Assembly (NCBI GenBank): GCA_017461395.1
Contig: JAFTYF010000014.1
Span: 1-52,811 of the forward strand
Direction: 5' to 3'
Length of the DNA: 52,811 nt
Origin: Ruminococcus sp.
GTDB lineage: Bacteria; Bacillota; Clostridia; Oscillospirales; Ruminococcaceae
Under the pieces are notes generated by a model. That model had not been told where the DNA came from and ran no database searches. It was given only the letters and a program-made list of their open reading frames with translations. Shown here piece after piece: positions 1-52,811 of this stretch. How positions within the stretch are numbered: position 1 is the first letter of the stretch; every line of letters begins with the position of its first letter. The translations under genes were made by a program, and so were the position numbers.

Positions 1-209
1 ACAAGAATAACAGCGATGATGATCATGATTTCTCCGAGCGAAAATGGGAATATTCCGCTGATAAACGAGAAACAGCTTGTTATCACGGGGAATATATTCA
101 TGACGTAAAAATCTGCAAAATTGGTGCTGAGACGCGCGATAATATGTATAACGACCATTAAAATTATAAGAAGTGCCGGAATTACATAGCGTTTTTTTAG
201 TTTTATCAA
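1..209 (-). CDS. DUF3810-like membrane protein (N-terminal part)
   Basis: Only the first 69 codons are inside the window; the gene runs off the left edge. Translation from TTG at 209 gives a basic start (MIKLKKRYVIP), a hydrophobic first membrane segment, then STNFADFYVMNIFP and SGIFPFSLGEIM, followed by a second hydrophobic stretch. The N-F-A-D-x-Y-V and PFSLGE motifs are those I recognise from DUF3810 membrane proteins, whose function is unknown. The TTG start is preferred because AGGCGGTGA lies about six bases before it; an in-frame GTG at 218 is too close to that site. A terminator precedes it at 236-269. Confidence 0.6.
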   Translation of the reverse strand, partial: MIKLKKRYVIPALLIILMVVIHIIARLSTNFADFYVMNIFPVITSCFSFISGIFPFSLGEIMIIIAVIL

Positions 210-235
210 GGAATTCACCGCCTTTTTGATATTGT

Positions 236-269
236 GTAAAAAAGACCAGCCGCCTGAACGGCTGGTCTT
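236..269 (-). terminator. Rho-independent terminator after the GH3-like gene
   Basis: An 11-bp perfect stem (AAGACCAGCCG, 242-252, with CGGCTGGTCTT, 259-269) and a six-base loop are followed on the minus strand by a run of six T. It ends the minus-strand gene whose stop is at 284 and separates it from the DUF3810 gene. Confidence 0.9.
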
Positions 270-283
270 ATTTATTTGTGAGG

Positions 284-1822
284 TCAGATAAGACCCATTT
301 CCGCTTTTTCAGCGAGTATGCGTGCTACACTTTCGTCGATTCTTTTTTCCATGATTTCACCTGATTCAACAGCTGCGCATACTGCTTCAACAGCTTCTTC
401 AAGATCAGCGGGATGCAGAACGATATCAGCTCCGGCGTTGATTGCCATAACTGCTGCTTCGCCGGCGGAATATTTCTTTGTGATTGCACTTGCCTTGTGG
501 GATTCAGTAATAATGATTCCGTCAAATTCAAGCTCGTTTCTGAGGATTCCAGTGACAGCGGTATATGAAAGACTGCAGGGAAGATTGTCGCCGATTCCGG
601 AAACGATGTGGTGACTTACCAGAACGAAATCTGCGCCGGCTTCGATACCGCTTTTGAATGGAAGGAATTCTTCTTTTCTGAGCTGACTGAGACTGCGCTT
701 GATAAGAGCAGATTTACCGTCGTAAGCACCCACACCGGGGAAATGGCAGAGTACAGAGCCGACACCGGCTTCTGAAAGACCTTCTACGAGCTTTGAGACC
801 ATATCAGCGGCGATATTTGCATTGCTGCTGAACACTCTGCTGCCGAGACCATTTTTGCTGTTGGTTCCGAGATCGGCAACCGGAGCAAGATTAATATTGA
901 AGCCGAGGTTGTTAAGGTCAGATCCGAGATCCTTTCCGGCGTTGTATGCAGCATCCTTATCGTTTTTTTCTCCGATCTGCGCCATTGAGCCGGGATTGTA
1001 TATTCCGAGTTTATCAGAAACGGGAGCAAATGTGCCGCCCTCCTCCTGAATGACCGTAAATATTCCGGCACCGGAATTTTCTTGTGCAGCTGTCTGCAAA
1101 TTACGCAGCATAGCGGTTATCTGATTTTTTGATTCAATATTTCCTTTGGAGAATATAAGTCCACCCACTGGATATTTTTTAAGAGAATTTTTTAGCTCCT
1201 TATCAGCATCCGTGGAATAATCACTGCTGCCGGTAAGCTGTTCCGGAGATACAACGAACATCTGACAGACTTTTTCTTCAAGCGTCATCCCCTCCAGAAG
1301 AACGAGCTGAGGCGGTTTTGTTGTTGTTGCTGCAGCAGTTGTTGTGGATTTTGCGGTAGTTATGGCAGCAGTAGTTGTGATGAGAGTTCCAACACCTGTA
1401 CCTGTACCGACCTTAGTTGATGTGAGAATTATCTGCGTACCGCTGCCCGGACGGATAATAGTAGTTTTTGACGGAACCGGAACTCTTTTTGCAGTTGTAG
1501 TAGTTTTCTTGGAAGGCTTTTCAGGAGAAGTTGTAGTTCGTTTAGGAGTATAATTATTATTGGCAGCTGCGTGGTACGGTTTTGCTTTTTTTATGGTAGT
1601 GGTAGTCCAGACGTACTCCGGAATAAAGACGGGAGCAGTCGTGGTAACTATGATTTCATCATCATCAGCTTCATCATCCATGCTTTCAGTGAGAGGTTCT
1701 GTAACGACTTCAATATTGACTATTCCGTCCGGAGCATCGGATTCGGTATCAGTTTTTCCGCAGCTGCACATAGCAAGACAGCAGCTTGTAATCACAAGTA
1801 ACATTTTTTTGAAAAAAGTCAT
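284..1822 (-). CDS. Secreted GH3-family lipoprotein, probably catalytically degenerate
   Basis: A 512-residue protein. The start at 1822 follows a strong AAGGAAGGAG site; the upstream in-frame ATG at 1858 has none. It has a hydrophobic signal segment with a Cys-rich end (LAMCSCGK, likely lipidated), an acidic and Thr-rich linker to about residue 175, then a glycoside hydrolase family 3 N-terminal domain to the end (GMTLEEKVCQMF, NINLAPVADL, HFPGVG, RIDESVARIL). Active NagZ-type enzymes have D-Q-E-G-G-R, D-x-H after KHFPGHG, and a nucleophile Asp in TD[DS]L. Here these positions read QEEGGT, YDGK and TESH. The fold is clear but the usual catalytic residues are missing, so it may be a binding protein or a changed enzyme. 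It lies downstream of a Nudix gene and may share its promoter. Confidence 0.8.
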   Translation of the reverse strand: MTFFKKMLLVITSCCLAMCSCGKTDTESDAPDGIVNIEVVTEPLTESMDDEADDDEIIVTTTAPVFIPEYVWTTTTIKKAKPYHAAANNNYTPKRTTTSPEKPSKKTTTTAKRVPVPSKTTIIRPGSGTQIILTSTKVGTGTGVGTLITTTAAITTAKSTTTAAATTTKPPQLVLLEGMTLEEKVCQMFVVSPEQLTGSSDYSTDADKELKNSLKKYPVGGLIFSKGNIESKNQITAMLRNLQTAAQENSGAGIFTVIQEEGGTFAPVSDKLGIYNPGSMAQIGEKNDKDAAYNAGKDLGSDLNNLGFNINLAPVADLGTNSKNGLGSRVFSSNANIAADMVSKLVEGLSEAGVGSVLCHFPGVGAYDGKSALIKRSLSQLRKEEFLPFKSGIEAGADFVLVSHHIVSGIGDNLPCSLSYTAVTGILRNELEFDGIIITESHKASAITKKYSAGEAAVMAINAGADIVLHPADLEEAVEAVCAAVESGEIMEKRIDESVARILAEKAEMGLI

Positions 1823-1838
1823 AATAAACTCCTTCCTT

Positions 1839-1863
1839 AAACTTTGAGAGAAACTCAAAGTTT
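1839..1863 (-). other. Hairpin between the Nudix and GH3-like genes
   Basis: A 10-bp perfect stem (AAACTTTGAG with CTCAAAGTTT, loop AGAAA) lies between the Nudix stop and the GH3 ribosome site. There is no long T run on the minus strand, so it is more likely an attenuator or mRNA-stability hairpin than a full terminator. Confidence 0.4.
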
Positions 1864-1872
1864 GATTGTCGG

Positions 1873-2286
1873 CTAATGGGATTCCTTTATGGCATTTTTA
1901 GCCTTAGCGACAATAGTTTTATCATTTTCGTATGAAAGAATGTTGGATGCATGAGAAATATCGACCCAGCGAATTTCTGCTATTTCATCCTCCTGAGGAA
2001 CAAAGTCAACATTTTTAGCCTTTGCCAGAAAATAAACAACGACCTTGATCGTATCTTTTTTAGGAGAATATGTAACAGTTTCCCTGAAAGTCGGATCAAT
2101 TATAACATCAATGGAGGTTTCCTCCATGATTTCACGCTGAGCGGTTTCGGTTTCAGTTTCTCCCTTTTCAACGTGTCCTTTCGGAAAAGACCAGTGACCG
2201 CTGTTAATATGCTTTATCAGCAGTATTTCGGTATTTCCGTGAAATTTTCGATACACAATAGCACCGCAGGATTTCTCGTGCTGCAT
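1873..2286 (-). CDS. Nudix hydrolase, diadenosine tetraphosphatase-like
   Basis: A 137-residue single-domain Nudix protein. The Nudix box runs from GHVEKGETE through REIMEET (about residues 37-58) and keeps the metal-binding REUXEE core, with Thr where the last Gly usually is. The N-terminal CGAIVYR strand and the GHWSFPKGH motif are typical of asymmetrical Ap4A hydrolases of the MutT family, which cleave nucleoside polyphosphates in the cytosol. The start has AGAAAGGAA upstream. A minus-strand promoter at 2365-2393 probably serves this gene and perhaps the GH3-like gene behind it. Substrate is inferred from the family only. Confidence 0.85.
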   Translation of the reverse strand: MQHEKSCGAIVYRKFHGNTEILLIKHINSGHWSFPKGHVEKGETETETAQREIMEETSIDVIIDPTFRETVTYSPKKDTIKVVVYFLAKAKNVDFVPQEDEIAEIRWVDISHASNILSYENDKTIVAKAKNAIKESH

Positions 2287-2364
2287 AGTTATTCCTTTCT
2301 TGCGCCGGATGTGAGAAGCAGCAGAATGATCTGCAGGGCGCAGTAATAAAGTGGATTCACAATT

Positions 2365-2393
2365 ATTATATCATGTTTTGTTAAATTTGTCTA
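2365..2393 (-). promoter_or_regulatory. Sigma-A type promoter for the Nudix gene
   Basis: On the minus strand TAGACA (2393-2388), a 17-bp spacer and a perfect TATAAT (2370-2365) point toward the Nudix gene. The leader of about 70 nt contains a GC-rich GCGCC...GGCGC inverted repeat (about 2295-2340). Confidence 0.7.
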
Positions 2394-2497
2394 TACCTGA
2401 AAAAAGAAAATTATGTGATAATTTGTGGAAAGCAGAAATGTTTTTGTTACAGCAAAGAAAATCAGCCGTCTTTTTTGAGTACAGCTTAAAATTAATC

Positions 2498-2526
2498 TTG
2501 ACAAGTCTCTTAAAATATATTATAAT
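2498..2526 (+). promoter_or_regulatory. Consensus promoter of greA
   Basis: Perfect TTGACA (2498-2503) and perfect TATAAT (2521-2526) with a 17-bp spacer, ending 36 bp before the greA ATG at 2563. There is no other promoter this strong before lysS, so greA and lysS are probably cotranscribed. Confidence 0.9.
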
Positions 2527-2562
2527 AAGGATTACTGTAATTTATGTAAGGAGTGCATTAAA

Positions 2563-2598
2563 ATGGCTTTGAAAAAAATGTCAAGAGACAGCTATTAA
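2563..2598 (+). other. greA: Original greA start, closed after 11 codons by an in-frame TAA
   Basis: ATG at 2563 follows a textbook TAAGGAG site and reads MALKKMSRDSY, then TAA at 2596-2598, then KLMAELDDLK in the same frame. GreA proteins usually continue here as Y-E-K-L, so a single G-to-T change (GAA to TAA) would explain the stop. The next in-frame ATG is only six bases after the stop, which would favour reinitiation. Confidence 0.8.
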
Positions 2599-2604
2599 AA
2601 GCTT

Positions 2605-3033
2605 ATGGCTGAGCTTGATGACCTTAAAATCAATAAACGTAAGGAAGTTGCTGAGAGACTGAAGGTGGCTCGTTCATACGGAGACCTTTCCGAAAATGCT
2701 GAGTATGATGAGGCAAAGAATGAACAGGCTATCCTTGAAGCTCAGATCGCTGAACTTCAGTATACAATCGACAATGCTGAGATCGTTGATGAATCCAGTA
2801 TCTCTGTTGACGAGATCGGAATGAGCTCAAAGATCACTATAAAGCGTCTTGATAACGGCAAGATCGAAACCTTTACTATTGTGGGAACAAACCACGCTAA
2901 CGTAAGAGAAGGAAAGATTTCTGACGAATCACCGATAGGTAAGGCGGCAATGAAAAAGAAGGTCGGAGATATTTTCATGGTTGAGGCTCCTGCCGGCGAG
3001 CTCAGATTTGAGGTTCTTGAGATCTCCAAGTAA
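2605..3033 (+). CDS. greA: Transcription elongation factor GreA (N-terminally shortened frame)
   Basis: A 142-residue frame covering nearly all of GreA. GreA enters the RNA polymerase secondary channel and stimulates cleavage of backtracked transcripts. The N-terminal coiled coil (residues 1-65) keeps the acidic tip GDLSENAEYDEA, and the C-terminal FKBP-like globular domain is intact (ISDESPIGKAAMKKKVGD, ending RFEVLEISK). The natural start at 2563 is cut off by a TAA at 2596, so about 14 residues at the base of the first helix are lost unless the stop is read through. The ATG at 2605 has no good ribosome site of its own, so translation probably depends on reinitiation. lysS follows 80 bp downstream. 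Confidence 0.85.
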   Translation: MAELDDLKINKRKEVAERLKVARSYGDLSENAEYDEAKNEQAILEAQIAELQYTIDNAEIVDESSISVDEIGMSSKITIKRLDNGKIETFTIVGTNHANVREGKISDESPIGKAAMKKKVGDIFMVEAPAGELRFEVLEISK

Positions 3034-3113
3034 ACGGAGTATATCTTTTGCAGCGTAAATGGCTTACCGTGCAGGAATGTCAGCGCTGCCTGCAGAAAGG
3101 AAAGTAAAAAACA

Positions 3114-4691
3114 ATGAGTGAAAACATTGAAAATCAGGTTCAGGAAGAGCCTGTTGTTGATATAAATATCCTTAAGAAGGATCGTCTTGATAAGCTTGCT
3201 GCTCTCAGAGAAGCAGGAAGAGATCCCTACCAGATTACAAAGTTTGATGTGACAGGTCTTGCAGCTGACTATAAGGCTGAGTATGAGGCTAAAGAAGCTG
3301 CAATTCTTGCCGAAGCTGGAGATGACGAGGAAAAGGCAAAGGCTGAAATCGAGGCTCTTAATGAGAATATCGTCCGTCTTGCAGGACGTATCATGAGCTG
3401 GCGTGATATGGGTAAAGCAAACTTTATTGATATCCGTGACGGCTCTGACAGAATACAGGTGTATATCCGCTCCAACGAGGTTGGTGCTGATCTTTTCAAG
3501 GAATTCAAGAAAAAGTGGGATATCGGTGATATCATCGGTGTTGAAGGATTTGTATTCAGAACAAAGAAGGGCGAGATTTCTATTCATGCAAAGAATATCG
3601 TACTTCTTTCAAAGTCACTTCTTCCTCTCCCCGAAAAATGGCACGGTCTCAAAGATCAGGATATGAGATACCGTCAGCGTTATGTTGATCTTATCGTAAA
3701 TCCCGATGTAAAGGATACATTTGTAAAGAGAAGCCGCATCATTACTGAGATCAGAAATTATCTCGACAATCTCGGCTATATTGAGGTTGAAACTCCTGTA
3801 CTTCTCCCTATCCAGATTGCTGCTGCTGCAAGACCGTTCAAGACTCACCACAATACTCTTGACATGGATATGTTCATGCGTATCGAGACAGAGCTTAATC
3901 TCAAAAAGCTCATCGTAGGCGGCTTTGACCGTGTTTACGAAGTCGGAAGAATCTTCCGAAACGAGGGTATGGATACTTCCCACAACCCTGAGTTCACTAC
4001 CATCGAGATGTATCAGGCATATACTGACTATATCGGCATGATGGATATTATCGAGAATATGTACAGAACTATCGCAAGAAATGTCTGCGGAACTGCTAAG
4101 ATAACATATCAGGGCGTTGAGATAGACATGGAAAGTCCATGGGAGCGTCTTACAATGGCTGAGTCTGTAAAGAAGTATGCGGGCGTTGACTATAACGACT
4201 GGGCTACAGACGAGGATGCAAGAGCTTGCGCAAAGGCTCACGGAGTAGAAGTTGAAGAAGGCAAAAATGCTACAAAGGGACACGTTCTCATTGCATTCTT
4301 TGATGCGTTTGTTGAGGATAAGCTCATTCAGCCTACTATTATATACGACTATCCTGTTGAAAATTCTCCTCTTGCAAAGAGAAAGCCTACAGATCCCGCA
4401 TTTACTGAGCGTTTTGAATACTTTATCTTCTGCCGTGAAATGGGAAATGCTTTCTCTGAGCTTAATGATCCTATTGATCAGAAGGAGCGTTTCGTACAGC
4501 AGGTTGAAGCAAGACGTGCTCTCGGCGATACAACAGGCGAGGTCGATGAGGACTTCGTAACAGCTCTTGAATACGGACTGCCTCCTACGGGCGGACTTGG
4601 CTTTGGTCTTGACAGACTTGTAATGCTTCTTACTGACAGTCCGTCTATCAGAGATGTACTTCTTTTCCCGACAATGCGTCCGTTAGGCTGA
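3114..4691 (+). CDS. lysS: Lysyl-tRNA synthetase, class II
   Basis: A 525-residue cytosolic class II enzyme that charges tRNA-Lys with lysine using ATP. An N-terminal OB-fold anticodon-binding domain (about residues 60-170, LAGRIMSWRDMGKANFIDIRD) is followed by the catalytic core: motif 1 region near EVETPVLLP, ARPFKTHHNTLDMDMFMRIETELNLKKL, motif 2 VGRIFRNEGMDTSHNPEFTTIEMYQAY, and motif 3 GLGFGLDRLVMLLTDSPSIRDVLLFP. The usual I-x-G-G-A-x-A-R-P-F reads IQIAAAARPF, a small departure. GAAAGGAAAG precedes the start. It lies in the usual greA-lysS order. Confidence 0.97.
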   Translation: MSENIENQVQEEPVVDINILKKDRLDKLAALREAGRDPYQITKFDVTGLAADYKAEYEAKEAAILAEAGDDEEKAKAEIEALNENIVRLAGRIMSWRDMGKANFIDIRDGSDRIQVYIRSNEVGADLFKEFKKKWDIGDIIGVEGFVFRTKKGEISIHAKNIVLLSKSLLPLPEKWHGLKDQDMRYRQRYVDLIVNPDVKDTFVKRSRIITEIRNYLDNLGYIEVETPVLLPIQIAAAARPFKTHHNTLDMDMFMRIETELNLKKLIVGGFDRVYEVGRIFRNEGMDTSHNPEFTTIEMYQAYTDYIGMMDIIENMYRTIARNVCGTAKITYQGVEIDMESPWERLTMAESVKKYAGVDYNDWATDEDARACAKAHGVEVEEGKNATKGHVLIAFFDAFVEDKLIQPTIIYDYPVENSPLAKRKPTDPAFTERFEYFIFCREMGNAFSELNDPIDQKERFVQQVEARRALGDTTGEVDEDFVTALEYGLPPTGGLGFGLDRLVMLLTDSPSIRDVLLFPTMRPLG

Positions 4692-4701
4692 TCGGTCTGA
4701 A

Positions 4702-5616
4702 ATGAAGGATAAAGAAAAGAAAATAGTGTCTCCTGCTGACGACGCCGATGACAGGCTTGATATAAAAAAGAGCGTTTTTGAAGTCAATAAGGAACTCCGT
4801 ATCCAGCGTGAAAAGGAAGAAGAAGCTCAGCAGGAAGAAATCAGGCGGCGTATCGCTGAACGTGAAAAAAAACGTCAGGAAGAATACGACAAGCGTATCC
4901 TTGAAGAAAAAAAGGAACTTATGCGTCTGAAACAGGGCATTATAGAAGAATCTGAGGAGATCCATGAGGAGACCGAAGAAACGGTAAAGCTGACATTTTG
5001 GAAAAAAGTCGGAAATTTCTTTTATCATAATAAATGGTGGCTCGGAATAGCGGCGGTATTTGTATTTATTGCTGTCGTTCTGACACACAATGTTCTTACT
5101 AAAAAAAATCCGGATGTTATCGTTCTTGTGGTATGCGGTGACGGTACTATCGGAAACGCTCCGAAACTTAAAGATTATATCACCGATATGTCTGAGGATC
5201 TCAATGACAACGGAAAAACAGAGGGCGCTGTATATTTCATTCACAGACCTGATAATGCTGCCGGAGGATATGCAAACGGCTCGGATACAAGCCTTGTGAC
5301 GCAGCTTAACAGTTCTGAAAGCGTTATCGTTATAGGCGACAGCAAATTACTTGAGGCTGTTGATCCGGAAAAGGATCTTATAGATCTAAGTGAAATGTTT
5401 CCTGATAATATCAATATCAGAAGCGGCAGATTCTATCTGAAAAATACTAATTTTGCAGATCGTGCCGGTTTAGAGGAGAGCGATATTCCATATGATCTTT
5501 TTATTGCAGTAAGAAAGCCTCAGCAGCGGCTTTACACAACTAAAGAGGAAATGGAAAAAACTCTCGAAAAGGATATTCCTGTTCTGGAAAAAATAATCAG
5601 CGATCTCTCAAAATGA
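4702..5616 (+). CDS. Single-pass membrane protein with cytoplasmic coiled coil, unknown function
   Basis: A 304-residue protein that begins 10 nt after the lysS stop without a strong ribosome site, suggesting coupling to lysS. Residues 1-90 are very charged and helical (KEEEAQQEEIRRRIAEREKK), predicted coiled coil on the cytoplasmic side. One membrane helix follows (about 112-133, WWLGIAAVFVFIAVVL), then a roughly 170-residue extracytoplasmic domain with DVIVLVVCGDGTIGN and ESVIVIGDSKLLEAV. I do not recognise a family; the outer part loosely resembles periplasmic solute-binding folds. No catalytic motif is visible. Confidence 0.75.
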   Translation: MKDKEKKIVSPADDADDRLDIKKSVFEVNKELRIQREKEEEAQQEEIRRRIAEREKKRQEEYDKRILEEKKELMRLKQGIIEESEEIHEETEETVKLTFWKKVGNFFYHNKWWLGIAAVFVFIAVVLTHNVLTKKNPDVIVLVVCGDGTIGNAPKLKDYITDMSEDLNDNGKTEGAVYFIHRPDNAAGGYANGSDTSLVTQLNSSESVIVIGDSKLLEAVDPEKDLIDLSEMFPDNINIRSGRFYLKNTNFADRAGLEESDIPYDLFIAVRKPQQRLYTTKEEMEKTLEKDIPVLEKIISDLSK

Positions 5617-5633
5617 TCTGAATATTCAAATAT

Positions 5634-5664
5634 AAGGCGGTGTATGAATGTACATCGCCTTTTG
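5634..5664 (+). terminator. Terminator of the greA-lysS operon
   Basis: An 11-bp stem (AAGGCGGTGTA, 5634-5644, with TACATCGCCTT, 5651-5661, one G-U pair), a six-base loop and TTTTG, 18 bp after the stop of the membrane protein gene. Confidence 0.85.
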
Positions 5665-5697
5665 TTACTAAAATTTTAAAATAATGTTGATTTTATC

Positions 5698-5726
5698 TTG
5701 ACAAACTTAGAAATATGTGGCATAAT
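5698..5726 (+). promoter_or_regulatory. Promoter of the GH9-CBM3c cellulase
   Basis: TTGACA (5698-5703), 17-bp spacer, CATAAT (5721-5726). The leader to the start codon is about 40 nt. Confidence 0.8.
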
Positions 5727-5773
5727 TGACATAATAAAATTTATATTGCTCTGTCAGCACAAGGAGCAATAAA

Positions 5774-8155
5774 ATGGGGGAGAAAACTATGTTTAAAAAA
5801 TTGACAAGCGCTGCGTTATCAGCAGCAATGATAGCTTCCGTTGTCGGGGCTGTCAACATCTCTGCTCCGGCATCAGATGTGTTTAAGACAACAGCAACAG
5901 CTGCTTCAGAAAATCCTGATTATGCAGAGGCACTTCAGAAATCCCTGTATTTCTATGAATGCCAGCAGGCAGGTCCGCTTCCGGAATGGAACCGTGTTGA
6001 GTGGCGTGCCGATTCAACAATGATCGACGAGATCAAGGGAGGCTGGTATGACGCTGGTGACCATGTAAAGTTCAATTTGCCTATGGCGTATACGACATCT
6101 GTTCTTGCATGGGGACTTTATCAGTATCCGGAAGGAATTGAAAACAGCGGCGAAATGCAGAATTATGTAAATAATCTCGAATTTGTTCTTGATTACTTCG
6201 TTGACTGCGACCTCGGTGATGAGATTGTTTTTCAGGTAGGTAACGGTACTATTGACCATACATGGTGGGGACCAGTCGAACTTTATCAGTATGGTATGGA
6301 GGACGCTGGTACATCATATGAGGAAGCGCGTGAGATTTATAAGGCTTCTTCCGGATGTTCGGCTGTATTTGGCGGAATGTCAGCTGCTCTTGCATCAGGC
6401 TACTGCGCTCTTAAAGGAAGAGTAGACGATTCAAAGCTTGCTGAATACCTTGAACACGCTGAGCATATTTTCGAGGTTGCTGCAACATCTCCTAGTGATG
6501 AAGTGTATGCTCTCAGTAATGCACCAAACTTCTATCGTTCAAGTCATTTTTATGATGAGCTTTTCTATGCCGCAAACTGGCTTTATATCGCTACCGGCGA
6601 TAAGGCATACCTTGATAAGGCAGCAAGCTATATTCCGAATCTTGATAAGGAGCTTGGACAGGATGTTCTTAAATATACATGGTGTATGTGCTGGGACGAT
6701 GTAATGCAGGGCGCAATGCTCCTTTATGCTATCAATACAAAGGATGCTACATATATCAATCATGTAAAGAAGCACGTTGATTATCTGACATATGATGTTG
6801 AAAGAGTCGATGGCAAGCTTGCATATATTCATAACTGGGGCTGTGCAAGATATGCTCAGACAGCCGCTTTTATTACTGCTGTTGCTTCTGATACTGTTCT
6901 TGCTGATACAGATACTTCTGATTATGAGAAATTCTACGAAACCCAAATCAATTATGTCCTTGGTGATAATCCGACTTGTCAGAGCTATGTTGTAGGTTAT
7001 GGCGATAAGCCTGCTCACAACGCTCACCACAGAACAGCTCATGGCTCATGGAAAAATGATATCTATATGCCTGAGCGCAACAGACACACTCTCTATGGTG
7101 CACTTGCCGGAGGTCCTACACAGGACGGTTCTTACGAGGACGACAGAAACAACTACATCAACAATGAGGTTGCAACTGACTATAATGCCGGATTTACAGC
7201 TATTCTCTGCAAAATGCTCGACAAGTACGGCGGAAAATCTGATCCGACATTTCCTCAGCCTGAAAAGCATGACGGTCCCGAGTTTTTTGTAGAAACTCTC
7301 AACAAGGGAAGCACAGACAGCGGAATTACTCTCAGCTTCAAGATCACAAACCACTCTGCATGGCCGGCAAGAGTACAGGACAATATTTCCTTCCGCTATT
7401 TTATGGATCTCAGTGAATTTGCCGATGCCGGAATTGATCCGGCGAGCATCGTTATCCGCTGCGACCGTGACCAGTCTGCAATGTATGCTGCAAAGGGCAT
7501 AAAGCCAGCAGAAATCTCAAAGCCTGTAAAGTATGACGGAAATATTTACTATGTTGAAGTTACACTTCCTGACGGACGTGCTGTTCTTCCTGTTTCTGAG
7601 GGAATGCAGCAGTGTGAAATTCTTCTTGCATTTGTCTGTCCGAATTACGGAAGCGGCTGGGATGCTTCAAACGACTTCTCAAACAAGGAAATTCTTGACG
7701 CTAAGCCTACAACAGACGCAACAGGAAGCACTCACGGTGTAATGTCACCTTATGTTCCTGTGTATGTGAACGGCGAGCTCTACTACGGCTACGAGCCGGA
7801 CGGCACATACAAGGACGGTCTTGGTGATACAGGAACTGATACCCCCGTTCCTCCTGTTACAGAACCTCCGACAGATCCAACAACAGATCCTACAACTAAG
7901 CCTGTTCCGGATGTTAACTATGGTGACGCTAACTGTGACGGGGAGCTTTCTCTGTCAGATGCAATACTTATCATGCAGGTTCTTGGAAATCCTGACGTAT
8001 ATGCTGTAGGAGGCTCTGACAAGTCTTCAATGACGCCGCAGGGTGCGGTAAATTCTGATTGCTCGAATGTAGGCGACGGCATCACAAACAAAGATGCTCT
8101 TGCTGTACAGAAAAAGCTTCTCATGCTCATTGATAAGCTTCCTGAAAGCAACTGA
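5774..8155 (+). CDS. GH9 cellulase with CBM3c and dockerin
   Basis: A 793-residue secreted cellulosomal endoglucanase of glycoside hydrolase family 9, theme B layout. After the signal peptide (MFKKLTSAALSAAMIASVVGA) comes the catalytic domain (about 47-480) with GGWYDAGDHVKFNLP (Asp93 and Asp96, the catalytic base pair), GYGDKPAHNAHHRTAHGS and NNEVATDYNAGF (Glu465, the acid). Next is a CBM3c module (about 495-650, PEFFVETLNKG), a Pro-Thr linker, then a dockerin (about 717-790) with Ca-binding repeats DANCDGELSLSDAILIMQVL and VGDGITNKDALAVQKKLL. The dockerin docks it to a scaffoldin cohesin on the cell surface. Starts at 5774 (AAGGAG 7 bases upstream) and 5789 (GGGGAG) are both plausible. All catalytic residues are present. 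Confidence 0.95.
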   Translation: MGEKTMFKKLTSAALSAAMIASVVGAVNISAPASDVFKTTATAASENPDYAEALQKSLYFYECQQAGPLPEWNRVEWRADSTMIDEIKGGWYDAGDHVKFNLPMAYTTSVLAWGLYQYPEGIENSGEMQNYVNNLEFVLDYFVDCDLGDEIVFQVGNGTIDHTWWGPVELYQYGMEDAGTSYEEAREIYKASSGCSAVFGGMSAALASGYCALKGRVDDSKLAEYLEHAEHIFEVAATSPSDEVYALSNAPNFYRSSHFYDELFYAANWLYIATGDKAYLDKAASYIPNLDKELGQDVLKYTWCMCWDDVMQGAMLLYAINTKDATYINHVKKHVDYLTYDVERVDGKLAYIHNWGCARYAQTAAFITAVASDTVLADTDTSDYEKFYETQINYVLGDNPTCQSYVVGYGDKPAHNAHHRTAHGSWKNDIYMPERNRHTLYGALAGGPTQDGSYEDDRNNYINNEVATDYNAGFTAILCKMLDKYGGKSDPTFPQPEKHDGPEFFVETLNKGSTDSGITLSFKITNHSAWPARVQDNISFRYFMDLSEFADAGIDPASIVIRCDRDQSAMYAAKGIKPAEISKPVKYDGNIYYVEVTLPDGRAVLPVSEGMQQCEILLAFVCPNYGSGWDASNDFSNKEILDAKPTTDATGSTHGVMSPYVPVYVNGELYYGYEPDGTYKDGLGDTGTDTPVPPVTEPPTDPTTDPTTKPVPDVNYGDANCDGELSLSDAILIMQVLGNPDVYAVGGSDKSSMTPQGAVNSDCSNVGDGITNKDALAVQKKLLMLIDKLPESN

Positions 8156-8161
8156 TATGCA

Positions 8162-8198
8162 AAGGTTCCGTATTCGCATGAATGCGGAACCTTTTTTG
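8162..8198 (+). terminator. Terminator of the GH9 gene
   Basis: AAGGTTCCG (8162-8170) pairs with CGGAACCTT with an inner ATTC/GAAT stem, then a run of six T. The next gene starts only 28 bp on and shows no promoter in the gap, so some read-through is likely. Confidence 0.85.
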
Positions 8199-8225
8199 AT
8201 TAATAATATATTCAAGGAGGTCAAA

Positions 8226-9848
8226 ATGAAAAAGAAAAATCAATCAGAATCGCCTGCGGATTCAGCAAAAATACTGAAAAACAAATGGTATCTTTACATG
8301 ACGGAGTTTTTTGCAGGAATGTCCGTTATGGCTGTAGAGCTTGGAGCAAGCCGCCTGCTCGCACCATATTTCAGCTCATCACAAATTGTCTGGACGATCA
8401 TTATTGGTACGATCATGATAGCAATGGCACTCGGAAATATCTACGGCGGAAAAAGTGCCGATAAAAATCCAAATCCGGACAAGCTTTATGCTCGCCTTAT
8501 ACTTGCAGCTTTGTGGATAGCTGCAATTCCTTTTCTCGGAAAGTTCGTTATACTTGGAATTTCAGCACTGCTGGTTGTCACAGTGAATACTAATTTCCTG
8601 ATATGGGCAGCGTTTATAACGTGTATGGTTGTATTTGTTTTTCCGCTTTTTCTGCTCGGAACTGTAACGCCGTCACTGGTGAAATATACCGTTGACAGCC
8701 TTGACGACAGCGGAAAAACTGTCGGAACCCTTGGTGCATTCAACACTATAGGAAGCATTATCGGAACCTTTGTGCCTACGTTTATTTCAATTCCGGCGGT
8801 TGGAACTGCTGTTACTTTCCTGATTTTCTCAGGAATCCTTCTTGTGCTCGGGCTTGTTTATTTCATTTATGGCAGACGCGGAAAAATTCGCTGTATCGTT
8901 TCTGCTGTCATGTTCGGAGTATTTTCAGTGCTGTCCACACGTCTTGGATTCGCGTTCTGGGAACGTCATCTGGTATATGAGGGGGAGTCAGTTTATAATT
9001 ATCTTCAGGTCAAGGAGGAAAATGATAAGACGTATCTTTCCACAAATGTTCTTTTTGGAGTGCAGTCTGTCTATGTAAAAGATGGAAGTCTGACAGGAAT
9101 GTACTACGATTATGCAATGGCTGCACCTCTTATGTCAGATTGCGGCACGGAGGAAAAGGATATACTGATCCTTGGCATGGGAACAGGAACTTATGCAAAG
9201 CAGTGCATGAATTATCTTGATAAAATAAATGCTGAGGGCGTTGAGATTGATGAAAAGATCGTGGATCTTTCCAGAAAATACTTTGATCTTCCGGAAAATG
9301 TGAAGGTTACCGCATACGACGGACGAGCTTTTCTGAATGTGTCCGATAAGAAGTATGATGTTATTATGGTTGATGCCTATCAGGATATCACAATTCCATT
9401 TCAAATGTCATCGGTCGAGTTCTTTACGCTTGTGAAGTCTCATCTTAAAGATGGGGGAGTAATGGTTGTCAATATGAATATGCGCTCAGACAGTTCTGAT
9501 GGAATCAATGGCTGGCTTGCTGATACTATTTCTGAGGTTTTTGATCAGGTGTATACCGTTGATGTATCAGGTTCTACCAACCGAGAGCTTTTTGCGTCAG
9601 ATAATCCGAATATGCTTGATACTCTTGAAAGAAATAATGAATCTGTCGAAAATGATGCACTGTATTCTATGATGAGAAAAGTATCTGAAAATCTTACGGA
9701 ATACGAAAGCAAAGGCAGAATTCTTACTGATGATAAGGCTCCCGTTGAACTGCTCGGTATGAATGTTATTGACGATATCATCGAAGAAGAGCTTGTATAT
9801 TACAAGCAGAAGTTCAAAGAGGACGGAATAAAGGGACTGCTGGAATAG
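8226..9848 (+). CDS. Membrane-fused spermidine-synthase-like protein
   Basis: A 540-residue protein; start chosen at 8226 because CAAGGAGGTCAAA precedes it. The N-terminal half (about 20-240) holds roughly seven membrane helices (AVELGASRLLAPYF, FLLGTVTPSLVKYTVDS, GAFNTIGSIIGTFVPT), and the C-terminal half (about 300-500) is a spermidine-synthase-type Rossmann domain: LILGMGTGTYAKQC, GVEIDEKIVDLSRKYF, AYDGRAFL, YDVIMVDAYQD. This pairing is known from fused MFS/spermidine synthase proteins. The glycine-rich GMGTGT loop and VEID acid that bind decarboxy-SAM are kept; the polyamine-side motif differs (DAYQDITIPFQM), so the substrate is uncertain. Confidence 0.8.
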   Translation: MKKKNQSESPADSAKILKNKWYLYMTEFFAGMSVMAVELGASRLLAPYFSSSQIVWTIIIGTIMIAMALGNIYGGKSADKNPNPDKLYARLILAALWIAAIPFLGKFVILGISALLVVTVNTNFLIWAAFITCMVVFVFPLFLLGTVTPSLVKYTVDSLDDSGKTVGTLGAFNTIGSIIGTFVPTFISIPAVGTAVTFLIFSGILLVLGLVYFIYGRRGKIRCIVSAVMFGVFSVLSTRLGFAFWERHLVYEGESVYNYLQVKEENDKTYLSTNVLFGVQSVYVKDGSLTGMYYDYAMAAPLMSDCGTEEKDILILGMGTGTYAKQCMNYLDKINAEGVEIDEKIVDLSRKYFDLPENVKVTAYDGRAFLNVSDKKYDVIMVDAYQDITIPFQMSSVEFFTLVKSHLKDGGVMVVNMNMRSDSSDGINGWLADTISEVFDQVYTVDVSGSTNRELFASDNPNMLDTLERNNESVENDALYSMMRKVSENLTEYESKGRILTDDKAPVELLGMNVIDDIIEEELVYYKQKFKEDGIKGLLE

Positions 9849-9870
9849 AAAAGTCAGCTTTTATGATAAT

Positions 9871-9905
9871 AATGGCTCCGGATATCTTTCCGGAGCCATT
9901 TTTTA
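9871..9905. terminator. Bidirectional terminator between convergent genes
   Basis: A 12-bp perfect stem (AATGGCTCCGGA, 9871-9882, with TCCGGAGCCATT, 9889-9900), T run on the plus side and A-rich flank on the other. It separates the spermidine-synthase-like gene from the 3' end of cotJC. Confidence 0.9.
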
Positions 9906-9908
9906 ACA

Positions 9909-10338
9909 TTATCTTCTTCTGCCGCAGTTTTTGTCAAATGAAGGATTGCAGGCGTAGAAATTCTTTGAATTGAGGTTATCCTGAGTGATGCGGAGAGCTT
10001 CACCGAAGCGCTGGAAATGAACTATCTCACGCTGTCTCAGGAACTTGATAGGATCCCGTACATCCGGATCGTCTGCTAACCTGAGAATATTGTCATAGGT
10101 GGTTCGTGCCTTCTGTTCTGCTGCCATATCTTCATGAAGATCAGTGATAATATCACCCTTGCTCTGGAAATACGTTGCTGTGAACGGTGCACCAGATGCG
10201 GCTATTGGATAAATTCCTGTAGTGTGATCTACAAAATAGGTGTCAAATCCGCTTGCTTTGATCTCATCAATGGTAAGATCTTTGGTCAGCTGATATAAGA
10301 TTGTGGATATCATCTCGACATGAGCAAGTTCTTCGGTG
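9909..10338 (-). pseudogene. cotJC: cotJC fragment 3 (C-terminal 142 codons), split by element 1
   Basis: Spore coat protein CotJC is a manganese-catalase-like ferritin-fold protein. This piece starts at TEELAHVEMI and keeps most of the expected metal ligands (E and H in EELAHVE, E in AAEQKAR, H in REIVHFQRFGEAL), plus a Cys- and Arg-containing tail. Upstream of TEEL the frame runs into element 1 (20 foreign codons back to an ATG at 10397) and homology stops exactly at the attachment core CC, 10339-10340. The missing N-terminal half lies at 23535-23697 and the first codons at 34329-34346. As it stands it should be inactive; joining the pieces gives 204 codons in frame. Confidence 0.9.
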
Positions 10339-10360
10339 CCTGCAGTGGATACTAATTTGC
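10339..10360. other. Left attachment site of element 1 (attL)
   Basis: Core CC (10339-10340), then ten bases, then ACTAATTTGC (10351-10360). The arm is the exact reverse complement of GCAAATTAGT at 23513-23522, which also lies ten bases from its own CC core. Everything left of the core is cotJC coding sequence. Confidence 0.85.
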
Positions 10361-10391
10361 CCCTCTGTTTGATTGAGTTTGCAATTTTCTG

Positions 10392-10420
10392 TTGCATGGT
10401 ATGCGATTTTATGGTATAAT
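10392..10420 (+). promoter_or_regulatory. Promoter of the Fic gene
   Basis: TTGCAT (10392-10397), 17-bp spacer, perfect TATAAT (10415-10420). It lies inside element 1, about 50 bp from its left core and 32 bp before the Fic start. Confidence 0.8.
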
Positions 10421-10451
10421 ATATTATGAAAGATAATGTGGGAGGTGTGAT

Positions 10452-11084
10452 ATGGCATTAGAGAATAAGCTCGGTATCACTAATTCAGCAGAGCTTGCAG
10501 ATGTAGAAGAACGCATCAGCAAGCAAAAGGCGGCTGAATTATTTGAAACAGGGTACTTAGATACGCTTGAAGCAGGCAGTTTCGCAGCACTTGCGGAGAT
10601 ACATCGTTATTTGTTTGAAGAAATATACGATTTTGCTGGAAAGCTCCGAACAATGAATATTGCAAAGGGAGGCTTTCGTTTTGCTCCTGTGATGTATCTG
10701 GCAGAGGCTTTGAAGTCCATCGAAAGAATGCCGCAGTCTACCTTTGAGGAGATAATCGCTAAGTATGTAGAGATGAACGTAGCTCATCCATTCCGTGAAG
10801 GTAATGGTCGCAGTACACGCATATGGCTTGATTGTATACTAAAGAAAGAACTGGGTATGGTTTTAGATTGGAGTGCTGTCGATAAGCAGGATTATCTTCT
10901 TGCAATGGAACGCAGTCCGATTAAAGATACTGAAATCAGTCTGCTGCTGAAAGAAGCCCTTACAGACAGGATTTCTGACCGAGAGATGTATATGAAAGGT
11001 ATTGACGCAAGCTATCACTATGAAGGGTATTCTGTGTATAAGACAGCAGACCTTTCTGACACCACTGATAAAAATAAGAGATAA
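10452..11084 (+). CDS. Fic/DOC family protein (protein AMP-transferase)
   Basis: A 210-residue Fic-domain protein. Fic enzymes move AMP (or related groups) from a nucleotide to hydroxyl side chains of target proteins. The catalytic motif [14 protein letters not shown] (about residues 115-128) is complete, with the His base and the GNGR phosphate-binding loop; the preceding helical core ([26 protein letters not shown]) supplies the flap. No separate antitoxin of the VbhA type is next to it; the N-terminal [16 protein letters not shown] helix might be self-inhibitory, which I cannot prove. GGGAGGTGTG precedes the ATG. It is the first gene of element 1, and such genes are common accessory cargo or stability modules. 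Confidence 0.9.
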
Positions 11085-11089
11085 AATTC

Positions 11090-11126
11090 AAAGCTCCTAC
11101 ATTTCATTTGAATTGTAGGAGCTTTC
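11090..11126 (+). terminator. Terminator of the Fic gene
   Basis: An 11-bp stem (AAAGCTCCTAC, 11090-11100, with GTAGGAGCTTT, 11115-11125) right after the Fic stop. Confidence 0.75.
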
Positions 11127-11250
11127 AGTTTTTAGCGGATTATCCCCTTGATGCAATATCATGTTGACTGCAAGAAAATTAGATTTGTTCAAGAAAATTT
11201 GTATTCTGAGTATGAACTGCAATTTTTGATATGTAGTATGTACCATGCAG

Positions 11251-11289
11251 AAAGCTGTATACCTTTAAGTTTTGGGTATACAGCTTTTA
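11251..11289. terminator. Terminator between the convergent Fic and XRE genes
   Basis: A 13-bp perfect stem (AAAGCTGTATACC, 11251-11263, with GGTATACAGCTTT, 11275-11287), seven bases from the 3' end of the minus-strand XRE gene. The T run is better on the plus side. Confidence 0.65.
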
Positions 11290-11295
11290 ATGGTT

Positions 11296-11994
11296 TTATG
11301 ACTGAGATTTGCAGAACTCTGACCACCAGCGTTCACGATCAAAGGCGGTCATGTTGTCCCATTCTTCTTCACGCCGCTCGATTTCATCATAAGACGCCCA
11401 ATCATCAACAGCTATGCAGTCATCACCGTTCTCATCTACACAGGAGAAGCAGTCATCTTCCAAGCCGTGATAGATGAATTTACGGCGGATAAACTTTTCA
11501 AAGGTCGGATAATCGACAAGCTGTCCTTTATGTGCTTTCATTCTGCCATAAGCATTGGCAAGCGTACCGACTACATTTTCGTAGTCACTGCGGTTTCGGT
11601 TGTCATACAACTCTGTAAGAACAGCGGTAAGTATTTTATCCTCGATTGTCAATGTTACAATATCCTCATCATCGTTTGAAGATACGGTAGTTTTAATGTG
11701 CTTTACCACATTGGCAAGCTCAGAAATAGTGTTATCCGAAAAGCCGGTGTCTTTCTTGCCGTTAGCAACGAGGTAATCAGTTGATACGTCGAAATAGTCG
11801 GCAAGCTTGCAGATTATTATAGCGGAAGGTACGCTTGTACCTGCGGCATAGCTGCGGAGAGTCTTTCCGTCAACGCCTATTTCTGTTGCAGCCTTGTTTA
11901 TGCTGACATTTTTAGCGGCGAGAAGGGTATTGAACTTTGAAGCGAAGTTCTTTTTCCATACAGTCTCGTCAATATCGTACTTATTATCGATCAT
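11296..11994 (-). CDS. XRE-family regulator with unknown C-terminal domain
   Basis: A 232-residue DNA-binding protein. The start at 11994 is preferred to 12000 because AAAGGAAG then lies at the right distance. The N-terminal XRE helix-turn-helix (about 12-70) reads FNTLLAAKNVSINKAATEIGVDGKTLRSYAAGTSVPSAIIICKLADYFDVSTDYLV. The middle and C-terminal parts are acidic (SSNDDEDIVTLTIED, then CVDENGDDCIAVDDW, then ERREEEWDNMTAFDRERWW) and unknown to me. Its own promoter (12131-12159) and a cluster of related palindromes (12019-12126) lie directly upstream, so it is probably self-regulating and may control the lifestyle of element 1. Confidence 0.85.
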   Translation of the reverse strand: MIDNKYDIDETVWKKNFASKFNTLLAAKNVSINKAATEIGVDGKTLRSYAAGTSVPSAIIICKLADYFDVSTDYLVANGKKDTGFSDNTISELANVVKHIKTTVSSNDDEDIVTLTIEDKILTAVLTELYDNRNRSDYENVVGTLANAYGRMKAHKGQLVDYPTFEKFIRRKFIYHGLEDDCFSCVDENGDDCIAVDDWASYDEIERREEEWDNMTAFDRERWWSEFCKSQS

Positions 11995-12017
11995 ATACAT
12001 CTTCCTTTCAGATAAGT

Positions 12018-12126
12018 TGGGAGTAAACTCTTGGAGTATACTCCATAGACATTTATGTTTGTCTGTGATAAAATATTGTTAATAGCAAGGTTGGGGATAA
12101 ACTCTTGACATTCGGGAGTCTATACC
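12018..12126. promoter_or_regulatory. Operator cluster upstream of the XRE gene
   Basis: A perfect 12-bp palindrome GGAGTATACTCC (12033-12044) has related sites GGGAGTAAACTC (12019-12030), GGGGATAAACTC (12093-12104) and GGGAGTCTATACC (12114-12126). The 17-base phrase TTGGGAGTAAACTCTTG recurs as TTGGGGATAAACTCTTG 73 bp on. All lie between the promoter and the start codon of the XRE gene. Confidence 0.65.
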
Positions 12127-12130
12127 TGAT

Positions 12131-12159
12131 ATTATAAGACAAAACACACGATTTGTCAA
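12131..12159 (-). promoter_or_regulatory. Consensus promoter of the XRE gene at 11296-11994
   Basis: On the minus strand TTGACA (12159-12154), 17-bp spacer, TATAAT (12136-12131), both perfect. The leader of about 130 nt is filled with the operator-like repeats. Confidence 0.85.
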
Positions 12160-12185
12160 TATTTATTTTGAAAGGATTGATTATA

Positions 12186-12662
12186 ATGGCACTTACCAGC
12201 AGAGGATTTTTACGACAACGATGTAACACGAAAGGAAGAAACAAGATGTGGAGTTTTTGCGAATAACACCCCTTCTTTTGTGAAAGTCATGATGATTTAG
12301 GAGCGTTTACTAATGGCTCAGAACGTGTACTCAAAGAATATAAATTTTATTATGTAATATTGTTTGAAAATAACTCTATAGGAAAAACGAATATTCTTGT
12401 CAGCACGGGATACGATATAAGACCTGTAATATGCTTTGAACAACGTCCTGAAGATTTATTCAAAAGTGTGTCATTCAGTGAATTTATTGATATGTTCGCA
12501 GGAAAATTCATCGGAGATATCAGCTCATATACAAATAATGAGCTGCGTGATGGTTATAAAATTCGAACGTATAGCTCAATGAATGATTTGTTACTTGAAA
12601 CAATCGGCGAGATGCAGAATTGCATCAACGATATAATGGTTGAACTGAGGACAAGAGAATAA
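12186..12662 (+). pseudogene. Broken small gene of unknown function
   Basis: ATG at 12186 follows AAAGGA and opens a frame that meets TAA at 12264-12266, then continues open in the same frame to 12662. The longest intact part from a TTG at 12360 is 100 residues (SFSEFIDMFAGKFIGDISSY, LLETIGEMQNCINDIMVELR). A second frame between about 12210 and 12300 also reads protein-like (DVTRKEETRCGVFANNTPSF), so a frameshift is possible too. I do not recognise a family. Either a decayed gene or one that starts at the internal TTG. Confidence 0.45.
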
Positions 12663-12674
12663 TTTTGTTGCTAA

Positions 12675-12709
12675 GAAAAAAAGACCTGCCTTTAATATCA
12701 AGACAGGTC
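12675..12709 (-). terminator. Terminator of the second XRE gene
   Basis: GACCTG (12683-12688) pairs with CAGGTC (12704-12709) with an inner CTT/AAG stem, followed on the minus strand by seven T. Confidence 0.75.
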
Positions 12710-12716
12710 GGTATCT

Positions 12717-13073
12717 CTATTCGGATATTTCGGGTAACTTCTTGTTTAATCCCATAAGGTATGCTTTAAGAAGTTCTTTGTCGTTATTGTTGAGATTACG
12801 ATACATGGCAATGACTTCACGCTCGGCATCATTGAGTATATCGGAAAGCTCGGTGACCGTTGTTTGCTCGTCAAAGAACTGCGTCAGGCTGATCTGAAGT
12901 CCGCTGCATATCTTTTCAAGCGTTATAACACTGGGAACGGTATTGCGGACGAAGATATTGTTCAGCGATGAGTACGCTAAATCCGCTTCTTTAGCAAGCC
13001 TGTATATAGTCCAGCCACGCTCATTAAGGAACTGTTGTATTCTGGTTAAGATGAAGTTCTTTTCTTGCTCCAT
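12717..13073 (-). CDS. XRE-family transcriptional regulator
   Basis: A 118-residue DNA-binding protein with an N-terminal XRE helix-turn-helix (about 8-63, FLNERGWTIYRLAKEADLAYSSLNNIFVRNTVPSVITLEKICSGL) and a short C-terminal helical part (DAEREVIAMYRNLNNNDKELLKAYLMGL) of the type seen in phage and ICE repressors. GAAAGGAGTATATC precedes the ATG. Repeats of ATGAGAA/TTCTCAT lie just upstream (13088-13172) and may be its operator. It is transcribed away from the small gene at 13632. Confidence 0.85.
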   Translation of the reverse strand: MEQEKNFILTRIQQFLNERGWTIYRLAKEADLAYSSLNNIFVRNTVPSVITLEKICSGLQISLTQFFDEQTTVTELSDILNDAEREVIAMYRNLNNNDKELLKAYLMGLNKKLPEISE

Positions 13074-13631
13074 GATATACTCCTTTCAATTTCTCATACT
13101 TATATTTTACTGCATTTTGAAACTTTTTAACAGATGAAGAAATGAGAATACTATACTGCTAAAATGAGAAATACGACGTTGCTCTGAATTGAAATGATTG
13201 TACTGGCTTTCATATGATATTATACTGCGCTGAATGAATATTCAACTATTTTGATTTGATGTGAATCTGATTTTGAATTTATTTTTATCTGTTTTGTAAA
13301 TAAGGCTGCTCTGAATTGGAAATGAGATTGACTGATAATACAGCGTGAGTTGCTTTCGGGGAGATGCCGTGAAAAGCCGGCTGTAGTAAGAGAAAGATAC
13401 TTTAAAGCGATACGTATTAATGATACTAAAAAGACATCAAGGCTTGTTTTTTGCCAAAACTACGCTGAAAATGGGCACTCTATGCAAATTTGAAATAATG
13501 ATAAAGCTGCCCTGCGATGATTTGTATCGGGACTTCTGGAATTGACTTTTGTAACAATTTGTTGAAGTGAGATTTGTTTGATTTGAAATAAGGTTTATCT
13601 GTTCCGGAAGGCGAATGAAAGGATTGATATT
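13074..13631. other. Gene-free regulatory stretch of element 1
   Basis: A 558-bp AT-rich gap without a convincing gene. It holds TTTCTCAT (13091-13098) facing ATGAGAAT (13142-13149) and ATGAGAAA (13164-13171), a likely XRE operator set, and two copies of GCTCTGAATTG about 130 bp apart (near 13181 and 13308). Nothing else is recognised. Confidence 0.45.
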
Positions 13632-13964
13632 GTGAAGCTGACAGATAGGAAGAATAAAATTCTTAAGCTTATTTATTTTCGCTCATATAGTGATTTCTCT
13701 TATAGCGTAAACGGAAATTTTAGCGTTGAAGTCGCAGAGTCGGATGAAACTTACACCGAGTTCTGGGTATCGGACGGTAAAGATAAAAGATGTGTGATGA
13801 TAGTCAAGCAAACATCACTCAGAGTGTTCCATGATGTGTCTCCTGAAGATTTACTGACTTGTATTATAGACAGGCTATTGGAGAGTTATGCTGTGAGTAA
13901 ATGCGAGAGCTTCGATAATCTGGAGATGATACTGATTAACATACTGCTACATAGAGTGATATGA
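13632..13964 (+). CDS. Small protein of unknown function
   Basis: A 110-residue frame that starts with GTG at 13632, eleven bases after AAAGGA. It is mixed alpha/beta with a FSVEVAESDETYTEFWVSDGKDKRCVMIV strand region and a helical C-terminus (SPEDLLTCIIDRLLESYAV). No membrane segment, signal or known motif. It lies in element 1 between the second XRE regulator and the SH3 lipoprotein. Function unknown. Confidence 0.6.
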   Translation: MKLTDRKNKILKLIYFRSYSDFSYSVNGNFSVEVAESDETYTEFWVSDGKDKRCVMIVKQTSLRVFHDVSPEDLLTCIIDRLLESYAVSKCESFDNLEMILINILLHRVI

Positions 13965-13967
13965 TGC

Positions 13968-13996
13968 TTGACAAAACTACCACAATGAGTTATAAT
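13968..13996 (+). promoter_or_regulatory. Consensus promoter of the SH3 lipoprotein gene
   Basis: Perfect TTGACA (13968-13973) and TATAAT (13991-13996) with a 17-bp spacer, 45 bp before the start codon. Confidence 0.88.
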
Positions 13997-14040
13997 TATA
14001 ATGTCGAGTTATGATGATTTTAAGAAAAGGTGGTTTTATT

Positions 14041-15489
14041 ATGAAAAGATTAACTGCACTGCTTACTGTGTCTTTGATGACGGCATCGATGTTTACAGGG
14101 TGTGGAGATTCTGATAATAATTCAGAAAGTGATATTGCTTCTGAGAGAAGTAGCCTGTCAGACACAAAGCCCGATAACAGCACAAAGGAGAAAATGAGTG
14201 AAGAAGAAACATCCGTTGTTGTTACAGAAGCTGAGCCTATCAATTTAGAAGATACTGTGAAGTCGGAGCTCGATTTATATGAAGATATCCTGAAAAATCC
14301 AAATGCACATACTGCTATAATTGATCCTGATTCACGGAATTATACCAGTTATACCTATTGCATTGCAGATATAAACGATGACGGTAAGTACGAACTTGTA
14401 CTCAAGAGTGAAAATAAAGAGGGGAGCTATGATCCCTATGGCGTACTCACGGTTGTTAAAGCAGACGGTAAAGTTTATAAGTGGGAATTTTCCAATACTC
14501 CTGAATTCTATGCAAACGGAATAGTTGGCTATAGTCATGTGTCAACACATTTTACGCAGAGCTTTTTAGATATTAACTCGGGTGATATGTGGAACGCATA
14601 TACCGATTATGGACACGAAACTGCGGTGAGAGTAATTGAAAACATCGTAACAGGCGAGATTATTGAAGGCAGCACAGAGAACGAAAAAGAAAAACAGCTT
14701 TCTTCTGGTGCTGTCATTAAACCTAAATGGACTGCTTATAGCTGGTATGATGCCGAAGATATGGAGATAGTCGTATCAGAGAAGAAAGATATAGAGTATT
14801 CGTGGGAAAATGCTTATCTTGAAATAATTAATACTGAAAACGAATATGATTCACTTTCTGAATATGCTTTAATATATCTTGATAAGGATGACATTCCCGA
14901 ACTTTATGTAGATTGCGGAAAATTTTCCGACATGGGGCGGCTATATAGCTTTCACAATGGTAAGCTGATTACAGATACTGATTTCAATGATGGAGGCTAC
15001 AAGCTTGAATACTATGTGGAAAAGACAGGCAAATTATGCGGAAGAATAATTCCTATTGGCGGTTTACATATGATATTCCAAGAGTATAATGATGGCGAGT
15101 TTAAGACTATTATAAAATCAAGCAACCTTGGACACGAAGACTGGGATGCATCTATTAATGATATTGCGGTTAGTGAGGAAGAATACACTGCGCAGATAAA
15201 TGCTGTAAATGAAAGTGATCGTGCAACACCTTTAAGTTTAAAAAGCTATCAGGATATTATGCTTGAATTTTATAATAGTGATGATAATACTACAGAAGGT
15301 ATTGTTATCACAGAAAATGATGCGCTTAATGTAAGAACTTCACCGTCAGTAGATGCGCCTGTAATTGGACAAGTACCGAAAGGGGATGTTGTACATATTA
15401 CAGGAGAGGATGGCGACTGGTATAAAATAAGATTTGGCTCAGAAATCGGGTATGTATCGAAGGAGTATGTTGCTTTGACAATAGAATAA
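14041..15489 (+). CDS. Lipoprotein with C-terminal SH3 domain
   Basis: A 482-residue exported protein; the start at 14041 follows AAAGGTGG. The signal sequence ends in the lipobox FTGC (Cys at about 21), followed by an acidic Ser-rich linker, a central region with two repeats of a calcium-type or FG-GAP-like motif (ADINDDGKYELVLKSE and YLDKDDIPELYVDCG, about 105 and 280), and a bacterial SH3 domain at the end (about 420-480, LNVRTSPSVDAPVIGQVPKG, DWYKIRF, GYVSKEYV), which usually binds cell-wall peptide. Likely a wall-associated surface protein carried by element 1. Role unknown. Confidence 0.8.
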   Translation: MKRLTALLTVSLMTASMFTGCGDSDNNSESDIASERSSLSDTKPDNSTKEKMSEEETSVVVTEAEPINLEDTVKSELDLYEDILKNPNAHTAIIDPDSRNYTSYTYCIADINDDGKYELVLKSENKEGSYDPYGVLTVVKADGKVYKWEFSNTPEFYANGIVGYSHVSTHFTQSFLDINSGDMWNAYTDYGHETAVRVIENIVTGEIIEGSTENEKEKQLSSGAVIKPKWTAYSWYDAEDMEIVVSEKKDIEYSWENAYLEIINTENEYDSLSEYALIYLDKDDIPELYVDCGKFSDMGRLYSFHNGKLITDTDFNDGGYKLEYYVEKTGKLCGRIIPIGGLHMIFQEYNDGEFKTIIKSSNLGHEDWDASINDIAVSEEEYTAQINAVNESDRATPLSLKSYQDIMLEFYNSDDNTTEGIVITENDALNVRTSPSVDAPVIGQVPKGDVVHITGEDGDWYKIRFGSEIGYVSKEYVALTIE

Positions 15490-15540
15490 GCAAATGCTGT
15501 ATTGCTTTTCATGGAGATATGATAGAAAGGATAAATACAT

Positions 15541-16476
15541 ATGTTTTGCAAAAAGTGTGGAAATCAATTGAACGAAGGCAGTGCTTTCTGTGGTAAGTGC
15601 GGTGCACAGATTGGCAATAACAATGCAAGTCAGCAGCCGTCTGCTATGGATGCCTTCATAAAAAAGCTGAATACCCCTATAGGTAACAGTAAGTCTGCAA
15701 GAAAACCGTCTAAACAAATTCAGCCAGCGGCTAAATCGCCATTCTCGTCTAAGTTGCGTAATTTGGTTCTTCATTACAGCAGACATATCATATTTGTGTT
15801 GCAGATTCTGACTTGTGGCTGGATATTGGGTATGATGGATAGCTCGGTAGAATATCATTTAAAAGATATCGGCTTAGATCCACGAGTTATGTTTAATATA
15901 TCGGTTTTTACAGCTATAGCGATAATACTGCTGTCAATGGGATATAACCTTAAAAATAGAAACAAGGAGCAGCATTATTGCCCTAAGTGCAAAAAAGAGG
16001 CTATACATAATAAATATGGAGTGTGTACAGACTGCTATCTTGATACATCAGCTAATAATATAATGTTTCTCTTTTTCTTTGTATTAACCTATGCGTTCTA
16101 TGTAGGATCAAGATTCGTAAATGAGTTTGATGTTTTTTTCATTTTGGCATTTGCTCTGATCAGTATGGGCTTGTCAGTCATCTACCCGATTTATATGTAT
16201 CCTGCTAAGCTTGCCAGACGTACAGGTCATGTAGCGGCAACAGCTATCTATGTGCTTAATCTTTTGCTCGGAGGTACTGTTATTCTCTGGATTGTTCTTC
16301 TTATCTGGGCAAGCGGCGGAAACGGTAATAAGAGAGAGGTTATAATACAGGCACCTGCAGAAGCTCAGAAGTCATCACAGGAAAAATTCGCAGAAATCAA
16401 ACAGCTTCTGGATATGGGAGTAATTACTCAGGAAGAATTTGATGAAAAGCGTAAGGAAATTCTGTCTAAAATATAA
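15541..16476 (+). CDS. Zinc-ribbon membrane protein with SHOCT tail
   Basis: A 311-residue protein. It opens with a zinc ribbon (CKKCGNQLNEGSAFCGKCG, residues 3-21), has a second CxxC pair pattern in the middle (CPKCKKEAIHN...CTDCY), about five hydrophobic membrane segments (for example IIFVLQILTCGWILGMM, NIMFLFFFVLTYAFYVG, AATAIYVLNLLLGGTVILWIVLLIW), and ends in a SHOCT-type helix pair (FAEIKQLLDMGVITQEEFDEKRKEIL). GAAAGGATAAATAC precedes the ATG, and it follows the lipoprotein gene by 51 bp, so the two may be cotranscribed. Function unknown. Confidence 0.8.
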   Translation: MFCKKCGNQLNEGSAFCGKCGAQIGNNNASQQPSAMDAFIKKLNTPIGNSKSARKPSKQIQPAAKSPFSSKLRNLVLHYSRHIIFVLQILTCGWILGMMDSSVEYHLKDIGLDPRVMFNISVFTAIAIILLSMGYNLKNRNKEQHYCPKCKKEAIHNKYGVCTDCYLDTSANNIMFLFFFVLTYAFYVGSRFVNEFDVFFILAFALISMGLSVIYPIYMYPAKLARRTGHVAATAIYVLNLLLGGTVILWIVLLIWASGGNGNKREVIIQAPAEAQKSSQEKFAEIKQLLDMGVITQEEFDEKRKEILSKI

Positions 16477-16520
16477 TGCTGCATTCGCGTATGCGAATAA
16501 TACGTCGTGCAGTGCAACAC

Positions 16521-16548
16521 AGCCCGTCCATTTGATAGTGAACGGGCT
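16521..16548. other. Hairpin between convergent genes
   Basis: AGCCCGT (16521-16527) pairs with ACGGGCT (16542-16548), with extra CA/TG pairs inside. No clear T run, so a weak terminator at best between the zinc-ribbon gene and the methyltransferase gene. Confidence 0.4.
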
Positions 16549-16575
16549 GGTTGTACTTAAAGGTGTAAATAGCGT

Positions 16576-17967
16576 TCAGAACGCCGTACATCCAGGAAAC
16601 CAAAAGTTCGTTATAAATACTTCAATAGTTCCTTTATTATCAAATGGAACCTCAATGTAATAGAATTGCTTGCCAGCCTTTTTAGCTTCGGATCCATAAT
16701 ACATGAAGTAAAATCCGGAGATTTTTGCATCTTTTACTGCGTAAAAACCATTGGCTTCATCGTTTCGTACATCTTCATGAGTCTTTTCTTTGGAACGCTG
16801 ACGTGTAGCTGTAAAACGACAGCTTAGCACAAACTTGCATTTGTCGTAGTTTTTCTTGGCAAACTCAAATAGGTTTAAATGATCGTTTTTTTTAAACTCC
16901 TTAAGACCATTGTTGGGGTTCGTATAACCCCATGTTTTTATGTAAGGTGGATCAAGATATACTAAAGTACATGGTGAAAGTGGTTCATTGAGCAAGGAAA
17001 GGGCGTCAGAATGAATGAAGTTTACCTTCCGAAGCATTTCATTATAGTCAGAAATGCAGTTAATATGATTGGCAAAAAGATTAGCTTGCTGTTCTGCGCT
17101 TAAATGCTTATCTTTATTTTTTATTAGATTTTGTCCTTTAGAGTGAACGCTGACAACGTTCCGGTAGAGGAAGATAGCAGCTTCGATATAATCACAGTTT
17201 TTAGCCGTAATTTTATCTGGGAGATTAATGCTTTGTTTTTTTAAGACATCAAAGTTGTCATAACCGCCAATAATGCTTAATGCAAGTAATAGACAAGCTG
17301 ATTTTAATTCATTTGGCTTTTCACGCACGCAAAAATATAGATTGCATTTTTCCTTATCCGCATCTCCAAGTGTGTAGCTTTTAGGATCGTTTCCTATAGC
17401 TGATAGAATAGTTTTTGTAGCGGCACATGCACCAGCAAATGGCTCTATTATACTGTTGGTCTGAGAAGCATTTACTATGTCGTAAAGTATCGTACTCATT
17501 ATAGGGGCAGATTTATTGCCGTGAACATTTAGTAAATTCTTTGATTTGCTGAATTTCACATTGTAACACTTTATAAAATGTTGAGCATTATACCAATACT
17601 CTAAACCTAAGGCAATAAGAAGCATTGCAACCTTGGCTTCAGGAATTTTGTGTTTATCAGCAATCATAAATATAATCATGGCTACGCATGAGTTGACACG
17701 TATTGAAAGTATTGCATCTGATCTTGCAGAACCTTCATTTTTATGAAATGTTGCTGGATTAATAATATATACACTTGTATACAGTGCATATATAGCAGAA
17801 TTGTATTTTTCCACTCCGTCATTGTAAAGATTTACATACACCTGAGACGGCAACCCCAAAACAAGATTATTAAAATAATCTGATGCTGTCATATGGGCTT
17901 GGGCAGCATTATGGACAATAATGCTTTTAGCTTCTGTTCCTATTTCATAATTCTTCTTAGTTGTCAT
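16576..17967 (-). CDS. D12-class adenine-specific DNA methyltransferase with extra N-terminal domain
   Basis: A 463-residue protein. Residues about 150-463 form a D12 (Dam-like) N6-adenine methyltransferase: NVHGNKSAPIM near the start, the SAM-binding IIEPFAGACAATK, and the catalytic YLDPPYIKTWGY (about 335-345). The first 150 residues (EAKSIIVHNAAQAHMTASDYF, then a helical MIADKHKIPEAKVAMLLIALGLEYW) are not part of usual D12 enzymes and are unknown to me. No restriction endonuclease is adjacent, so it is an orphan that may protect or mark element 1. AAAGGAGGATATTATTT precedes the start. Confidence 0.85.
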   Translation of the reverse strand: MTTKKNYEIGTEAKSIIVHNAAQAHMTASDYFNNLVLGLPSQVYVNLYNDGVEKYNSAIYALYTSVYIINPATFHKNEGSARSDAILSIRVNSCVAMIIFMIADKHKIPEAKVAMLLIALGLEYWYNAQHFIKCYNVKFSKSKNLLNVHGNKSAPIMSTILYDIVNASQTNSIIEPFAGACAATKTILSAIGNDPKSYTLGDADKEKCNLYFCVREKPNELKSACLLLALSIIGGYDNFDVLKKQSINLPDKITAKNCDYIEAAIFLYRNVVSVHSKGQNLIKNKDKHLSAEQQANLFANHINCISDYNEMLRKVNFIHSDALSLLNEPLSPCTLVYLDPPYIKTWGYTNPNNGLKEFKKNDHLNLFEFAKKNYDKCKFVLSCRFTATRQRSKEKTHEDVRNDEANGFYAVKDAKISGFYFMYYGSEAKKAGKQFYYIEVPFDNKGTIEVFITNFWFPGCTAF

Positions 17968-17990
17968 AAATAATATCCTCCTTTTTCTTT

Positions 17991-18083
17991 AGGCAACACC
18001 GCACCGCACGCCTGACGGTTTTGCACGAAGTTTGATTGCATTTTTTTCGTCATCTTTCGTACAAGCTTTGTGCGGTATTGCTT
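17991..18083. repeat. Possible miniature inverted-repeat element
   Basis: GCAACACCGCAC near 17993 faces GTGCGGTATTGC (18070-18081), a 12-base terminal inverted repeat with one mismatch that encloses about 70 bp without a gene. It sits directly upstream of the methyltransferase ribosome site. Called on structure only. Confidence 0.4.
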
Positions 18084-18625
18084 TTATTAAATTTGCCTGA
18101 AGGATACAAAGAAGAGAGTAATGATTGCTTAAGACCTTAGCATAAGATAAGCTTTTCTAACACACTTTGTTGCATTAAATAAATTCAAGTTATTTCTTAA
18201 GGATTTAATAATAGTCCTTATATACTTAGAATGCACCTCTTGTCATAAAGGATGATTAGTGTTCCAAGATGCATATTCTAGCGTATTAAAACCTTAAGAT
18301 AATAAATAATCTGTCTACTCATGCTCTCAGCTTCTGATAAAGTAAAAAAAACGCCATCTTCATTATCGAAGATGGCAATTTCTGTTTATATCTTTGTTGA
18401 ACTGGATGTGAGTATTATTATGTGCAAATTAAGCAAACACTACTGCATTACTTGTGGACTTTATCTTGCACTGTGGTGTTGTAATTTGCCAGAACTCGAC
18501 GTTTCAAAAAGGAAATAATTAAACATGTAGATTTTTTGGGGGAAAGCAGATGTTGCTTATTTGATTTCAATGTTACACTTTTGAACGTTCATACTACACT
18601 AAGACAATTGAAGGAGGTGAAAACG
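18084..18625. other. Gene-poor stretch of element 1 with one hairpin
   Basis: AT-rich. The only clear structure is a 9-bp hairpin GCCATCTTC (18353-18361) with GAAGATGGC (18368-18376) preceded by eight A, which on the minus strand looks like a terminator. No ribosome site supports the short open frame at 18321-18518. Confidence 0.4.
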
Positions 18626-18979
18626 ATGGGTATACTATATACTTTAGAAGATGTTATTGAGCAACATCGTGGAAAATATGCTGTAACCGTAACAGTAAGA
18701 GATTACAGAGGAATTGCAACGGAGTTTAGTATTGTTAAAGTGTTTGATGATATGATTGATGCTGTATCTATGTGCGAAACCCTGTGCGAGTTTGAAATGG
18801 ATTCGATAGTAATACCGTGTCTTTCTGATGAAGAATTTGATACAGTATTGACTTCGACAGAAATTGCATACATCTTTAGAGGAGTGTTTGAACGGCAGCA
18901 CAGGGGTATAGAACAGAATCGTCAATTTACATTTGATGAAGTTGTTGCAATATTTTGTCACACTATTGAGCAACCGTAA
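18626..18979 (+). CDS. Small protein of unknown function
   Basis: A 117-residue frame; the start at 18626 is fixed by a very strong GAAGGAGGTGAAAACG. The first half is beta-rich (KYAVTVTVRDYRGIATEFSI) and the second acidic and helical (DEEFDTVLTSTEIAYIFRGVF, FTFDEVVAIF). No known motif. It is 77 bp upstream of the helix-turn-helix gene at 19057 and probably shares a transcript. Unknown function. Confidence 0.65.
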   Translation: MGILYTLEDVIEQHRGKYAVTVTVRDYRGIATEFSIVKVFDDMIDAVSMCETLCEFEMDSIVIPCLSDEEFDTVLTSTEIAYIFRGVFERQHRGIEQNRQFTFDEVVAIFCHTIEQP

Positions 18980-19056
18980 ATTCGTAAGATGATTTTCAAG
19001 ATGGTATACTGTATCTGTAAAGTTTAATTTTTTGCAAGTTAGAGGGGATGATAAAA

Positions 19057-19695
19057 ATGACTGATACATTCTTTTCAGAATTTTTAAAAGCTGAGATTTT
19101 CTTTAAGCAGAATAAAGGCGATAATGATTTTGACGAAAGGAAGAAAGTTTTCTTTGCGTTGTACTCTTATGTACTTTCATGTAAATGGCATGACACTATA
19201 AGAACACATGATTTAATGAAAAATATCAGATTTAGTTCTGCGGATGCAGCGCAGCATATGGGTATTAGTCCGAATACTGTACGCAGTGCAAGGAGTTCGG
19301 CATCTAACCGTTTGTATTCTTTATTTGGTAAAAATGTATTCCAGATAATCGAGTCGGGCAGTTCATACGAATTGAAAGGTATATATGATTTAGTATATAT
19401 ATTATCGTGCAACTATGATAATGCAGAACATTTTATTCCTATTAGTTTGATCGAAGAAATAACTGCTGTTCCAAGAGAGTGTATCAGTCAGTATTCAGTT
19501 GAAGAATTATCGTCTGAACTATCATTTATTCGTTGCTATGATATGCTGAAGATGCACCGCAGACTTCAGAAGCTTGATATGGATAAGCTACATTATATTC
19601 TTGATGTAATGCGTGAAGCTGTCTTTGATTACAGTCAGGAAGACTGTATCAATACGAAGCGTTTTGAACTGCTTCGTGAAATTATACATGCGTAA
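19057..19695 (+). CDS. Helix-turn-helix protein of element 1, sigma-like or initiator-like
   Basis: A 212-residue protein. The start at 19057 fits AGAGGGGATG better than the ATG at 19048. A helix-turn-helix at about residues 55-90 (FSSADAAQHMGISPNTVRSARSSASNRLYSLFG) resembles sigma region 4 or LuxR-type segments. The rest is helical and acidic (FIPISLIEEITAVPRECISQYSVEELSSEL). It lies 74 bp before an array of six 33-bp repeats, so it could be the protein that binds that array. That link is inferred from position only. No catalytic motif seen. Confidence 0.65.
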   Translation: MTDTFFSEFLKAEIFFKQNKGDNDFDERKKVFFALYSYVLSCKWHDTIRTHDLMKNIRFSSADAAQHMGISPNTVRSARSSASNRLYSLFGKNVFQIIESGSSYELKGIYDLVYILSCNYDNAEHFIPISLIEEITAVPRECISQYSVEELSSELSFIRCYDMLKMHRRLQKLDMDKLHYILDVMREAVFDYSQEDCINTKRFELLREIIHA

Positions 19696-19720
19696 GTGCC
19701 ATAAAGATAAATAGTTGGAA

Positions 19721-19760
19721 CAAGGCTCACCATCATATGATGGCGAGCCTTGTTCTTTTT
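19721..19760 (+). terminator. Terminator after the helix-turn-helix gene
   Basis: A long stem CAAGGCTC-a-CCATCATATGATGG-c-GAGCCTTG (19721-19752) followed by TTCTTTTT. Confidence 0.88.
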
Positions 19761-19768
19761 ATAAAAAA

Positions 19769-19966
19769 TGTCCTACAAATGCGTATACAAATCAAAGAAA
19801 TTGTCCTACAAATGCGTATACAAATCAAAGAAATTGTCCTACAAATGCGTATACCAATCAAAGAAATTGTCCTACATCAGTATAGAAAAATACAGCGATT
19901 CGTCCTACAACTAATAAATAAATTCTATTGTTTTGTCCTGCAAAATATCTATATTGCGCTATATGA
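19769..19966 (+). repeat. Six 33-bp direct repeats (iteron-like array)
   Basis: TGTCCTACA or a close variant begins at 19769, 19802, 19835, 19868, 19901 and 19934, exactly 33 bp apart each time. The first three units are almost identical over the whole 33 bp (TGTCCTACAAATGCGTATAC then AAATCAAAGAAAT); the last three keep mainly the GTCCT(A/G)CA core. A 33-bp period is about three helical turns, so all cores face one side of the DNA, as in iterons or a cooperative binding site. The period is also 11 codons, but no ribosome site supports a protein. Confidence 0.85.
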
Positions 19967-20354
19967 GCTGCCTCGAAGAGGCTTAAAACGCTGATTTTGA
20001 GACGAGTTTTTTGTTTTCTTCAGGTGTTTCTTGCTATTGTTAATACCAAAGTAAGAAAGCGATTATAATTATTCAATAATTCTAAACGCCTTATAGCAGC
20101 TTGTTTATTCCTGATATTTTTGTCTGGGTGATACTTTTGTAATCGACATATAGGTTTGACTTGGGGCTGTCGAGATACGATTAATTATTGTAAATAAAAT
20201 CAAACGTATTTTGGATAATGAGGCTTATAAGGAAAAAAGATCATTAGTGTTTTTGTAAAAAATACAAGTCCGATTTTGACGGCGTAGTAAGAATTGTTTT
20301 AGTACACTTTATGCAGCTAAACAGCTGTATAGTTTATATATATGAATTGAATAT
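19967..20354. other. AT-rich gap before the candidate RNA
   Basis: No gene seen. TTGACG at 20276-20281 with TTAGTA 17 bp further on is the nearest promoter-like pair upstream of the structured region, but the -10 is weak. Confidence 0.35.
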
Positions 20355-20835
20355 ACAGAGAGGATATGACTATCATTGCTTTCAGTAATGATTTACCGCC
20401 TTTAGAACCACCTCTATAAAAAAGATAGGATTTACGCATCCGGAGTAAGAGCGGATTGAATTGCGTACGGGGATATTATGTGGCGATCTACACACATGAT
20501 TCTCGTCAGGAGTGCGATGCTGGGACACTTCGTTAGCCTAAGTCGTAAGATATGGTAAAGAAAAGCGGAAGGATAAACTGTTTCGATTTATCGAAGGGAT
20601 GTGTTCGCTTACTGGAAACGGTATGCGCTGAGGACAGTTAAATCAGCGTTAGAACATGACAGTAATGTCACTCGTAGATCTGACGGCTCTACAACACGGA
20701 TACCTAACGAAAAAGTGGGCTGATTGTCGGGCATAGAGTTTTCTTGAACTAATCGTTCAGGGAAACTCTGTCCAGATACAGCCGTTTCCTTCTCCCCTAT
20801 GGGCTGATAAGCGACATACATCAAGTGGCAACGGT
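20355..20835 (+). ncRNA. Candidate large structured non-coding RNA
   Basis: About 480 bp without a credible gene, with many nested helices. Long-range helices: TCGCTTA (20605-20611) with TAAGCGA (20808-20814), and just inside it GGAAACGG (20614-20621) with CCGTTTCC (20782-20789). Enclosed three-way junction: CGTTAG (20647-20652) with CTAACG (20704-20709), holding TGACA-GTAA-TGTCA (20657-20670, GNRA loop) and GTAGA/TCTAC (20674-20692). Also AGTTTTCTTGAA/TTCAGGGAAACT (20737-20767, 12 pairs, four of them G-U or wobble-rich), TACGCA/TGCGTA around ATCCG/CGGAT (20433-20467), and ATCATTGC/GTAATGAT (20372-20392). The size and island context recall large ornate RNAs such as GOLLD or ROOL, but I cannot assign a class. 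Confidence 0.65.
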
Positions 20836-21008
20836 GATTATTGATAGTAATATAAAGAATACTTAGTAATTAGAGGATGAGTTCAAAAAAGTATACTTTT
20901 TTGAACTATGAAAATTTTATAGAGTTGTTGTTTATAAAGTCTGAGATGCAAATAAATAGACGTCCGATAAGTACAGCGGACTATTACAGACAACACGAGG
21001 TGATTCAA

Positions 21009-21623
21009 ATGGAGACAAGGATTTACGGCTATGCACGGGTATCCTCAAAGGAGCAGAATGCAGACCGACAGCTGGAGGCTCTCAGGAACTATGGAGTTCC
21101 TGATGAGAACATCTTCACTGATAAAAGCTCTGGAAAAGACACTGAACGAGAGTCTTACCGAGCTTTAAGGAATGTTATTCTTCGGAGCGGAGATACCCTT
21201 GTAGTCAAGGAGCTTGACCGCCTGAGCAGAAATAAGGCTGATATCAAGCAGGAGCTTGAGTATTTCAGTTCAAAGGGTATAAGAGTGAAGATACTGGATA
21301 TTCCTACGACTTTGACGGATTTTCCTGATGAGCAGGCATGGGTACTGGGTATGGTAAATAACATTCTGATTGAGGTGCTGGGCAGTATTGCAGAAGCAGA
21401 GCGCACGAAGATTCGCCAGCGCCAGCGTGAAGGTATTGAGCAGGCACACAAGAAGAACGTTAAATTCGGCAGACCAAGAGCAAAGAAGCCTGATGTGTGG
21501 AATGATGTTATGGAAAAGGTAAGGTCAGGCGAAATGAAAGCGGTTGATGCTATGAAAGCTATGGGTATCAAAAGAGGTACATATTACACGCTGATCAAGC
21601 GAGAGAGTGAGGGTAAGTTATGA
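21009..21623 (+). CDS. Small serine recombinase (resolvase/invertase family)
   Basis: A 204-residue protein; start at 21009 fits CGAGGTGATTCAA. The resolvase catalytic domain (1-145) begins IYGYARVSSKEQNADRQLEAL with the nucleophile Ser in RVS, has RLSRNKADIKQEL and ends in AEAERTKIRQRQREGI, followed by FGRP and a C-terminal helix-turn-helix (AVDAMKAMGIKRGTYYTLI). This is the normal size and layout of a Tn3-type resolvase or DNA invertase. Its stop overlaps the next start (ATGA), forming a coupled operon with the 82-residue protein and the large serine recombinase. It may resolve multimers of, or invert DNA in, element 1. Confidence 0.92.
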   Translation: METRIYGYARVSSKEQNADRQLEALRNYGVPDENIFTDKSSGKDTERESYRALRNVILRSGDTLVVKELDRLSRNKADIKQELEYFSSKGIRVKILDIPTTLTDFPDEQAWVLGMVNNILIEVLGSIAEAERTKIRQRQREGIEQAHKKNVKFGRPRAKKPDVWNDVMEKVRSGEMKAVDAMKAMGIKRGTYYTLIKRESEGKL

Positions 21624-21868
21624 TGAATACAGCAGTTGCCGAAAGAACAAGCAATTTATCGCTTTCCGTTACATATAATGTAGCGTTGGGGGCTGGTAGA
21701 TTGAAGCAGACAAAGAAGAGTACATTGATAGAAGCAACCAATACGGCACAATTCTGCTCGATGCTGAAAACAGGTATCTATAGAAGTCTGTGCGAACAGG
21801 GTATCATCAGTGATCCCACCCTGATGCAGCTTATGCAGATGCAAAGGGGCGGAAAATCATGCCAATAA
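21620..21868 (+). CDS. 82-residue recombinase-operon protein, possible directionality factor
   Basis: Starts at ATG 21620 overlapping the resolvase stop and ends 10 nt inside the large recombinase gene, so it is translated in tight coupling with both. The C-terminal part (FCSMLKTGIYRSLCEQGIISDPTLMQLM) looks like the short helix pair seen in small proteins that accompany serine recombinases and in SHOCT-type tails. No catalytic motif. A role as recombination directionality factor or accessory subunit is inference from position. Confidence 0.7.
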   Translation: MMNTAVAERTSNLSLSVTYNVALGAGRLKQTKKSTLIEATNTAQFCSMLKTGIYRSLCEQGIISDPTLMQLMQMQRGGKSCQ

Positions 21869-23445
21869 AGGTTGCCGCTTACTGCCGAGTATCGACGGAT
21901 AAGGATGAACAGCTCAGTTCTCTTGAAAGTCAGCGTAAATACTTTGCTGAGTACATAGAAAAGGCAGAAGATTGGGATTTGGTAGAGGTATACTATGACG
22001 AAGGTGTCAGCGGTACTTCTACCAGACACCGTGAAGGCTTTCAGCGTATGATGGAAGACGTGTATGCAGGAAGGATACAGCTTATTATCACAAAAGAAGT
22101 AAGCCGATTTGCACGAAATACCGTAGATACGCTTTCCTATACAAGACAACTTAAAGGATTGGGCGTAGGGGTATTGTTTATCAATGATAACATCAATACC
22201 CTTGAACCAGACGGAGAATTAAGACTAACGATTATGGCGAGTATGGCTCAGGAGGAGAGCCGCAAGACCTCAGAGCGTGTCAAGTGGGGACAGAAGCGGC
22301 GCATGGAACAGGGCGTGGTATTCGGCAGAAGTATGCTTGGGTATGATGTCAGGGACGGTAAGATGTTTATTAATCCTGAGGGCGCTGATATTGTAAGGCT
22401 GATATTTCATAAGTATGTCAATGAGAATAAGGGTACTCATGTAATTGCAAGAGAACTTCTCGAAGCGGGTATTCATCCTTATCGTGTCAAGGAGTGGAGC
22501 AATACTGTTATTCTCAGAGTGCTTCGCAATGAGAAATACGTTGGCGACCTTTGTCAGAAGAAGACATATACGCCTGATTATCTTACTCACAGCAAGAAAT
22601 ATAACCGAGGGGCAGAGGAAAAAGTATATATCAGAGATCACCATGAACCGATTATAAATCGTGATATGTGGGAAAGGGCACAGGTTATTCTTTCAGGCAG
22701 AGCACTGACAGATGAACAGAAATCAAGACATAGCTGTCGTTACTGGTGCAGCGGTAAAATCGTATGCGGAGAGTGCGGTGAACGCTTTGTCAGCCGTACA
22801 AAGAAGCTGTCTAAGGGTATCATTTACAAGGCGTGGAGATGTGCGGCATCTGCAAAACACGGCACAAAAAAGCGTGATGTTCATGGTGTAGAGGTCGGCT
22901 GTATAAATCAGTCGGTTAATGAACAGGTATTGCTTGAAGCTGTCGGGTATGTACTGCGACTTATGCAGATTAATCGCAGAGAATTGATTGAGGAGATGAG
23001 AACTGAAATCAATGCCGTAGTGCGTAATGTTCCGACAGTTGATATAAAATCGCTGGAGTCGGATATTCTCAGAATTGAAGTGAAGAAGCAGACCTTGCTT
23101 GACAGAATGCTGGAGGGTATTGTCTCATCGGAAGATTATAAGCGGCAGAACAGTCTTTATGATGAGCAGATTCTGGAATTACAGCGAAGAATTGATGCAC
23201 ATCATCAGTTGAAGTCAGAGCTTTCCTATCAGGCACGCAAGATGGAGGAATGCATTGACTGTGTAAAGAGGATGCTCGACTTTGAAGAACCAGACGAGAA
23301 TATCTGTGGGGAGGTCACAGAGCGTATTACCGTTTATCATGGACATACTCTTGGGATAAAGCTCAGATATGTTCCTGTTGTAATGCTGAGGTACAGAACT
23401 TCCGGAAGAGGCAGCCGTTATACCGCCGAGTATGAAATGATATAA
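21859..23445 (+). CDS. Large serine recombinase (integrase/excisionase) of element 1
   Basis: A 528-residue large serine recombinase. The N-terminal resolvase domain (1-150) has AAYCRVSTDKDEQLSSLESQ with the nucleophile Ser in RVS, YYDEGVSGTSTRHREGFQRM, and KEVSRFARNTVDTL. The recombinase domain (about 165-280) has MLGYDVRDGK and YVNENKGTHVIARELLEAGI. A zinc ribbon follows (CGECGERF...WRC...C, about 305-355) and then a coiled coil (about 380-450). These enzymes integrate by attP x attB recombination with a 2-bp crossover. The gene ends 88 bp from the right core of element 1, the normal position for the element's own integrase. Appears intact. Confidence 0.95.
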   Translation: MPIKVAAYCRVSTDKDEQLSSLESQRKYFAEYIEKAEDWDLVEVYYDEGVSGTSTRHREGFQRMMEDVYAGRIQLIITKEVSRFARNTVDTLSYTRQLKGLGVGVLFINDNINTLEPDGELRLTIMASMAQEESRKTSERVKWGQKRRMEQGVVFGRSMLGYDVRDGKMFINPEGADIVRLIFHKYVNENKGTHVIARELLEAGIHPYRVKEWSNTVILRVLRNEKYVGDLCQKKTYTPDYLTHSKKYNRGAEEKVYIRDHHEPIINRDMWERAQVILSGRALTDEQKSRHSCRYWCSGKIVCGECGERFVSRTKKLSKGIIYKAWRCAASAKHGTKKRDVHGVEVGCINQSVNEQVLLEAVGYVLRLMQINRRELIEEMRTEINAVVRNVPTVDIKSLESDILRIEVKKQTLLDRMLEGIVSSEDYKRQNSLYDEQILELQRRIDAHHQLKSELSYQARKMEECIDCVKRMLDFEEPDENICGEVTERITVYHGHTLGIKLRYVPVVMLRYRTSGRGSRYTAEYEMI

Positions 23446-23449
23446 AAAC

Positions 23450-23489
23450 AGCCTGTTTCTATGGGGAGATGTCATAGAAACAGGCTTTG
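23450..23489 (+). terminator. Terminator of the recombinase operon
   Basis: A 14-bp perfect stem (AGCCTGTTTCTATG, 23450-23463, with CATAGAAACAGGCT, 23473-23486), then TTT. Confidence 0.88.
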
Positions 23490-23512
23490 ATTTTGGAATA
23501 TAGGATAATGGT

Positions 23513-23534
23513 GCAAATTAGTGAGCGATATACC
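23513..23534. other. Right attachment site of element 1 (attR)
   Basis: Arm GCAAATTAGT (23513-23522), ten bases, core CC (23533-23534), then cotJC coding sequence. Mirrors the left site exactly in arm sequence and spacing. Confidence 0.85.
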
Positions 23535-23697
23535 GATATCCGTCAGAATACCTTTGACTTCGCCGTATGGCATTACATAACGCTGATTGAGATATCTCAG
23601 AGACGCCGCAAGCTCGCCGTCAGGACCTCCAAGCTGAGAAATTATGACCTTAGCCAGTTTGGCATTGGGATTTTTAATATTTACGGGATATTGTAAT
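23535..23697 (-). pseudogene. cotJC: cotJC fragment 2 (codons about 8-62)
   Basis: On the minus strand this reads LQYPVNIKNPNAKLAKVIIS then QLGGPDGELAASLRYLNQRY then VMPYGEVKGILTDIG, the N-terminal half of CotJC, including the first metal-ligand Glu (GGPDGEL). It has no start codon of its own in a sensible position: homology begins exactly at the left core of element 2 (23698-23699) and ends exactly at the right core of element 1 (23533-23534). Codons 1-7 lie at 34329-34346 and the rest at 9909-10338. The 163 nt here keep the frame between the two other pieces. Confidence 0.9.
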
Positions 23698-23722
23698 TTA
23701 TTATAATATTCCTGTTGTACAT
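23694..23722. other. Left attachment site of element 2 (attL)
   Basis: TAATTT (23694-23699, shared with the other end; deduced core TT 23698-23699), 14 bases, then GTTGTACAT (23714-23722). The arm is the reverse complement of ATGTACAAC at 34304-34312, also 14 bases from its core. Confidence 0.8.
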
Positions 23723-23830
23723 AAAGAAATATGGCTATATATAGACGTCTGAAATTATATATTCCGGCTTTGAGTACTCCATTTAATCCTGAGGAACAAA
23801 TTTTGTTGAGCATTTCCACTCAGTTTCATT

Positions 23831-24123
23831 TTACTTTCTTACAACAGGCTGAGTAGGTTGTCCTGTAATATCAGCCATACACTGAGCCAATGCGAAGTTA
23901 GTTGTATTATCACCGTACAACATTGAACCGTTATAAAAATTAGTCGGATTATAATAACATGATCGTGATATGAGCATTTTTCACGTTCCTTGAAGTGCGT
24001 TCCTATTACCGAAATATGAGCATCAGTTATCGGTTTGAATATTTCTTTTCCAAGTTCCATTGCCTTTTCTGGTGTCGGAGCGGTTTCATTCGTAAAGGAT
24101 GTCATGTAGTAATCACTCACCAT
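23831..24123 (-). pseudogene. Frameshifted small gene, function unknown
   Basis: From ATG 24123 the frame reads MVSDYYMTSFTNETAPTPEK, then AMELGKEIFKPITDAHISVI, up to HFKEREK. Protein-like sequence then continues in another frame (SCYYNPTNFYNGSMLYGDNT, TNFALAQCMADITGQPTQPV, VRK and stop at 23831). The two parts look like one gene with a frameshift near 23970-23985. I do not recognise the family. Confidence 0.5.
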
Positions 24124-24348
24124 GTTTCCTGAATATTGGTTTTAATATATTTTACAGAAAATATGTATAGAGCAAACGTATTACGGAATTATATTACAGT
24201 ACAAAATTTCTGCAAAATATCAAAACATTTAACACACAAATATAACTACCTTGTACTGTTCAGTTTGAATTAAATATATATTGTCTGTGAGTGGATGCGC
24301 AAAAATTATTAATTTTTACATTTAAAGTTGTTAATTTTTACATTTTTA
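24124..24348. other. AT-rich upstream region of the surface protein gene
   Basis: No gene. TTAATTTTTACATTT occurs twice in direct repeat (about 24308-24322 and 24330-24344) just upstream of the promoter at 24349. Confidence 0.5.
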
Positions 24349-24377
24349 TTGACGATTCCTGAGATTTATGGTAGAAT
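24349..24377 (+). promoter_or_regulatory. Promoter of the dockerin/LRR protein gene
   Basis: TTGACG (24349-24354), 17-bp spacer, TAGAAT (24372-24377), about 50 bp before the start codon. Confidence 0.75.
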
Positions 24378-24428
24378 TAGTATTACAGATATTAGTCTGA
24401 TTCAGTTTAATCGAAAGGACGTTTTGTG

Positions 24429-26444
24429 ATGAAAGTGTTTAAAAAAATAACAGCCGCTGTTACGGCGGCGACAATGCTTGCGTGCGGAAATATCGGTGTT
24501 CTGCCGAAAGAAGCGGCAAGAGATTTTATGCTCAGTGCCAGTGCAGAGAATGCGTATATTGTAGCATCTGGTGAATGCGGTGATATGGGAGATAACCTCA
24601 CAAACTCAACAGCACAGGCTATAAGTACGCATGCAGAAACATCAATAATTCAGGAGAATGAACGGACTTCATCTATTGAATTTTGGGCTGGTGATATTAT
24701 TAAACCAGACATTGAGCCTTTTGTTGTCTGGAGTAATCCGGATTTGACAGGACTTTCATGCGAAGTAAACGAACCAATGACTGTCTGTGAAGTCTTGGGA
24801 GATAATATTTATGGAGTATGTATTTCCAATGTAGATACTCCATACTATGCAAAATTCTTTGACTATGATGTGGAGCTGATTGAAAAGCAGGCTGTGAAGT
24901 TGCGTGGAGCAAAAGCTATAATCTTTGATGGTCCTAAATCTGAAGGTGAAATAAGAGCTGAAGCTTCTTATGATTCTGAAGTTATTGGTTATCTGGAGCC
25001 TGGTCAGGTTATTGAACATTTTACGCCTTGGGATTCTGTAAACGGATGGATTAAATTTACTGATAAGGATAACGTAGATAAATTTGTAAATTTACGCTCA
25101 TACAGATGGTTTACGATTCAGACTTCTTCGACTATAACAACTACTACAACAAAGGCAGCAACGACTACCACAACTACAACATCCAAGACTACAACTACAT
25201 CCAAGGATACAACAACTACAAGTACCACAACTACTACAGGAAAAAATGATATTGTAGCATCCGGCGAATGCGGAGCAGAGGGAGATAACCTTACATGGTC
25301 TCTCGACAGTGAGGGCACTCTCACAATAAGCGGAACAGGTCCTATGGAAACAGTAGCATTCGGTATCCCTGAATGGAAAGAATGGCTTTCCGATATAAAA
25401 AAGGTTGTGATAGAAGACGGAGTAACTGCCATCAGCACAACGGCTTTCAATGGATGCCCGATGTCTGAGATTGAGATTGCGGACAGCGTTGAAAGTATCG
25501 GAAGATTTGCTTTTGGGAATTGCATTTTTCTTACTGAACTTGTTCTTCCTGAGGGACTCAAGGAAATTTCACTTTACGCTTTTACAGGATGTGATTTGCT
25601 TACAAGCGTGACGATCCCTGAAAATGTATCAGTAATAGAAGATGGCATTTTCTACGGATGTATGTCTCTTACAGAGATAGATGTTAATGAAAAGAACAAG
25701 AATTATACTTCAGTGGATGGGGTTCTCTATACCAAAGATATGACACAGCTGGTCGCATATCCTGTTGGAAAAAAGTCGGCAGAATTTGTTGTTCCGGATG
25801 GTGTTAGAAAGATTTGCGGCGGAACATTCGGAGGTTCTTCTTCACTGACAAACGTCACAATCTCAGATAGCGTTACAACTATCGGAGATGAAGCTTTTAG
25901 TGATTGCAGTGTTTTAAAATTGATTACAATTCCTCAAAATGTTGCGGAAATCGAAGAATATGCCTTTAGTAATTGTTCATCACTTGAATCAATAATATTT
26001 GAGAGCTCTGATTGCAACATTTATGATGGTTCATATACTATATGTAATTCAAAGGAATTCGGAACGGGTGATGAGAAGTATATAGGATATTTTGACGGCA
26101 CAATCTACGGCTATGAAGGCTCAACTGCTCAGGCTTATGCTGAGAAGTACGGCAGAAAGTTTGCAGCACTTGACAAAACTGAGGATATTCCCTGTGATAT
26201 TACAGGCGACGGAATTGTAAGCGCTTCCGATGCTACATTAGTACTCAATGCATATACTGCTATCGGTGCCGGAAGCGAATCACCTCTTACCGAAGCACAG
26301 ACAAAGGCGGCTGATATTGACAAGGACGGTATCATTACCGGTTCTGACGCAACTCTGATTCTCCGCTATGCTACAAAGCTTTCATCATTAAATCCCGATG
26401 AAACTGCTCCGACCTTTGAGGAATGGTATAATTCTCAGAAGTAA
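24429..26444 (+). CDS. Secreted dockerin protein with BspA-type leucine-rich repeats
   Basis: A 671-residue exported protein. Signal peptide (FKKITAAVTAATMLACGNIG), a region with SH3-like features (AKAIIFDGPKSEGEIRAEAS, SEVIGYLEPGQVIEHF), a long Thr-rich linker (about 235-275), then BspA-type LRR_5 repeats (about 280-560: SLDSEGTLTISGTGPM, SVESIGRFAFGNC, VSVIEDGIFYGC, VTTIGDEAFSDC). A dockerin ends it (about 590-650) with DITGDGIVSASDATLVLNAY and DIDKDGIITGSDATLILRYA, two good Ca loops. The phrase IVASGECG..GDNLT occurs twice (about 40 and 275), a sign of internal duplication. Likely a cellulosome-docked adhesin or substrate-binding protein carried by element 2. Confidence 0.9.
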   Translation: MKVFKKITAAVTAATMLACGNIGVLPKEAARDFMLSASAENAYIVASGECGDMGDNLTNSTAQAISTHAETSIIQENERTSSIEFWAGDIIKPDIEPFVVWSNPDLTGLSCEVNEPMTVCEVLGDNIYGVCISNVDTPYYAKFFDYDVELIEKQAVKLRGAKAIIFDGPKSEGEIRAEASYDSEVIGYLEPGQVIEHFTPWDSVNGWIKFTDKDNVDKFVNLRSYRWFTIQTSSTITTTTTKAATTTTTTTSKTTTTSKDTTTTSTTTTTGKNDIVASGECGAEGDNLTWSLDSEGTLTISGTGPMETVAFGIPEWKEWLSDIKKVVIEDGVTAISTTAFNGCPMSEIEIADSVESIGRFAFGNCIFLTELVLPEGLKEISLYAFTGCDLLTSVTIPENVSVIEDGIFYGCMSLTEIDVNEKNKNYTSVDGVLYTKDMTQLVAYPVGKKSAEFVVPDGVRKICGGTFGGSSSLTNVTISDSVTTIGDEAFSDCSVLKLITIPQNVAEIEEYAFSNCSSLESIIFESSDCNIYDGSYTICNSKEFGTGDEKYIGYFDGTIYGYEGSTAQAYAEKYGRKFAALDKTEDIPCDITGDGIVSASDATLVLNAYTAIGAGSESPLTEAQTKAADIDKDGIITGSDATLILRYATKLSSLNPDETAPTFEEWYNSQK

Positions 26445-26455
26445 TACATAATTAA

Positions 26456-26505
26456 AAAGGCGGCACCGCACAAAGTTGAATGTACTTTGTATGGTGCCGC
26501 TTTTT
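26456..26505 (+). terminator. Terminator of the dockerin/LRR gene
   Basis: AAAGGCGGCACC pairs with GGTGCCGCTTTT (one G-U), with an inner ACAAAGT/ACTTTGT stem, then TTTTT. Confidence 0.88.
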
Positions 26506-26574
26506 CTGCTTTTTTGTTTTTCCGGATATATATTATTACTATGAAACTATGTTAGCGGTAATATTATATGGAAA

Positions 26575-26666
26575 GGAGAGAACGAAAATGTTCAGCAACA
26601 GCGCCGCCTGACATGAGGAGTTAAGCGAAAAAACCGCCCGTGGTTCAATCTACGGGCGGTTTTAGC
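26575..26666 (+). other. Leader-like remnant: strong ribosome site, 7-codon frame, terminator
   Basis: GGAAAGGAGAG precedes ATG 26588 and a frame of only seven codons (MFSNSAA). A 12-bp perfect hairpin AAAACCGCCCGT/ACGGGCGGTTTT (26630-26663) follows. It is either the edge of a deleted gene or a short leader transcript. Confidence 0.45.
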
Positions 26667-26718
26667 TTTGTTTCAGGCAATAGCACACAAAGTCGTGTTT
26701 ACTTTCATATGAGTTGCT

Positions 26719-27086
26719 TTATTTATCCTTCGTCTCCTTCGGTTTCTTTGTATTCCTGTCCCTCATTTTAAAGAAATCAAGCAGATTATCAGTTCCGATT
26801 TCAGTTTCTATCTTTTCTGTCAGTTGAGGTTTGTTATATAGGAAATCATATATGTTCTGAAAAAACTTTACGTATTCCTAAGCAAAATGCAGATATTTAA
26901 TAGCTTGGCCGCAATTCCCAGACTTAACTTATTGGACATATCATCAGCTTTTTTGACTTTGAAGATATAATCAACTGAGGATATTCGGAATATCGGTAAA
27001 TCGGTTTTGCTCCCGCAAGGGAGCAATCTCGAAAATATTATAACTCGTATATTTGAAAATGTCAATTTGTACGGGCCGTACCGCAT
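26719..27086 (-). pseudogene. Remnants of a minus-strand gene
   Basis: The part 26719-26870 encodes VKFFQNIYDFLYNKPQLTEK followed by IETEIGTDNLLDFFKMRDRN and a basic tail ending at TAA 26719-26721. Upstream, in another frame, KVKKADDMSNKLSLGIAAKL runs toward it. It looks like a shifted and truncated gene of an integrative element; family not recognised. Confidence 0.4.
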
Positions 27087-27113
27087 ACAATTATCTGAAA
27101 GGAGCAGGATATT

Positions 27114-27374
27114 ATGGCTACTAAGAAAAAAGAAAAGCCCTCAATGTGGGAACGCACAGAATATGATATTATCAGCGAAACTGAGACGGATACTGAGATT
27201 GTAGGTGTTATCAGAAACCGTTATAACGGAGCTAAGATTATATGTCATATTCCGAAGCACACTAAGGAAGAAGAAGAAAAACTGTCAGCTGATATAACCT
27301 ATGCACTGATGCAGATTGCTTATACAGGACAGGATATCAGCCACATGAAGAGTATGGAGATACTCGTGGATTGA
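27114..27374 (+). CDS. Small conserved-looking protein, unknown function
   Basis: An 86-residue frame with GAAAGGAGCAGGATATT before the ATG. Basic N-terminus (MATKKKEKPSMWERTEYDI), a short beta segment (EIVGVIRNRYNGAKIICHIP), an acidic helix (KEEEEKLSADITYALMQI). It resembles small proteins common in clostridial mobile elements, but I cannot name a function. It stands alone between remnants and the TetR operon. Confidence 0.65.
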   Translation: MATKKKEKPSMWERTEYDIISETETDTEIVGVIRNRYNGAKIICHIPKHTKEEEEKLSADITYALMQIAYTGQDISHMKSMEILVD

Positions 27375-27451
27375 TAATAAGACAGCCCCGGGGATTAACG
27401 ACAATTGCTGAGAGAGGTTCAGGAGTAACTGTATAGGTAATAATTCTGGAA

Positions 27452-27488
27452 AAAGTCTTATCTCTTTGCGGGGATAAGACTATTTTCT
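27452..27488 (+). terminator. Terminator before the TetR operon
   Basis: AAGTCTTATC and GATAAGACT pair around a nine-base loop (about 27455-27482), followed by ATTTTCTT. Confidence 0.7.
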
Positions 27489-27507
27489 TATAATTTCAAA
27501 AAGGGTC

Positions 27508-27556
27508 TTCTCAAAATCGGTCAGCGGTGTTATAATGATATTGACCGATACGGTCA
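27508..27556 (+). promoter_or_regulatory. Promoter and operator of the TetR-hydrolase operon
   Basis: TTCTCA (27508-27513), 17-bp spacer, TATAAT (27531-27536). A palindrome TGACCG-ATA-CGGTCA (27542-27556) lies just past the -10 and a further half site CGGTCA (27518-27523) between -35 and -10, fitting self-repression by the TetR protein. Confidence 0.75.
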
Positions 27557-27573
27557 GAAAGGAGTGAGAGAAC

Positions 27574-28185
27574 TTGAATGAACGGTTTTACGCACTTCCC
27601 GAAGATAAGCGAAACAGCATCATAAGTGCAGGATTCCGTGTCTTCTCACAATACAGCTACAAGAACAGTCCTATGAGCGAAATAGCTGCCGAGGCAGGCA
27701 TCAGCAAGTCGCTGCTGTTTTACTATTTCAAGAATAAAAAGGAATTGTATCTGTTTCTTTGCAGGTACAGTGCAGAGCTGACAGAGCAGGAAATGATAAG
27801 GCAAAAATGCTATGAGAAAGAAGATTTCTTTGATATTTTCCTCAGCGGTCTGAAAGTCAAGGTACAGCTTATGCGGCAATATCCCGATCTTTCGCTGTTT
27901 CAGCTAAAAGCATACTATGAAAAGGACAAATCACTTCGCCCGGATATCAATCAGCTTATCGGACAATATTCGGGGTATGAAAATCAGTCGGAAATGCTGA
28001 AGCTGGATAAGGAACAATTCATTGAGGGACTTGACCTTGAGATGATGTATACAGATATGTTTTTGGCATCACAAGGCTATTTATGGAAAAAACTGCAAAG
28101 TGATACAATAGATCCCGATCAGATGGAAAAGGACTTTATCAGAATGATCGAGTTCTGGCGGAGTCTCTATTCACGCAGAAAATGA
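27574..28185 (+). CDS. TetR/AcrR-family transcriptional regulator
   Basis: A 203-residue regulator. It starts with TTG at 27574 after GGAGTGAGAG; the nearby ATG at 27578 is in another frame. The N-terminal helix-turn-helix (about 8-55) reads KRNSIISAGFRVFSQYSYKN, then MSEIAAEAGISKSLLFYYFK, the classic TetR pattern; the rest is the helical ligand-binding domain. It is followed 13 bp on by an alpha/beta hydrolase gene and preceded by a palindromic operator, so it most likely represses this two-gene operon until a ligand, perhaps a substrate of the hydrolase, is present. Confidence 0.92.
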   Translation: MNERFYALPEDKRNSIISAGFRVFSQYSYKNSPMSEIAAEAGISKSLLFYYFKNKKELYLFLCRYSAELTEQEMIRQKCYEKEDFFDIFLSGLKVKVQLMRQYPDLSLFQLKAYYEKDKSLRPDINQLIGQYSGYENQSEMLKLDKEQFIEGLDLEMMYTDMFLASQGYLWKKLQSDTIDPDQMEKDFIRMIEFWRSLYSRRK

Positions 28186-28198
28186 AAAAGGTGACAAT

Positions 28199-28996
28199 AT
28201 GTATAACTCTGAAAATAAAACGGTAATGCTCCCGTCAGAAGCTGAGATGTACTATGCAAAATTCGGCAAGGGAAGCAAACTGTTAGCCATGATTCCCGGA
28301 CTAAATATCGTAGATATGAGTGGAACGGCGAATAACCTTGCGTATTTTTATCGCAAATTCGCAAAGGATTTTACTGTCTATGTTTTCGACAGACGAAAAG
28401 GTCGTGATCCTGGCTGTACGCTCCGTTCTATGGCAGAGGATGTTGCGGCTGCTATGAAAACGCTGAACATCAATCAGGCGTATGTAGTAGGGGTGTCACA
28501 GGGTGGAATGATCGCACAGTACCTCGCAGCAAAACACCATGAACTCGTAAAAAGGCTGGTGCTGGGTGTTACAGCAGCAAAAACAAATCCTCTTATGATA
28601 AGTGCAGTAGATGACTGGCTCGCTATGGCGGAAAACGACGATCTTCAAGGTGTTCTCACTCAAAGTTACGATAAGATGTATACCGAAAAACAGATGGAAC
28701 TGTACCGCAGGCTGATACCTCTTATTATGAAGTTCACGAAGTTTATGGAGATAGAACGCTTTGCAGATCATGCAAGGGCAATCTATACGCTTGACAGTTT
28801 CGATATTCTTGACAGGATAAAATGTCCGACGCTTGTTCTTGGTGCAGAACTGGACAAAATAACCACTGCCGAGGGCTCAAAAGAAATAGCGGAGAAACTC
28901 GGTTGCAAGCTCCATATATTCCCGAATGAGGGACACGCAGCTTATCTCAGCAAGGGCTTCAATTGTATGGTATACGATTTTTTTACAGAAGAATGA
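28199..28996 (+). CDS. Alpha/beta hydrolase
   Basis: A 265-residue cytosolic alpha/beta-fold hydrolase. The nucleophile elbow GVSQGGM (Ser about 99), an acid in LVLGAELDKIT (Asp about 221) and a His in NEGHAAY (about 245) form the triad; the oxyanion strand is LLAMIPGLNIVDMS. A helical cap lies between (about 125-195). Size and motifs fit esterases and peroxidase-type hydrolases; the substrate is unknown. AAAAGGTGACAAT precedes the ATG, and it is in one operon with TetR. Confidence 0.9.
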   Translation: MYNSENKTVMLPSEAEMYYAKFGKGSKLLAMIPGLNIVDMSGTANNLAYFYRKFAKDFTVYVFDRRKGRDPGCTLRSMAEDVAAAMKTLNINQAYVVGVSQGGMIAQYLAAKHHELVKRLVLGVTAAKTNPLMISAVDDWLAMAENDDLQGVLTQSYDKMYTEKQMELYRRLIPLIMKFTKFMEIERFADHARAIYTLDSFDILDRIKCPTLVLGAELDKITTAEGSKEIAEKLGCKLHIFPNEGHAAYLSKGFNCMVYDFFTEE

Positions 28997-29069
28997 TCAA
29001 GCATTTTGATGTGTTTATCGAAAGATATTGCATTAACAAATAACTGATATGCCAGATATAAAAAGCGCT

Positions 29070-29665
29070 GAATATTCAACAATTCCTCTGTTGTTTACGG
29101 AAAAGGATATAATGAAATCAGTTTTTATCTGGGAATACAGCATATGCAGTTTTACGGTATAGATATAACAGTTGACGAATTCATTGATCTGCACATTCCA
29201 ATCTCTGATTATCCGTATTATGAAGATGACGTGATGTATGGCGGAAATCCGTGGGATGCGTTTATCGGTGATCCGTATTCTGATTCGGGCTACGGATGCT
29301 ATTCTACAGCTGTTGTCAAGGCTATGATATCTGCCGTGCCGGATGATTACGAGATAAGAGCGGTTTATAATCTTCCGTTGTCTGTTTTTTGCGAGCAATA
29401 CATTGATAAGGGAATTCCTGTGATGATATGGGCTACAATGGAAATGAAAAAGCCATACGGGGGGAATAGCTGGATTCTTCCTGACGGCAGAACTTTCACC
29501 TTCATAAGTCCGGAACACGCTTTGATATTGATAGGATATGACGATTCCAATTATTATTTCTGCAATTCTCAGTCGGATGAGAAAGTAGTTTCTTACCCTA
29601 AAACAGACTGCGAAACAGCTTATAATGCGATGTATCGTCAGGCAGTAGCTATATTACCTGTCTGA
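29070..29665 (+). pseudogene. C39-like peptidase, N-terminally truncated and without its Cys
   Basis: The longest ATG frame (29144-29665) gives 173 residues: QFYGIDITVDEFIDLHIP, GYGCYSTAVVKAMIS, then FISPEHALILIGYDD and YYFCNSQSD, matching the second half of a Peptidase_C39_2 domain with its His and Asp/Asn. The preceding open sequence reads GYNEISFYLGIQHMQ where an active enzyme has a G-C-E-x-T segment, so the catalytic Cys is lost, and no start or signal peptide is present. A degenerate relic of a cell-wall or processing protease. Confidence 0.65.
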
Positions 29666-29700
29666 TAAAATCAGCCGCAGAATTATAAAACGATTCTACG

Positions 29701-29961
29701 GAGATCAATGTTGAATTGGCGCTCTTTAAGCTGAAAAATATTATTGGCTGTGAAAGACTTCTTCTCGAAGGCGGAAGTATTATCAATGGTGCATTTCAGC
29801 GTGCGGATGTCATTGACGAGCTGAGTCTTGTTGTCATACCTGTTACAGCGGATAAAGAGGATAAGCCGTTGTTTATGGACGGTAAGCTGTCTGATTTTGA
29901 GGTTTTGAGTGCGTAAAGCATTGACGGGAATGTTGTAATGAGATATAAGAGAATGGATTGA
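29701..29961 (+). pseudogene. RibD-C/dihydrofolate-reductase-type fragment with nonsense codon
   Basis: The frame ERLLLEGGSIINGAFQRADV, then IDELSLVVIPVTADKED, then PLFMDGKLSDFEVLSA stops at TAA 29914-29916, but continues in frame as SIDGNVVMRYKRMD to a TGA at 29959. This is the C-terminal third of a RibD_C reductase domain (GGSIINGAF is the NADPH-loop region). The N-terminal part is missing. Truncated and interrupted, so not functional. Confidence 0.65.
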
Positions 29962-30048
29962 AGTAAATAGTTTTGTTGCTGTAAACGACAAACTTTTTCT
30001 TTGAGGATAGCTTTTCAAACTTTTCTGCATTTATTTACATCAAAACCA

Positions 30049-30092
30049 TTGACATTATAAACTGCATTTGCTATAATAAATGAATAGCAAAT
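30049..30092 (+). promoter_or_regulatory. Promoter with overlapping operator of the XRE-UGD fusion gene
   Basis: Perfect TTGACA (30049-30054) and TATAAT (30072-30077), 17-bp spacer. A perfect 9-bp inverted repeat ATTTGCTAT (30066-30074) with ATAGCAAAT (30084-30092) straddles the -10 and the likely start of transcription, a natural place for a repressor. A second small hairpin GTTGCT-GAC-AGCAAC follows in the leader. Confidence 0.8.
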
Positions 30093-30136
30093 TCAGTTTT
30101 TGTGTTGCTGACAGCAACAGATTTCAGGAGGCAGTT

Positions 30137-31627
30137 ATGAAACATTTATCATTGAATAAACTTGCCGAAACAGTGGCAAGCAGAAGAAAGACACTCGGAA
30201 TTTCTCAGGCAGCTCTTTCAGAAAGCACAGGAATCAACCGTTCAATTTTATCAAGACTTGAAGCAGAGGACTATTCTCCCTCTGTTGACCAGCTCCTTGC
30301 ATTGTCTGAGGTTCTTGATTTCAACTATGCAGATTTATTTGAGGATGATAAAGTGGAAGTCAGCGCAGTTGAGCGCAAGAAGATCGCTGTTGCCGGAACA
30401 GGTTATGTAGGATTGTCTCTGGCAGTACTCCTTTCACAGCATAACGATGTAACTGCTGTTGATATTGTTCCTGAAAAGGTGGAAAAGCTGAATAACTGGA
30501 TTTCTCCCATTCAGGATGACTACATCGAAAAATATCTTGCAGAGCATGAGGAGAGAAAGCTTTCCTTTACAGCAACAACAGATGCAGAATCTGCATACAA
30601 GGACGCTGATTTCATTATTGTGGCAGCTCCTACAAACTACGATCCCAAGACAAATTTTTTTGACTGTTCGGCTGTTGAGAGCGTTTTATCTCTTATCAAA
30701 TCAGTTACAGACGGCAGAGAGATAAAGCCTACAGTTGTTATCAAGTCAACAATTCCTGTAGGATATACTGTTCAGGTGCGTGAAAAACTTGGCATGGACA
30801 ACATCATTTTCAGTCCAGAGTTTCTTCGTGAAAGCAAGGCTCTTTACGATAATCTCTATCCAAGCCGTATTATTGTCGGTTCAGATGAGGATAACAAGGA
30901 GCAGGCTGAAATATTTGCTTCACTTCTCAGACAGGGCGCAGTCAAGACTGATATTCCTGTGCTGTTTATGGATACTACAGAAGCTGAGGCAACAAAGCTT
31001 TTTGTCAACACATATCTTGCTCTCCGTGTAAGCTACTTCAACGAGCTTGACACATATGCAGAGCTTAAAAATCTGGATACAGCAAGCATTATCAAGGGAG
31101 TGTGCCTTGATCCCCGTGTGGGGGATTACTATAACAATCCCAGCTTCGGATATGGCGGATACTGTCTGCCTAAGGATACAAAGCAGCTTCTTGCAAATTA
31201 TCAGGATGTTCCGCAGAATATGATCACTGCTATTGTGGAATCAAACCGTACACGTAAGGACTTCATTGCTGACCGTGTGCTTGAAAAGGCAGGATATTAC
31301 AGCTACAGCGGAAACAACGACTGGAACGCTGACTTCGAAAAAAATATTGTTGTGGGTGTATACCGACTTACAATGAAGTCAAATAGTGACAACTTCCGTC
31401 AGTCCTCTATTCAGGGCGTAATGAAGCGTATCAAGGCTAAGGGTGCTGCTATTATAATCTATGAGCCTACACTCAAAGACGGCGAGACTTTCTTCGGAAG
31501 TGTAGTGGTTAATAATATGAAGAAATTCAAGTCTCAGTGTGATGCTATTATCGCAAATCGTTATGATTCCTGTCTTAATGATGTTGCTGATAAGGTGTAC
31601 ACAAGAGATATTTTCAGAAGAGATTAA
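30137..31627 (+). CDS. UDP-glucose 6-dehydrogenase with N-terminal XRE DNA-binding domain
   Basis: A 496-residue fusion. Start at 30137 after AGGAGGCAGTT; transcription begins near 30084, so an upstream in-frame ATG at 30080 is excluded. Residues about 6-66 are a complete XRE helix-turn-helix ([40 protein letters not shown]). Residues about 80-496 are a nucleotide-sugar dehydrogenase: [20 protein letters not shown] (NAD loop), [19 protein letters not shown], and the catalytic Cys in [11 protein letters not shown], then ESNRTRKDF. It oxidises UDP-glucose (or a related sugar) to the uronate, usually for capsule or exopolysaccharide. The fusion suggests an enzyme that also regulates its own promoter, which has a matching palindrome. 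Confidence 0.93.
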
Positions 31628-31789
31628 TTGTTTCATGGCATAACAAGTGCTTCGCTGCGGCGGAGCATAATTTTTTTTACTTAAAATACGGAATGTGATA
31701 TAATATTCATGTTGAATACATGATACTACAAGGAGTAGTATAAAAAGAAAGTTCATAACGAAAAAATTTAATAAATTTCTTCTCATTTC

Positions 31790-31818
31790 TTGACCTGCTC
31801 AAATTTATCTGCTATAAT
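31790..31818 (+). promoter_or_regulatory. Promoter upstream of the chimeric recombinase frame
   Basis: TTGACC (31790-31795), 17-bp spacer, TATAAT (31813-31818). It was probably the original recombinase promoter and now reads first into the duplicated copy. Confidence 0.75.
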
Positions 31819-31830
31819 CTAAGTAGAAAA

Positions 31831-32016
31831 GCAGATACATTGAAATCCAAGGGGTGATACAATGAAAGAATACTGTATGTACCTGCGAAAGTCAAGAGCA
31901 GACGTAGAAGCTGAAGCACGTGGAGAGGGGGAGCCCCTCTCTCTTTATCAGAATATGTTTCTGGAAGTTGCTAAACGTCAGAAGCTTAACGTTGTGAAGA
32001 TAATTAAGGAAATTGA
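31831..32016 (+). repeat. Direct repeat, copy 1 (recombinase start region)
   Basis: About 186 bp nearly identical to 32804-32989: leader GCAGATACATTGAAATCC, ribosome site AGGGGTGATACA, and the first 50 codons of the recombinase. Offset is 973 bp. Confidence 0.85.
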
Positions 32017-32728
32017 TGTTGTGTGTGAATTCTTGAAAATAATCATTTTTATATTATTTTCATTAATATTGTGCAGTTTTTTTCAAAATCCCGTTTATGC
32101 TGAGGCGGGTTTTGATATGTCTGAAATCAGCGCAGATGATTTATCTCAATCATTTATTGAGTCGATTGAAAAGTCTGATAAAGAAATAATGGGAGAAAAC
32201 TTACGAAATTTCGATGTTTCAAGTGAAGGGAATACAATTGTTTGCTTAAAAAACAAAGGAATAAATATATATGATTCAAATTTAGTTTTTAAGTATAGTA
32301 TCTCGTATAACGTGGACGGTTCATCTATTGCTTTTTGGATTAATGAAAATCCGGCTATTTACCTGGATAGAGGAGATTTGATTGTTGTTTTCTCAAATGA
32401 AGGTGAAATATTAAACGTTTATAATGCCGCAAACACTGTAGAAAATGGCAAATTATATCGTCATATTACAGATGCGGATAAAGAAGATGAAGCCTTTATG
32501 TATTCCATGACATTTTCATCAAAGGCTCAAAAGTTTTATTGCTCAGATTACACAAAGCTCATCCGAAAGGAAAAGAGCACAGGAACTACAGAAATAATTT
32601 ATGAGAATACAGATGCAAATTCTAAAGCGTTACTTATGGTTATTGTAGTAATGCTTGTTATTGTTTTTATAGGTTTTATTATAAGGTCTATCTGGAAAAG
32701 TCATCATAAGCATATATGTGAAACTTAA
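31862..32728 (+). CDS. Chimeric frame: recombinase N-terminus fused to a membrane-anchored protein
   Basis: A 288-residue open frame. Residues 1-50 duplicate the start of the recombinase at 32835 (MKEYCMYLRKSRADVEAEAR then GEGEPLS), including the RKS catalytic Ser. At about residue 52 the sequence switches to an unrelated exported protein: hydrophobic signal (LKIIIFILFSLILCSFF), NPVYAEA cleavage-like site, a beta-rich outer domain (FDVSSEGNTIVCLKNKGINI, AIYLDRGDLIVVFSNEGEIL) and a C-terminal membrane helix (LLMVIVVMLVIVFIGFIIRS). A GTG near 32020 after AAGGAAATTG could start the exported protein on its own. The recombinase part cannot be active; this is a cargo gene inserted behind a duplicated gene start. 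Confidence 0.65.
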   Translation: MKEYCMYLRKSRADVEAEARGEGEPLSLYQNMFLEVAKRQKLNVVKIIKEIDVVCEFLKIIIFILFSLILCSFFQNPVYAEAGFDMSEISADDLSQSFIESIEKSDKEIMGENLRNFDVSSEGNTIVCLKNKGINIYDSNLVFKYSISYNVDGSSIAFWINENPAIYLDRGDLIVVFSNEGEILNVYNAANTVENGKLYRHITDADKEDEAFMYSMTFSSKAQKFYCSDYTKLIRKEKSTGTTEIIYENTDANSKALLMVIVVMLVIVFIGFIIRSIWKSHHKHICET

Positions 32729-32803
32729 TCAGACGCGTGGAAATAAGGATTAGTATGTATAAGAGTTTTGATGAGTAGAAATGTTAATAACCTAATCAAA
32801 AAA

Positions 32804-32989
32804 GCAGATACATTGAAATCCGAGGGGTGATACAATGAAAGAATACTGTATGTACCTGCGAAAATCAAGAGCAGATGTAGAAGCTGAAGCGCGTGGAGAG
32901 GGGGAGACCCTCTCCCGTCATCAGAATATGCTTCTTGAACTTGCTAAACGTCAGAAGCTGAACATTGTTAAGATATATAAGGAAATCGT
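32804..32989 (+). repeat. Direct repeat, copy 2 (recombinase start region)
   Basis: The second copy of the 186-bp repeat, now the 5' end of the intact recombinase. No promoter of comparable strength is seen directly before it. Confidence 0.85.
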
Positions 32990-34298
32990 CAGCGGCGACA
33001 GCATTGCCGCTCGTCCGCAGATGCAGGCTTTGCTTGCAGATGTTACCGAGGGCAGGTATGCGGGCGTGCTTGTAGTCGAGATAGAGCGTCTTGCGAGAGG
33101 TGATACCATAGATCAGGGTATCGTTGCTCAGGCTTTTCGTGACTCATCAACGAAGATAGTCACTCCGACGAAAACTTATGATCCCGATAACGAGTTCGAC
33201 GAAGAATATTTTGAGTTCTCGTTGTTTATGAGCCGCCGTGAGTACAAGACTATCAAGCGCCGTATGCAAGCCGGCAGACTTGCTTCCATTAAAGAAGGAA
33301 ATTACATAAGCACAACAGCTCCTTATGGTTACAGAAAAATCAATCCCGCGCCAAAGGTTCATACTCTTGAAATAATTCCGGAGGAAGCAGAAATCGTCAG
33401 GCTGATATACAAGCTTTATCTTGACGGTCACGGAGCGAAATACATTGCCAACGAGCTTAACCGTATGGGAATCAGTCCGCAGAAAAGTCAATTCTGGGAA
33501 TATCCAAGTATAAAAAAGATACTTGCAAATCCTCTGTATTGCGGAAAAGTTGGCTGGAAAACAAAATCAAACGGCGACACGCTGTACAAGGGGCTTCATG
33601 AGCCTATAGTCAGTGAGGAAACTTTTGATGCTGTTCAGAACAAGAAAAAAATAAATCCGGCGGCACAGCTCCACCCGAATGACACACTGCTGAATTACTA
33701 TCACAATGTCCTTTACTGTGCAAATTGCGGACATCAGCTGAGACGCAGAGTAATCGCAAACAGCGGTCACGAGTATATGCTCTGTACTCACAGAGAATGT
33801 CGTGGAAAGATAGTCAGCTCCACTATTGAGTCTGTTGACGAGGCTGCACTTTCTGCCTTCCGATATCGCATAAAACAGCTCGAAAAGCTGAAAAGAAGCG
33901 GTAATACAAAGCTGCAAAACGAACCCGACAAAAAAGCTCCGCTTATTGCAGAGCTTGAAAAGTCCAGACGACAGCTTTTAAGATTGTATGATCTTCTGGA
34001 GCAAGAGGTATATGACATAAATACTTTCCTTGAACGTTCCGGTATAGTCAACGAGAAGATACGTTCTCTTGAAGCTGCTATAGAAGAATTAGACAGCGAA
34101 CAGAAACTTCCGAAGCTTGCTCCTGATGAAGCTATAAGACGCCTTCAATATGTTATAGATAACTTTGCAGATTCAGATCCTGAAGAAAAAAACAGACTGC
34201 TGCAGACGGTTGTGAGAAAACTGTACTACAACAAAACTCAAAGAATGTGCAAAAATAAAACGGATTCAGATCTTACTCTGAGTGCGGATTTTTTATAA
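32835..34298 (+). CDS. Large serine recombinase of element 2
   Basis: A 487-residue large serine recombinase with AGGGGTGATACA before the ATG. Resolvase domain (1-150): MYLRKSRADVEAEARGEGET with the nucleophile Ser in RKS, VSGDSIAARPQMQALL, EIERLARGDTIDQG. Recombinase domain (about 160-270): APYGYRKINP, YLDGHGAKYIANELNRMGI, VGWKTKSNGDTLYKGLHEPI. Zinc ribbon (CANCGHQL...CTHREC, about 297-320) and coiled coil (about 340-420). It ends 29 bp from the right core of element 2, in the same orientation as the recombinase of element 1 relative to its site. Intact, so excision in trans or cis is possible. Confidence 0.95.
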   Translation: MKEYCMYLRKSRADVEAEARGEGETLSRHQNMLLELAKRQKLNIVKIYKEIVSGDSIAARPQMQALLADVTEGRYAGVLVVEIERLARGDTIDQGIVAQAFRDSSTKIVTPTKTYDPDNEFDEEYFEFSLFMSRREYKTIKRRMQAGRLASIKEGNYISTTAPYGYRKINPAPKVHTLEIIPEEAEIVRLIYKLYLDGHGAKYIANELNRMGISPQKSQFWEYPSIKKILANPLYCGKVGWKTKSNGDTLYKGLHEPIVSEETFDAVQNKKKINPAAQLHPNDTLLNYYHNVLYCANCGHQLRRRVIANSGHEYMLCTHRECRGKIVSSTIESVDEAALSAFRYRIKQLEKLKRSGNTKLQNEPDKKAPLIAELEKSRRQLLRLYDLLEQEVYDINTFLERSGIVNEKIRSLEAAIEELDSEQKLPKLAPDEAIRRLQYVIDNFADSDPEEKNRLLQTVVRKLYYNKTQRMCKNKTDSDLTLSADFL

Positions 34299-34303
34299 GG
34301 CAT

Positions 34304-34328
34304 ATGTACAACAAAGATATTATAATTT
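34304..34328. other. Right attachment site of element 2 (attR)
   Basis: Arm ATGTACAAC (34304-34312), then AAAGATATTA and the shared TAATTT (34323-34328; deduced core TT 34327-34328). To the right the sequence is cotJC codons 1-6. Confidence 0.8.
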
Positions 34329-34346
34329 TTTCTCATACTGCCACAT
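34320..34346 (-). pseudogene. cotJC: cotJC fragment 1 (start codon and codons 2-8)
   Basis: ATG at 34346 follows GGAAAGGAGATAATTT and lies three bases after the cotJB stop, the normal operon position. It reads MWQYEKKL, the typical CotJC start, then meets TAA (34322-34320) inside element 2. With element 2 removed it continues directly as QYPVNIKNPN at 23697. As found, only an eight-residue peptide can be made. Confidence 0.9.
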
Positions 34347-34349
34347 AAA

Positions 34350-34598
34350 TTATCTCCTTTCCCATGGCCAGGGATCGTCGATCCAAGACCAATGCTGATC
34401 GTCACTGCTTTGTTCGGGTGTTATCGGGCCGAACTGCGAGATATACTCATCGACAGCTTTTTTTCTCAGATCCTTGTATTTTTTGAAGAGTGCGAGTGCA
34501 CGGCGGCAGTTAGGGTGAGTATCAAGATAAAGATTAAGCTCTTTGAGAGCAAAATCGTACTCCTTGATTTTCTTCATGAGACGTGCTTTTTCATTCAT
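34350..34598 (-). CDS. cotJB: Spore coat protein CotJB
   Basis: An 82-residue helical protein with the CotJB core: LMKKIKEYDFALKELNLYLD, THPNCRRALALFKKYKDLRK, DEYISQFGPITPEQ, and a Trp-rich tail (HWSWIDDPWPWE). In spore formers CotJA, CotJB and CotJC are made together in the mother cell and enter the coat. Its ATG overlaps the cotJA stop (ATGA), and its stop overlaps the ribosome site of cotJC, so the operon is tightly coupled and the cotJC start is unambiguous. Confidence 0.92.
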   Translation of the reverse strand: MNEKARLMKKIKEYDFALKELNLYLDTHPNCRRALALFKKYKDLRKKAVDEYISQFGPITPEQSSDDQHWSWIDDPWPWERR

Positions 34599-34834
34599 TT
34601 GACGGCACCTCCTGTAAATGGAAGATCAAGTTCAGGAAAGAGGGTGCCTTTGCTGAGAGCCTCTGATTCATCATTGACCTGTCCCCACTGCTGAAAAGGC
34701 ACATACGCCATTGCGAGCGGAGTATTAACCGGAAAGCGGGATGTCTGTTCCGAGGGGAAATTATTTTTAGAAAATGAATCAGGACGGCTGCTGAATAACA
34801 TACCGTCAAAATCATCGTACATATTAAGATTCAT
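34595..34834 (-). CDS. cotJA: Spore coat associated protein CotJA
   Basis: A 79-residue protein; start at 34834 after AAAGGAGGAATTTC. The C-terminal half carries the CotJA signature PLAMAYVPFQQWGQVND, SKGTLFPELDLPFTG. The N-terminal half is Asn-, Ser- and Phe-rich and variable. First gene of cotJABC. The upstream leader holds the near-palindrome GTGTGATGAATTCTTCACAC (about 34876-34895, minus strand), a possible regulator site. I see no certain SigE or SigK promoter. Confidence 0.9.
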   Translation of the reverse strand: MNLNMYDDFDGMLFSSRPDSFSKNNFPSEQTSRFPVNTPLAMAYVPFQQWGQVNDESEALSKGTLFPELDLPFTGGAVK

Positions 34835-34937
34835 GAAATTCCTCCTTTCATTGGAAGCTGCATTTGCAGTGAAGTGTGAAGAATTCATCACACATTTTAT
34901 ATTATTCTTCGGTGAAGGAAAACGTTACATCCGGACA

Positions 34938-34965
34938 GAAAAAGGCTCCCATGAAAGGGAGCCTT
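34938..34965 (-). terminator. Terminator of the large GH9 gene
   Basis: AAGGCTCCC (34942-34950) pairs with GGGAGCCTT (34957-34965); on the minus strand TTTTT follows. It separates the GH9 gene from cotJA downstream. Confidence 0.88.
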
Positions 34966-34978
34966 CTGTTGTTTGAGG

Positions 34979-37900
34979 TTATGTGAGATCAGCAAGTCCG
35001 AGAAGATACTGCTGTATTTTAAGAGCGTCCTTGTTTGTAAGACCGCTGCCGGGCTCGTCAACGTCTCCGTTTTTCTTTGCCTGTTCTGTAAGCGGGAATT
35101 CATCAGGATTTCCAAGATTCTGGAGGATAATAACAGCGTCATTCAGAAGAACCTGATCGTCACCAGTTACATCGCCGGGAGTGCCTTCCGGTACAGGAGT
35201 GCTTCCAGCCTCATCCTGAAGGAATGAAACTACCCAAGCAAGTGAAGCATTCCACTGGAGTGAAGCTTCATTTACAGACCATGCTTCGATGGAGTCGATA
35301 TAGCATCTCTGGGAAACATTGTCGGCGTTTCCGAATACAAATCCTCTTAACTGCATAGCATAATCTGAAATTTCTGTGCTTGGACCACCCACAAGAATAC
35401 CGTCGGGAGCCAATGGATAATTGCTGTCAAGCTCGTTAATCCAGTACTTATGAGTAGGATTTTTTGCACTGTATGAGCCATATCCTGTGATATATGAGAA
35501 TGAAAGCGGATTGTTTCCGAGGATATAGTCCATAGCCTGTACAACGCCGTTTATATACTTTCTGTCATAAGTGATATCATAAGCATAAGCCATAACAATT
35601 GCGTTTGTAGTGCTCATTCCGTTGGAGCCATAACGATAGCCTGTTGAGTAGTCATATACATCAAGATTGGCGATTGGATCATAATATCCGGGACCGTCAT
35701 ACTTATAGGGAATACCATAACCCTGTTCATCTTCACAATTGAGATAATCATCAGCAGCTTCAAGTATGGAGTTATTTATTTGTTTTACCTCATCCTCAGA
35801 GAGAAGCTCAGGGTGAAGTGCAAGTGAAAGAGAACCAGCAGAAGCTGACATGGTCCAGTTAAATGAAGTGAATTCGCCATCTATGCTTTCACCGCTTACA
35901 AGCCTTGCAAACACAGTATAAGCATAGGGGGTTTTTGAAAGTTCTTTTTTGTAATAAGAAGCGAGTGATGTTTCATTCATTTCAGAAGCAGATACAAAGA
36001 TTTCACAGGCTGCCCAGTATGCGTCATCCAGAACATCGTCATCGTGGTATGCTGCACCGCCTTTTGCTTGGTATTCCGGTGCATAGAAGGATGTCTCATT
36101 GATTTCTTCCTTACGGCAATTTATATAATAATCAGGATGCTCTGTCATGGTATGATCATAATCATACCAGTGTTTCAGATATGCATTGTATGCATCAACA
36201 GCTGATTCAAGATATATTTCAGCTTTTTGCTGGTCATAAGGTGCCCAGAGTCTAGCTGCCTGTGCTGCTGCTGCTGCATAGCTGAGAGTAGCAGCAAACG
36301 TCGGAGGCTTGATGATTCTTGAATCTGTTGTATCGCTGATATAGTCAAAAGGAGTTTCGGCGAGCTTGAAAGACTTATAATCCTGAAGCTTGTGGTAGTA
36401 AAGACCTTCAAACTTGCCCCATGTAGGATCATCATTGGTAACTTTCATTTTAGCCATCCAGTCGATCTCGTATGCAGCTTCTTCGAGGATATCAGGAATC
36501 TTATTTCCGGTTTCAGGGACTACGATTGTACCGGAACCGTCATCAAACTTTCCTTCATAACAGTCATTGAGAATAGCTCTTTCGTACATATTCTGGAGAG
36601 TCCATGCTGACATACCGCCGTTAACCATGGACTTCATGTAATTACCTGCATCATACCAGCCGCCGCTTGCTTCGATCTTGGATGAAGCGTATGTTTCAGA
36701 AGCTTCTGTGTCTTCCTGATAATTGTTGTACCATACCTTCTGAACGTAAGCTGTGTCGATTTCGTGAGTTGCCTTGTGTGCAAGCTTTGAAGCATCGCCG
36801 GAAGTAATGTATTTTTCTTCGATAGCCATACCAGAACGGTTCTGATAGAAATAGTTCAGAGCGTCAGTAAGCATATTGTGAGAATCAGCTGAGTAGATAT
36901 CGCCGGCGATACGGAAGGGGAATGATCTCCATTTTTCGCCCTTGATACGGAGATAATATTCACCGGTATCTGTATAATCACTGAAATCAAGCTTGCATAC
37001 GTTATCGCCGGAATCCTTATCCGTGAATACTTTGCTGGAAAGATTTTCATAAACGACCTTGCCTGTATTAACGTCAACAAGCTCGAATTCGTAGTAATTC
37101 TGTGTAAGTTCAATTCTTGAAGCCTTATTGAGTATATCACCATAGTTGTCGCCGAAGGTTGCGATCTTGGCATATCTCGGGAAGTAACCAAGCTGATTTA
37201 CGGAGATATAATTTAATGTTTCGCCGTCAGCGATGAGATCGGGATTAGTTTTAGCGGCATAGTCACGGCTTGTATAGCCATAAGAAGGATCTCCTGTATA
37301 TCCGCACGGAGAATCGGTTGAATCTTCGGGACAAGACTCGCAGATAATCGACAGATTATCGAAATACAGCTTATCGCCTGCCTTGGCATTTCCGCTGTAG
37401 CCGTTGCTGTCCTCAGCGTAATGGAATGACCATTCAGCATTTTCGATATCCTCTGTAGGAGTGAAGACGCCTTCAAAGGTCTGATATTCTGTAGTCAGCT
37501 TGGTATCCTTACCCCACTGACCGTCCATATCAGGTCCCATTTCCATTTTATCTTTATTGAGGACAAAATAGAATTTGTCGCCGGCGGTATCGGTTATCTG
37601 ACTGCAAAGATCCATACCGTCTCTGGAAGACTTGGCGTCAAAGCTTACCTTATAAGTGTGACCTTTTTTGAAGTTGAGCTTCTGGTGTCTGAACTGGAGA
37701 TCCCATTTAGAATTTGTTTCGCCTCTTCCTTCGAAAATGGTGATAATAAATTGACCTTCATCAATGCTGAAATCCTGCTTTGCCGGACTTGCTGTAACAA
37801 TGTTCCATGGAACTGCGTTGTAATCAAATCGGGTATCTACGATAGGAAGTCCGTATTTAACCTGAGGAACCTCATCATCAGGAGTTTCTCCTTTGTATCC

Positions 37901-38578
37901 GCACATAGGATCATATGATTCATCGTAACAGGTTTCGCAGACGATAGACATATCATCGAACCAGATTTCATCGCCAGCCTGAGCGTTTCCGCCATAAGTA
38001 TTGCCGTTTGCATACTGGAAAACCCATACAGCGTCAGTAATATCGCCCGTAGGAATAAAAGTTCCCTCAAAAGTCTGATATTCAGTAGTAAGCTTAGCTA
38101 CCTTTCCCCATTTTCCGCCGTTAGAAGTGTTGTCTGAACCGTCATGCTTATGAGCTCCCATTGTCATATTATTGTTATCGCCGTCGAGGACAAAATAATC
38201 ATATACACCATTGATATTAGAGATCCTTGAGCAAAGCTCAAGACCATCCCTGCTGGCTTTAGCCTTGAAGCTTATCTTATAGATGTGATTAGCCTTGAAG
38301 TTGAGATGTTTGAGTTTTGTCTGAAGATCCCAATTTTCTTTATCAAGACCTGTTCCCTCCTCAATAAGAAGATGAAGTGCACCATCCTCAATTGAAGAAA
38401 CCTGATGTGCCGGTGCTGATTCTAAAGACTGCCATGGCAGTGCAGATTCGTCAAATTTTGAGTCAATGATTGTGTGTTCAGCATAAGTACTCATTGGCAC
38501 AAAATTTGCGGCAGTTGGTGCTATCATTGCAGCAGCCATAAGGCTTGCAGCGATAGACTTTGGAATTTTTTTGTTCAT
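34979..38578 (-). CDS. GH9 family protein with two CBM4-like modules, Ig-like domain and dockerin
   Basis: A 1199-residue secreted cellulosomal protein; start at 38578 after GGGGAGGGTTC. Signal peptide, then two similar carbohydrate-binding modules (about 35-205 and 240-400, each with NWDLQ/KWDLQ, LTTEYQTFEG, GDEIWFDDMSI/GDKLYFDNLSI), an Ig-like CelD_N domain (about 455-555, ISVNQLGYFPRYAKIA), the GH9 domain (about 565-1130) and a dockerin (GDVTGDDQVLLNDAVIILQN, then SGLTNKDALKIQQYLL). The acid Glu is present (VNEASLQWNA, Glu1104), but the base motif DAGD reads DAGN (Asn646) and the usual HHR region reads THKYW. It may be weak, altered or inactive as a hydrolase. Confidence 0.93.
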   Translation of the reverse strand: MNKKIPKSIAASLMAAAMIAPTAANFVPMSTYAEHTIIDSKFDESALPWQSLESAPAHQVSSIEDGALHLLIEEGTGLDKENWDLQTKLKHLNFKANHIYKISFKAKASRDGLELCSRISNINGVYDYFVLDGDNNNMTMGAHKHDGSDNTSNGGKWGKVAKLTTEYQTFEGTFIPTGDITDAVWVFQYANGNTYGGNAQAGDEIWFDDMSIVCETCYDESYDPMCGYKGETPDDEVPQVKYGLPIVDTRFDYNAVPWNIVTASPAKQDFSIDEGQFIITIFEGRGETNSKWDLQFRHQKLNFKKGHTYKVSFDAKSSRDGMDLCSQITDTAGDKFYFVLNKDKMEMGPDMDGQWGKDTKLTTEYQTFEGVFTPTEDIENAEWSFHYAEDSNGYSGNAKAGDKLYFDNLSIICESCPEDSTDSPCGYTGDPSYGYTSRDYAAKTNPDLIADGETLNYISVNQLGYFPRYAKIATFGDNYGDILNKASRIELTQNYYEFELVDVNTGKVVYENLSSKVFTDKDSGDNVCKLDFSDYTDTGEYYLRIKGEKWRSFPFRIAGDIYSADSHNMLTDALNYFYQNRSGMAIEEKYITSGDASKLAHKATHEIDTAYVQKVWYNNYQEDTEASETYASSKIEASGGWYDAGNYMKSMVNGGMSAWTLQNMYERAILNDCYEGKFDDGSGTIVVPETGNKIPDILEEAAYEIDWMAKMKVTNDDPTWGKFEGLYYHKLQDYKSFKLAETPFDYISDTTDSRIIKPPTFAATLSYAAAAAQAARLWAPYDQQKAEIYLESAVDAYNAYLKHWYDYDHTMTEHPDYYINCRKEEINETSFYAPEYQAKGGAAYHDDDVLDDAYWAACEIFVSASEMNETSLASYYKKELSKTPYAYTVFARLVSGESIDGEFTSFNWTMSASAGSLSLALHPELLSEDEVKQINNSILEAADDYLNCEDEQGYGIPYKYDGPGYYDPIANLDVYDYSTGYRYGSNGMSTTNAIVMAYAYDITYDRKYINGVVQAMDYILGNNPLSFSYITGYGSYSAKNPTHKYWINELDSNYPLAPDGILVGGPSTEISDYAMQLRGFVFGNADNVSQRCYIDSIEAWSVNEASLQWNASLAWVVSFLQDEAGSTPVPEGTPGDVTGDDQVLLNDAVIILQNLGNPDEFPLTEQAKKNGDVDEPGSGLTNKDALKIQQYLLGLADLT

Positions 38579-38639
38579 AATGAACCCTCCCCATATATAT
38601 TTAGATTCAATACAGGAGCAAAATTGCCTCTGCAATAAT

Positions 38640-38668
38640 ATTATAGCACATTTTACATAAAATGTAAA
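38640..38668 (-). promoter_or_regulatory. Promoter with palindrome for the large GH9 gene
   Basis: Minus strand TTTACA (38668-38663), 17-bp spacer, TATAAT (38645-38640). The -35 is part of the inverted repeat TTTACAT-TTT-ATGTAAA (38652-38668), a likely operator. Confidence 0.8.
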
Positions 38669-38900
38669 TATATTTTTGTGGTTTTTATATATTTTTTTTA
38701 ATATTTTTTATATAATGGTATTATAGTTTCATAACGTATTCATGTGATTTCGGTGTGAATATGCAAAATGCCCTTTAAACGGAGCTTTTTTGTTCCTTTT
38801 TTATAAGAAGCTCCAAAAGTTTGTTTTTGTTCTTTACTTTACGGCAATGTTATGTTATCATTGTAAAGTAGGAATATTATTTCACAAGGAGAAGTATATT
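38669..38900. other. Divergent intergenic region of GH9 and ABC transporter genes
   Basis: Very AT-rich; no gene. The sequence TTTACGGCAATGTTATGTTATCATTGTAAAG holds a loose inverted repeat CTTTAC...GTAAAG (about 38833-38871) upstream of the transporter ribosome site. No clean promoter was identified for the transporter. Confidence 0.35.
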
Positions 38901-39725
38901 ATGAAAAAATCTGTATTTACACGTTTTCTCGCAGCAGCCGCTGCACTTTCAATGATTGCTGTATCAGCTGGATGCGGTAAGGAAAATTCATCTGAGTCAT
39001 CAAAGGAAGACAACTCACTTCAGGAAGTTCTTGACAGCGGAAAGTTCGTGCTCGGTCTTGACGCTACCTTCAAGCCCATGGGTTATACAGATGAAAATGA
39101 CGAGATCGTAGGCTTTGATATTGATGTTGCTGAGGAAGTATGCGAAAGAATGGGCGTTGATCTCGTAAAACAGCCTATCAACTGGGATACTAAGGAAGAA
39201 GATCTTGACGCAGGAAGAATCGACTGCATCTGGAACGGTATGTCCGTTAATCCTTCAAGAGCAGAGGCAATGAATCTTTCTGATCCTTATATGAAGAACG
39301 CAATGGTTTTCGTAGTTCCTGCTGACAGCGATGCAAAGGAAATGAGCGATCTCGCTGACGCTTCTATCGGTGTACAGAACGGCTCAACTGCACAGACTAT
39401 CCTCGAAGGAAGCGAAATCGGAAGCAGTTGTTCAATTCAGGCTATGGCTACAAATATTGAGGCTCTCCAACAGATGGAATTCGGTTTCGTAGATGCTGTA
39501 TTCCTTGATTCAGTTGTTGCAGAGTATGAGATCAATTCAAGCGGCAAGGATTACGTTATTCTTCCTGACGGTCTTGAAGAAGAAGAATATGCTATCGGTT
39601 TCCGCAAGAATGATCAGAAGCTCAGAGACGAGGTTCAGAAAATACTCGGCGAGATGAAGGCTGACGGAACTCTTGGCGAAATTTCAACTGATTGGTTTGG
39701 AAGCGATATCACTACAGTTAAGTAA
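38901..39725 (+). CDS. Amino-acid ABC transporter, substrate-binding lipoprotein
   Basis: A 274-residue protein, start at 38901 after AAGGAGAAG. The signal sequence ends in the lipobox-like SAGC (Cys about 22). The rest is a family 3 solute-binding protein: GKFVLGLDATFKPMGYTDEN, GFDIDVAEEVCERMGVDL, WNGMSVNPSRAEAMNLSDPY (the Arg that binds the amino acid carboxyl), IGVQNGSTAQTIL. It captures polar amino acids, probably cystine or glutamine-type, at the cell surface and delivers them to the permease. It heads an operon with permease and ATPase. Confidence 0.93.
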   Translation: MKKSVFTRFLAAAAALSMIAVSAGCGKENSSESSKEDNSLQEVLDSGKFVLGLDATFKPMGYTDENDEIVGFDIDVAEEVCERMGVDLVKQPINWDTKEEDLDAGRIDCIWNGMSVNPSRAEAMNLSDPYMKNAMVFVVPADSDAKEMSDLADASIGVQNGSTAQTILEGSEIGSSCSIQAMATNIEALQQMEFGFVDAVFLDSVVAEYEINSSGKDYVILPDGLEEEEYAIGFRKNDQKLRDEVQKILGEMKADGTLGEISTDWFGSDITTVK

Positions 39726-39813
39726 TATTGTAAATATTCATTAAAAAGCTCAAAGGCTTATGCTGTTTGAGCTTTTTATGCACTTAATAATTTGTTCACT
39801 AGGAGAAACATAT

Positions 39814-40518
39814 ATGACAGGCGAAGAAATACTTAAAGTTGTTGAAATACTTTCAGAGTACATTGTACCTACCCTGAGGATTTTCGGATTTACTCTGCTT
39901 TATGCTATACCTCTCGGAATGATCGTTGCATTGCTTAAGATGTGTAAGATTAAACCGATTTCGTGGCTGACCAATCTCTACATCCTTATTATGAGAGGTA
40001 CTCCGCTTATGCTGCAGATAATTGTAGCATTTTATGCGATACCGATGCTCAGATTGCAGGAAAATATGCCGTCTTTTATTCAGGGCATTCTCGAAAATAT
40101 TAATATAAAAGACGATAATTATATGTTCAATGCCATTCTTGTGGCATTTGTGCTGAATTACGCTGCCTACTTTGCAGAAATATTCAGAGGCGGTATAGAA
40201 TCCATTCCCAAAGGACAGTATGAAGCCGCTGCTGCCCTGAGCTTCACAAAGCCGCAGACTTTTTTCAGGATCATTCTTCCTCAGGTAATCAAAAGAGTAG
40301 TGCCTGCAAGCTCAAATGAAATTATCACGCTTATCAAGGATACTTCGCTTGCAAACGTTGTTGCCTATGCTGAGATCACCCTCAAAGCCAAGCAGCAGAT
40401 GCAGAATTACAGCTCGCTTACTCCGCTGTTTATAGCAGGTGCCTTTTATTTCGTACTGGCTATGATTCTGACCGTAATTACATCGGTCATTGAGAAAAAG
40501 CTCGATTACTATAAATAA
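39814..40518 (+). CDS. Amino-acid ABC transporter, permease
   Basis: A 234-residue membrane protein; start at 39814 after CTAGGAGAAACAT rather than the upstream frame start. Five or so membrane helices and the HisM/GlnP-type signature: LLYAIPLGMIVALLKM, ILIMRGTPLMLQIIVAFYAI, and the EAA loop EAAAALSFTKPQTFFRIILP QV that contacts the ATPase, followed by TLIKDTSLANVVAYAEIT. It forms the channel with the binding protein upstream and the ATPase 14 bp downstream. Confidence 0.94.
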   Translation: MTGEEILKVVEILSEYIVPTLRIFGFTLLYAIPLGMIVALLKMCKIKPISWLTNLYILIMRGTPLMLQIIVAFYAIPMLRLQENMPSFIQGILENINIKDDNYMFNAILVAFVLNYAAYFAEIFRGGIESIPKGQYEAAAALSFTKPQTFFRIILPQVIKRVVPASSNEIITLIKDTSLANVVAYAEITLKAKQQMQNYSSLTPLFIAGAFYFVLAMILTVITSVIEKKLDYYK

Positions 40519-40532
40519 GGAGGAATTCTGTT

Positions 40533-41297
40533 ATGGCTATGCTTGAAGTAAAAAATCTTTCCAAGAGTTTTGGACAGCTCAATGTTCTCAAGGATATTTC
40601 CTTCAACGTTGAAAAGGGCGATGTTGTTGCGGTAATAGGTCCCTCCGGAAGCGGAAAATCCACACTTCTACGCTGTATCAATCAGCTTGAAAAAGCAAGC
40701 GGCGGTGAAATAAAAATATGCGGCATGGATATGCTTGTTAAGAATGAAAAGGGTAAGACAGTTTATGCTGAATCAAAGACGCTCCGTGATATAAGGCTGA
40801 AAATTGGTCTGGTATTCCAGAATTTTAATCTGTTTCCGCATTTCAGCGTTCTTAGAAATATAACTGAGGCTCCGGTGAGAGTTCTTAAACAGAGCAAGGC
40901 TGACGCTGAGAAAAAAGCTATGGAACTTCTGAAAAAAATGGGACTTGCCGACAAAGCAAAGTCTTATCCGTGCGAACTTTCAGGCGGACAGCAGCAGCGT
41001 GTTTCAATTGCAAGAGCGCTTGCTCTTAATCCGGAAATGCTTTTTTTTGACGAACCGACATCTGCTCTGGATCCTGAATTGACAGGGGAGATACTCAAGG
41101 TTATCAGAGAACTTGCTTCTGACGGAATGACTATGGTTATTGTTACACATGAAATGGCATTTGCCCGTGATGTTGCAGATCACGTTATTTTCATGGAGGG
41201 CGGCGTTATCGTTGAGGAAGGTTCTCCGGAACAGCTCTTCGGAAATACTGCAAATGAACGTACAAAGCAGTTCCTCCAGAGATATAACGAGGGATAA
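40533..41297 (+). CDS. Amino-acid ABC transporter, ATP-binding protein
   Basis: A 254-residue ABC ATPase of the GlnQ/HisP type. Walker A GPSGSGKST (about 36-44), Q-loop LVFQNFNLFPHF, signature LSGGQQQRVSIARAL, Walker B MLFFDEPTSALDPE and the H-loop VTHEM are all complete. AAGGAGGAATTCTGTT precedes the ATG. It powers amino-acid uptake with the two genes before it. A terminator follows at 41311. Confidence 0.96.
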   Translation: MAMLEVKNLSKSFGQLNVLKDISFNVEKGDVVAVIGPSGSGKSTLLRCINQLEKASGGEIKICGMDMLVKNEKGKTVYAESKTLRDIRLKIGLVFQNFNLFPHFSVLRNITEAPVRVLKQSKADAEKKAMELLKKMGLADKAKSYPCELSGGQQQRVSIARALALNPEMLFFDEPTSALDPELTGEILKVIRELASDGMTMVIVTHEMAFARDVADHVIFMEGGVIVEEGSPEQLFGNTANERTKQFLQRYNEG

Positions 41298-41310
41298 ATT
41301 GAATATAATT

Positions 41311-41345
41311 AAGGCAGTATCGCATCAGTGGTACTGCCTTTTTTA
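41311..41345 (+). terminator. Terminator of the amino-acid transporter operon
   Basis: AAGGCAGTA (41311-41319) pairs with TACTGCCTT (41332-41340), then TTTT. Confidence 0.85.
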
Positions 41346-41367
41346 TGGGTAAAGCTTTCCGGATAAA

Positions 41368-41404
41368 AGAAAAATCCCTGAAAGCGCATAACGCAGTCAG
41401 GGAT
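41368..41404 (-). terminator. Terminator of the HU/DUF6465 genes
   Basis: ATCCCTGA (41374-41381) pairs with TCAGGGAT (41397-41404); on the minus strand a T-rich run (TTTTTC) follows. Confidence 0.8.
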
Positions 41405-41449
41405 AAGAGTTATTGTGCCTGAGGTGGCATAATTTATAATCAAAAATGA

Positions 41450-41788
41450 TTAGAAGAGGTCGAATTCGCCGAGAACATCGCCGTTGATAACATAGTAAAC
41501 CTTATTGATCTCAGGTCTTACATAAACGTCAACCTTCTTTACAGTCTTAACATCAGCAGCAGCGATAGCCTTATTTACGAGATCTTCAGCAGTAGCCTCA
41601 GAACCGTTAGCCTGGATAACTACCTTGCTTTCAACAGCAGCCTTCTTAGCAGCCGGCTTCTTAGCGGCAGGCTTCTTAGCGGCAGGCTTCTTTACTTCTG
41701 CGGGAACAGCTTCAACAGCTGTTTCAGCGATGATTTCCTTTTCTGCAGATGCAGCAGCCTTTGTGGTAGTCTTCTTTGATCTTGGCAT
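41450..41788 (-). CDS. DUF6465 protein with histone-H1-like Lys/Ala tail
   Basis: A 112-residue basic protein. The first 55 residues are Lys-, Ala- and Thr-rich with repeated KKPAA units (PAAKKPAAKKPAAKK), like the DNA-binding tails of H1-type and HU-extension proteins. The C-terminal domain (VVIQANGSEATAEDLVNKAI, then VKKVDVYVRPEINKVYYVIN) matches what I know as DUF6465. It follows the HU gene by 18 bp in one operon, which supports a nucleoid role. Function otherwise unknown. Confidence 0.85.
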   Translation of the reverse strand: MPRSKKTTTKAAASAEKEIIAETAVEAVPAEVKKPAAKKPAAKKPAAKKAAVESKVVIQANGSEATAEDLVNKAIAAADVKTVKKVDVYVRPEINKVYYVINGDVLGEFDLF

Positions 41789-41806
41789 AATAAATTCCTC
41801 CTTAAA

Positions 41807-42082
41807 TTACTTGTTTACAGCGCTCTTGAGAGCCTGACCTGCCTTAAATGCAGGAGCCTTTGAAGCGGGAGCAGTCATCATCTGCTTTGTCTGAGGATTG
41901 AGAACCTTCTTTTCCTTACGGTCACGAACCTCAAATGTTCCGAAGCCAACGATAGAAACCTTTTCTCCGCTTACGAGAGCTTCTGTGATTGCGCTTACAA
42001 CAGCGTTTACAGCAGCTTCAGCATTTTTCTTTGTGAATTCTGTTTTTTCAGCAACAGCGCTGATAAGTTCGGTCTTTGTCAT
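41807..42082 (-). CDS. hup: HU-family DNA-binding protein
   Basis: A 91-residue nucleoid protein that bends and wraps DNA. The helical base (MTKTELISAVAEKTEFTKKN, VNAVVSAITEALVSGEKV) and the saddle (SIVGFGTFEVRDRKEKKVLN PQT) are complete, with the arm ending in KAPAFKAGQALKSAVN. The beta-arm R-x-G-R-N-P motif reads RKEKKVLNPQT, a slight change. GGAGGATAAAAAA precedes the ATG and a perfect promoter lies at 42117-42145. Confidence 0.95.
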   Translation of the reverse strand: MTKTELISAVAEKTEFTKKNAEAAVNAVVSAITEALVSGEKVSIVGFGTFEVRDRKEKKVLNPQTKQMMTAPASKAPAFKAGQALKSAVNK

Positions 42083-42116
42083 TTTTTTATCCTCCGTTTA
42101 TTTAATTTACTATTGA

Positions 42117-42145
42117 ATTATATACCCTTTCAAGCGATTTGTCAA
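42117..42145 (-). promoter_or_regulatory. Consensus promoter of the HU gene
   Basis: Minus strand TTGACA (42145-42140), 17-bp spacer, TATAAT (42122-42117), both perfect. Confidence 0.9.
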
Positions 42146-42267
42146 GAATCTGGAAAAAAATTGACAAATTGACCTGTATTAAGCTGTTTATCGCATAGAT
42201 TTTATTCATAAAAACGATAAAATGCCTGTAATTAGCCGTTTATTACGATGCGGCAGACATCAGAATT

Positions 42268-44874
42268 TCATGTTTCGGCGACAAGAGCGCCGTTTTCATC
42301 CAAATCAATCGTAATTGTGTCGCCGGCAGAAAGATCATCTGAAATAAGCTTTTTAGCAGCGAGAGTTTCAACTTTGCTTTGTATGAATCTTCTCAGCGGG
42401 CGTGCACCGAAATTAGGATCATATCCGCAGTCTATGATATAATTCTTGGCATTTTCGGTGACATTTATGCAGATGTGTTTATTTTCCAGACGTTTCTGAA
42501 GATCAGCAAGCATAAGGTCGATTATATTCATGATATTATTTTTTGTAAGCGGCTTGTAAAAGATAATCTCGTCAAGACGGTTAAGAAATTCCGGTCTGAA
42601 TTGTGTTTTGAGAAGCGCATCGACCTTTGAGCGTGCTTCGTCAGTAATTTCTCCATTGCTGTCGATTCCGTCGAGGATATACGGCGAACCAAGATTTGAT
42701 GTGAGAATAATGACAGTATTCTTAAAATCAACTGTTCTGCCCTGTGAATCAGTGATTCTTCCGTCATCGAGAACTTGAAGCAGTATATTGAAAACATCTG
42801 GATGAGCCTTTTCTATCTCATCAAAGAGGATTACAGAGTACGGCTTTCTTCTTACGGCTTCTGTAAGCTGTCCGCCCTCGTCATATCCGACGTATCCGGG
42901 AGGCGCTCCGATAAGCCGGCTTACGCTGAATTTCTCCATGTATTCGCTCATGTCAATGCGTATCATACTTCGTTCACTGTCGAAAAGTATTTCCGAAAGC
43001 GCCTTTGCGAGCTCTGTTTTTCCAACACCTGTAGGTCCGAGGAAAAGGAACGAACCAATAGGTCTGTCAGGATCCTGAATTCCGGCACGGGAGCGCAGAA
43101 TTGCCTCGCTGACCTTCTGTACAGCCTCATCCTGACCGATAACACGCTTGTGAAGAAGTGCTTCCATTCCGAGAATCTTCTCTTTTTCGCCCTCCATCAG
43201 CTTTGAAACTGGGATTCCTGTCCAACGGCAGACGATCTCTGCAATTTCCTCTTCAGTCACCTTGTCACGAAGCAGTCTGCCCTTTTCAATGTCGGATTCA
43301 GCCTGCTTTTCAAGCTGTTCAAGTTCCTTCTGAAGTCGTGGGAGACGTCCGTATTTAAGTTCAGCGGCTTTGTTTGTGTCGCAGTCAATACCTCTTTCAG
43401 CACGTTCAATCTCGATATTTACGGCTTCTATCTGTTCACGAAGCTTCTGAACGGCAGAAATATCGTTTTTTTCGTTTTCCCACCTTGCCTTCATTGTACT
43501 GAAATTGTCACGAAGCTCTGAAAGTTCCTTCTGAATTTCTTCAAGATGTTCTTTTGAAATGGAGTCACTTTCCTTTTTGAGGGCAGCTTCTTCGATTTCA
43601 AGCTGAACTATTCTGCGGTTTATCACATCAAGCTCAGTAGGCATGGAGTCCATTTCTGTCCGGATAGTAGCGCAGGCTTCGTCGATAAGATCGATAGCCT
43701 TGTCGGGGAGGAATCTGTCGGTTATATAGCGATTGGAAAGTACAGCCGCTGAAATAAGCGCATTGTCGTGGATTTTTACACCATGGAATACCTCATAGCG
43801 CTCTTTGAGTCCGCGAAGAATGGAAATTGTATCTTCGACAGCAGGTTCATCGACCATTACTGTCTGGAAACGTCTTTCAAGTGCGGGATCTTTCTCGATA
43901 TATTTGCGGTACTCATTGAGCGTAGTTGCACCTATGCAGTGAAGCTCGCCCCTTGCCAGCATCGGCTTGAGGAGATTTCCGGCATCCATTGCGCCGTCAG
44001 TTTTTCCAGCTCCTACTATAGTATGCAGTTCGTCGATAAAAAGAATTATCTGACCGTTGCTGTTTTTGATTTCGCTTAAAACAGCCTTAAGACGTTCCTC
44101 AAATTCGCCTCTGTATTTAGCTCCGGCAACGAGAGCTCCCATATCAAGTGAGAATACCTTGCGGTTTTTAAGGCTGTCAGGAACATCGCCGGCAACAATT
44201 CTGAGAGCAAGTCCCTCAGCAATAGCGGTCTTGCCAACGCCCGGCTCACCGATAAGAACGGGATTATTTTTTGTTTTTCGGCTGAGTATTCTGATAACGT
44301 TTCTAATCTCGCTGTCTCTGCCGATAACGGGATCAAGCTTGTTCTGACGTGCGAGAGAAACAAGCTCCTGACCGTATTTTGTCAGCACATCGTAAGTATC
44401 TTCAGGATTTTCGCTTGTAACACGAGAACTTCCTCTGACCGTCATAAGTGCGCCAAGAAAGCTTTCACGAGTAATGCCGAAAGTTTTGAAAAGCTGATTG
44501 ATGTCCTTGTCTTTGCAGTCAATAAGCGCCAGAACGATATGTTCAACGGAGATATACTCATCCTTCATATTTTCGGCAGCCTGTCCGGCAGTTGTGATAA
44601 GTCGGTCTGCTTCAGCGGAAAGTCCGATATTGCTGCTTCTTCCGCTGCCTGTCACTTTAGGAAGCATACCGATCTTCTTGTCTGTTTCTGCTTCAAAAAT
44701 ATCGGCGTCAATATTCATTTTCTTCAGAAGCTGTGGGATAAGGCCGTTTTCCTGCTTTAAAAGTCCGGCAAGAATATGAAGCGGCTCAATGATGCTGTTA
44801 GACTGCATAACTGCGATACTCTGGGCTTTTCGTACAGCGTCGATGGACATCTGTGTTAATTTTTCTGAATTCAT
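42268..44874 (-). CDS. clpB: Chaperone ClpB (Hsp100 disaggregase)
   Basis: An 868-residue AAA+ disaggregase, full length for ClpB. N-domain repeats (1-145), first AAA with Walker A GEPGVGKT (about 205) and Walker [10 protein letters not shown], the long ClpB middle coiled coil (about 400-530, [20 protein letters not shown]), second AAA with GPTGVGKT (about 605) and [11 protein letters not shown], and the D2-small domain ([31 protein letters not shown]). It rescues aggregated proteins with DnaK. TAGGAGGAAATGAT precedes the ATG. It follows a ribbon-helix-helix-like gene by 11 bp in one operon; no HrcA CIRCE or CtsR repeat is visible upstream. Confidence 0.96.
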
Positions 44875-44885
44875 ATCATTTCCTC

Positions 44886-45527
44886 CTAAATTACATATTT
44901 TTCAAGCAATGATTTATATTGTGCCTCCAGTCGGGGCGAATATTCCCTCAGACCGGATGGATCCGAAAAGTAAGTCTGAACCGATTTGTTCAGATCATCA
45001 AGATAACAGCTGATAGCCTGAGCAGTCTGTTCGCCGCCGAGTCCGGTATTGAGGAGCTTTCTTGTAAAAACTCCGGCGGCGAGAGTGCATGGACACCCAT
45101 CGTATCCGAGGAGCCTTAGCTGAGCAGCTTCCATGGCGATTCGATAGAGGAAGAAGCTGTTGAACATCTCGATAAGGTTTGCGTTTTGGGTTCGGATATG
45201 AACACGCAGAGTACCGATGTATCCGTCAGGGGAGCGGTCGAGCTCCACGCGGTAGTTTATAGCGGGACGGTATTTGTAATCAAGAGCGGTTCTCATAGTC
45301 ATAAGGGAAGATGATGTCTGCTGTTGTATCTGAAAGCTGCTGCCGATAAGGTCTGTCAGAAAGCTAAAAATATCACGCATACGCATTTCAGGAGTAATGC
45401 AGGAAAGCTGGGCGGCAAGGATCTGATTTATAAGATTTGACCTGCTTGTGCCAATTCTGGCAGCTTCGCGATCGACAGCCCGAATAACGTCGTCAGCGAG
45501 TACAAGACTGTATACACTTTTTTTCAT
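44886..45527 (-). CDS. Ribbon-helix-helix-type protein upstream of clpB
   Basis: A 213-residue protein; the start at 45527 (MKKSVYSLVLADDVIRAVDR) follows CCAGAGGTGAATCC. Residues 1-45 look like a ribbon-helix-helix DNA-binding unit (SVYSLVLADDVIRAVDREAA, RIGTSRSNLINQILAAQ). The remaining 165 residues (YRPAINYRVELDRSPDGYIG, FLYRIAMEAAQLRLLG) are unknown to me. It lies 11 bp before clpB under a single promoter with a 13-bp inverted repeat over the -35, so it may be a self-regulating repressor of clpB. That function is inference. Confidence 0.75.
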   Translation of the reverse strand: MKKSVYSLVLADDVIRAVDREAARIGTSRSNLINQILAAQLSCITPEMRMRDIFSFLTDLIGSSFQIQQQTSSSLMTMRTALDYKYRPAINYRVELDRSPDGYIGTLRVHIRTQNANLIEMFNSFFLYRIAMEAAQLRLLGYDGCPCTLAAGVFTRKLLNTGLGGEQTAQAISCYLDDLNKSVQTYFSDPSGLREYSPRLEAQYKSLLEKYVI

Positions 45528-45546
45528 TGGATTCACCTCTGGAAAT

Positions 45547-45589
45547 AATATAACACAGATTATGTAATTTGTCAAGCAAATTATATAAT
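45547..45589 (-). promoter_or_regulatory. Promoter and inverted repeat of the RHH-clpB operon
   Basis: Minus strand TTGACA (45575-45570), 17-bp spacer, TATATT (45552-45547). ATTATGTAATTTG (45559-45571) faces CAAATTATATAAT (45577-45589), a 13-bp inverted repeat with one mismatch centred on the -35. Confidence 0.8.
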
Positions 45590-45619
45590 ATTTCACACAA
45601 GTTTCGCAAAACAAAAAAA

Positions 45620-46050
45620 GACCTTCCTGTTAAGGAAGGGGGTGAATCTGGTTCTGCGGAATCCGCATAGCACTGTGAACCAGATCGTGACAATAAGTTA
45701 AAAAAGTTATTGAGAATAGAAAACATGAAAAATTACAAATGAAAATGAAATTTGTATTATGTTTTACCATATGAAATTATGGTGTGCAAAAGAAAAAGGC
45801 GCTTGACTCGGAATATATGAGAGGGGGAGGGTGCCGATCAACAAACACCTGAAATATTCATTTGCTGTATGTATTATAGCGCAAATCTGGATTTATTGCA
45901 ATATACATTTGTATACAAAAATACACATTTGTATAATTTTTGCGAAAAATCTCACTTTTTATTCTGAATATTTTATTAATAAGATTTCGCATAATACAAA
46001 TTAAAATTTCAGAAATTAATGAACGACGTATTATCATACTTTTCCGGAAA
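45620..46050. other. Gene-free region with a nested hairpin
   Basis: No gene. CCTTCC/GGAAGG (about 45622-45639) is a small hairpin behind seven A. ATCTGGTTC (45646-45654) pairs with GAACCAGAT (45677-45685) around an inner TGCGGA-A-TCCGCA hairpin (45655-45667). ACATTTGTATA recurs near 45903 and 45926. The rest is AT-rich without recognised content. Confidence 0.5.
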
Positions 46051-46080
46051 TAAAAAATGAGAGCAGATATACTGCTCTCA
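46051..46080 (-). terminator. Terminator of the cohesin-like lipoprotein gene
   Basis: TGAGAGCAG (46058-46066) pairs with CTGCTCTCA (46072-46080); on the minus strand a run of six T follows. Confidence 0.88.
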
Positions 46081-46102
46081 TCAAAAGATATTCTGTTATG
46101 AA

Positions 46103-47041
46103 TTATGCGTTTGAATCAACACGGTTGGAGATGTCTGCAAATTCACCGGCAGGCTTAACGCTATTTGACTTGACTGTCATTGCATTGGAGTCATAGTAGA
46201 ACCAGAGCAGTGTAGCAGCAAGTCCGGGGTTGTTCTTTGTACGGATATAGAAGTCAACTGTATCGCCCTGTTTGCAGCTTACATGGTCGCCGTAAACAAT
46301 GAAGTCTGTTTCGCTGGAAACATCCTCACCCTTCTTTGCGTCGCCTCCGACTGTGATTGAGCCGTTGTAAATCTTGGTAGGATTAAGTGTAACGCCCTTG
46401 ATAGTAGAGAAATCTGTTACAAATGTGATTGGATATTCGCCGTCCGGAATTCCTTCCTTGACCTCAAATGTGATCTTTACGAATTCGTCATTGAAAATAA
46501 AGTCCTCGTTCTTGGATATATCCATCCAGAGGATGTAGTTTCCAGTTGTAACACTCTTGTAATCCTCAGCCTTGTTTTCAGTAGCGGCTACAGTAACGTA
46601 TTCAGTAGTCTTGTTTCCTTCACTGTCAGTTACGGGTTCACCCTGAGGATCTGTTACTTCAACGACCTCTGTTGCAGGTTCACTGTCGGGAGATGATGGG
46701 ATAGAGGGAGAAACGTCAATGGATTCCGGATCCTGACCGTTCAGATCAATGCCGCTGCTGTTGCTTTCGCCGTTTGAAGCGTTTCCGATTTCAGCAGACT
46801 GCATTGGGAAGCTGATGAAGTTTCCGTTTTCATCTGTAACGAATTCGATAGGGCTGTCAAGTATGGGGGCAGCAGTTGTTTTTTCAGCAGGATCAGTAGC
46901 TGCATCTGTCTGAGATGTTTTATTATCGTCTGATGAATCCTTCTTGCTGCTCTTATCATTATTTGAGCATCCTGCAAAAGATGATAGAGCAACGCAGGTA
47001 AGAAGAACAAGAGAAATAAGTCTTTTCTTTAAGCTGTTCAT
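46103..47041 (-). CDS. Lipoprotein with cohesin-like segments
   Basis: A 312-residue exported protein; start at 47041 after AAAGGACGATTCACA. Lipobox SFAGC (Cys about 24), then a long Ser/Asp/Thr-rich linker (25-160). The C-terminal 150 residues look cohesin-related: first a part like the end of a cohesin (VKITFEVKEGIPDGEYPITF, NPTKIYNGSITVGG), then a part like its beginning (DHVSCKQGDTVDFYIRTKNN, AATLLWFYYDSNAMTVKS). Whether this is a permuted cohesin or two partial ones is unclear. It could anchor dockerin proteins such as the three in this window to the membrane, but that is inference. Confidence 0.7.
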   Translation of the reverse strand: MNSLKKRLISLVLLTCVALSSFAGCSNNDKSSKKDSSDDNKTSQTDAATDPAEKTTAAPILDSPIEFVTDENGNFISFPMQSAEIGNASNGESNSSGIDLNGQDPESIDVSPSIPSSPDSEPATEVVEVTDPQGEPVTDSEGNKTTEYVTVAATENKAEDYKSVTTGNYILWMDISKNEDFIFNDEFVKITFEVKEGIPDGEYPITFVTDFSTIKGVTLNPTKIYNGSITVGGDAKKGEDVSSETDFIVYGDHVSCKQGDTVDFYIRTKNNPGLAATLLWFYYDSNAMTVKSNSVKPAGEFADISNRVDSNA

Positions 47042-47288
47042 TGTGAATCGTCCTTTCATGTTTTCAGAGGGTTCTGAGATTTCTTTCAGAACTATTTTTA
47101 TTCTTATGTTTTTATTATACACAAACTTATTGCTTTTGTCAAGCGGAGCACTGAAATGTAATCATTTCTCAGTAAATAGTCATTTTTTTATCATGAATAT
47201 TTCATAATATTATCACTTTTCGGGCAAAATGAGCATATTATGGTTATTTTAACACTCTTTTTCTTCGTTTTATTCAGTTATTTGATGT

Positions 47289-47317
47289 TTGACAAAACGC
47301 CTATTTTGTTGTATAAT
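47289..47317 (+). promoter_or_regulatory. Consensus promoter of thrH
   Basis: Perfect TTGACA (47289-47294) and TATAAT (47312-47317), 17-bp spacer, 33 bp before the start codon. Confidence 0.9.
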
Positions 47318-47349
47318 ATTGATGTATTTTTTTACAGGAGGAATCTACT

Positions 47350-47958
47350 ATGTCAATGTATATTACTTGTCTCGATCTTGAAGGTGTTCTCGTACCGGAA
47401 ATCTGGATTGCTTTTGCTGAAGCGAGCGGAATTCCCGAGCTTAAGCGCACTACCCGTGATGAACCTGACTATGATAAGCTCATGAACTGGCGCCTGGATA
47501 TTCTCAGACAGCACGGTCTTGGCTTGAAGGAAATTCAGGAAACTATCGCAAAAATTGATCCTATGCCTGGCGCAAAGGAGTTCCTTGATGAGCTTCGTTC
47601 ACTCTGTCAGGTTATCATCATCAGCGATACTTTCACACAGTTCGCCGCACCTCTTATGAAGAAGCTTGGTATGCCAACTATTTTCTGCAATACACTTGAA
47701 GTCGCTGAAAACGGCGAGATAACAGGCTTTAAAATGCGCTGCGAGCAGTCTAAGCTTACAACAGTAAAGGCACTTCAGTCCATTGGATATGAGACTATTG
47801 CAAGCGGCGACAGCTTCAACGATCTTGGAATGATCAAGGCAAGCAAGGCAGGCTTCCTTTTCAGAAGTACCGACGCTATCAAGGCAGATTATCCCGAATA
47901 TCCGGCATTTGAGACATACGATGAGCTTCTTGCTGCTATCAAGAAAGAACTCGTCTGA
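47350..47958 (+). CDS. thrH: ThrH-type HAD phosphatase (phosphoserine phosphatase/homoserine phosphotransferase)
   Basis: A 202-residue cytosolic HAD-family enzyme. Motif I CLDLEGVLVPE differs from the usual DxDxT by having Glu as the second acid, a ThrH hallmark; motif II IIISDTFTQF, Lys in the SKLTTVKALQ segment, motif III SGDSFNDLGMI. ThrH can dephosphorylate phosphoserine and transfer the phosphate to homoserine, linking serine and threonine synthesis. ACAGGAGGAATCTACT precedes the ATG. Single-gene unit under a consensus promoter; the Na/Pi transporter gene follows 77 bp on. Confidence 0.92.
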   Translation: MSMYITCLDLEGVLVPEIWIAFAEASGIPELKRTTRDEPDYDKLMNWRLDILRQHGLGLKEIQETIAKIDPMPGAKEFLDELRSLCQVIIISDTFTQFAAPLMKKLGMPTIFCNTLEVAENGEITGFKMRCEQSKLTTVKALQSIGYETIASGDSFNDLGMIKASKAGFLFRSTDAIKADYPEYPAFETYDELLAAIKKELV

Positions 47959-48035
47959 GCAGCACATTATAATATTTATGGATAAAAAATTCTTTTCGTT
48001 ATAATTGATTTTAGGAAATAGAAAGGGTTAATTTT

Positions 48036-49808
48036 ATGGATATTTTTTCGGTGTTATCAATGTTGGGTGGACTTGCGCTGTTCCTTTATGGAATGAACGT
48101 CATGAGTAGCGGTCTCGAAAAAATGGCAGGCGGAAAGCTTGAATCAATTTTTGAAAGACTTACCTCAAATCCATTCAAATCCGTTCTTTTAGGAGCTGCT
48201 GTAACAGCTGTTATCCAGTCGTCGTCAGCGTCTACGGTAATGGTTGTAGGCTTCGTAAATGCAGGCATCATGAAGCTTCGCTCTGCTATCGGAATCATAA
48301 TGGGTGTCAATATCGGTACTACCGTTACAGCATGGATCCTGTCGCTTTCCGGATTGAGCGGTGATAATATTGCTGTTAAAATGCTTAAACCGGCGTCCTT
48401 TGCACCTATTGTTGCAGTTATCGGTGTGGCGCTTATAATGTTTTCAAAATCAAGCAAAAAGAAGGATCTTGCTTCAATACTCGTAGGTTTCGCTGTTCTT
48501 ATGTTCGGTATGACAATGATGGGCGATGCAGTTGAGCCTCTTAAAGAAAATGAACAATTTGCAAATATACTCCTTCTCTTCCAGAACCCGTTCCTCGGTG
48601 TTCTTGCGGGTGCTTTACTTACAGCTATCATTCAGTCATCTTCTGCTTCTGTTGGTATTCTCCAGTCGCTTTCTTCAACAGGCGCTATTACATTTGGTTC
48701 GGCGCTTCCTATCATTCTCGGACAGAATATTGGTACCTGCGTAACAGCAATGCTTTCATCTGTCGGAACATCGAAAAATGCAAGGCGTGTAGCTATAGTT
48801 CATCTTTATTTCAATGTAATCGGAACAGTGCTTTTCCTCGGCTTGTTCTATATCCTCAATGCTGTAATAGGCTTCGGCTTTATAGACGGTTCAGTTGATG
48901 AAGTAAAAATTGCTGTCGTTCATACGATATTCAACGTATCGACAACACTTATACTTCTTCCGTTTACAAGGGTTTTGGAGAAGCTTGCATATATCACTAT
49001 CAAGGGTGATCCCAACGAAAAGACAGGCGACTTTGAACAGGAATTCCGTATTCTTGACGAAAGATTCCTCCAGTCTCCCTCATTTGCAGTTGAAAAATGC
49101 CGTGAGCTTACCATGAAAATGGGTGAAATTTCCATTAAAAATATCAAGGAAGCTATTAATCTCGTTATCGGAAAATACGATAAGGAAAAGTCAGTAGAAA
49201 TATGTGCAATTGAAAACGTTATCGACGTTTATGAGGATAAGCTCGGAACTTATCTCGTAAAGATTTCAAGTCAGGATCTCAGCGAGAATGATTCACGTTC
49301 TGTTTCAACACTGCTTCATCTCATCGGCGACTTTGAACGTATTTCCGATCATGCACAGAATATTGCTGAAACAGCTACAGAACGCTATGAAAAGAAATCT
49401 GAATTTACACCAAGCGCTGAAAAGGAACTTAAAGTAATGATTGCTGCTGTTGATGAAATTCTTGATATGGCACTTGCTGCTTTCTGTAATAATGATATTA
49501 AGGTTGCTCAGCAGATCGAGCCTCTTGAGGAGACTATCGACAATCTCCGCAGCATGATCAAGAACAATCATATCGCACGTCTTAAGAATGGCGAATGTAC
49601 TATTGAGAACGGCTTTATCCTCAATGATCTTCTCACCGATCTTGAGCGTACATCTGATCACTGCTCTAATATTGCTGTCTGCATTATCGAAGAAAATGCA
49701 CACGCATTTGATATTCATGAGTACATCAATGTACTTAAAAATTCCGGCAAGGAATTCAAAGATCAGGTTGAGGAATACATGAAAAAATATGCTATCCAGT
49801 CTACCTGA
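48036..49808 (+). CDS. Na/Pi cotransporter with PhoU-like domain
   Basis: A 590-residue membrane protein. Two Na_Pi_cotrans repeats (about 10-150 and 175-310) carry the paired signatures GAAVTAVIQSSSASTVMVVGFV and GALLTAIIQSSSASVGILQSLS with the QSSSA motif, and GVNIGTTVTAW/GQNIGTCVTAM. About ten membrane helices are visible. The C-terminal 230 residues form a PhoU-like helical domain (DFERISDHAQNIAETATERY and DLERTSDHCSNIAVCIIEE). It imports phosphate with sodium, and the PhoU part probably regulates it. AAAGGGTTAATTTT precedes the ATG. Confidence 0.95.
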   Translation: MDIFSVLSMLGGLALFLYGMNVMSSGLEKMAGGKLESIFERLTSNPFKSVLLGAAVTAVIQSSSASTVMVVGFVNAGIMKLRSAIGIIMGVNIGTTVTAWILSLSGLSGDNIAVKMLKPASFAPIVAVIGVALIMFSKSSKKKDLASILVGFAVLMFGMTMMGDAVEPLKENEQFANILLLFQNPFLGVLAGALLTAIIQSSSASVGILQSLSSTGAITFGSALPIILGQNIGTCVTAMLSSVGTSKNARRVAIVHLYFNVIGTVLFLGLFYILNAVIGFGFIDGSVDEVKIAVVHTIFNVSTTLILLPFTRVLEKLAYITIKGDPNEKTGDFEQEFRILDERFLQSPSFAVEKCRELTMKMGEISIKNIKEAINLVIGKYDKEKSVEICAIENVIDVYEDKLGTYLVKISSQDLSENDSRSVSTLLHLIGDFERISDHAQNIAETATERYEKKSEFTPSAEKELKVMIAAVDEILDMALAAFCNNDIKVAQQIEPLEETIDNLRSMIKNNHIARLKNGECTIENGFILNDLLTDLERTSDHCSNIAVCIIEENAHAFDIHEYINVLKNSGKEFKDQVEEYMKKYAIQST

Positions 49809-49833
49809 TAAAATATATATTGCATGAAAATAT

Positions 49834-49872
49834 AAGCGTGAAATAGCTTCGGCTGTTTCACGCTTTTCTTTT
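49834..49872 (+). terminator. Terminator of the Na/Pi cotransporter gene
   Basis: AAGCGTGAAA (49834-49843) pairs with TTTCACGCTT (49856-49865), with an inner AGC-TTCG-GCT tetraloop, then TTCTTTTTT. Confidence 0.9.
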
Positions 49873-49953
49873 TTAAAATTCGTTGTATATTTTGCACAGT
49901 ACAACCGCTGTATCGAGTGCAGATTTTGCTGAAAAAAGTAGAAATGCAAAGAA

Positions 49954-50028
49954 AACTTGGCAAACCACTTGACAAGTAAACTTGGCAAGTGTATAATATA
50001 AACATACCAAACGCCAAGTTTACTTGGC
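49954..50028 (+). promoter_or_regulatory. Promoter and operators of the DUF6442-XRE operon
   Basis: Perfect TTGACA (49969-49974), 17-bp spacer, TATAAT (49992-49997). The motif AACTTGGCAA occurs upstream (49954-49963) and between -35 and -10 (49979-49988), and a perfect 16-bp palindrome GCCAAGTTTACTTGGC (50013-50028) lies past the start of transcription. A three-site autoregulation pattern for the XRE protein of the operon. Confidence 0.85.
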
Positions 50029-50054
50029 AATAATAAAAAAAGGAGTTTTTAATA

Positions 50055-50375
50055 ATGACAAAAGATGAGATTCTGGAGAAAAGCCGTCAGGAGAACAAGG
50101 AACGTGACCTCTATAAGCTGAGCGTTGAAAGCAATGCAGGTCGTATAGGCATTATCGTGATGTATGTCGTTGTTGCAATACTCACTATTGTACATTTTAT
50201 AGTTACAAAGAAATTCAACCGTATGCTGTGGATTATTGCTCTTACTGTAGACTTATCAATGGATATATATAAAGGCGTAAAGCTGAAAGACAAAGGCACA
50301 CTTGCTACTGCAGTCGGGCTTGCTGGTATTGATATTCTGATGACGCTAAGAATGCTTGGCGATATGTATATATAA
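50055..50375 (+). CDS. DUF6442-like membrane protein
   Basis: A 106-residue protein with AAAAAGGAGTTTTTAAT before the ATG. Soluble helical start (MTKDEILEKSRQENKERDLY), then three hydrophobic segments (IGIIVMYVVVAILTIVHFIV, MLWIIALTVDLSMDIY, VGLAGIDILMTLRML). The start motif and its pairing with a small XRE regulator match DUF6442 proteins common in Firmicutes; function unknown, perhaps sensing membrane state for its regulator. The XRE gene follows within 14 bp. Confidence 0.8.
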   Translation: MTKDEILEKSRQENKERDLYKLSVESNAGRIGIIVMYVVVAILTIVHFIVTKKFNRMLWIIALTVDLSMDIYKGVKLKDKGTLATAVGLAGIDILMTLRMLGDMYI

Positions 50376-50388
50376 TGAGAGACTGCCT

Positions 50389-50598
50389 ATGGATGATTCA
50401 CTTGTTCTTAAAAATAGACTTAAAGAAGTTCGTTCTGAAAAGAAAATTTCTCAGGCAGAGCTCGCAAAAATGGTCGGCGTATCACGAAACACTATTAGTT
50501 CTATTGAAACTGGACAGTTTCAGCCCACTGCAAAACTTGCACTTATTCTTGCAATCGCTCTTGATTTAAAGTTTGAAGATCTGTTTTTCTTCGATTAA
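50389..50598 (+). CDS. Small XRE-family regulator
   Basis: A 69-residue protein that is a helix-turn-helix almost from end to end: LKNRLKEVRSEKKISQAELA, KMVGVSRNTISSIETGQFQP, then LALILAIALDLKFEDLFFFD, the typical end of this short class. Start at 50389 chosen by homology; an in-frame ATG at 50356 overlaps the previous gene. It likely binds the GCCAAGT/ACTTGGC palindromes upstream and controls the two-gene operon. A terminator follows at 50612. Confidence 0.9.
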   Translation: MDDSLVLKNRLKEVRSEKKISQAELAKMVGVSRNTISSIETGQFQPTAKLALILAIALDLKFEDLFFFD

Positions 50599-50611
50599 TA
50601 TGAAATTCAAA

Positions 50612-50639
50612 AAAGTCAAGTGAAAGCTTGGCTTTTTTT
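50612..50639 (+). terminator. Terminator of the DUF6442-XRE operon
   Basis: AAGTCAAG and CTTGGCTT pair around a six-base loop (one G-U), followed by TTTTT. Confidence 0.8.
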
Positions 50640-50656
50640 CATGGATATGATATAAT
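50628..50656 (+). promoter_or_regulatory. Promoter of the AraC-family gene
   Basis: TTGGCT (50628-50633), 17-bp spacer, TATAAT (50651-50656), 35 bp before the TTG start. The -35 lies inside the terminator hairpin of the gene before. Confidence 0.65.
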
Positions 50657-50690
50657 AAAAGTAATAATATCTTTAAGGAGGGAGAGCAGA

Positions 50691-51560
50691 TTGCAGCTTA
50701 ATAAATACGAGATCTGCCGTGAAAACAAAAAACATACCTCGCCGGATTTTCCGTATAATACCTACCTCTGTACGATTCCTCTTGATTTCAGTTCGGTCGG
50801 AATTCATTGGCACGAGGAAGCAGAGATCATAGTGATAAAAAAAGGAGAGGGGATAGTTTCTGTTGACCTGACTGAATATAATGTCAGTACCGGAGACGCT
50901 GTTTTTGTTATGTCGGGTCAGCTTCATTCTATTTCTCAGTTCAAAAACAGCACTATGGAATATGAAAATATCCTGTTCCGTCCTTCTATGCTTAGATCTT
51001 CCGGACGCGATCTCTGCTGGGAAAACTTTATTTTTCCGCTACTTTCAGCCTCGGTTCAGATTTGTCCGCTGATACGCTCTGCTAAGCTGATACAAAGCGG
51101 AATTGATGAATATATCCGTAAAATAGACAAGCTTTGTGATGAAAAACTCAGCGGTTATCAGCTTGCAGTCAAGGGATATCTTTTTCTTATACTTCACTGT
51201 CTTGCATCTGAGATTGATGAAACATCTGAAAAAATGCCTAAGAAGCATCTCAAAAAAATAAAATCAGTACTCTCCTATGTGGAAGAACACTATTCCGAGG
51301 ATATAAGCGTTGAGGAAATGGCTGAGCTGTGCTTTTACAGCAAGTCATATTTCATGAAGTTCTTCAAGGAAAGCATGGGCATGAGCTTTATTGCATATCT
51401 GAATGATTACCGGCTTGAAACAGCGGCAAATATGCTTCGTGCAGCTGATGGTAATATTCTTGAAATATCCAGCGCCTGCGGTTTTGATAATCTGTCGTAT
51501 TTCAACAGAAGCTTCAAGAAAAAATATGGTGTCACTCCGGGAAAGTACAGAAAACAGTAA
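50691..51560 (+). CDS. AraC-family transcriptional regulator with cupin domain
   Basis: A 289-residue regulator starting with TTG at 50691, placed by the strong AAGGAGGGAGAG upstream. N-terminal AraC-binding cupin (about 25-110, IHWHEEAEIIVIKKGEGIVS, TGDAVFVMSGQLHSI) and C-terminal double helix-turn-helix (about 190-289, DISVEEMAELCFYSKSYFMK FFKE, then ILEISSACGFDNLSYFNRSF KKKYGVTPGKYR). Such proteins usually sense a sugar and activate sugar-use genes. No target operon is adjacent. Free-standing gene. Confidence 0.93.
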   Translation: MQLNKYEICRENKKHTSPDFPYNTYLCTIPLDFSSVGIHWHEEAEIIVIKKGEGIVSVDLTEYNVSTGDAVFVMSGQLHSISQFKNSTMEYENILFRPSMLRSSGRDLCWENFIFPLLSASVQICPLIRSAKLIQSGIDEYIRKIDKLCDEKLSGYQLAVKGYLFLILHCLASEIDETSEKMPKKHLKKIKSVLSYVEEHYSEDISVEEMAELCFYSKSYFMKFFKESMGMSFIAYLNDYRLETAANMLRAADGNILEISSACGFDNLSYFNRSFKKKYGVTPGKYRKQ

Positions 51561-51929
51561 TATGCATAGTAAGCAGTTCGTAAAAACGAATAGGCATAGT
51601 AATAGCGTAAGCTATACTAATGACCTATCCTGTTTCGTACATCGTTTGGCAGCATAGTCATATGGGATCAACATGGTAATTTCGAATTGTCAAGAAAAGC
51701 ACAGTCGCAAAACACCCAAAATCTAAAAAAAGATATCAGACTACGTGATGTTCATCAGTAATAAAGAATAAATTAGTGTATCAAAGAACAAGATGACTGA
51801 ATTCTAAACCATAGCTGATGTAGAAATAAAGATTTGCAATATATCGCTTAAAAGATCTATTTCTTGAAAGTAAATCTCAACTATCATTGACAATTGAACA
51901 AAAAATATGATGAATAATTAAAATTTATA
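51561..51929. other. Gene-free region with an imperfect nested hairpin
   Basis: No gene. TAGTAATAGC-GTAA-GCTATACTA (about 51597-51620) forms a hairpin with a GTAA tetraloop; outside it ATAGG (51590-51594) faces CCTAT (51624-51628). GCATAGTA recurs near 51564, 51594 and, as GCATAGTC, 51652. The rest is AT-rich. It could be the terminator region of the AraC gene or a small repeat element. Confidence 0.45.
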
Positions 51930-51958
51930 TTGACAATCTGCCGATTTCATGTTATAAT
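51930..51958 (+). promoter_or_regulatory. Consensus promoter of the small genes at 51990 and 52105
   Basis: Perfect TTGACA (51930-51935) and TATAAT (51953-51958), 17-bp spacer. Confidence 0.88.
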
Positions 51959-51989
51959 ATATAGGCATTAATGATGCATGGGATATTAG

Positions 51990-52121
51990 ATGGAATTGTA
52001 TATGTATGATTATGAAGTGGAGAAGTCGCTTGAAGAAAGACCAGCGGAGGATTTAGAGCTTAATCTGGCAAAAAACAAGCGAAACAGGAAGTTTGCCAAA
52101 AAAAATGAAAATTACATATAA
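51990..52121 (+). CDS. 43-residue protein, unknown
   Basis: ATG 51990 opens 43 codons (MELYMYDYEVEKSLEERPAE, DLELNLAKNKRNRKFAKKNE, NYI), first acidic then basic. It directly follows a consensus promoter, though no strong ribosome site is seen. It overlaps the next gene by 17 nt in another frame, which may couple the two or reflect a frameshift. Low certainty. Confidence 0.45.
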   Translation: MELYMYDYEVEKSLEERPAEDLELNLAKNKRNRKFAKKNENYI

Positions 52122-52443
52122 AATCATTTTGGCAATATGTTTACTTTCTGCTATTTTAGGTTTTAATGCACTTCGCAATGGCAATGCTTCTTTGTTTTAT
52201 TCCTATATTATAATTGCTATGGTAGTTTCTTTTACACTCATTCTAGTTATGAGGATATGTCCTCATTGTAATTCGAATTTAAATAAAATAGTTCCTTATA
52301 AATGTAATGATTATAATTTTTTTGAATTTTATGGGACTGACATATGTCCCCACTGTGGGGTGAAGCTTTATCCCTCAGAATCTCTGACAGCTATTGAAGA
52401 GCGACGCAAAATGGAAAAGTCAGAGAATAATCAAGATTCTTAG
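52105..52443 (+). CDS. Small zinc-ribbon membrane protein
   Basis: A 112-residue protein from ATG 52105 (a TTG at 52093 would add four residues). Two hydrophobic segments near the N-terminus (ITYKIILAICLLSAILGFNA and SYIIIAMVVSFTLILVMRI) are followed by two CPHC pairs (ICPHCNSNL and ICPHCGVKLYP), a likely zinc-binding ribbon facing the cytosol. The tail is charged. Function unknown; a terminator follows at 52450. Confidence 0.65.
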   Translation: MKITYKIILAICLLSAILGFNALRNGNASLFYSYIIIAMVVSFTLILVMRICPHCNSNLNKIVPYKCNDYNFFEFYGTDICPHCGVKLYPSESLTAIEERRKMEKSENNQDS

Positions 52444-52449
52444 TAAATA

Positions 52450-52476
52450 AAGGCGGATGCTTTAATCCGCCTTCTA
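52450..52476 (+). terminator. Terminator of the zinc-ribbon gene
   Basis: AAGGCGGAT (52450-52458) pairs with ATCCGCCTT (52465-52473). It directly precedes the first tRNA-like unit. Confidence 0.8.
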
Positions 52477-52479
52477 TAC

Positions 52480-52568
52480 GCTTGTGTGGCTCAGTCGGTA
52501 GAGCAGTTCATTCGTAATGAACGGGCCGTGGGTTGTCGGTAAAGCGACATCACGGCGGACCGCTAAGC
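52480..52568 (+). tRNA. tRNA-Thr(CGT)-like unit 1 with expanded T arm
   Basis: GCTTGTG acceptor-like start, D arm with GCTC/GAGC stem and AGTCGGTA loop, anticodon arm GTTCA-TTCGTAA-TGAAC (anticodon CGT), then, where a GTTCGAAT T arm should be, CCGTG...TGTCG-GTAAAG-CGACA...CACGG, a long hairpin. The 3' side AAGC pairs only weakly with the start, and no CCA follows. A tRNA-like RNA or aberrant tRNA; charging is uncertain. Confidence 0.5.
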
Positions 52569-52596
52569 CTTGCAAAATTAAAACTGAATATCAAAT

Positions 52597-52686
52597 GCTT
52601 GTGTAGCACAGTTGGTAGTGCAGCTCATTCGTAATGAGCAGGTCGTGGGTTGTCGGTAAAGCGACAACATAACGGACACCGCAAGC
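52597..52686 (+). tRNA. tRNA-Thr(CGT)-like unit 2 with expanded T arm
   Basis: Same plan as unit 1, 117 bp further on. D stem is GCAC/GTGC and the anticodon stem GCTCA/TGAGC, both paired double changes compared with units 1 and 3; the loop TTCGTAA is unchanged. The long hairpin is GTTGTCG-GTAAAG-CGACAAC. Acceptor GCTTG pairs with CAAGC (52682-52686). Confidence 0.5.
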
Positions 52687-52714
52687 CTTGCAAAATCAAA
52701 ACTGAATATAAAAT

Positions 52715-52804
52715 GCTTGTGTGGCTCAGTTGGTAGAGCAGTTCATTCGTAATGAACGGGTCGTGAGTTGTCGGTAAAGCGACATCACAACGGACACAGC
52801 AAGC
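52715..52804 (+). tRNA. tRNA-Thr(CGT)-like unit 3 with expanded T arm
   Basis: Third copy, 118 bp after unit 2. D stem GCTC/GAGC, anticodon arm GTTCA-TTCGTAA-TGAAC, long hairpin GTGA..TGTCG-GTAAAG-CGACA-TCAC, acceptor GCTTG with CAAGC. The spacer between units keeps CTTGCAAAA and AAACTGAATAT. The array may continue past the window edge. Confidence 0.5.
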
Positions 52805-52811
52805 CTTGCAA

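Follow-up and report, generated by a model that had tools for sequence, protein, structure and literature searches.

The cotJC gene in this window, a stretch of 52,811 nucleotides from an 80-contig draft genome of a gut Ruminococcus, lies in three in-frame pieces that are separated by two elements, each carrying a large serine recombinase (LSR). This manganese-catalase-type spore coat gene is the last gene of cotJABC. As the original prediction held, removal of the two elements (about 10.6 and 13.2 kb) yields 615 nucleotides that form one open frame of 204 amino acids. The locus has the following parts:

34595 to 34891, minus strand: cotJA (Pfam CotJA, 1.5e-18); ORF as listed, the true start is probably internal
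34350 to 34598, minus strand: cotJB, uninterrupted (Pfam CotJB, 3.1e-32)
34323 to 34346, minus strand: cotJC piece 1 (codons 1-8), which contains the left AAATTA core (34323-34328)
23694 to 34322: element B (about 10.6 kb), inserted at codon 7 (site 1) and ending in the right AAATTA copy
23533 to 23699, minus strand: cotJC piece 2, codons about 7-62, with a core copy at each end
10339 to 23532: element A (about 13.2 kb), inserted at codon 62 (site 3a), with GG as its core
9909 to 10340, minus strand: cotJC piece 3, the last 142 codons and stop, including the right GG core (10339-10340)

A core of two base pairs had been proposed for each joint. This is correct for joint 2, where the shared core is GG, but joint 1 shares the six bases AAATTA between positions 34328-34323 and 23699-23694. 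Rejoining was also expected to restore the residues EKKLQYPV and TDIGTEELAH, and relatives with an intact cotJC, sought as a check proposed beforehand, were found and agree with both joints. Specifically, the joint 1 residues MWQYEKKLQYPV are present in 16 of the 18 intact relatives compared, with one or two changed residues in the remaining pair, and TDIGTEELAH at joint 2 is present in all 18.

The recombinases of elements A and B consist of a Resolvase catalytic domain followed by a Recombinase domain and fall within about 450-550 amino acids, which identifies them as LSR integrases, an assignment also made by PHROG integrase family 95. Both are intact, as claimed, and the distances of 88 and 29 bp given for them are corrected to 87 bp (A) and 24 bp (B) between stop codon and core. 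Each element thus has the traits of a gene-intervening element: an ORF is split, a short core is shared, the frame is restored on removal, and a site-specific recombinase is encoded within. The annotated genes of element A are as follows:

21859 to 23445, plus strand: LSR A, 528 amino acids, site-3a clade (Pfam PF00239, PF07508 and PF13408; tree)
20877 to 21623, plus strand: small serine resolvase, upstream of LSR A
16576 to 17967, minus strand: D12-type DNA adenine methyltransferase
15541 to 16476, plus strand: protein with a superinfection-immunity-like domain
10452 to 11084, plus strand: Fic/Doc-family protein

Related small resolvases are located upstream of the site-3a LSRs in two other genomes (G116 and G083). 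Element B carries these features:

32835 to 34298, plus strand: LSR B, 487 amino acids, site-1 clade (Pfam PF00239 and PF07508; tree)
31862 to 32728, plus strand: ORF that begins as a near-copy of the LSR B N-terminus (about 50 codons) and continues as other sequence
30080 to 31627, plus strand: HTH and UDP-glucose/GDP-mannose dehydrogenase
29144 to 29665, plus strand: C39-like peptidase
27574 to 28996, plus strand: TetR regulator and alpha/beta hydrolase
24426 to 26444, plus strand: leucine-rich-repeat protein with dockerin
34312-34304 and 23722-23714, read on the minus strand: inverted arms GTTGTACAT and ATGTACAAC, respectively

These arms, together with an AAA core, resemble an undivided attP in L219. 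Element A encodes phage-type repressors in addition to the superinfection-immunity-like protein. No terminase, portal, capsid or tail genes were found in either element (23 ORFs scanned by Pfam, 20 by PHROGs), and no relaxase or conjugation genes were found among the 23 ORFs scanned by Pfam, in which small ORFs are partly covered. For want of supporting genes in the scanned ORFs, we reject a prophage or conjugative nature for A and B. Elsewhere in the host genome, inspection by eye of the 3' flanks of other LSRs revealed no recognizable split sporulation gene.

The split cotJC of the window is real but not unique, being one case of a six-site pattern that runs through the genus and, in part, through the class. 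In a sample of 125 genomes of Ruminococcus, with R. flavefaciens, the gene is in one piece in 20, and an LSR is located at a cotJC break in at least 51. The breaks recur at six sites, and 10 of 45 genomes have two or three LSR-marked breaks, with a maximum of three in one gene. The register is preserved in the 30 usable junction rows. In R. flavefaciens FD-1 and 007c cotJC ends at codon 178, and in MA2007 it starts at codon 3. Comparable breaks are present across the family and class, single-contig genomes included. Chance is ruled out because dozens of genomes share the same break points and carry an LSR of the clade that matches the site. Residents can be very small, as in G107, where a 1.5 kb element contains little beyond an LSR. 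Our literature searches uncovered no published report of an interrupted cotJC.

Neighboring and marker genes do not share this fate. The 104 genomes with a detected cotJB show no interruption of it, and two copies (G098 and G027) are cut at contig ends. The spore marker SpoIVA, detected in 121 of the 125 genomes, is never split by an insertion; it forms two overlapping adjoining pieces in G096 and lies in pieces on two contigs in G103. General gene breakage in draft genomes is therefore rejected as the cause. A sigE/sigK-type sigma gene is likewise split in some of 60 genomes. The target sites have no special DNA conservation (0.80-0.85, against 0.81 over the whole gene).

A tree of 57 junction LSRs from 45 genomes resolves six clades, one per cotJC site, with support of 1.0 for sites 2, 3a, 4 and 5, 0.99 for site 3b and 0.71 for site 1. 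The clades of sites 2, 3a, 4 and 5 hold their site in the sampled genomes from outside the genus, and seven further LSRs encoded by the host genome belong to none of the site clades. There are two exceptions: one out-of-genus LSR (G287) breaks the rule, and a second LSR clade also uses site 2. The original prediction had offered, as an alternative, two parasites that share a tolerant target. The elements are indeed mobile, and element B moved between species recently, but the separate cores and clades lead us to reject a single tolerant site. We also scanned the regions upstream of 50 LSRs for promoters against first-order random resamples. A sigE-like match of at least 10/11 is present in 7 of the 50 regions versus 2.4% of resamples, and sigK-like matches in 36% versus 30%; in the cotJ upstream region, sigE-like matches show no enrichment (1% versus 3%) and sigK-like matches are enriched (80% versus 40%).

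Members of the site clades also exist outside cotJC. Among 40 viral loci with LSR relatives, 15 have an undivided attP-like dyad with a matching core after the LSR, and 7 have a cotJC piece in this position. Both integrated and undivided-attP forms exist for the LSR clades of sites 1, 2 and 3b. The viral contigs contain no exact attP of element A or B, the viral relatives of LSR A are distant (four loci, best 45%), and a site-5 LSR query returned no viral relatives. In G022, two cotJC residents carry phage structural and packaging genes, and these are prophages.

Sequence comparisons suggest that split cotJC genes experience the same strong purifying selection as intact genes, an indication that is indirect and applies at the level of the genus. 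The median dN/dS is 0.043 for 46 split genes and 0.048 for 20 intact genes, and because many nearest-neighbor dS values exceed 1, part of this signal may predate splitting. One pair in which both genes are split (G022 and G058) differs by 27 synonymous and no nonsynonymous changes. No stop codon interrupts 46 of 48 stitched split genes, and the stops in the remaining two are at or beyond a joint. Decay inside the pieces was not observed in any of the 48.

The most probable explanation, in our judgment, is that cotJC serves as a multi-site docking gene for phages and islands and that several precise excisions restore it, probably in the mother cell. Under this model, at least six sites within 615 nucleotides would each act as attB for one LSR clade, and the window would represent co-residence in one gene of element B at site 1 and element A at site 3a. 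Each LSR would recombine its own attL and attR, such that both elements could leave precisely and restore cotJC. Excision at the time of need, most likely in the mother cell during sporulation, might keep the gene functional, and because the mother-cell genome is discarded, residence would be cheap for element and host alike. We infer that cotJC is rebuilt, that excision takes place in this host, that a single cell loses both elements and that this happens in the mother cell. Double excision, as originally suggested, gains indirect support from the joints that match intact relatives, the preserved frame, the undiminished purifying selection and the undivided attP forms of the site-1 clade and two others. 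A broader proposal has about even odds: cotJC would be a common harbor across the class Clostridia for at least six LSR lineages, at least three elements could be present at once, and the mother cell would shed all of them in parallel, making cotJC a multi-input AND gate and the process a bacterial counterpart of programmed somatic DNA elimination.

Excision might instead be real but reflect ordinary prophage or island induction by DNA damage or oxygen, giving a small rejoined vegetative fraction that is not timed to sporulation. The undivided attP forms in viral contigs reveal phage members of the clades outside cotJC, and CotJC, as a member of the catalase family, could act in oxygen stress. 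However, two to three independent excisions per cell would be rare by chance, non-phage islands and very short elements are among the residents, and nearly all genomes of the genus have the spore marker. We regard induction as possible but unlikely. Still less likely is that the elements are plain parasites of a dispensable gene, with split cotJC dead or unimportant and programmed rejoining unneeded. The equal dN/dS of split and intact genes and the persistence of undecayed pieces in register, even in genomes with two or three breaks, argue against this reading, whereas the complete prophages among the residents and the recent movement of element B fit it. So do descriptions of B. subtilis and C. 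difficile in which loss of CotJC or its homologues has no strong effect on the coat (PMC12122855, PMC11222575).

The pieces could conceivably be used without DNA rejoining, as separate polypeptides that assemble, given that piece 3 forms a 162-codon ORF by itself and piece 2 lies within a 115-codon ORF. This is very improbable: piece 1 spans merely 7-8 codons, and break positions vary by species while the full-length sequence is conserved. An assembly or binning artefact, which a draft of 80 contigs might invite, has next to no probability and is refuted by same-position breaks inside megabase contigs and single-contig genomes (G009, G240, G275, G386 and G287); the junction LSRs also match their sites. 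Several observations count against the docking-gene model, among them the missing exact attP of A and B in viral contigs, the distant viral relatives of LSR A, the high dS values and the exceptions to the site-clade rule. In addition, pattern searches for a rejoined cotJC in the assembly that contains the window gave no match, two ORFs make up the broken site-1 LSR of G019, and B. subtilis spores that lack CotJC are described as having no apparent defect (PMC12122855).

Split cotJC genes span many Clostridia, uncultured species of the gut and rumen among them, and the elements could explain why cotJC seems truncated or absent in many genomes. The findings suggest that genes used solely in a doomed cell type are safe phage harbors, and they offer natural sets of matched LSRs with attB/attP pairs. 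The docking-gene model predicts full-length CotJC in spores of split strains whose spore chromosome is still split.

Several known systems resemble this arrangement. The gin element in gerE of Bacillus cereus ATCC10987 is described as a phage-gene-free island in a small sporulation gene, with a short joint overlap, serine recombinases and a gene restored by rejoining (PMC5595907). That account concerns one element at one site with excision established by experiment, whereas cotJC has six sites, several LSR clades and often two or three breaks, in a genus and beyond it, with excision predicted from sequence. Excision of skin from sigK in B. subtilis and C. difficile is similarly needed for a mother-cell gene (PMC5025042, PMC3789829), but another gene with one site is involved there, unlike the several residents with separate LSRs in cotJC. 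SPbeta is an active prophage in the spore-envelope gene spsM whose removal in sporulation rebuilds the gene (PMC4191935), comparable to the cotJC prophages of G022, and is presented as one phage at one site with no shared docking gene. The yin segment in yabG of Clostridium botulinum is prophage-like and lies within a sporulation gene (PMC10747680), again as a single element and in a gene other than cotJC. Finally, the attR of phi027 in C. difficile R20291 adjoins a CotJC-like gene (PMC11222575, PMC12122855); this phage is described as beside the gene, whereas the elements reported here are inside it. The precedents compared thus have one element per gene, and cotJC is a 615-nucleotide target array for several recombinase lineages.

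On the minus strand of the window, cotJA and cotJB are followed by cotJC, a Mn-catalase-type spore coat gene that carries two breaks. Each break is occupied by an element as follows.

Minus strand, cotJC piece 1: 24 nt, counting in the six-base core AAATTA
23694..34322: element B, ~10.6 kb, at site 1
Minus strand, cotJC piece 2: extends up to codon 62
10339..23532: element A, ~13.2 kb, at site 3a
Minus strand, cotJC piece 3: the final 142 codons

The original prediction that three in-frame pieces would form one open frame is borne out, because the stitched gene (pieces joined in silico) measures 615 nt and encodes 204 amino acids. The expected intact large serine recombinase (LSR) is present in each intervening block. 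A 2-bp core had been proposed for both joints, and this stands for the GG joint but not for the other, where the bases common to both sides are AAATTA. Uninterrupted cotJC genes of relatives carry the predicted joints, with MWQYEKKLQYPV in 16 and TDIGTEELAH in all of the 18 intact relatives compared (loci L028 and L032 were left out). A Mn_catalase family search of the host genome (2.08 Mb, 80 contigs) matched only these pieces, and therefore that assembly holds no whole cotJC paralogue as a backup.

In both elements the 3' end of the LSR gene points towards the upstream cotJC piece. No phage structural or conjugation genes were detected in elements A and B (23 ORFs by Pfam, 20 by PHROGs), and among their cargo are a dockerin protein, a Fic protein and a D12 methylase. 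Element B has been recently mobile, since its LSR shares 96.2% DNA identity with that of genome G041 while the cotJC genes of the same two genomes are 77.5% identical. An ORF at 31862-32728 begins with ~50 residues near-identical to the LSR of element B, followed by other protein sequence; this extra stretch is absent from the related G041 element, which indicates a local duplication or insertion. Dockerin-bearing proteins, possibly cellulosome cargo, are encoded in element B (24426-26444) and account for two of 27 proteins of the L047/L048/L219/L218 set of loci. The host genome has nine more LSR places beyond the window, on contigs C17, C21, C24, C35, C40, C41, C43, C51 and C61.

The stitched CotJC matches 104 of the 125 genus genomes examined, and in 20 of the 125 cotJC is in one piece from codon 1 to at least codon 200 with cotJB directly upstream. 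DNA around non-intact cotJC was fetched for many, not all, genus genomes. An LSR ORF lies at the break in 45 genomes, a count that takes in a few ORFs cut by locus or contig ends and some site-1 cases where the LSR directly follows cotJB with space for the 7-codon piece only. Six more genomes have an LSR at site 1 (G030, G121, G115, G071) or site 2 (G042, G066); of these, G030 and G115 gave no cotJC match in the genus protein search. LSR-marked cotJC breaks are present in at least 51 of the 125 genomes, with incomplete genomes limiting the counts; in G037, G119 and G090 an LSR is present in part, where the contig or locus stops. Ten of the 45 genomes carry LSRs at two or more sites (the window's, G005, G014, G015, G022, G041, G062, G081, G093 and G107). 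In G107, an 11.3-kb stretch holds three LSR-marked breaks, one resident is 1.5 kb, scarcely more than its LSR, and the final cotJC piece ends at codon 175, the site-5 position. Among isolates, matches end at codon 178-184 in R. flavefaciens FD-1, 007c and YAD2003 and begin at codon 3 in MA2007, and cotJC is whole in YL228. G044 (C24) and G122 (C52) have a partial second copy in addition to an intact cotJC, which reflects either contamination or a real second locus.

The breaks recur at six positions, and a tree of 57 junction LSRs separates these sites with no mixing.

Recurrent cotJC break sites and their LSR clades
Site 1: codon 7, core AAA; 21 LSRs, support 0.71
Site 2: codons 30-31, core GGNGG; 10 LSRs, support 1.0
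Site 3a: codon 62, core GG; 8 LSRs, support 1.0
Site 3b: codons 64-65, core GAGGA-like; 11 LSRs, support 0.99
Site 4: near codon 133-136, placed by protein matches only; 3 LSRs, support 1.0
Site 5: codons ~172-175, from junction pairs; 4 LSRs, support 1.0

Three tree members (G041, G072, G093) carried only a general site 3 label before the tree was made. Of 35 junction pairs compared, five were unusable, with an anchor shifted by one base (G107 site 1, G104, G041) or wrongly placed (G046, G052); the cores recur, and the reading register is kept in all 30 others. The LSR 3' end points at the junction, by either the upstream or the downstream piece, with the exception of G051, and both arrangements are present inside the clades of sites 1, 2 and 3b. 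Close relatives in these clades lie at opposite element ends relative to cotJC (L017/L108, L047/L037 and L126/L051, respectively), which implies that either attP or the entire element has flipped. At L101 (G052), cotJB and the cotJC 3' piece stand head to head with ~500 bp between them, an arrangement that suggests inversion at this break.

Beyond the genus, CotJC matches occur in 90 of 128 family genomes, many of them pieces with ends close to the same positions, and in 98 of 148 class genomes; these figures are matches rather than formal counts of splits. Breaks are present in genomes with single or megabase contigs (G240, G137, G275, G386, G287), and cotJC of G275 and G386 is broken at both site 2 and site 3. 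When 14 out-of-genus LSRs were added to the tree, the ones from sites 2, 4 and 5, along with five from site 3, joined their own-site clades. The exceptions are a separate second site-2 clade in G275 and G386, one interior LSR of G275, and the LSR of G287, which has its break near codon 61-67 and groups with the site-1 clade. None of the seven other LSRs included from the window's host genome belongs to a site clade; two sit next to the clade of site 3a. The pieces in single-contig G287 are separated by an unusually large resident of 157 kb (C1:2541492-2698809).

Some residents are prophages. The 33-kb site-2 element of G022 encodes terminase, major head and tape measure proteins, and its 35-kb site-3b element encodes terminase, portal, protease, major head protein and endolysin. 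A search of IMG/VR gave LSR relatives at 10 loci for site 1, four (distant) for site 3a, 31 for site 2, five for site 3b and none for site 5. We examined 40 loci downstream of the LSR, namely the best four of site 1 and all 36 belonging to sites 2 and 3b. In 15 (13 of site 2, L313 of site 3b and L219 of site 1) the LSR is directly followed by an undivided dyad that surrounds the matching core, without cotJC; one of these site-2 LSRs is identical to that of G022, and the L313 LSR is 97% identical to its G022 counterpart. A cotJC piece directly follows the LSR in seven, and the remaining 18 stop at the LSR, are partial or lack a clear dyad. Integrated and undivided states are thus both on record for the LSR clades of sites 1, 2 and 3b. 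No undivided form of element A or B itself was found in the viral contigs searched.

Split genes show the same constraint as intact ones. Among 48 stitched split genes, stops occur only in G019, where they lie past the joint (codons 77-78), and in G001, at the joint itself (codon 172). By nearest-neighbour NG86, with split genes of at least 140 codons, median dN/dS for split cotJC is 0.043 against the nearest split gene (n=46) and 0.040 against the nearest gene whether split or intact, with a largest value of 0.118. For intact cotJC the median is 0.048 against the nearest intact gene (n=20) and 0.046 against any, with a largest value of 0.115. Close pairs are in line with this: nonsynonymous and synonymous changes number 0 and 27 for G022-G058, 8.3 and 51.7 for G014-G001, and 4 and 39 for G012-G074, where G074 is presumably split because its piece begins at codon 4. 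In many other pairs dS exceeds 1, and therefore older history contributes to the signal. Two genes served as controls. Of the 125 genomes, 104 gave a cotJB match, undivided except for two copies cut at contig ends. SpoIVA is present in 121 of the 125, and no insertion was found inside it among those 121 genomes; one SpoIVA gene consists of two pieces that adjoin and overlap, and another is divided between two contigs.

The five manganese ligands of such catalases map to CotJC E35, E65, H68, E136 and H169. These residues are conserved in the CotJC alignment and are distributed across pieces 2 and 3, and thus none of the pieces alone is expected to be a catalase. The joining of attB and attP by LSRs, and its reversal with a directionality factor, are well established (PMC5595907). 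The layout is consistent with two independent reactions, one per element and with different cores and LSR clades, such that removal of both elements would restore cotJC. We found no description of an interrupted cotJC in the literature searched, whose scope excluded most subscription papers and preprints, and so an earlier description elsewhere is possible.

A sigK-like motif is present within 600 bp upstream of cotJB at 80% of 88 loci, versus 40% in random resamples. Split sigE/sigK-type sigma genes were noted in four of 60 genomes, in a search where no match, split or whole, met the family's own cut-off. The break lies at ~codon 109-125, and the pieces are 5.5-8.4 kb apart in three genomes.

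Split sigma genes
G041 C13:257478-266628
G009 C1:417043-423270
G044 C60:23063-29257
G004, on two contigs

These splits indicate skin-like elements within the same genus. Together with the coat role of CotJ, the nearly universal presence of SpoIVA, a spore marker, and the published precedents, they lead us to infer that excision of the cotJC elements may be timed to the mother cell.
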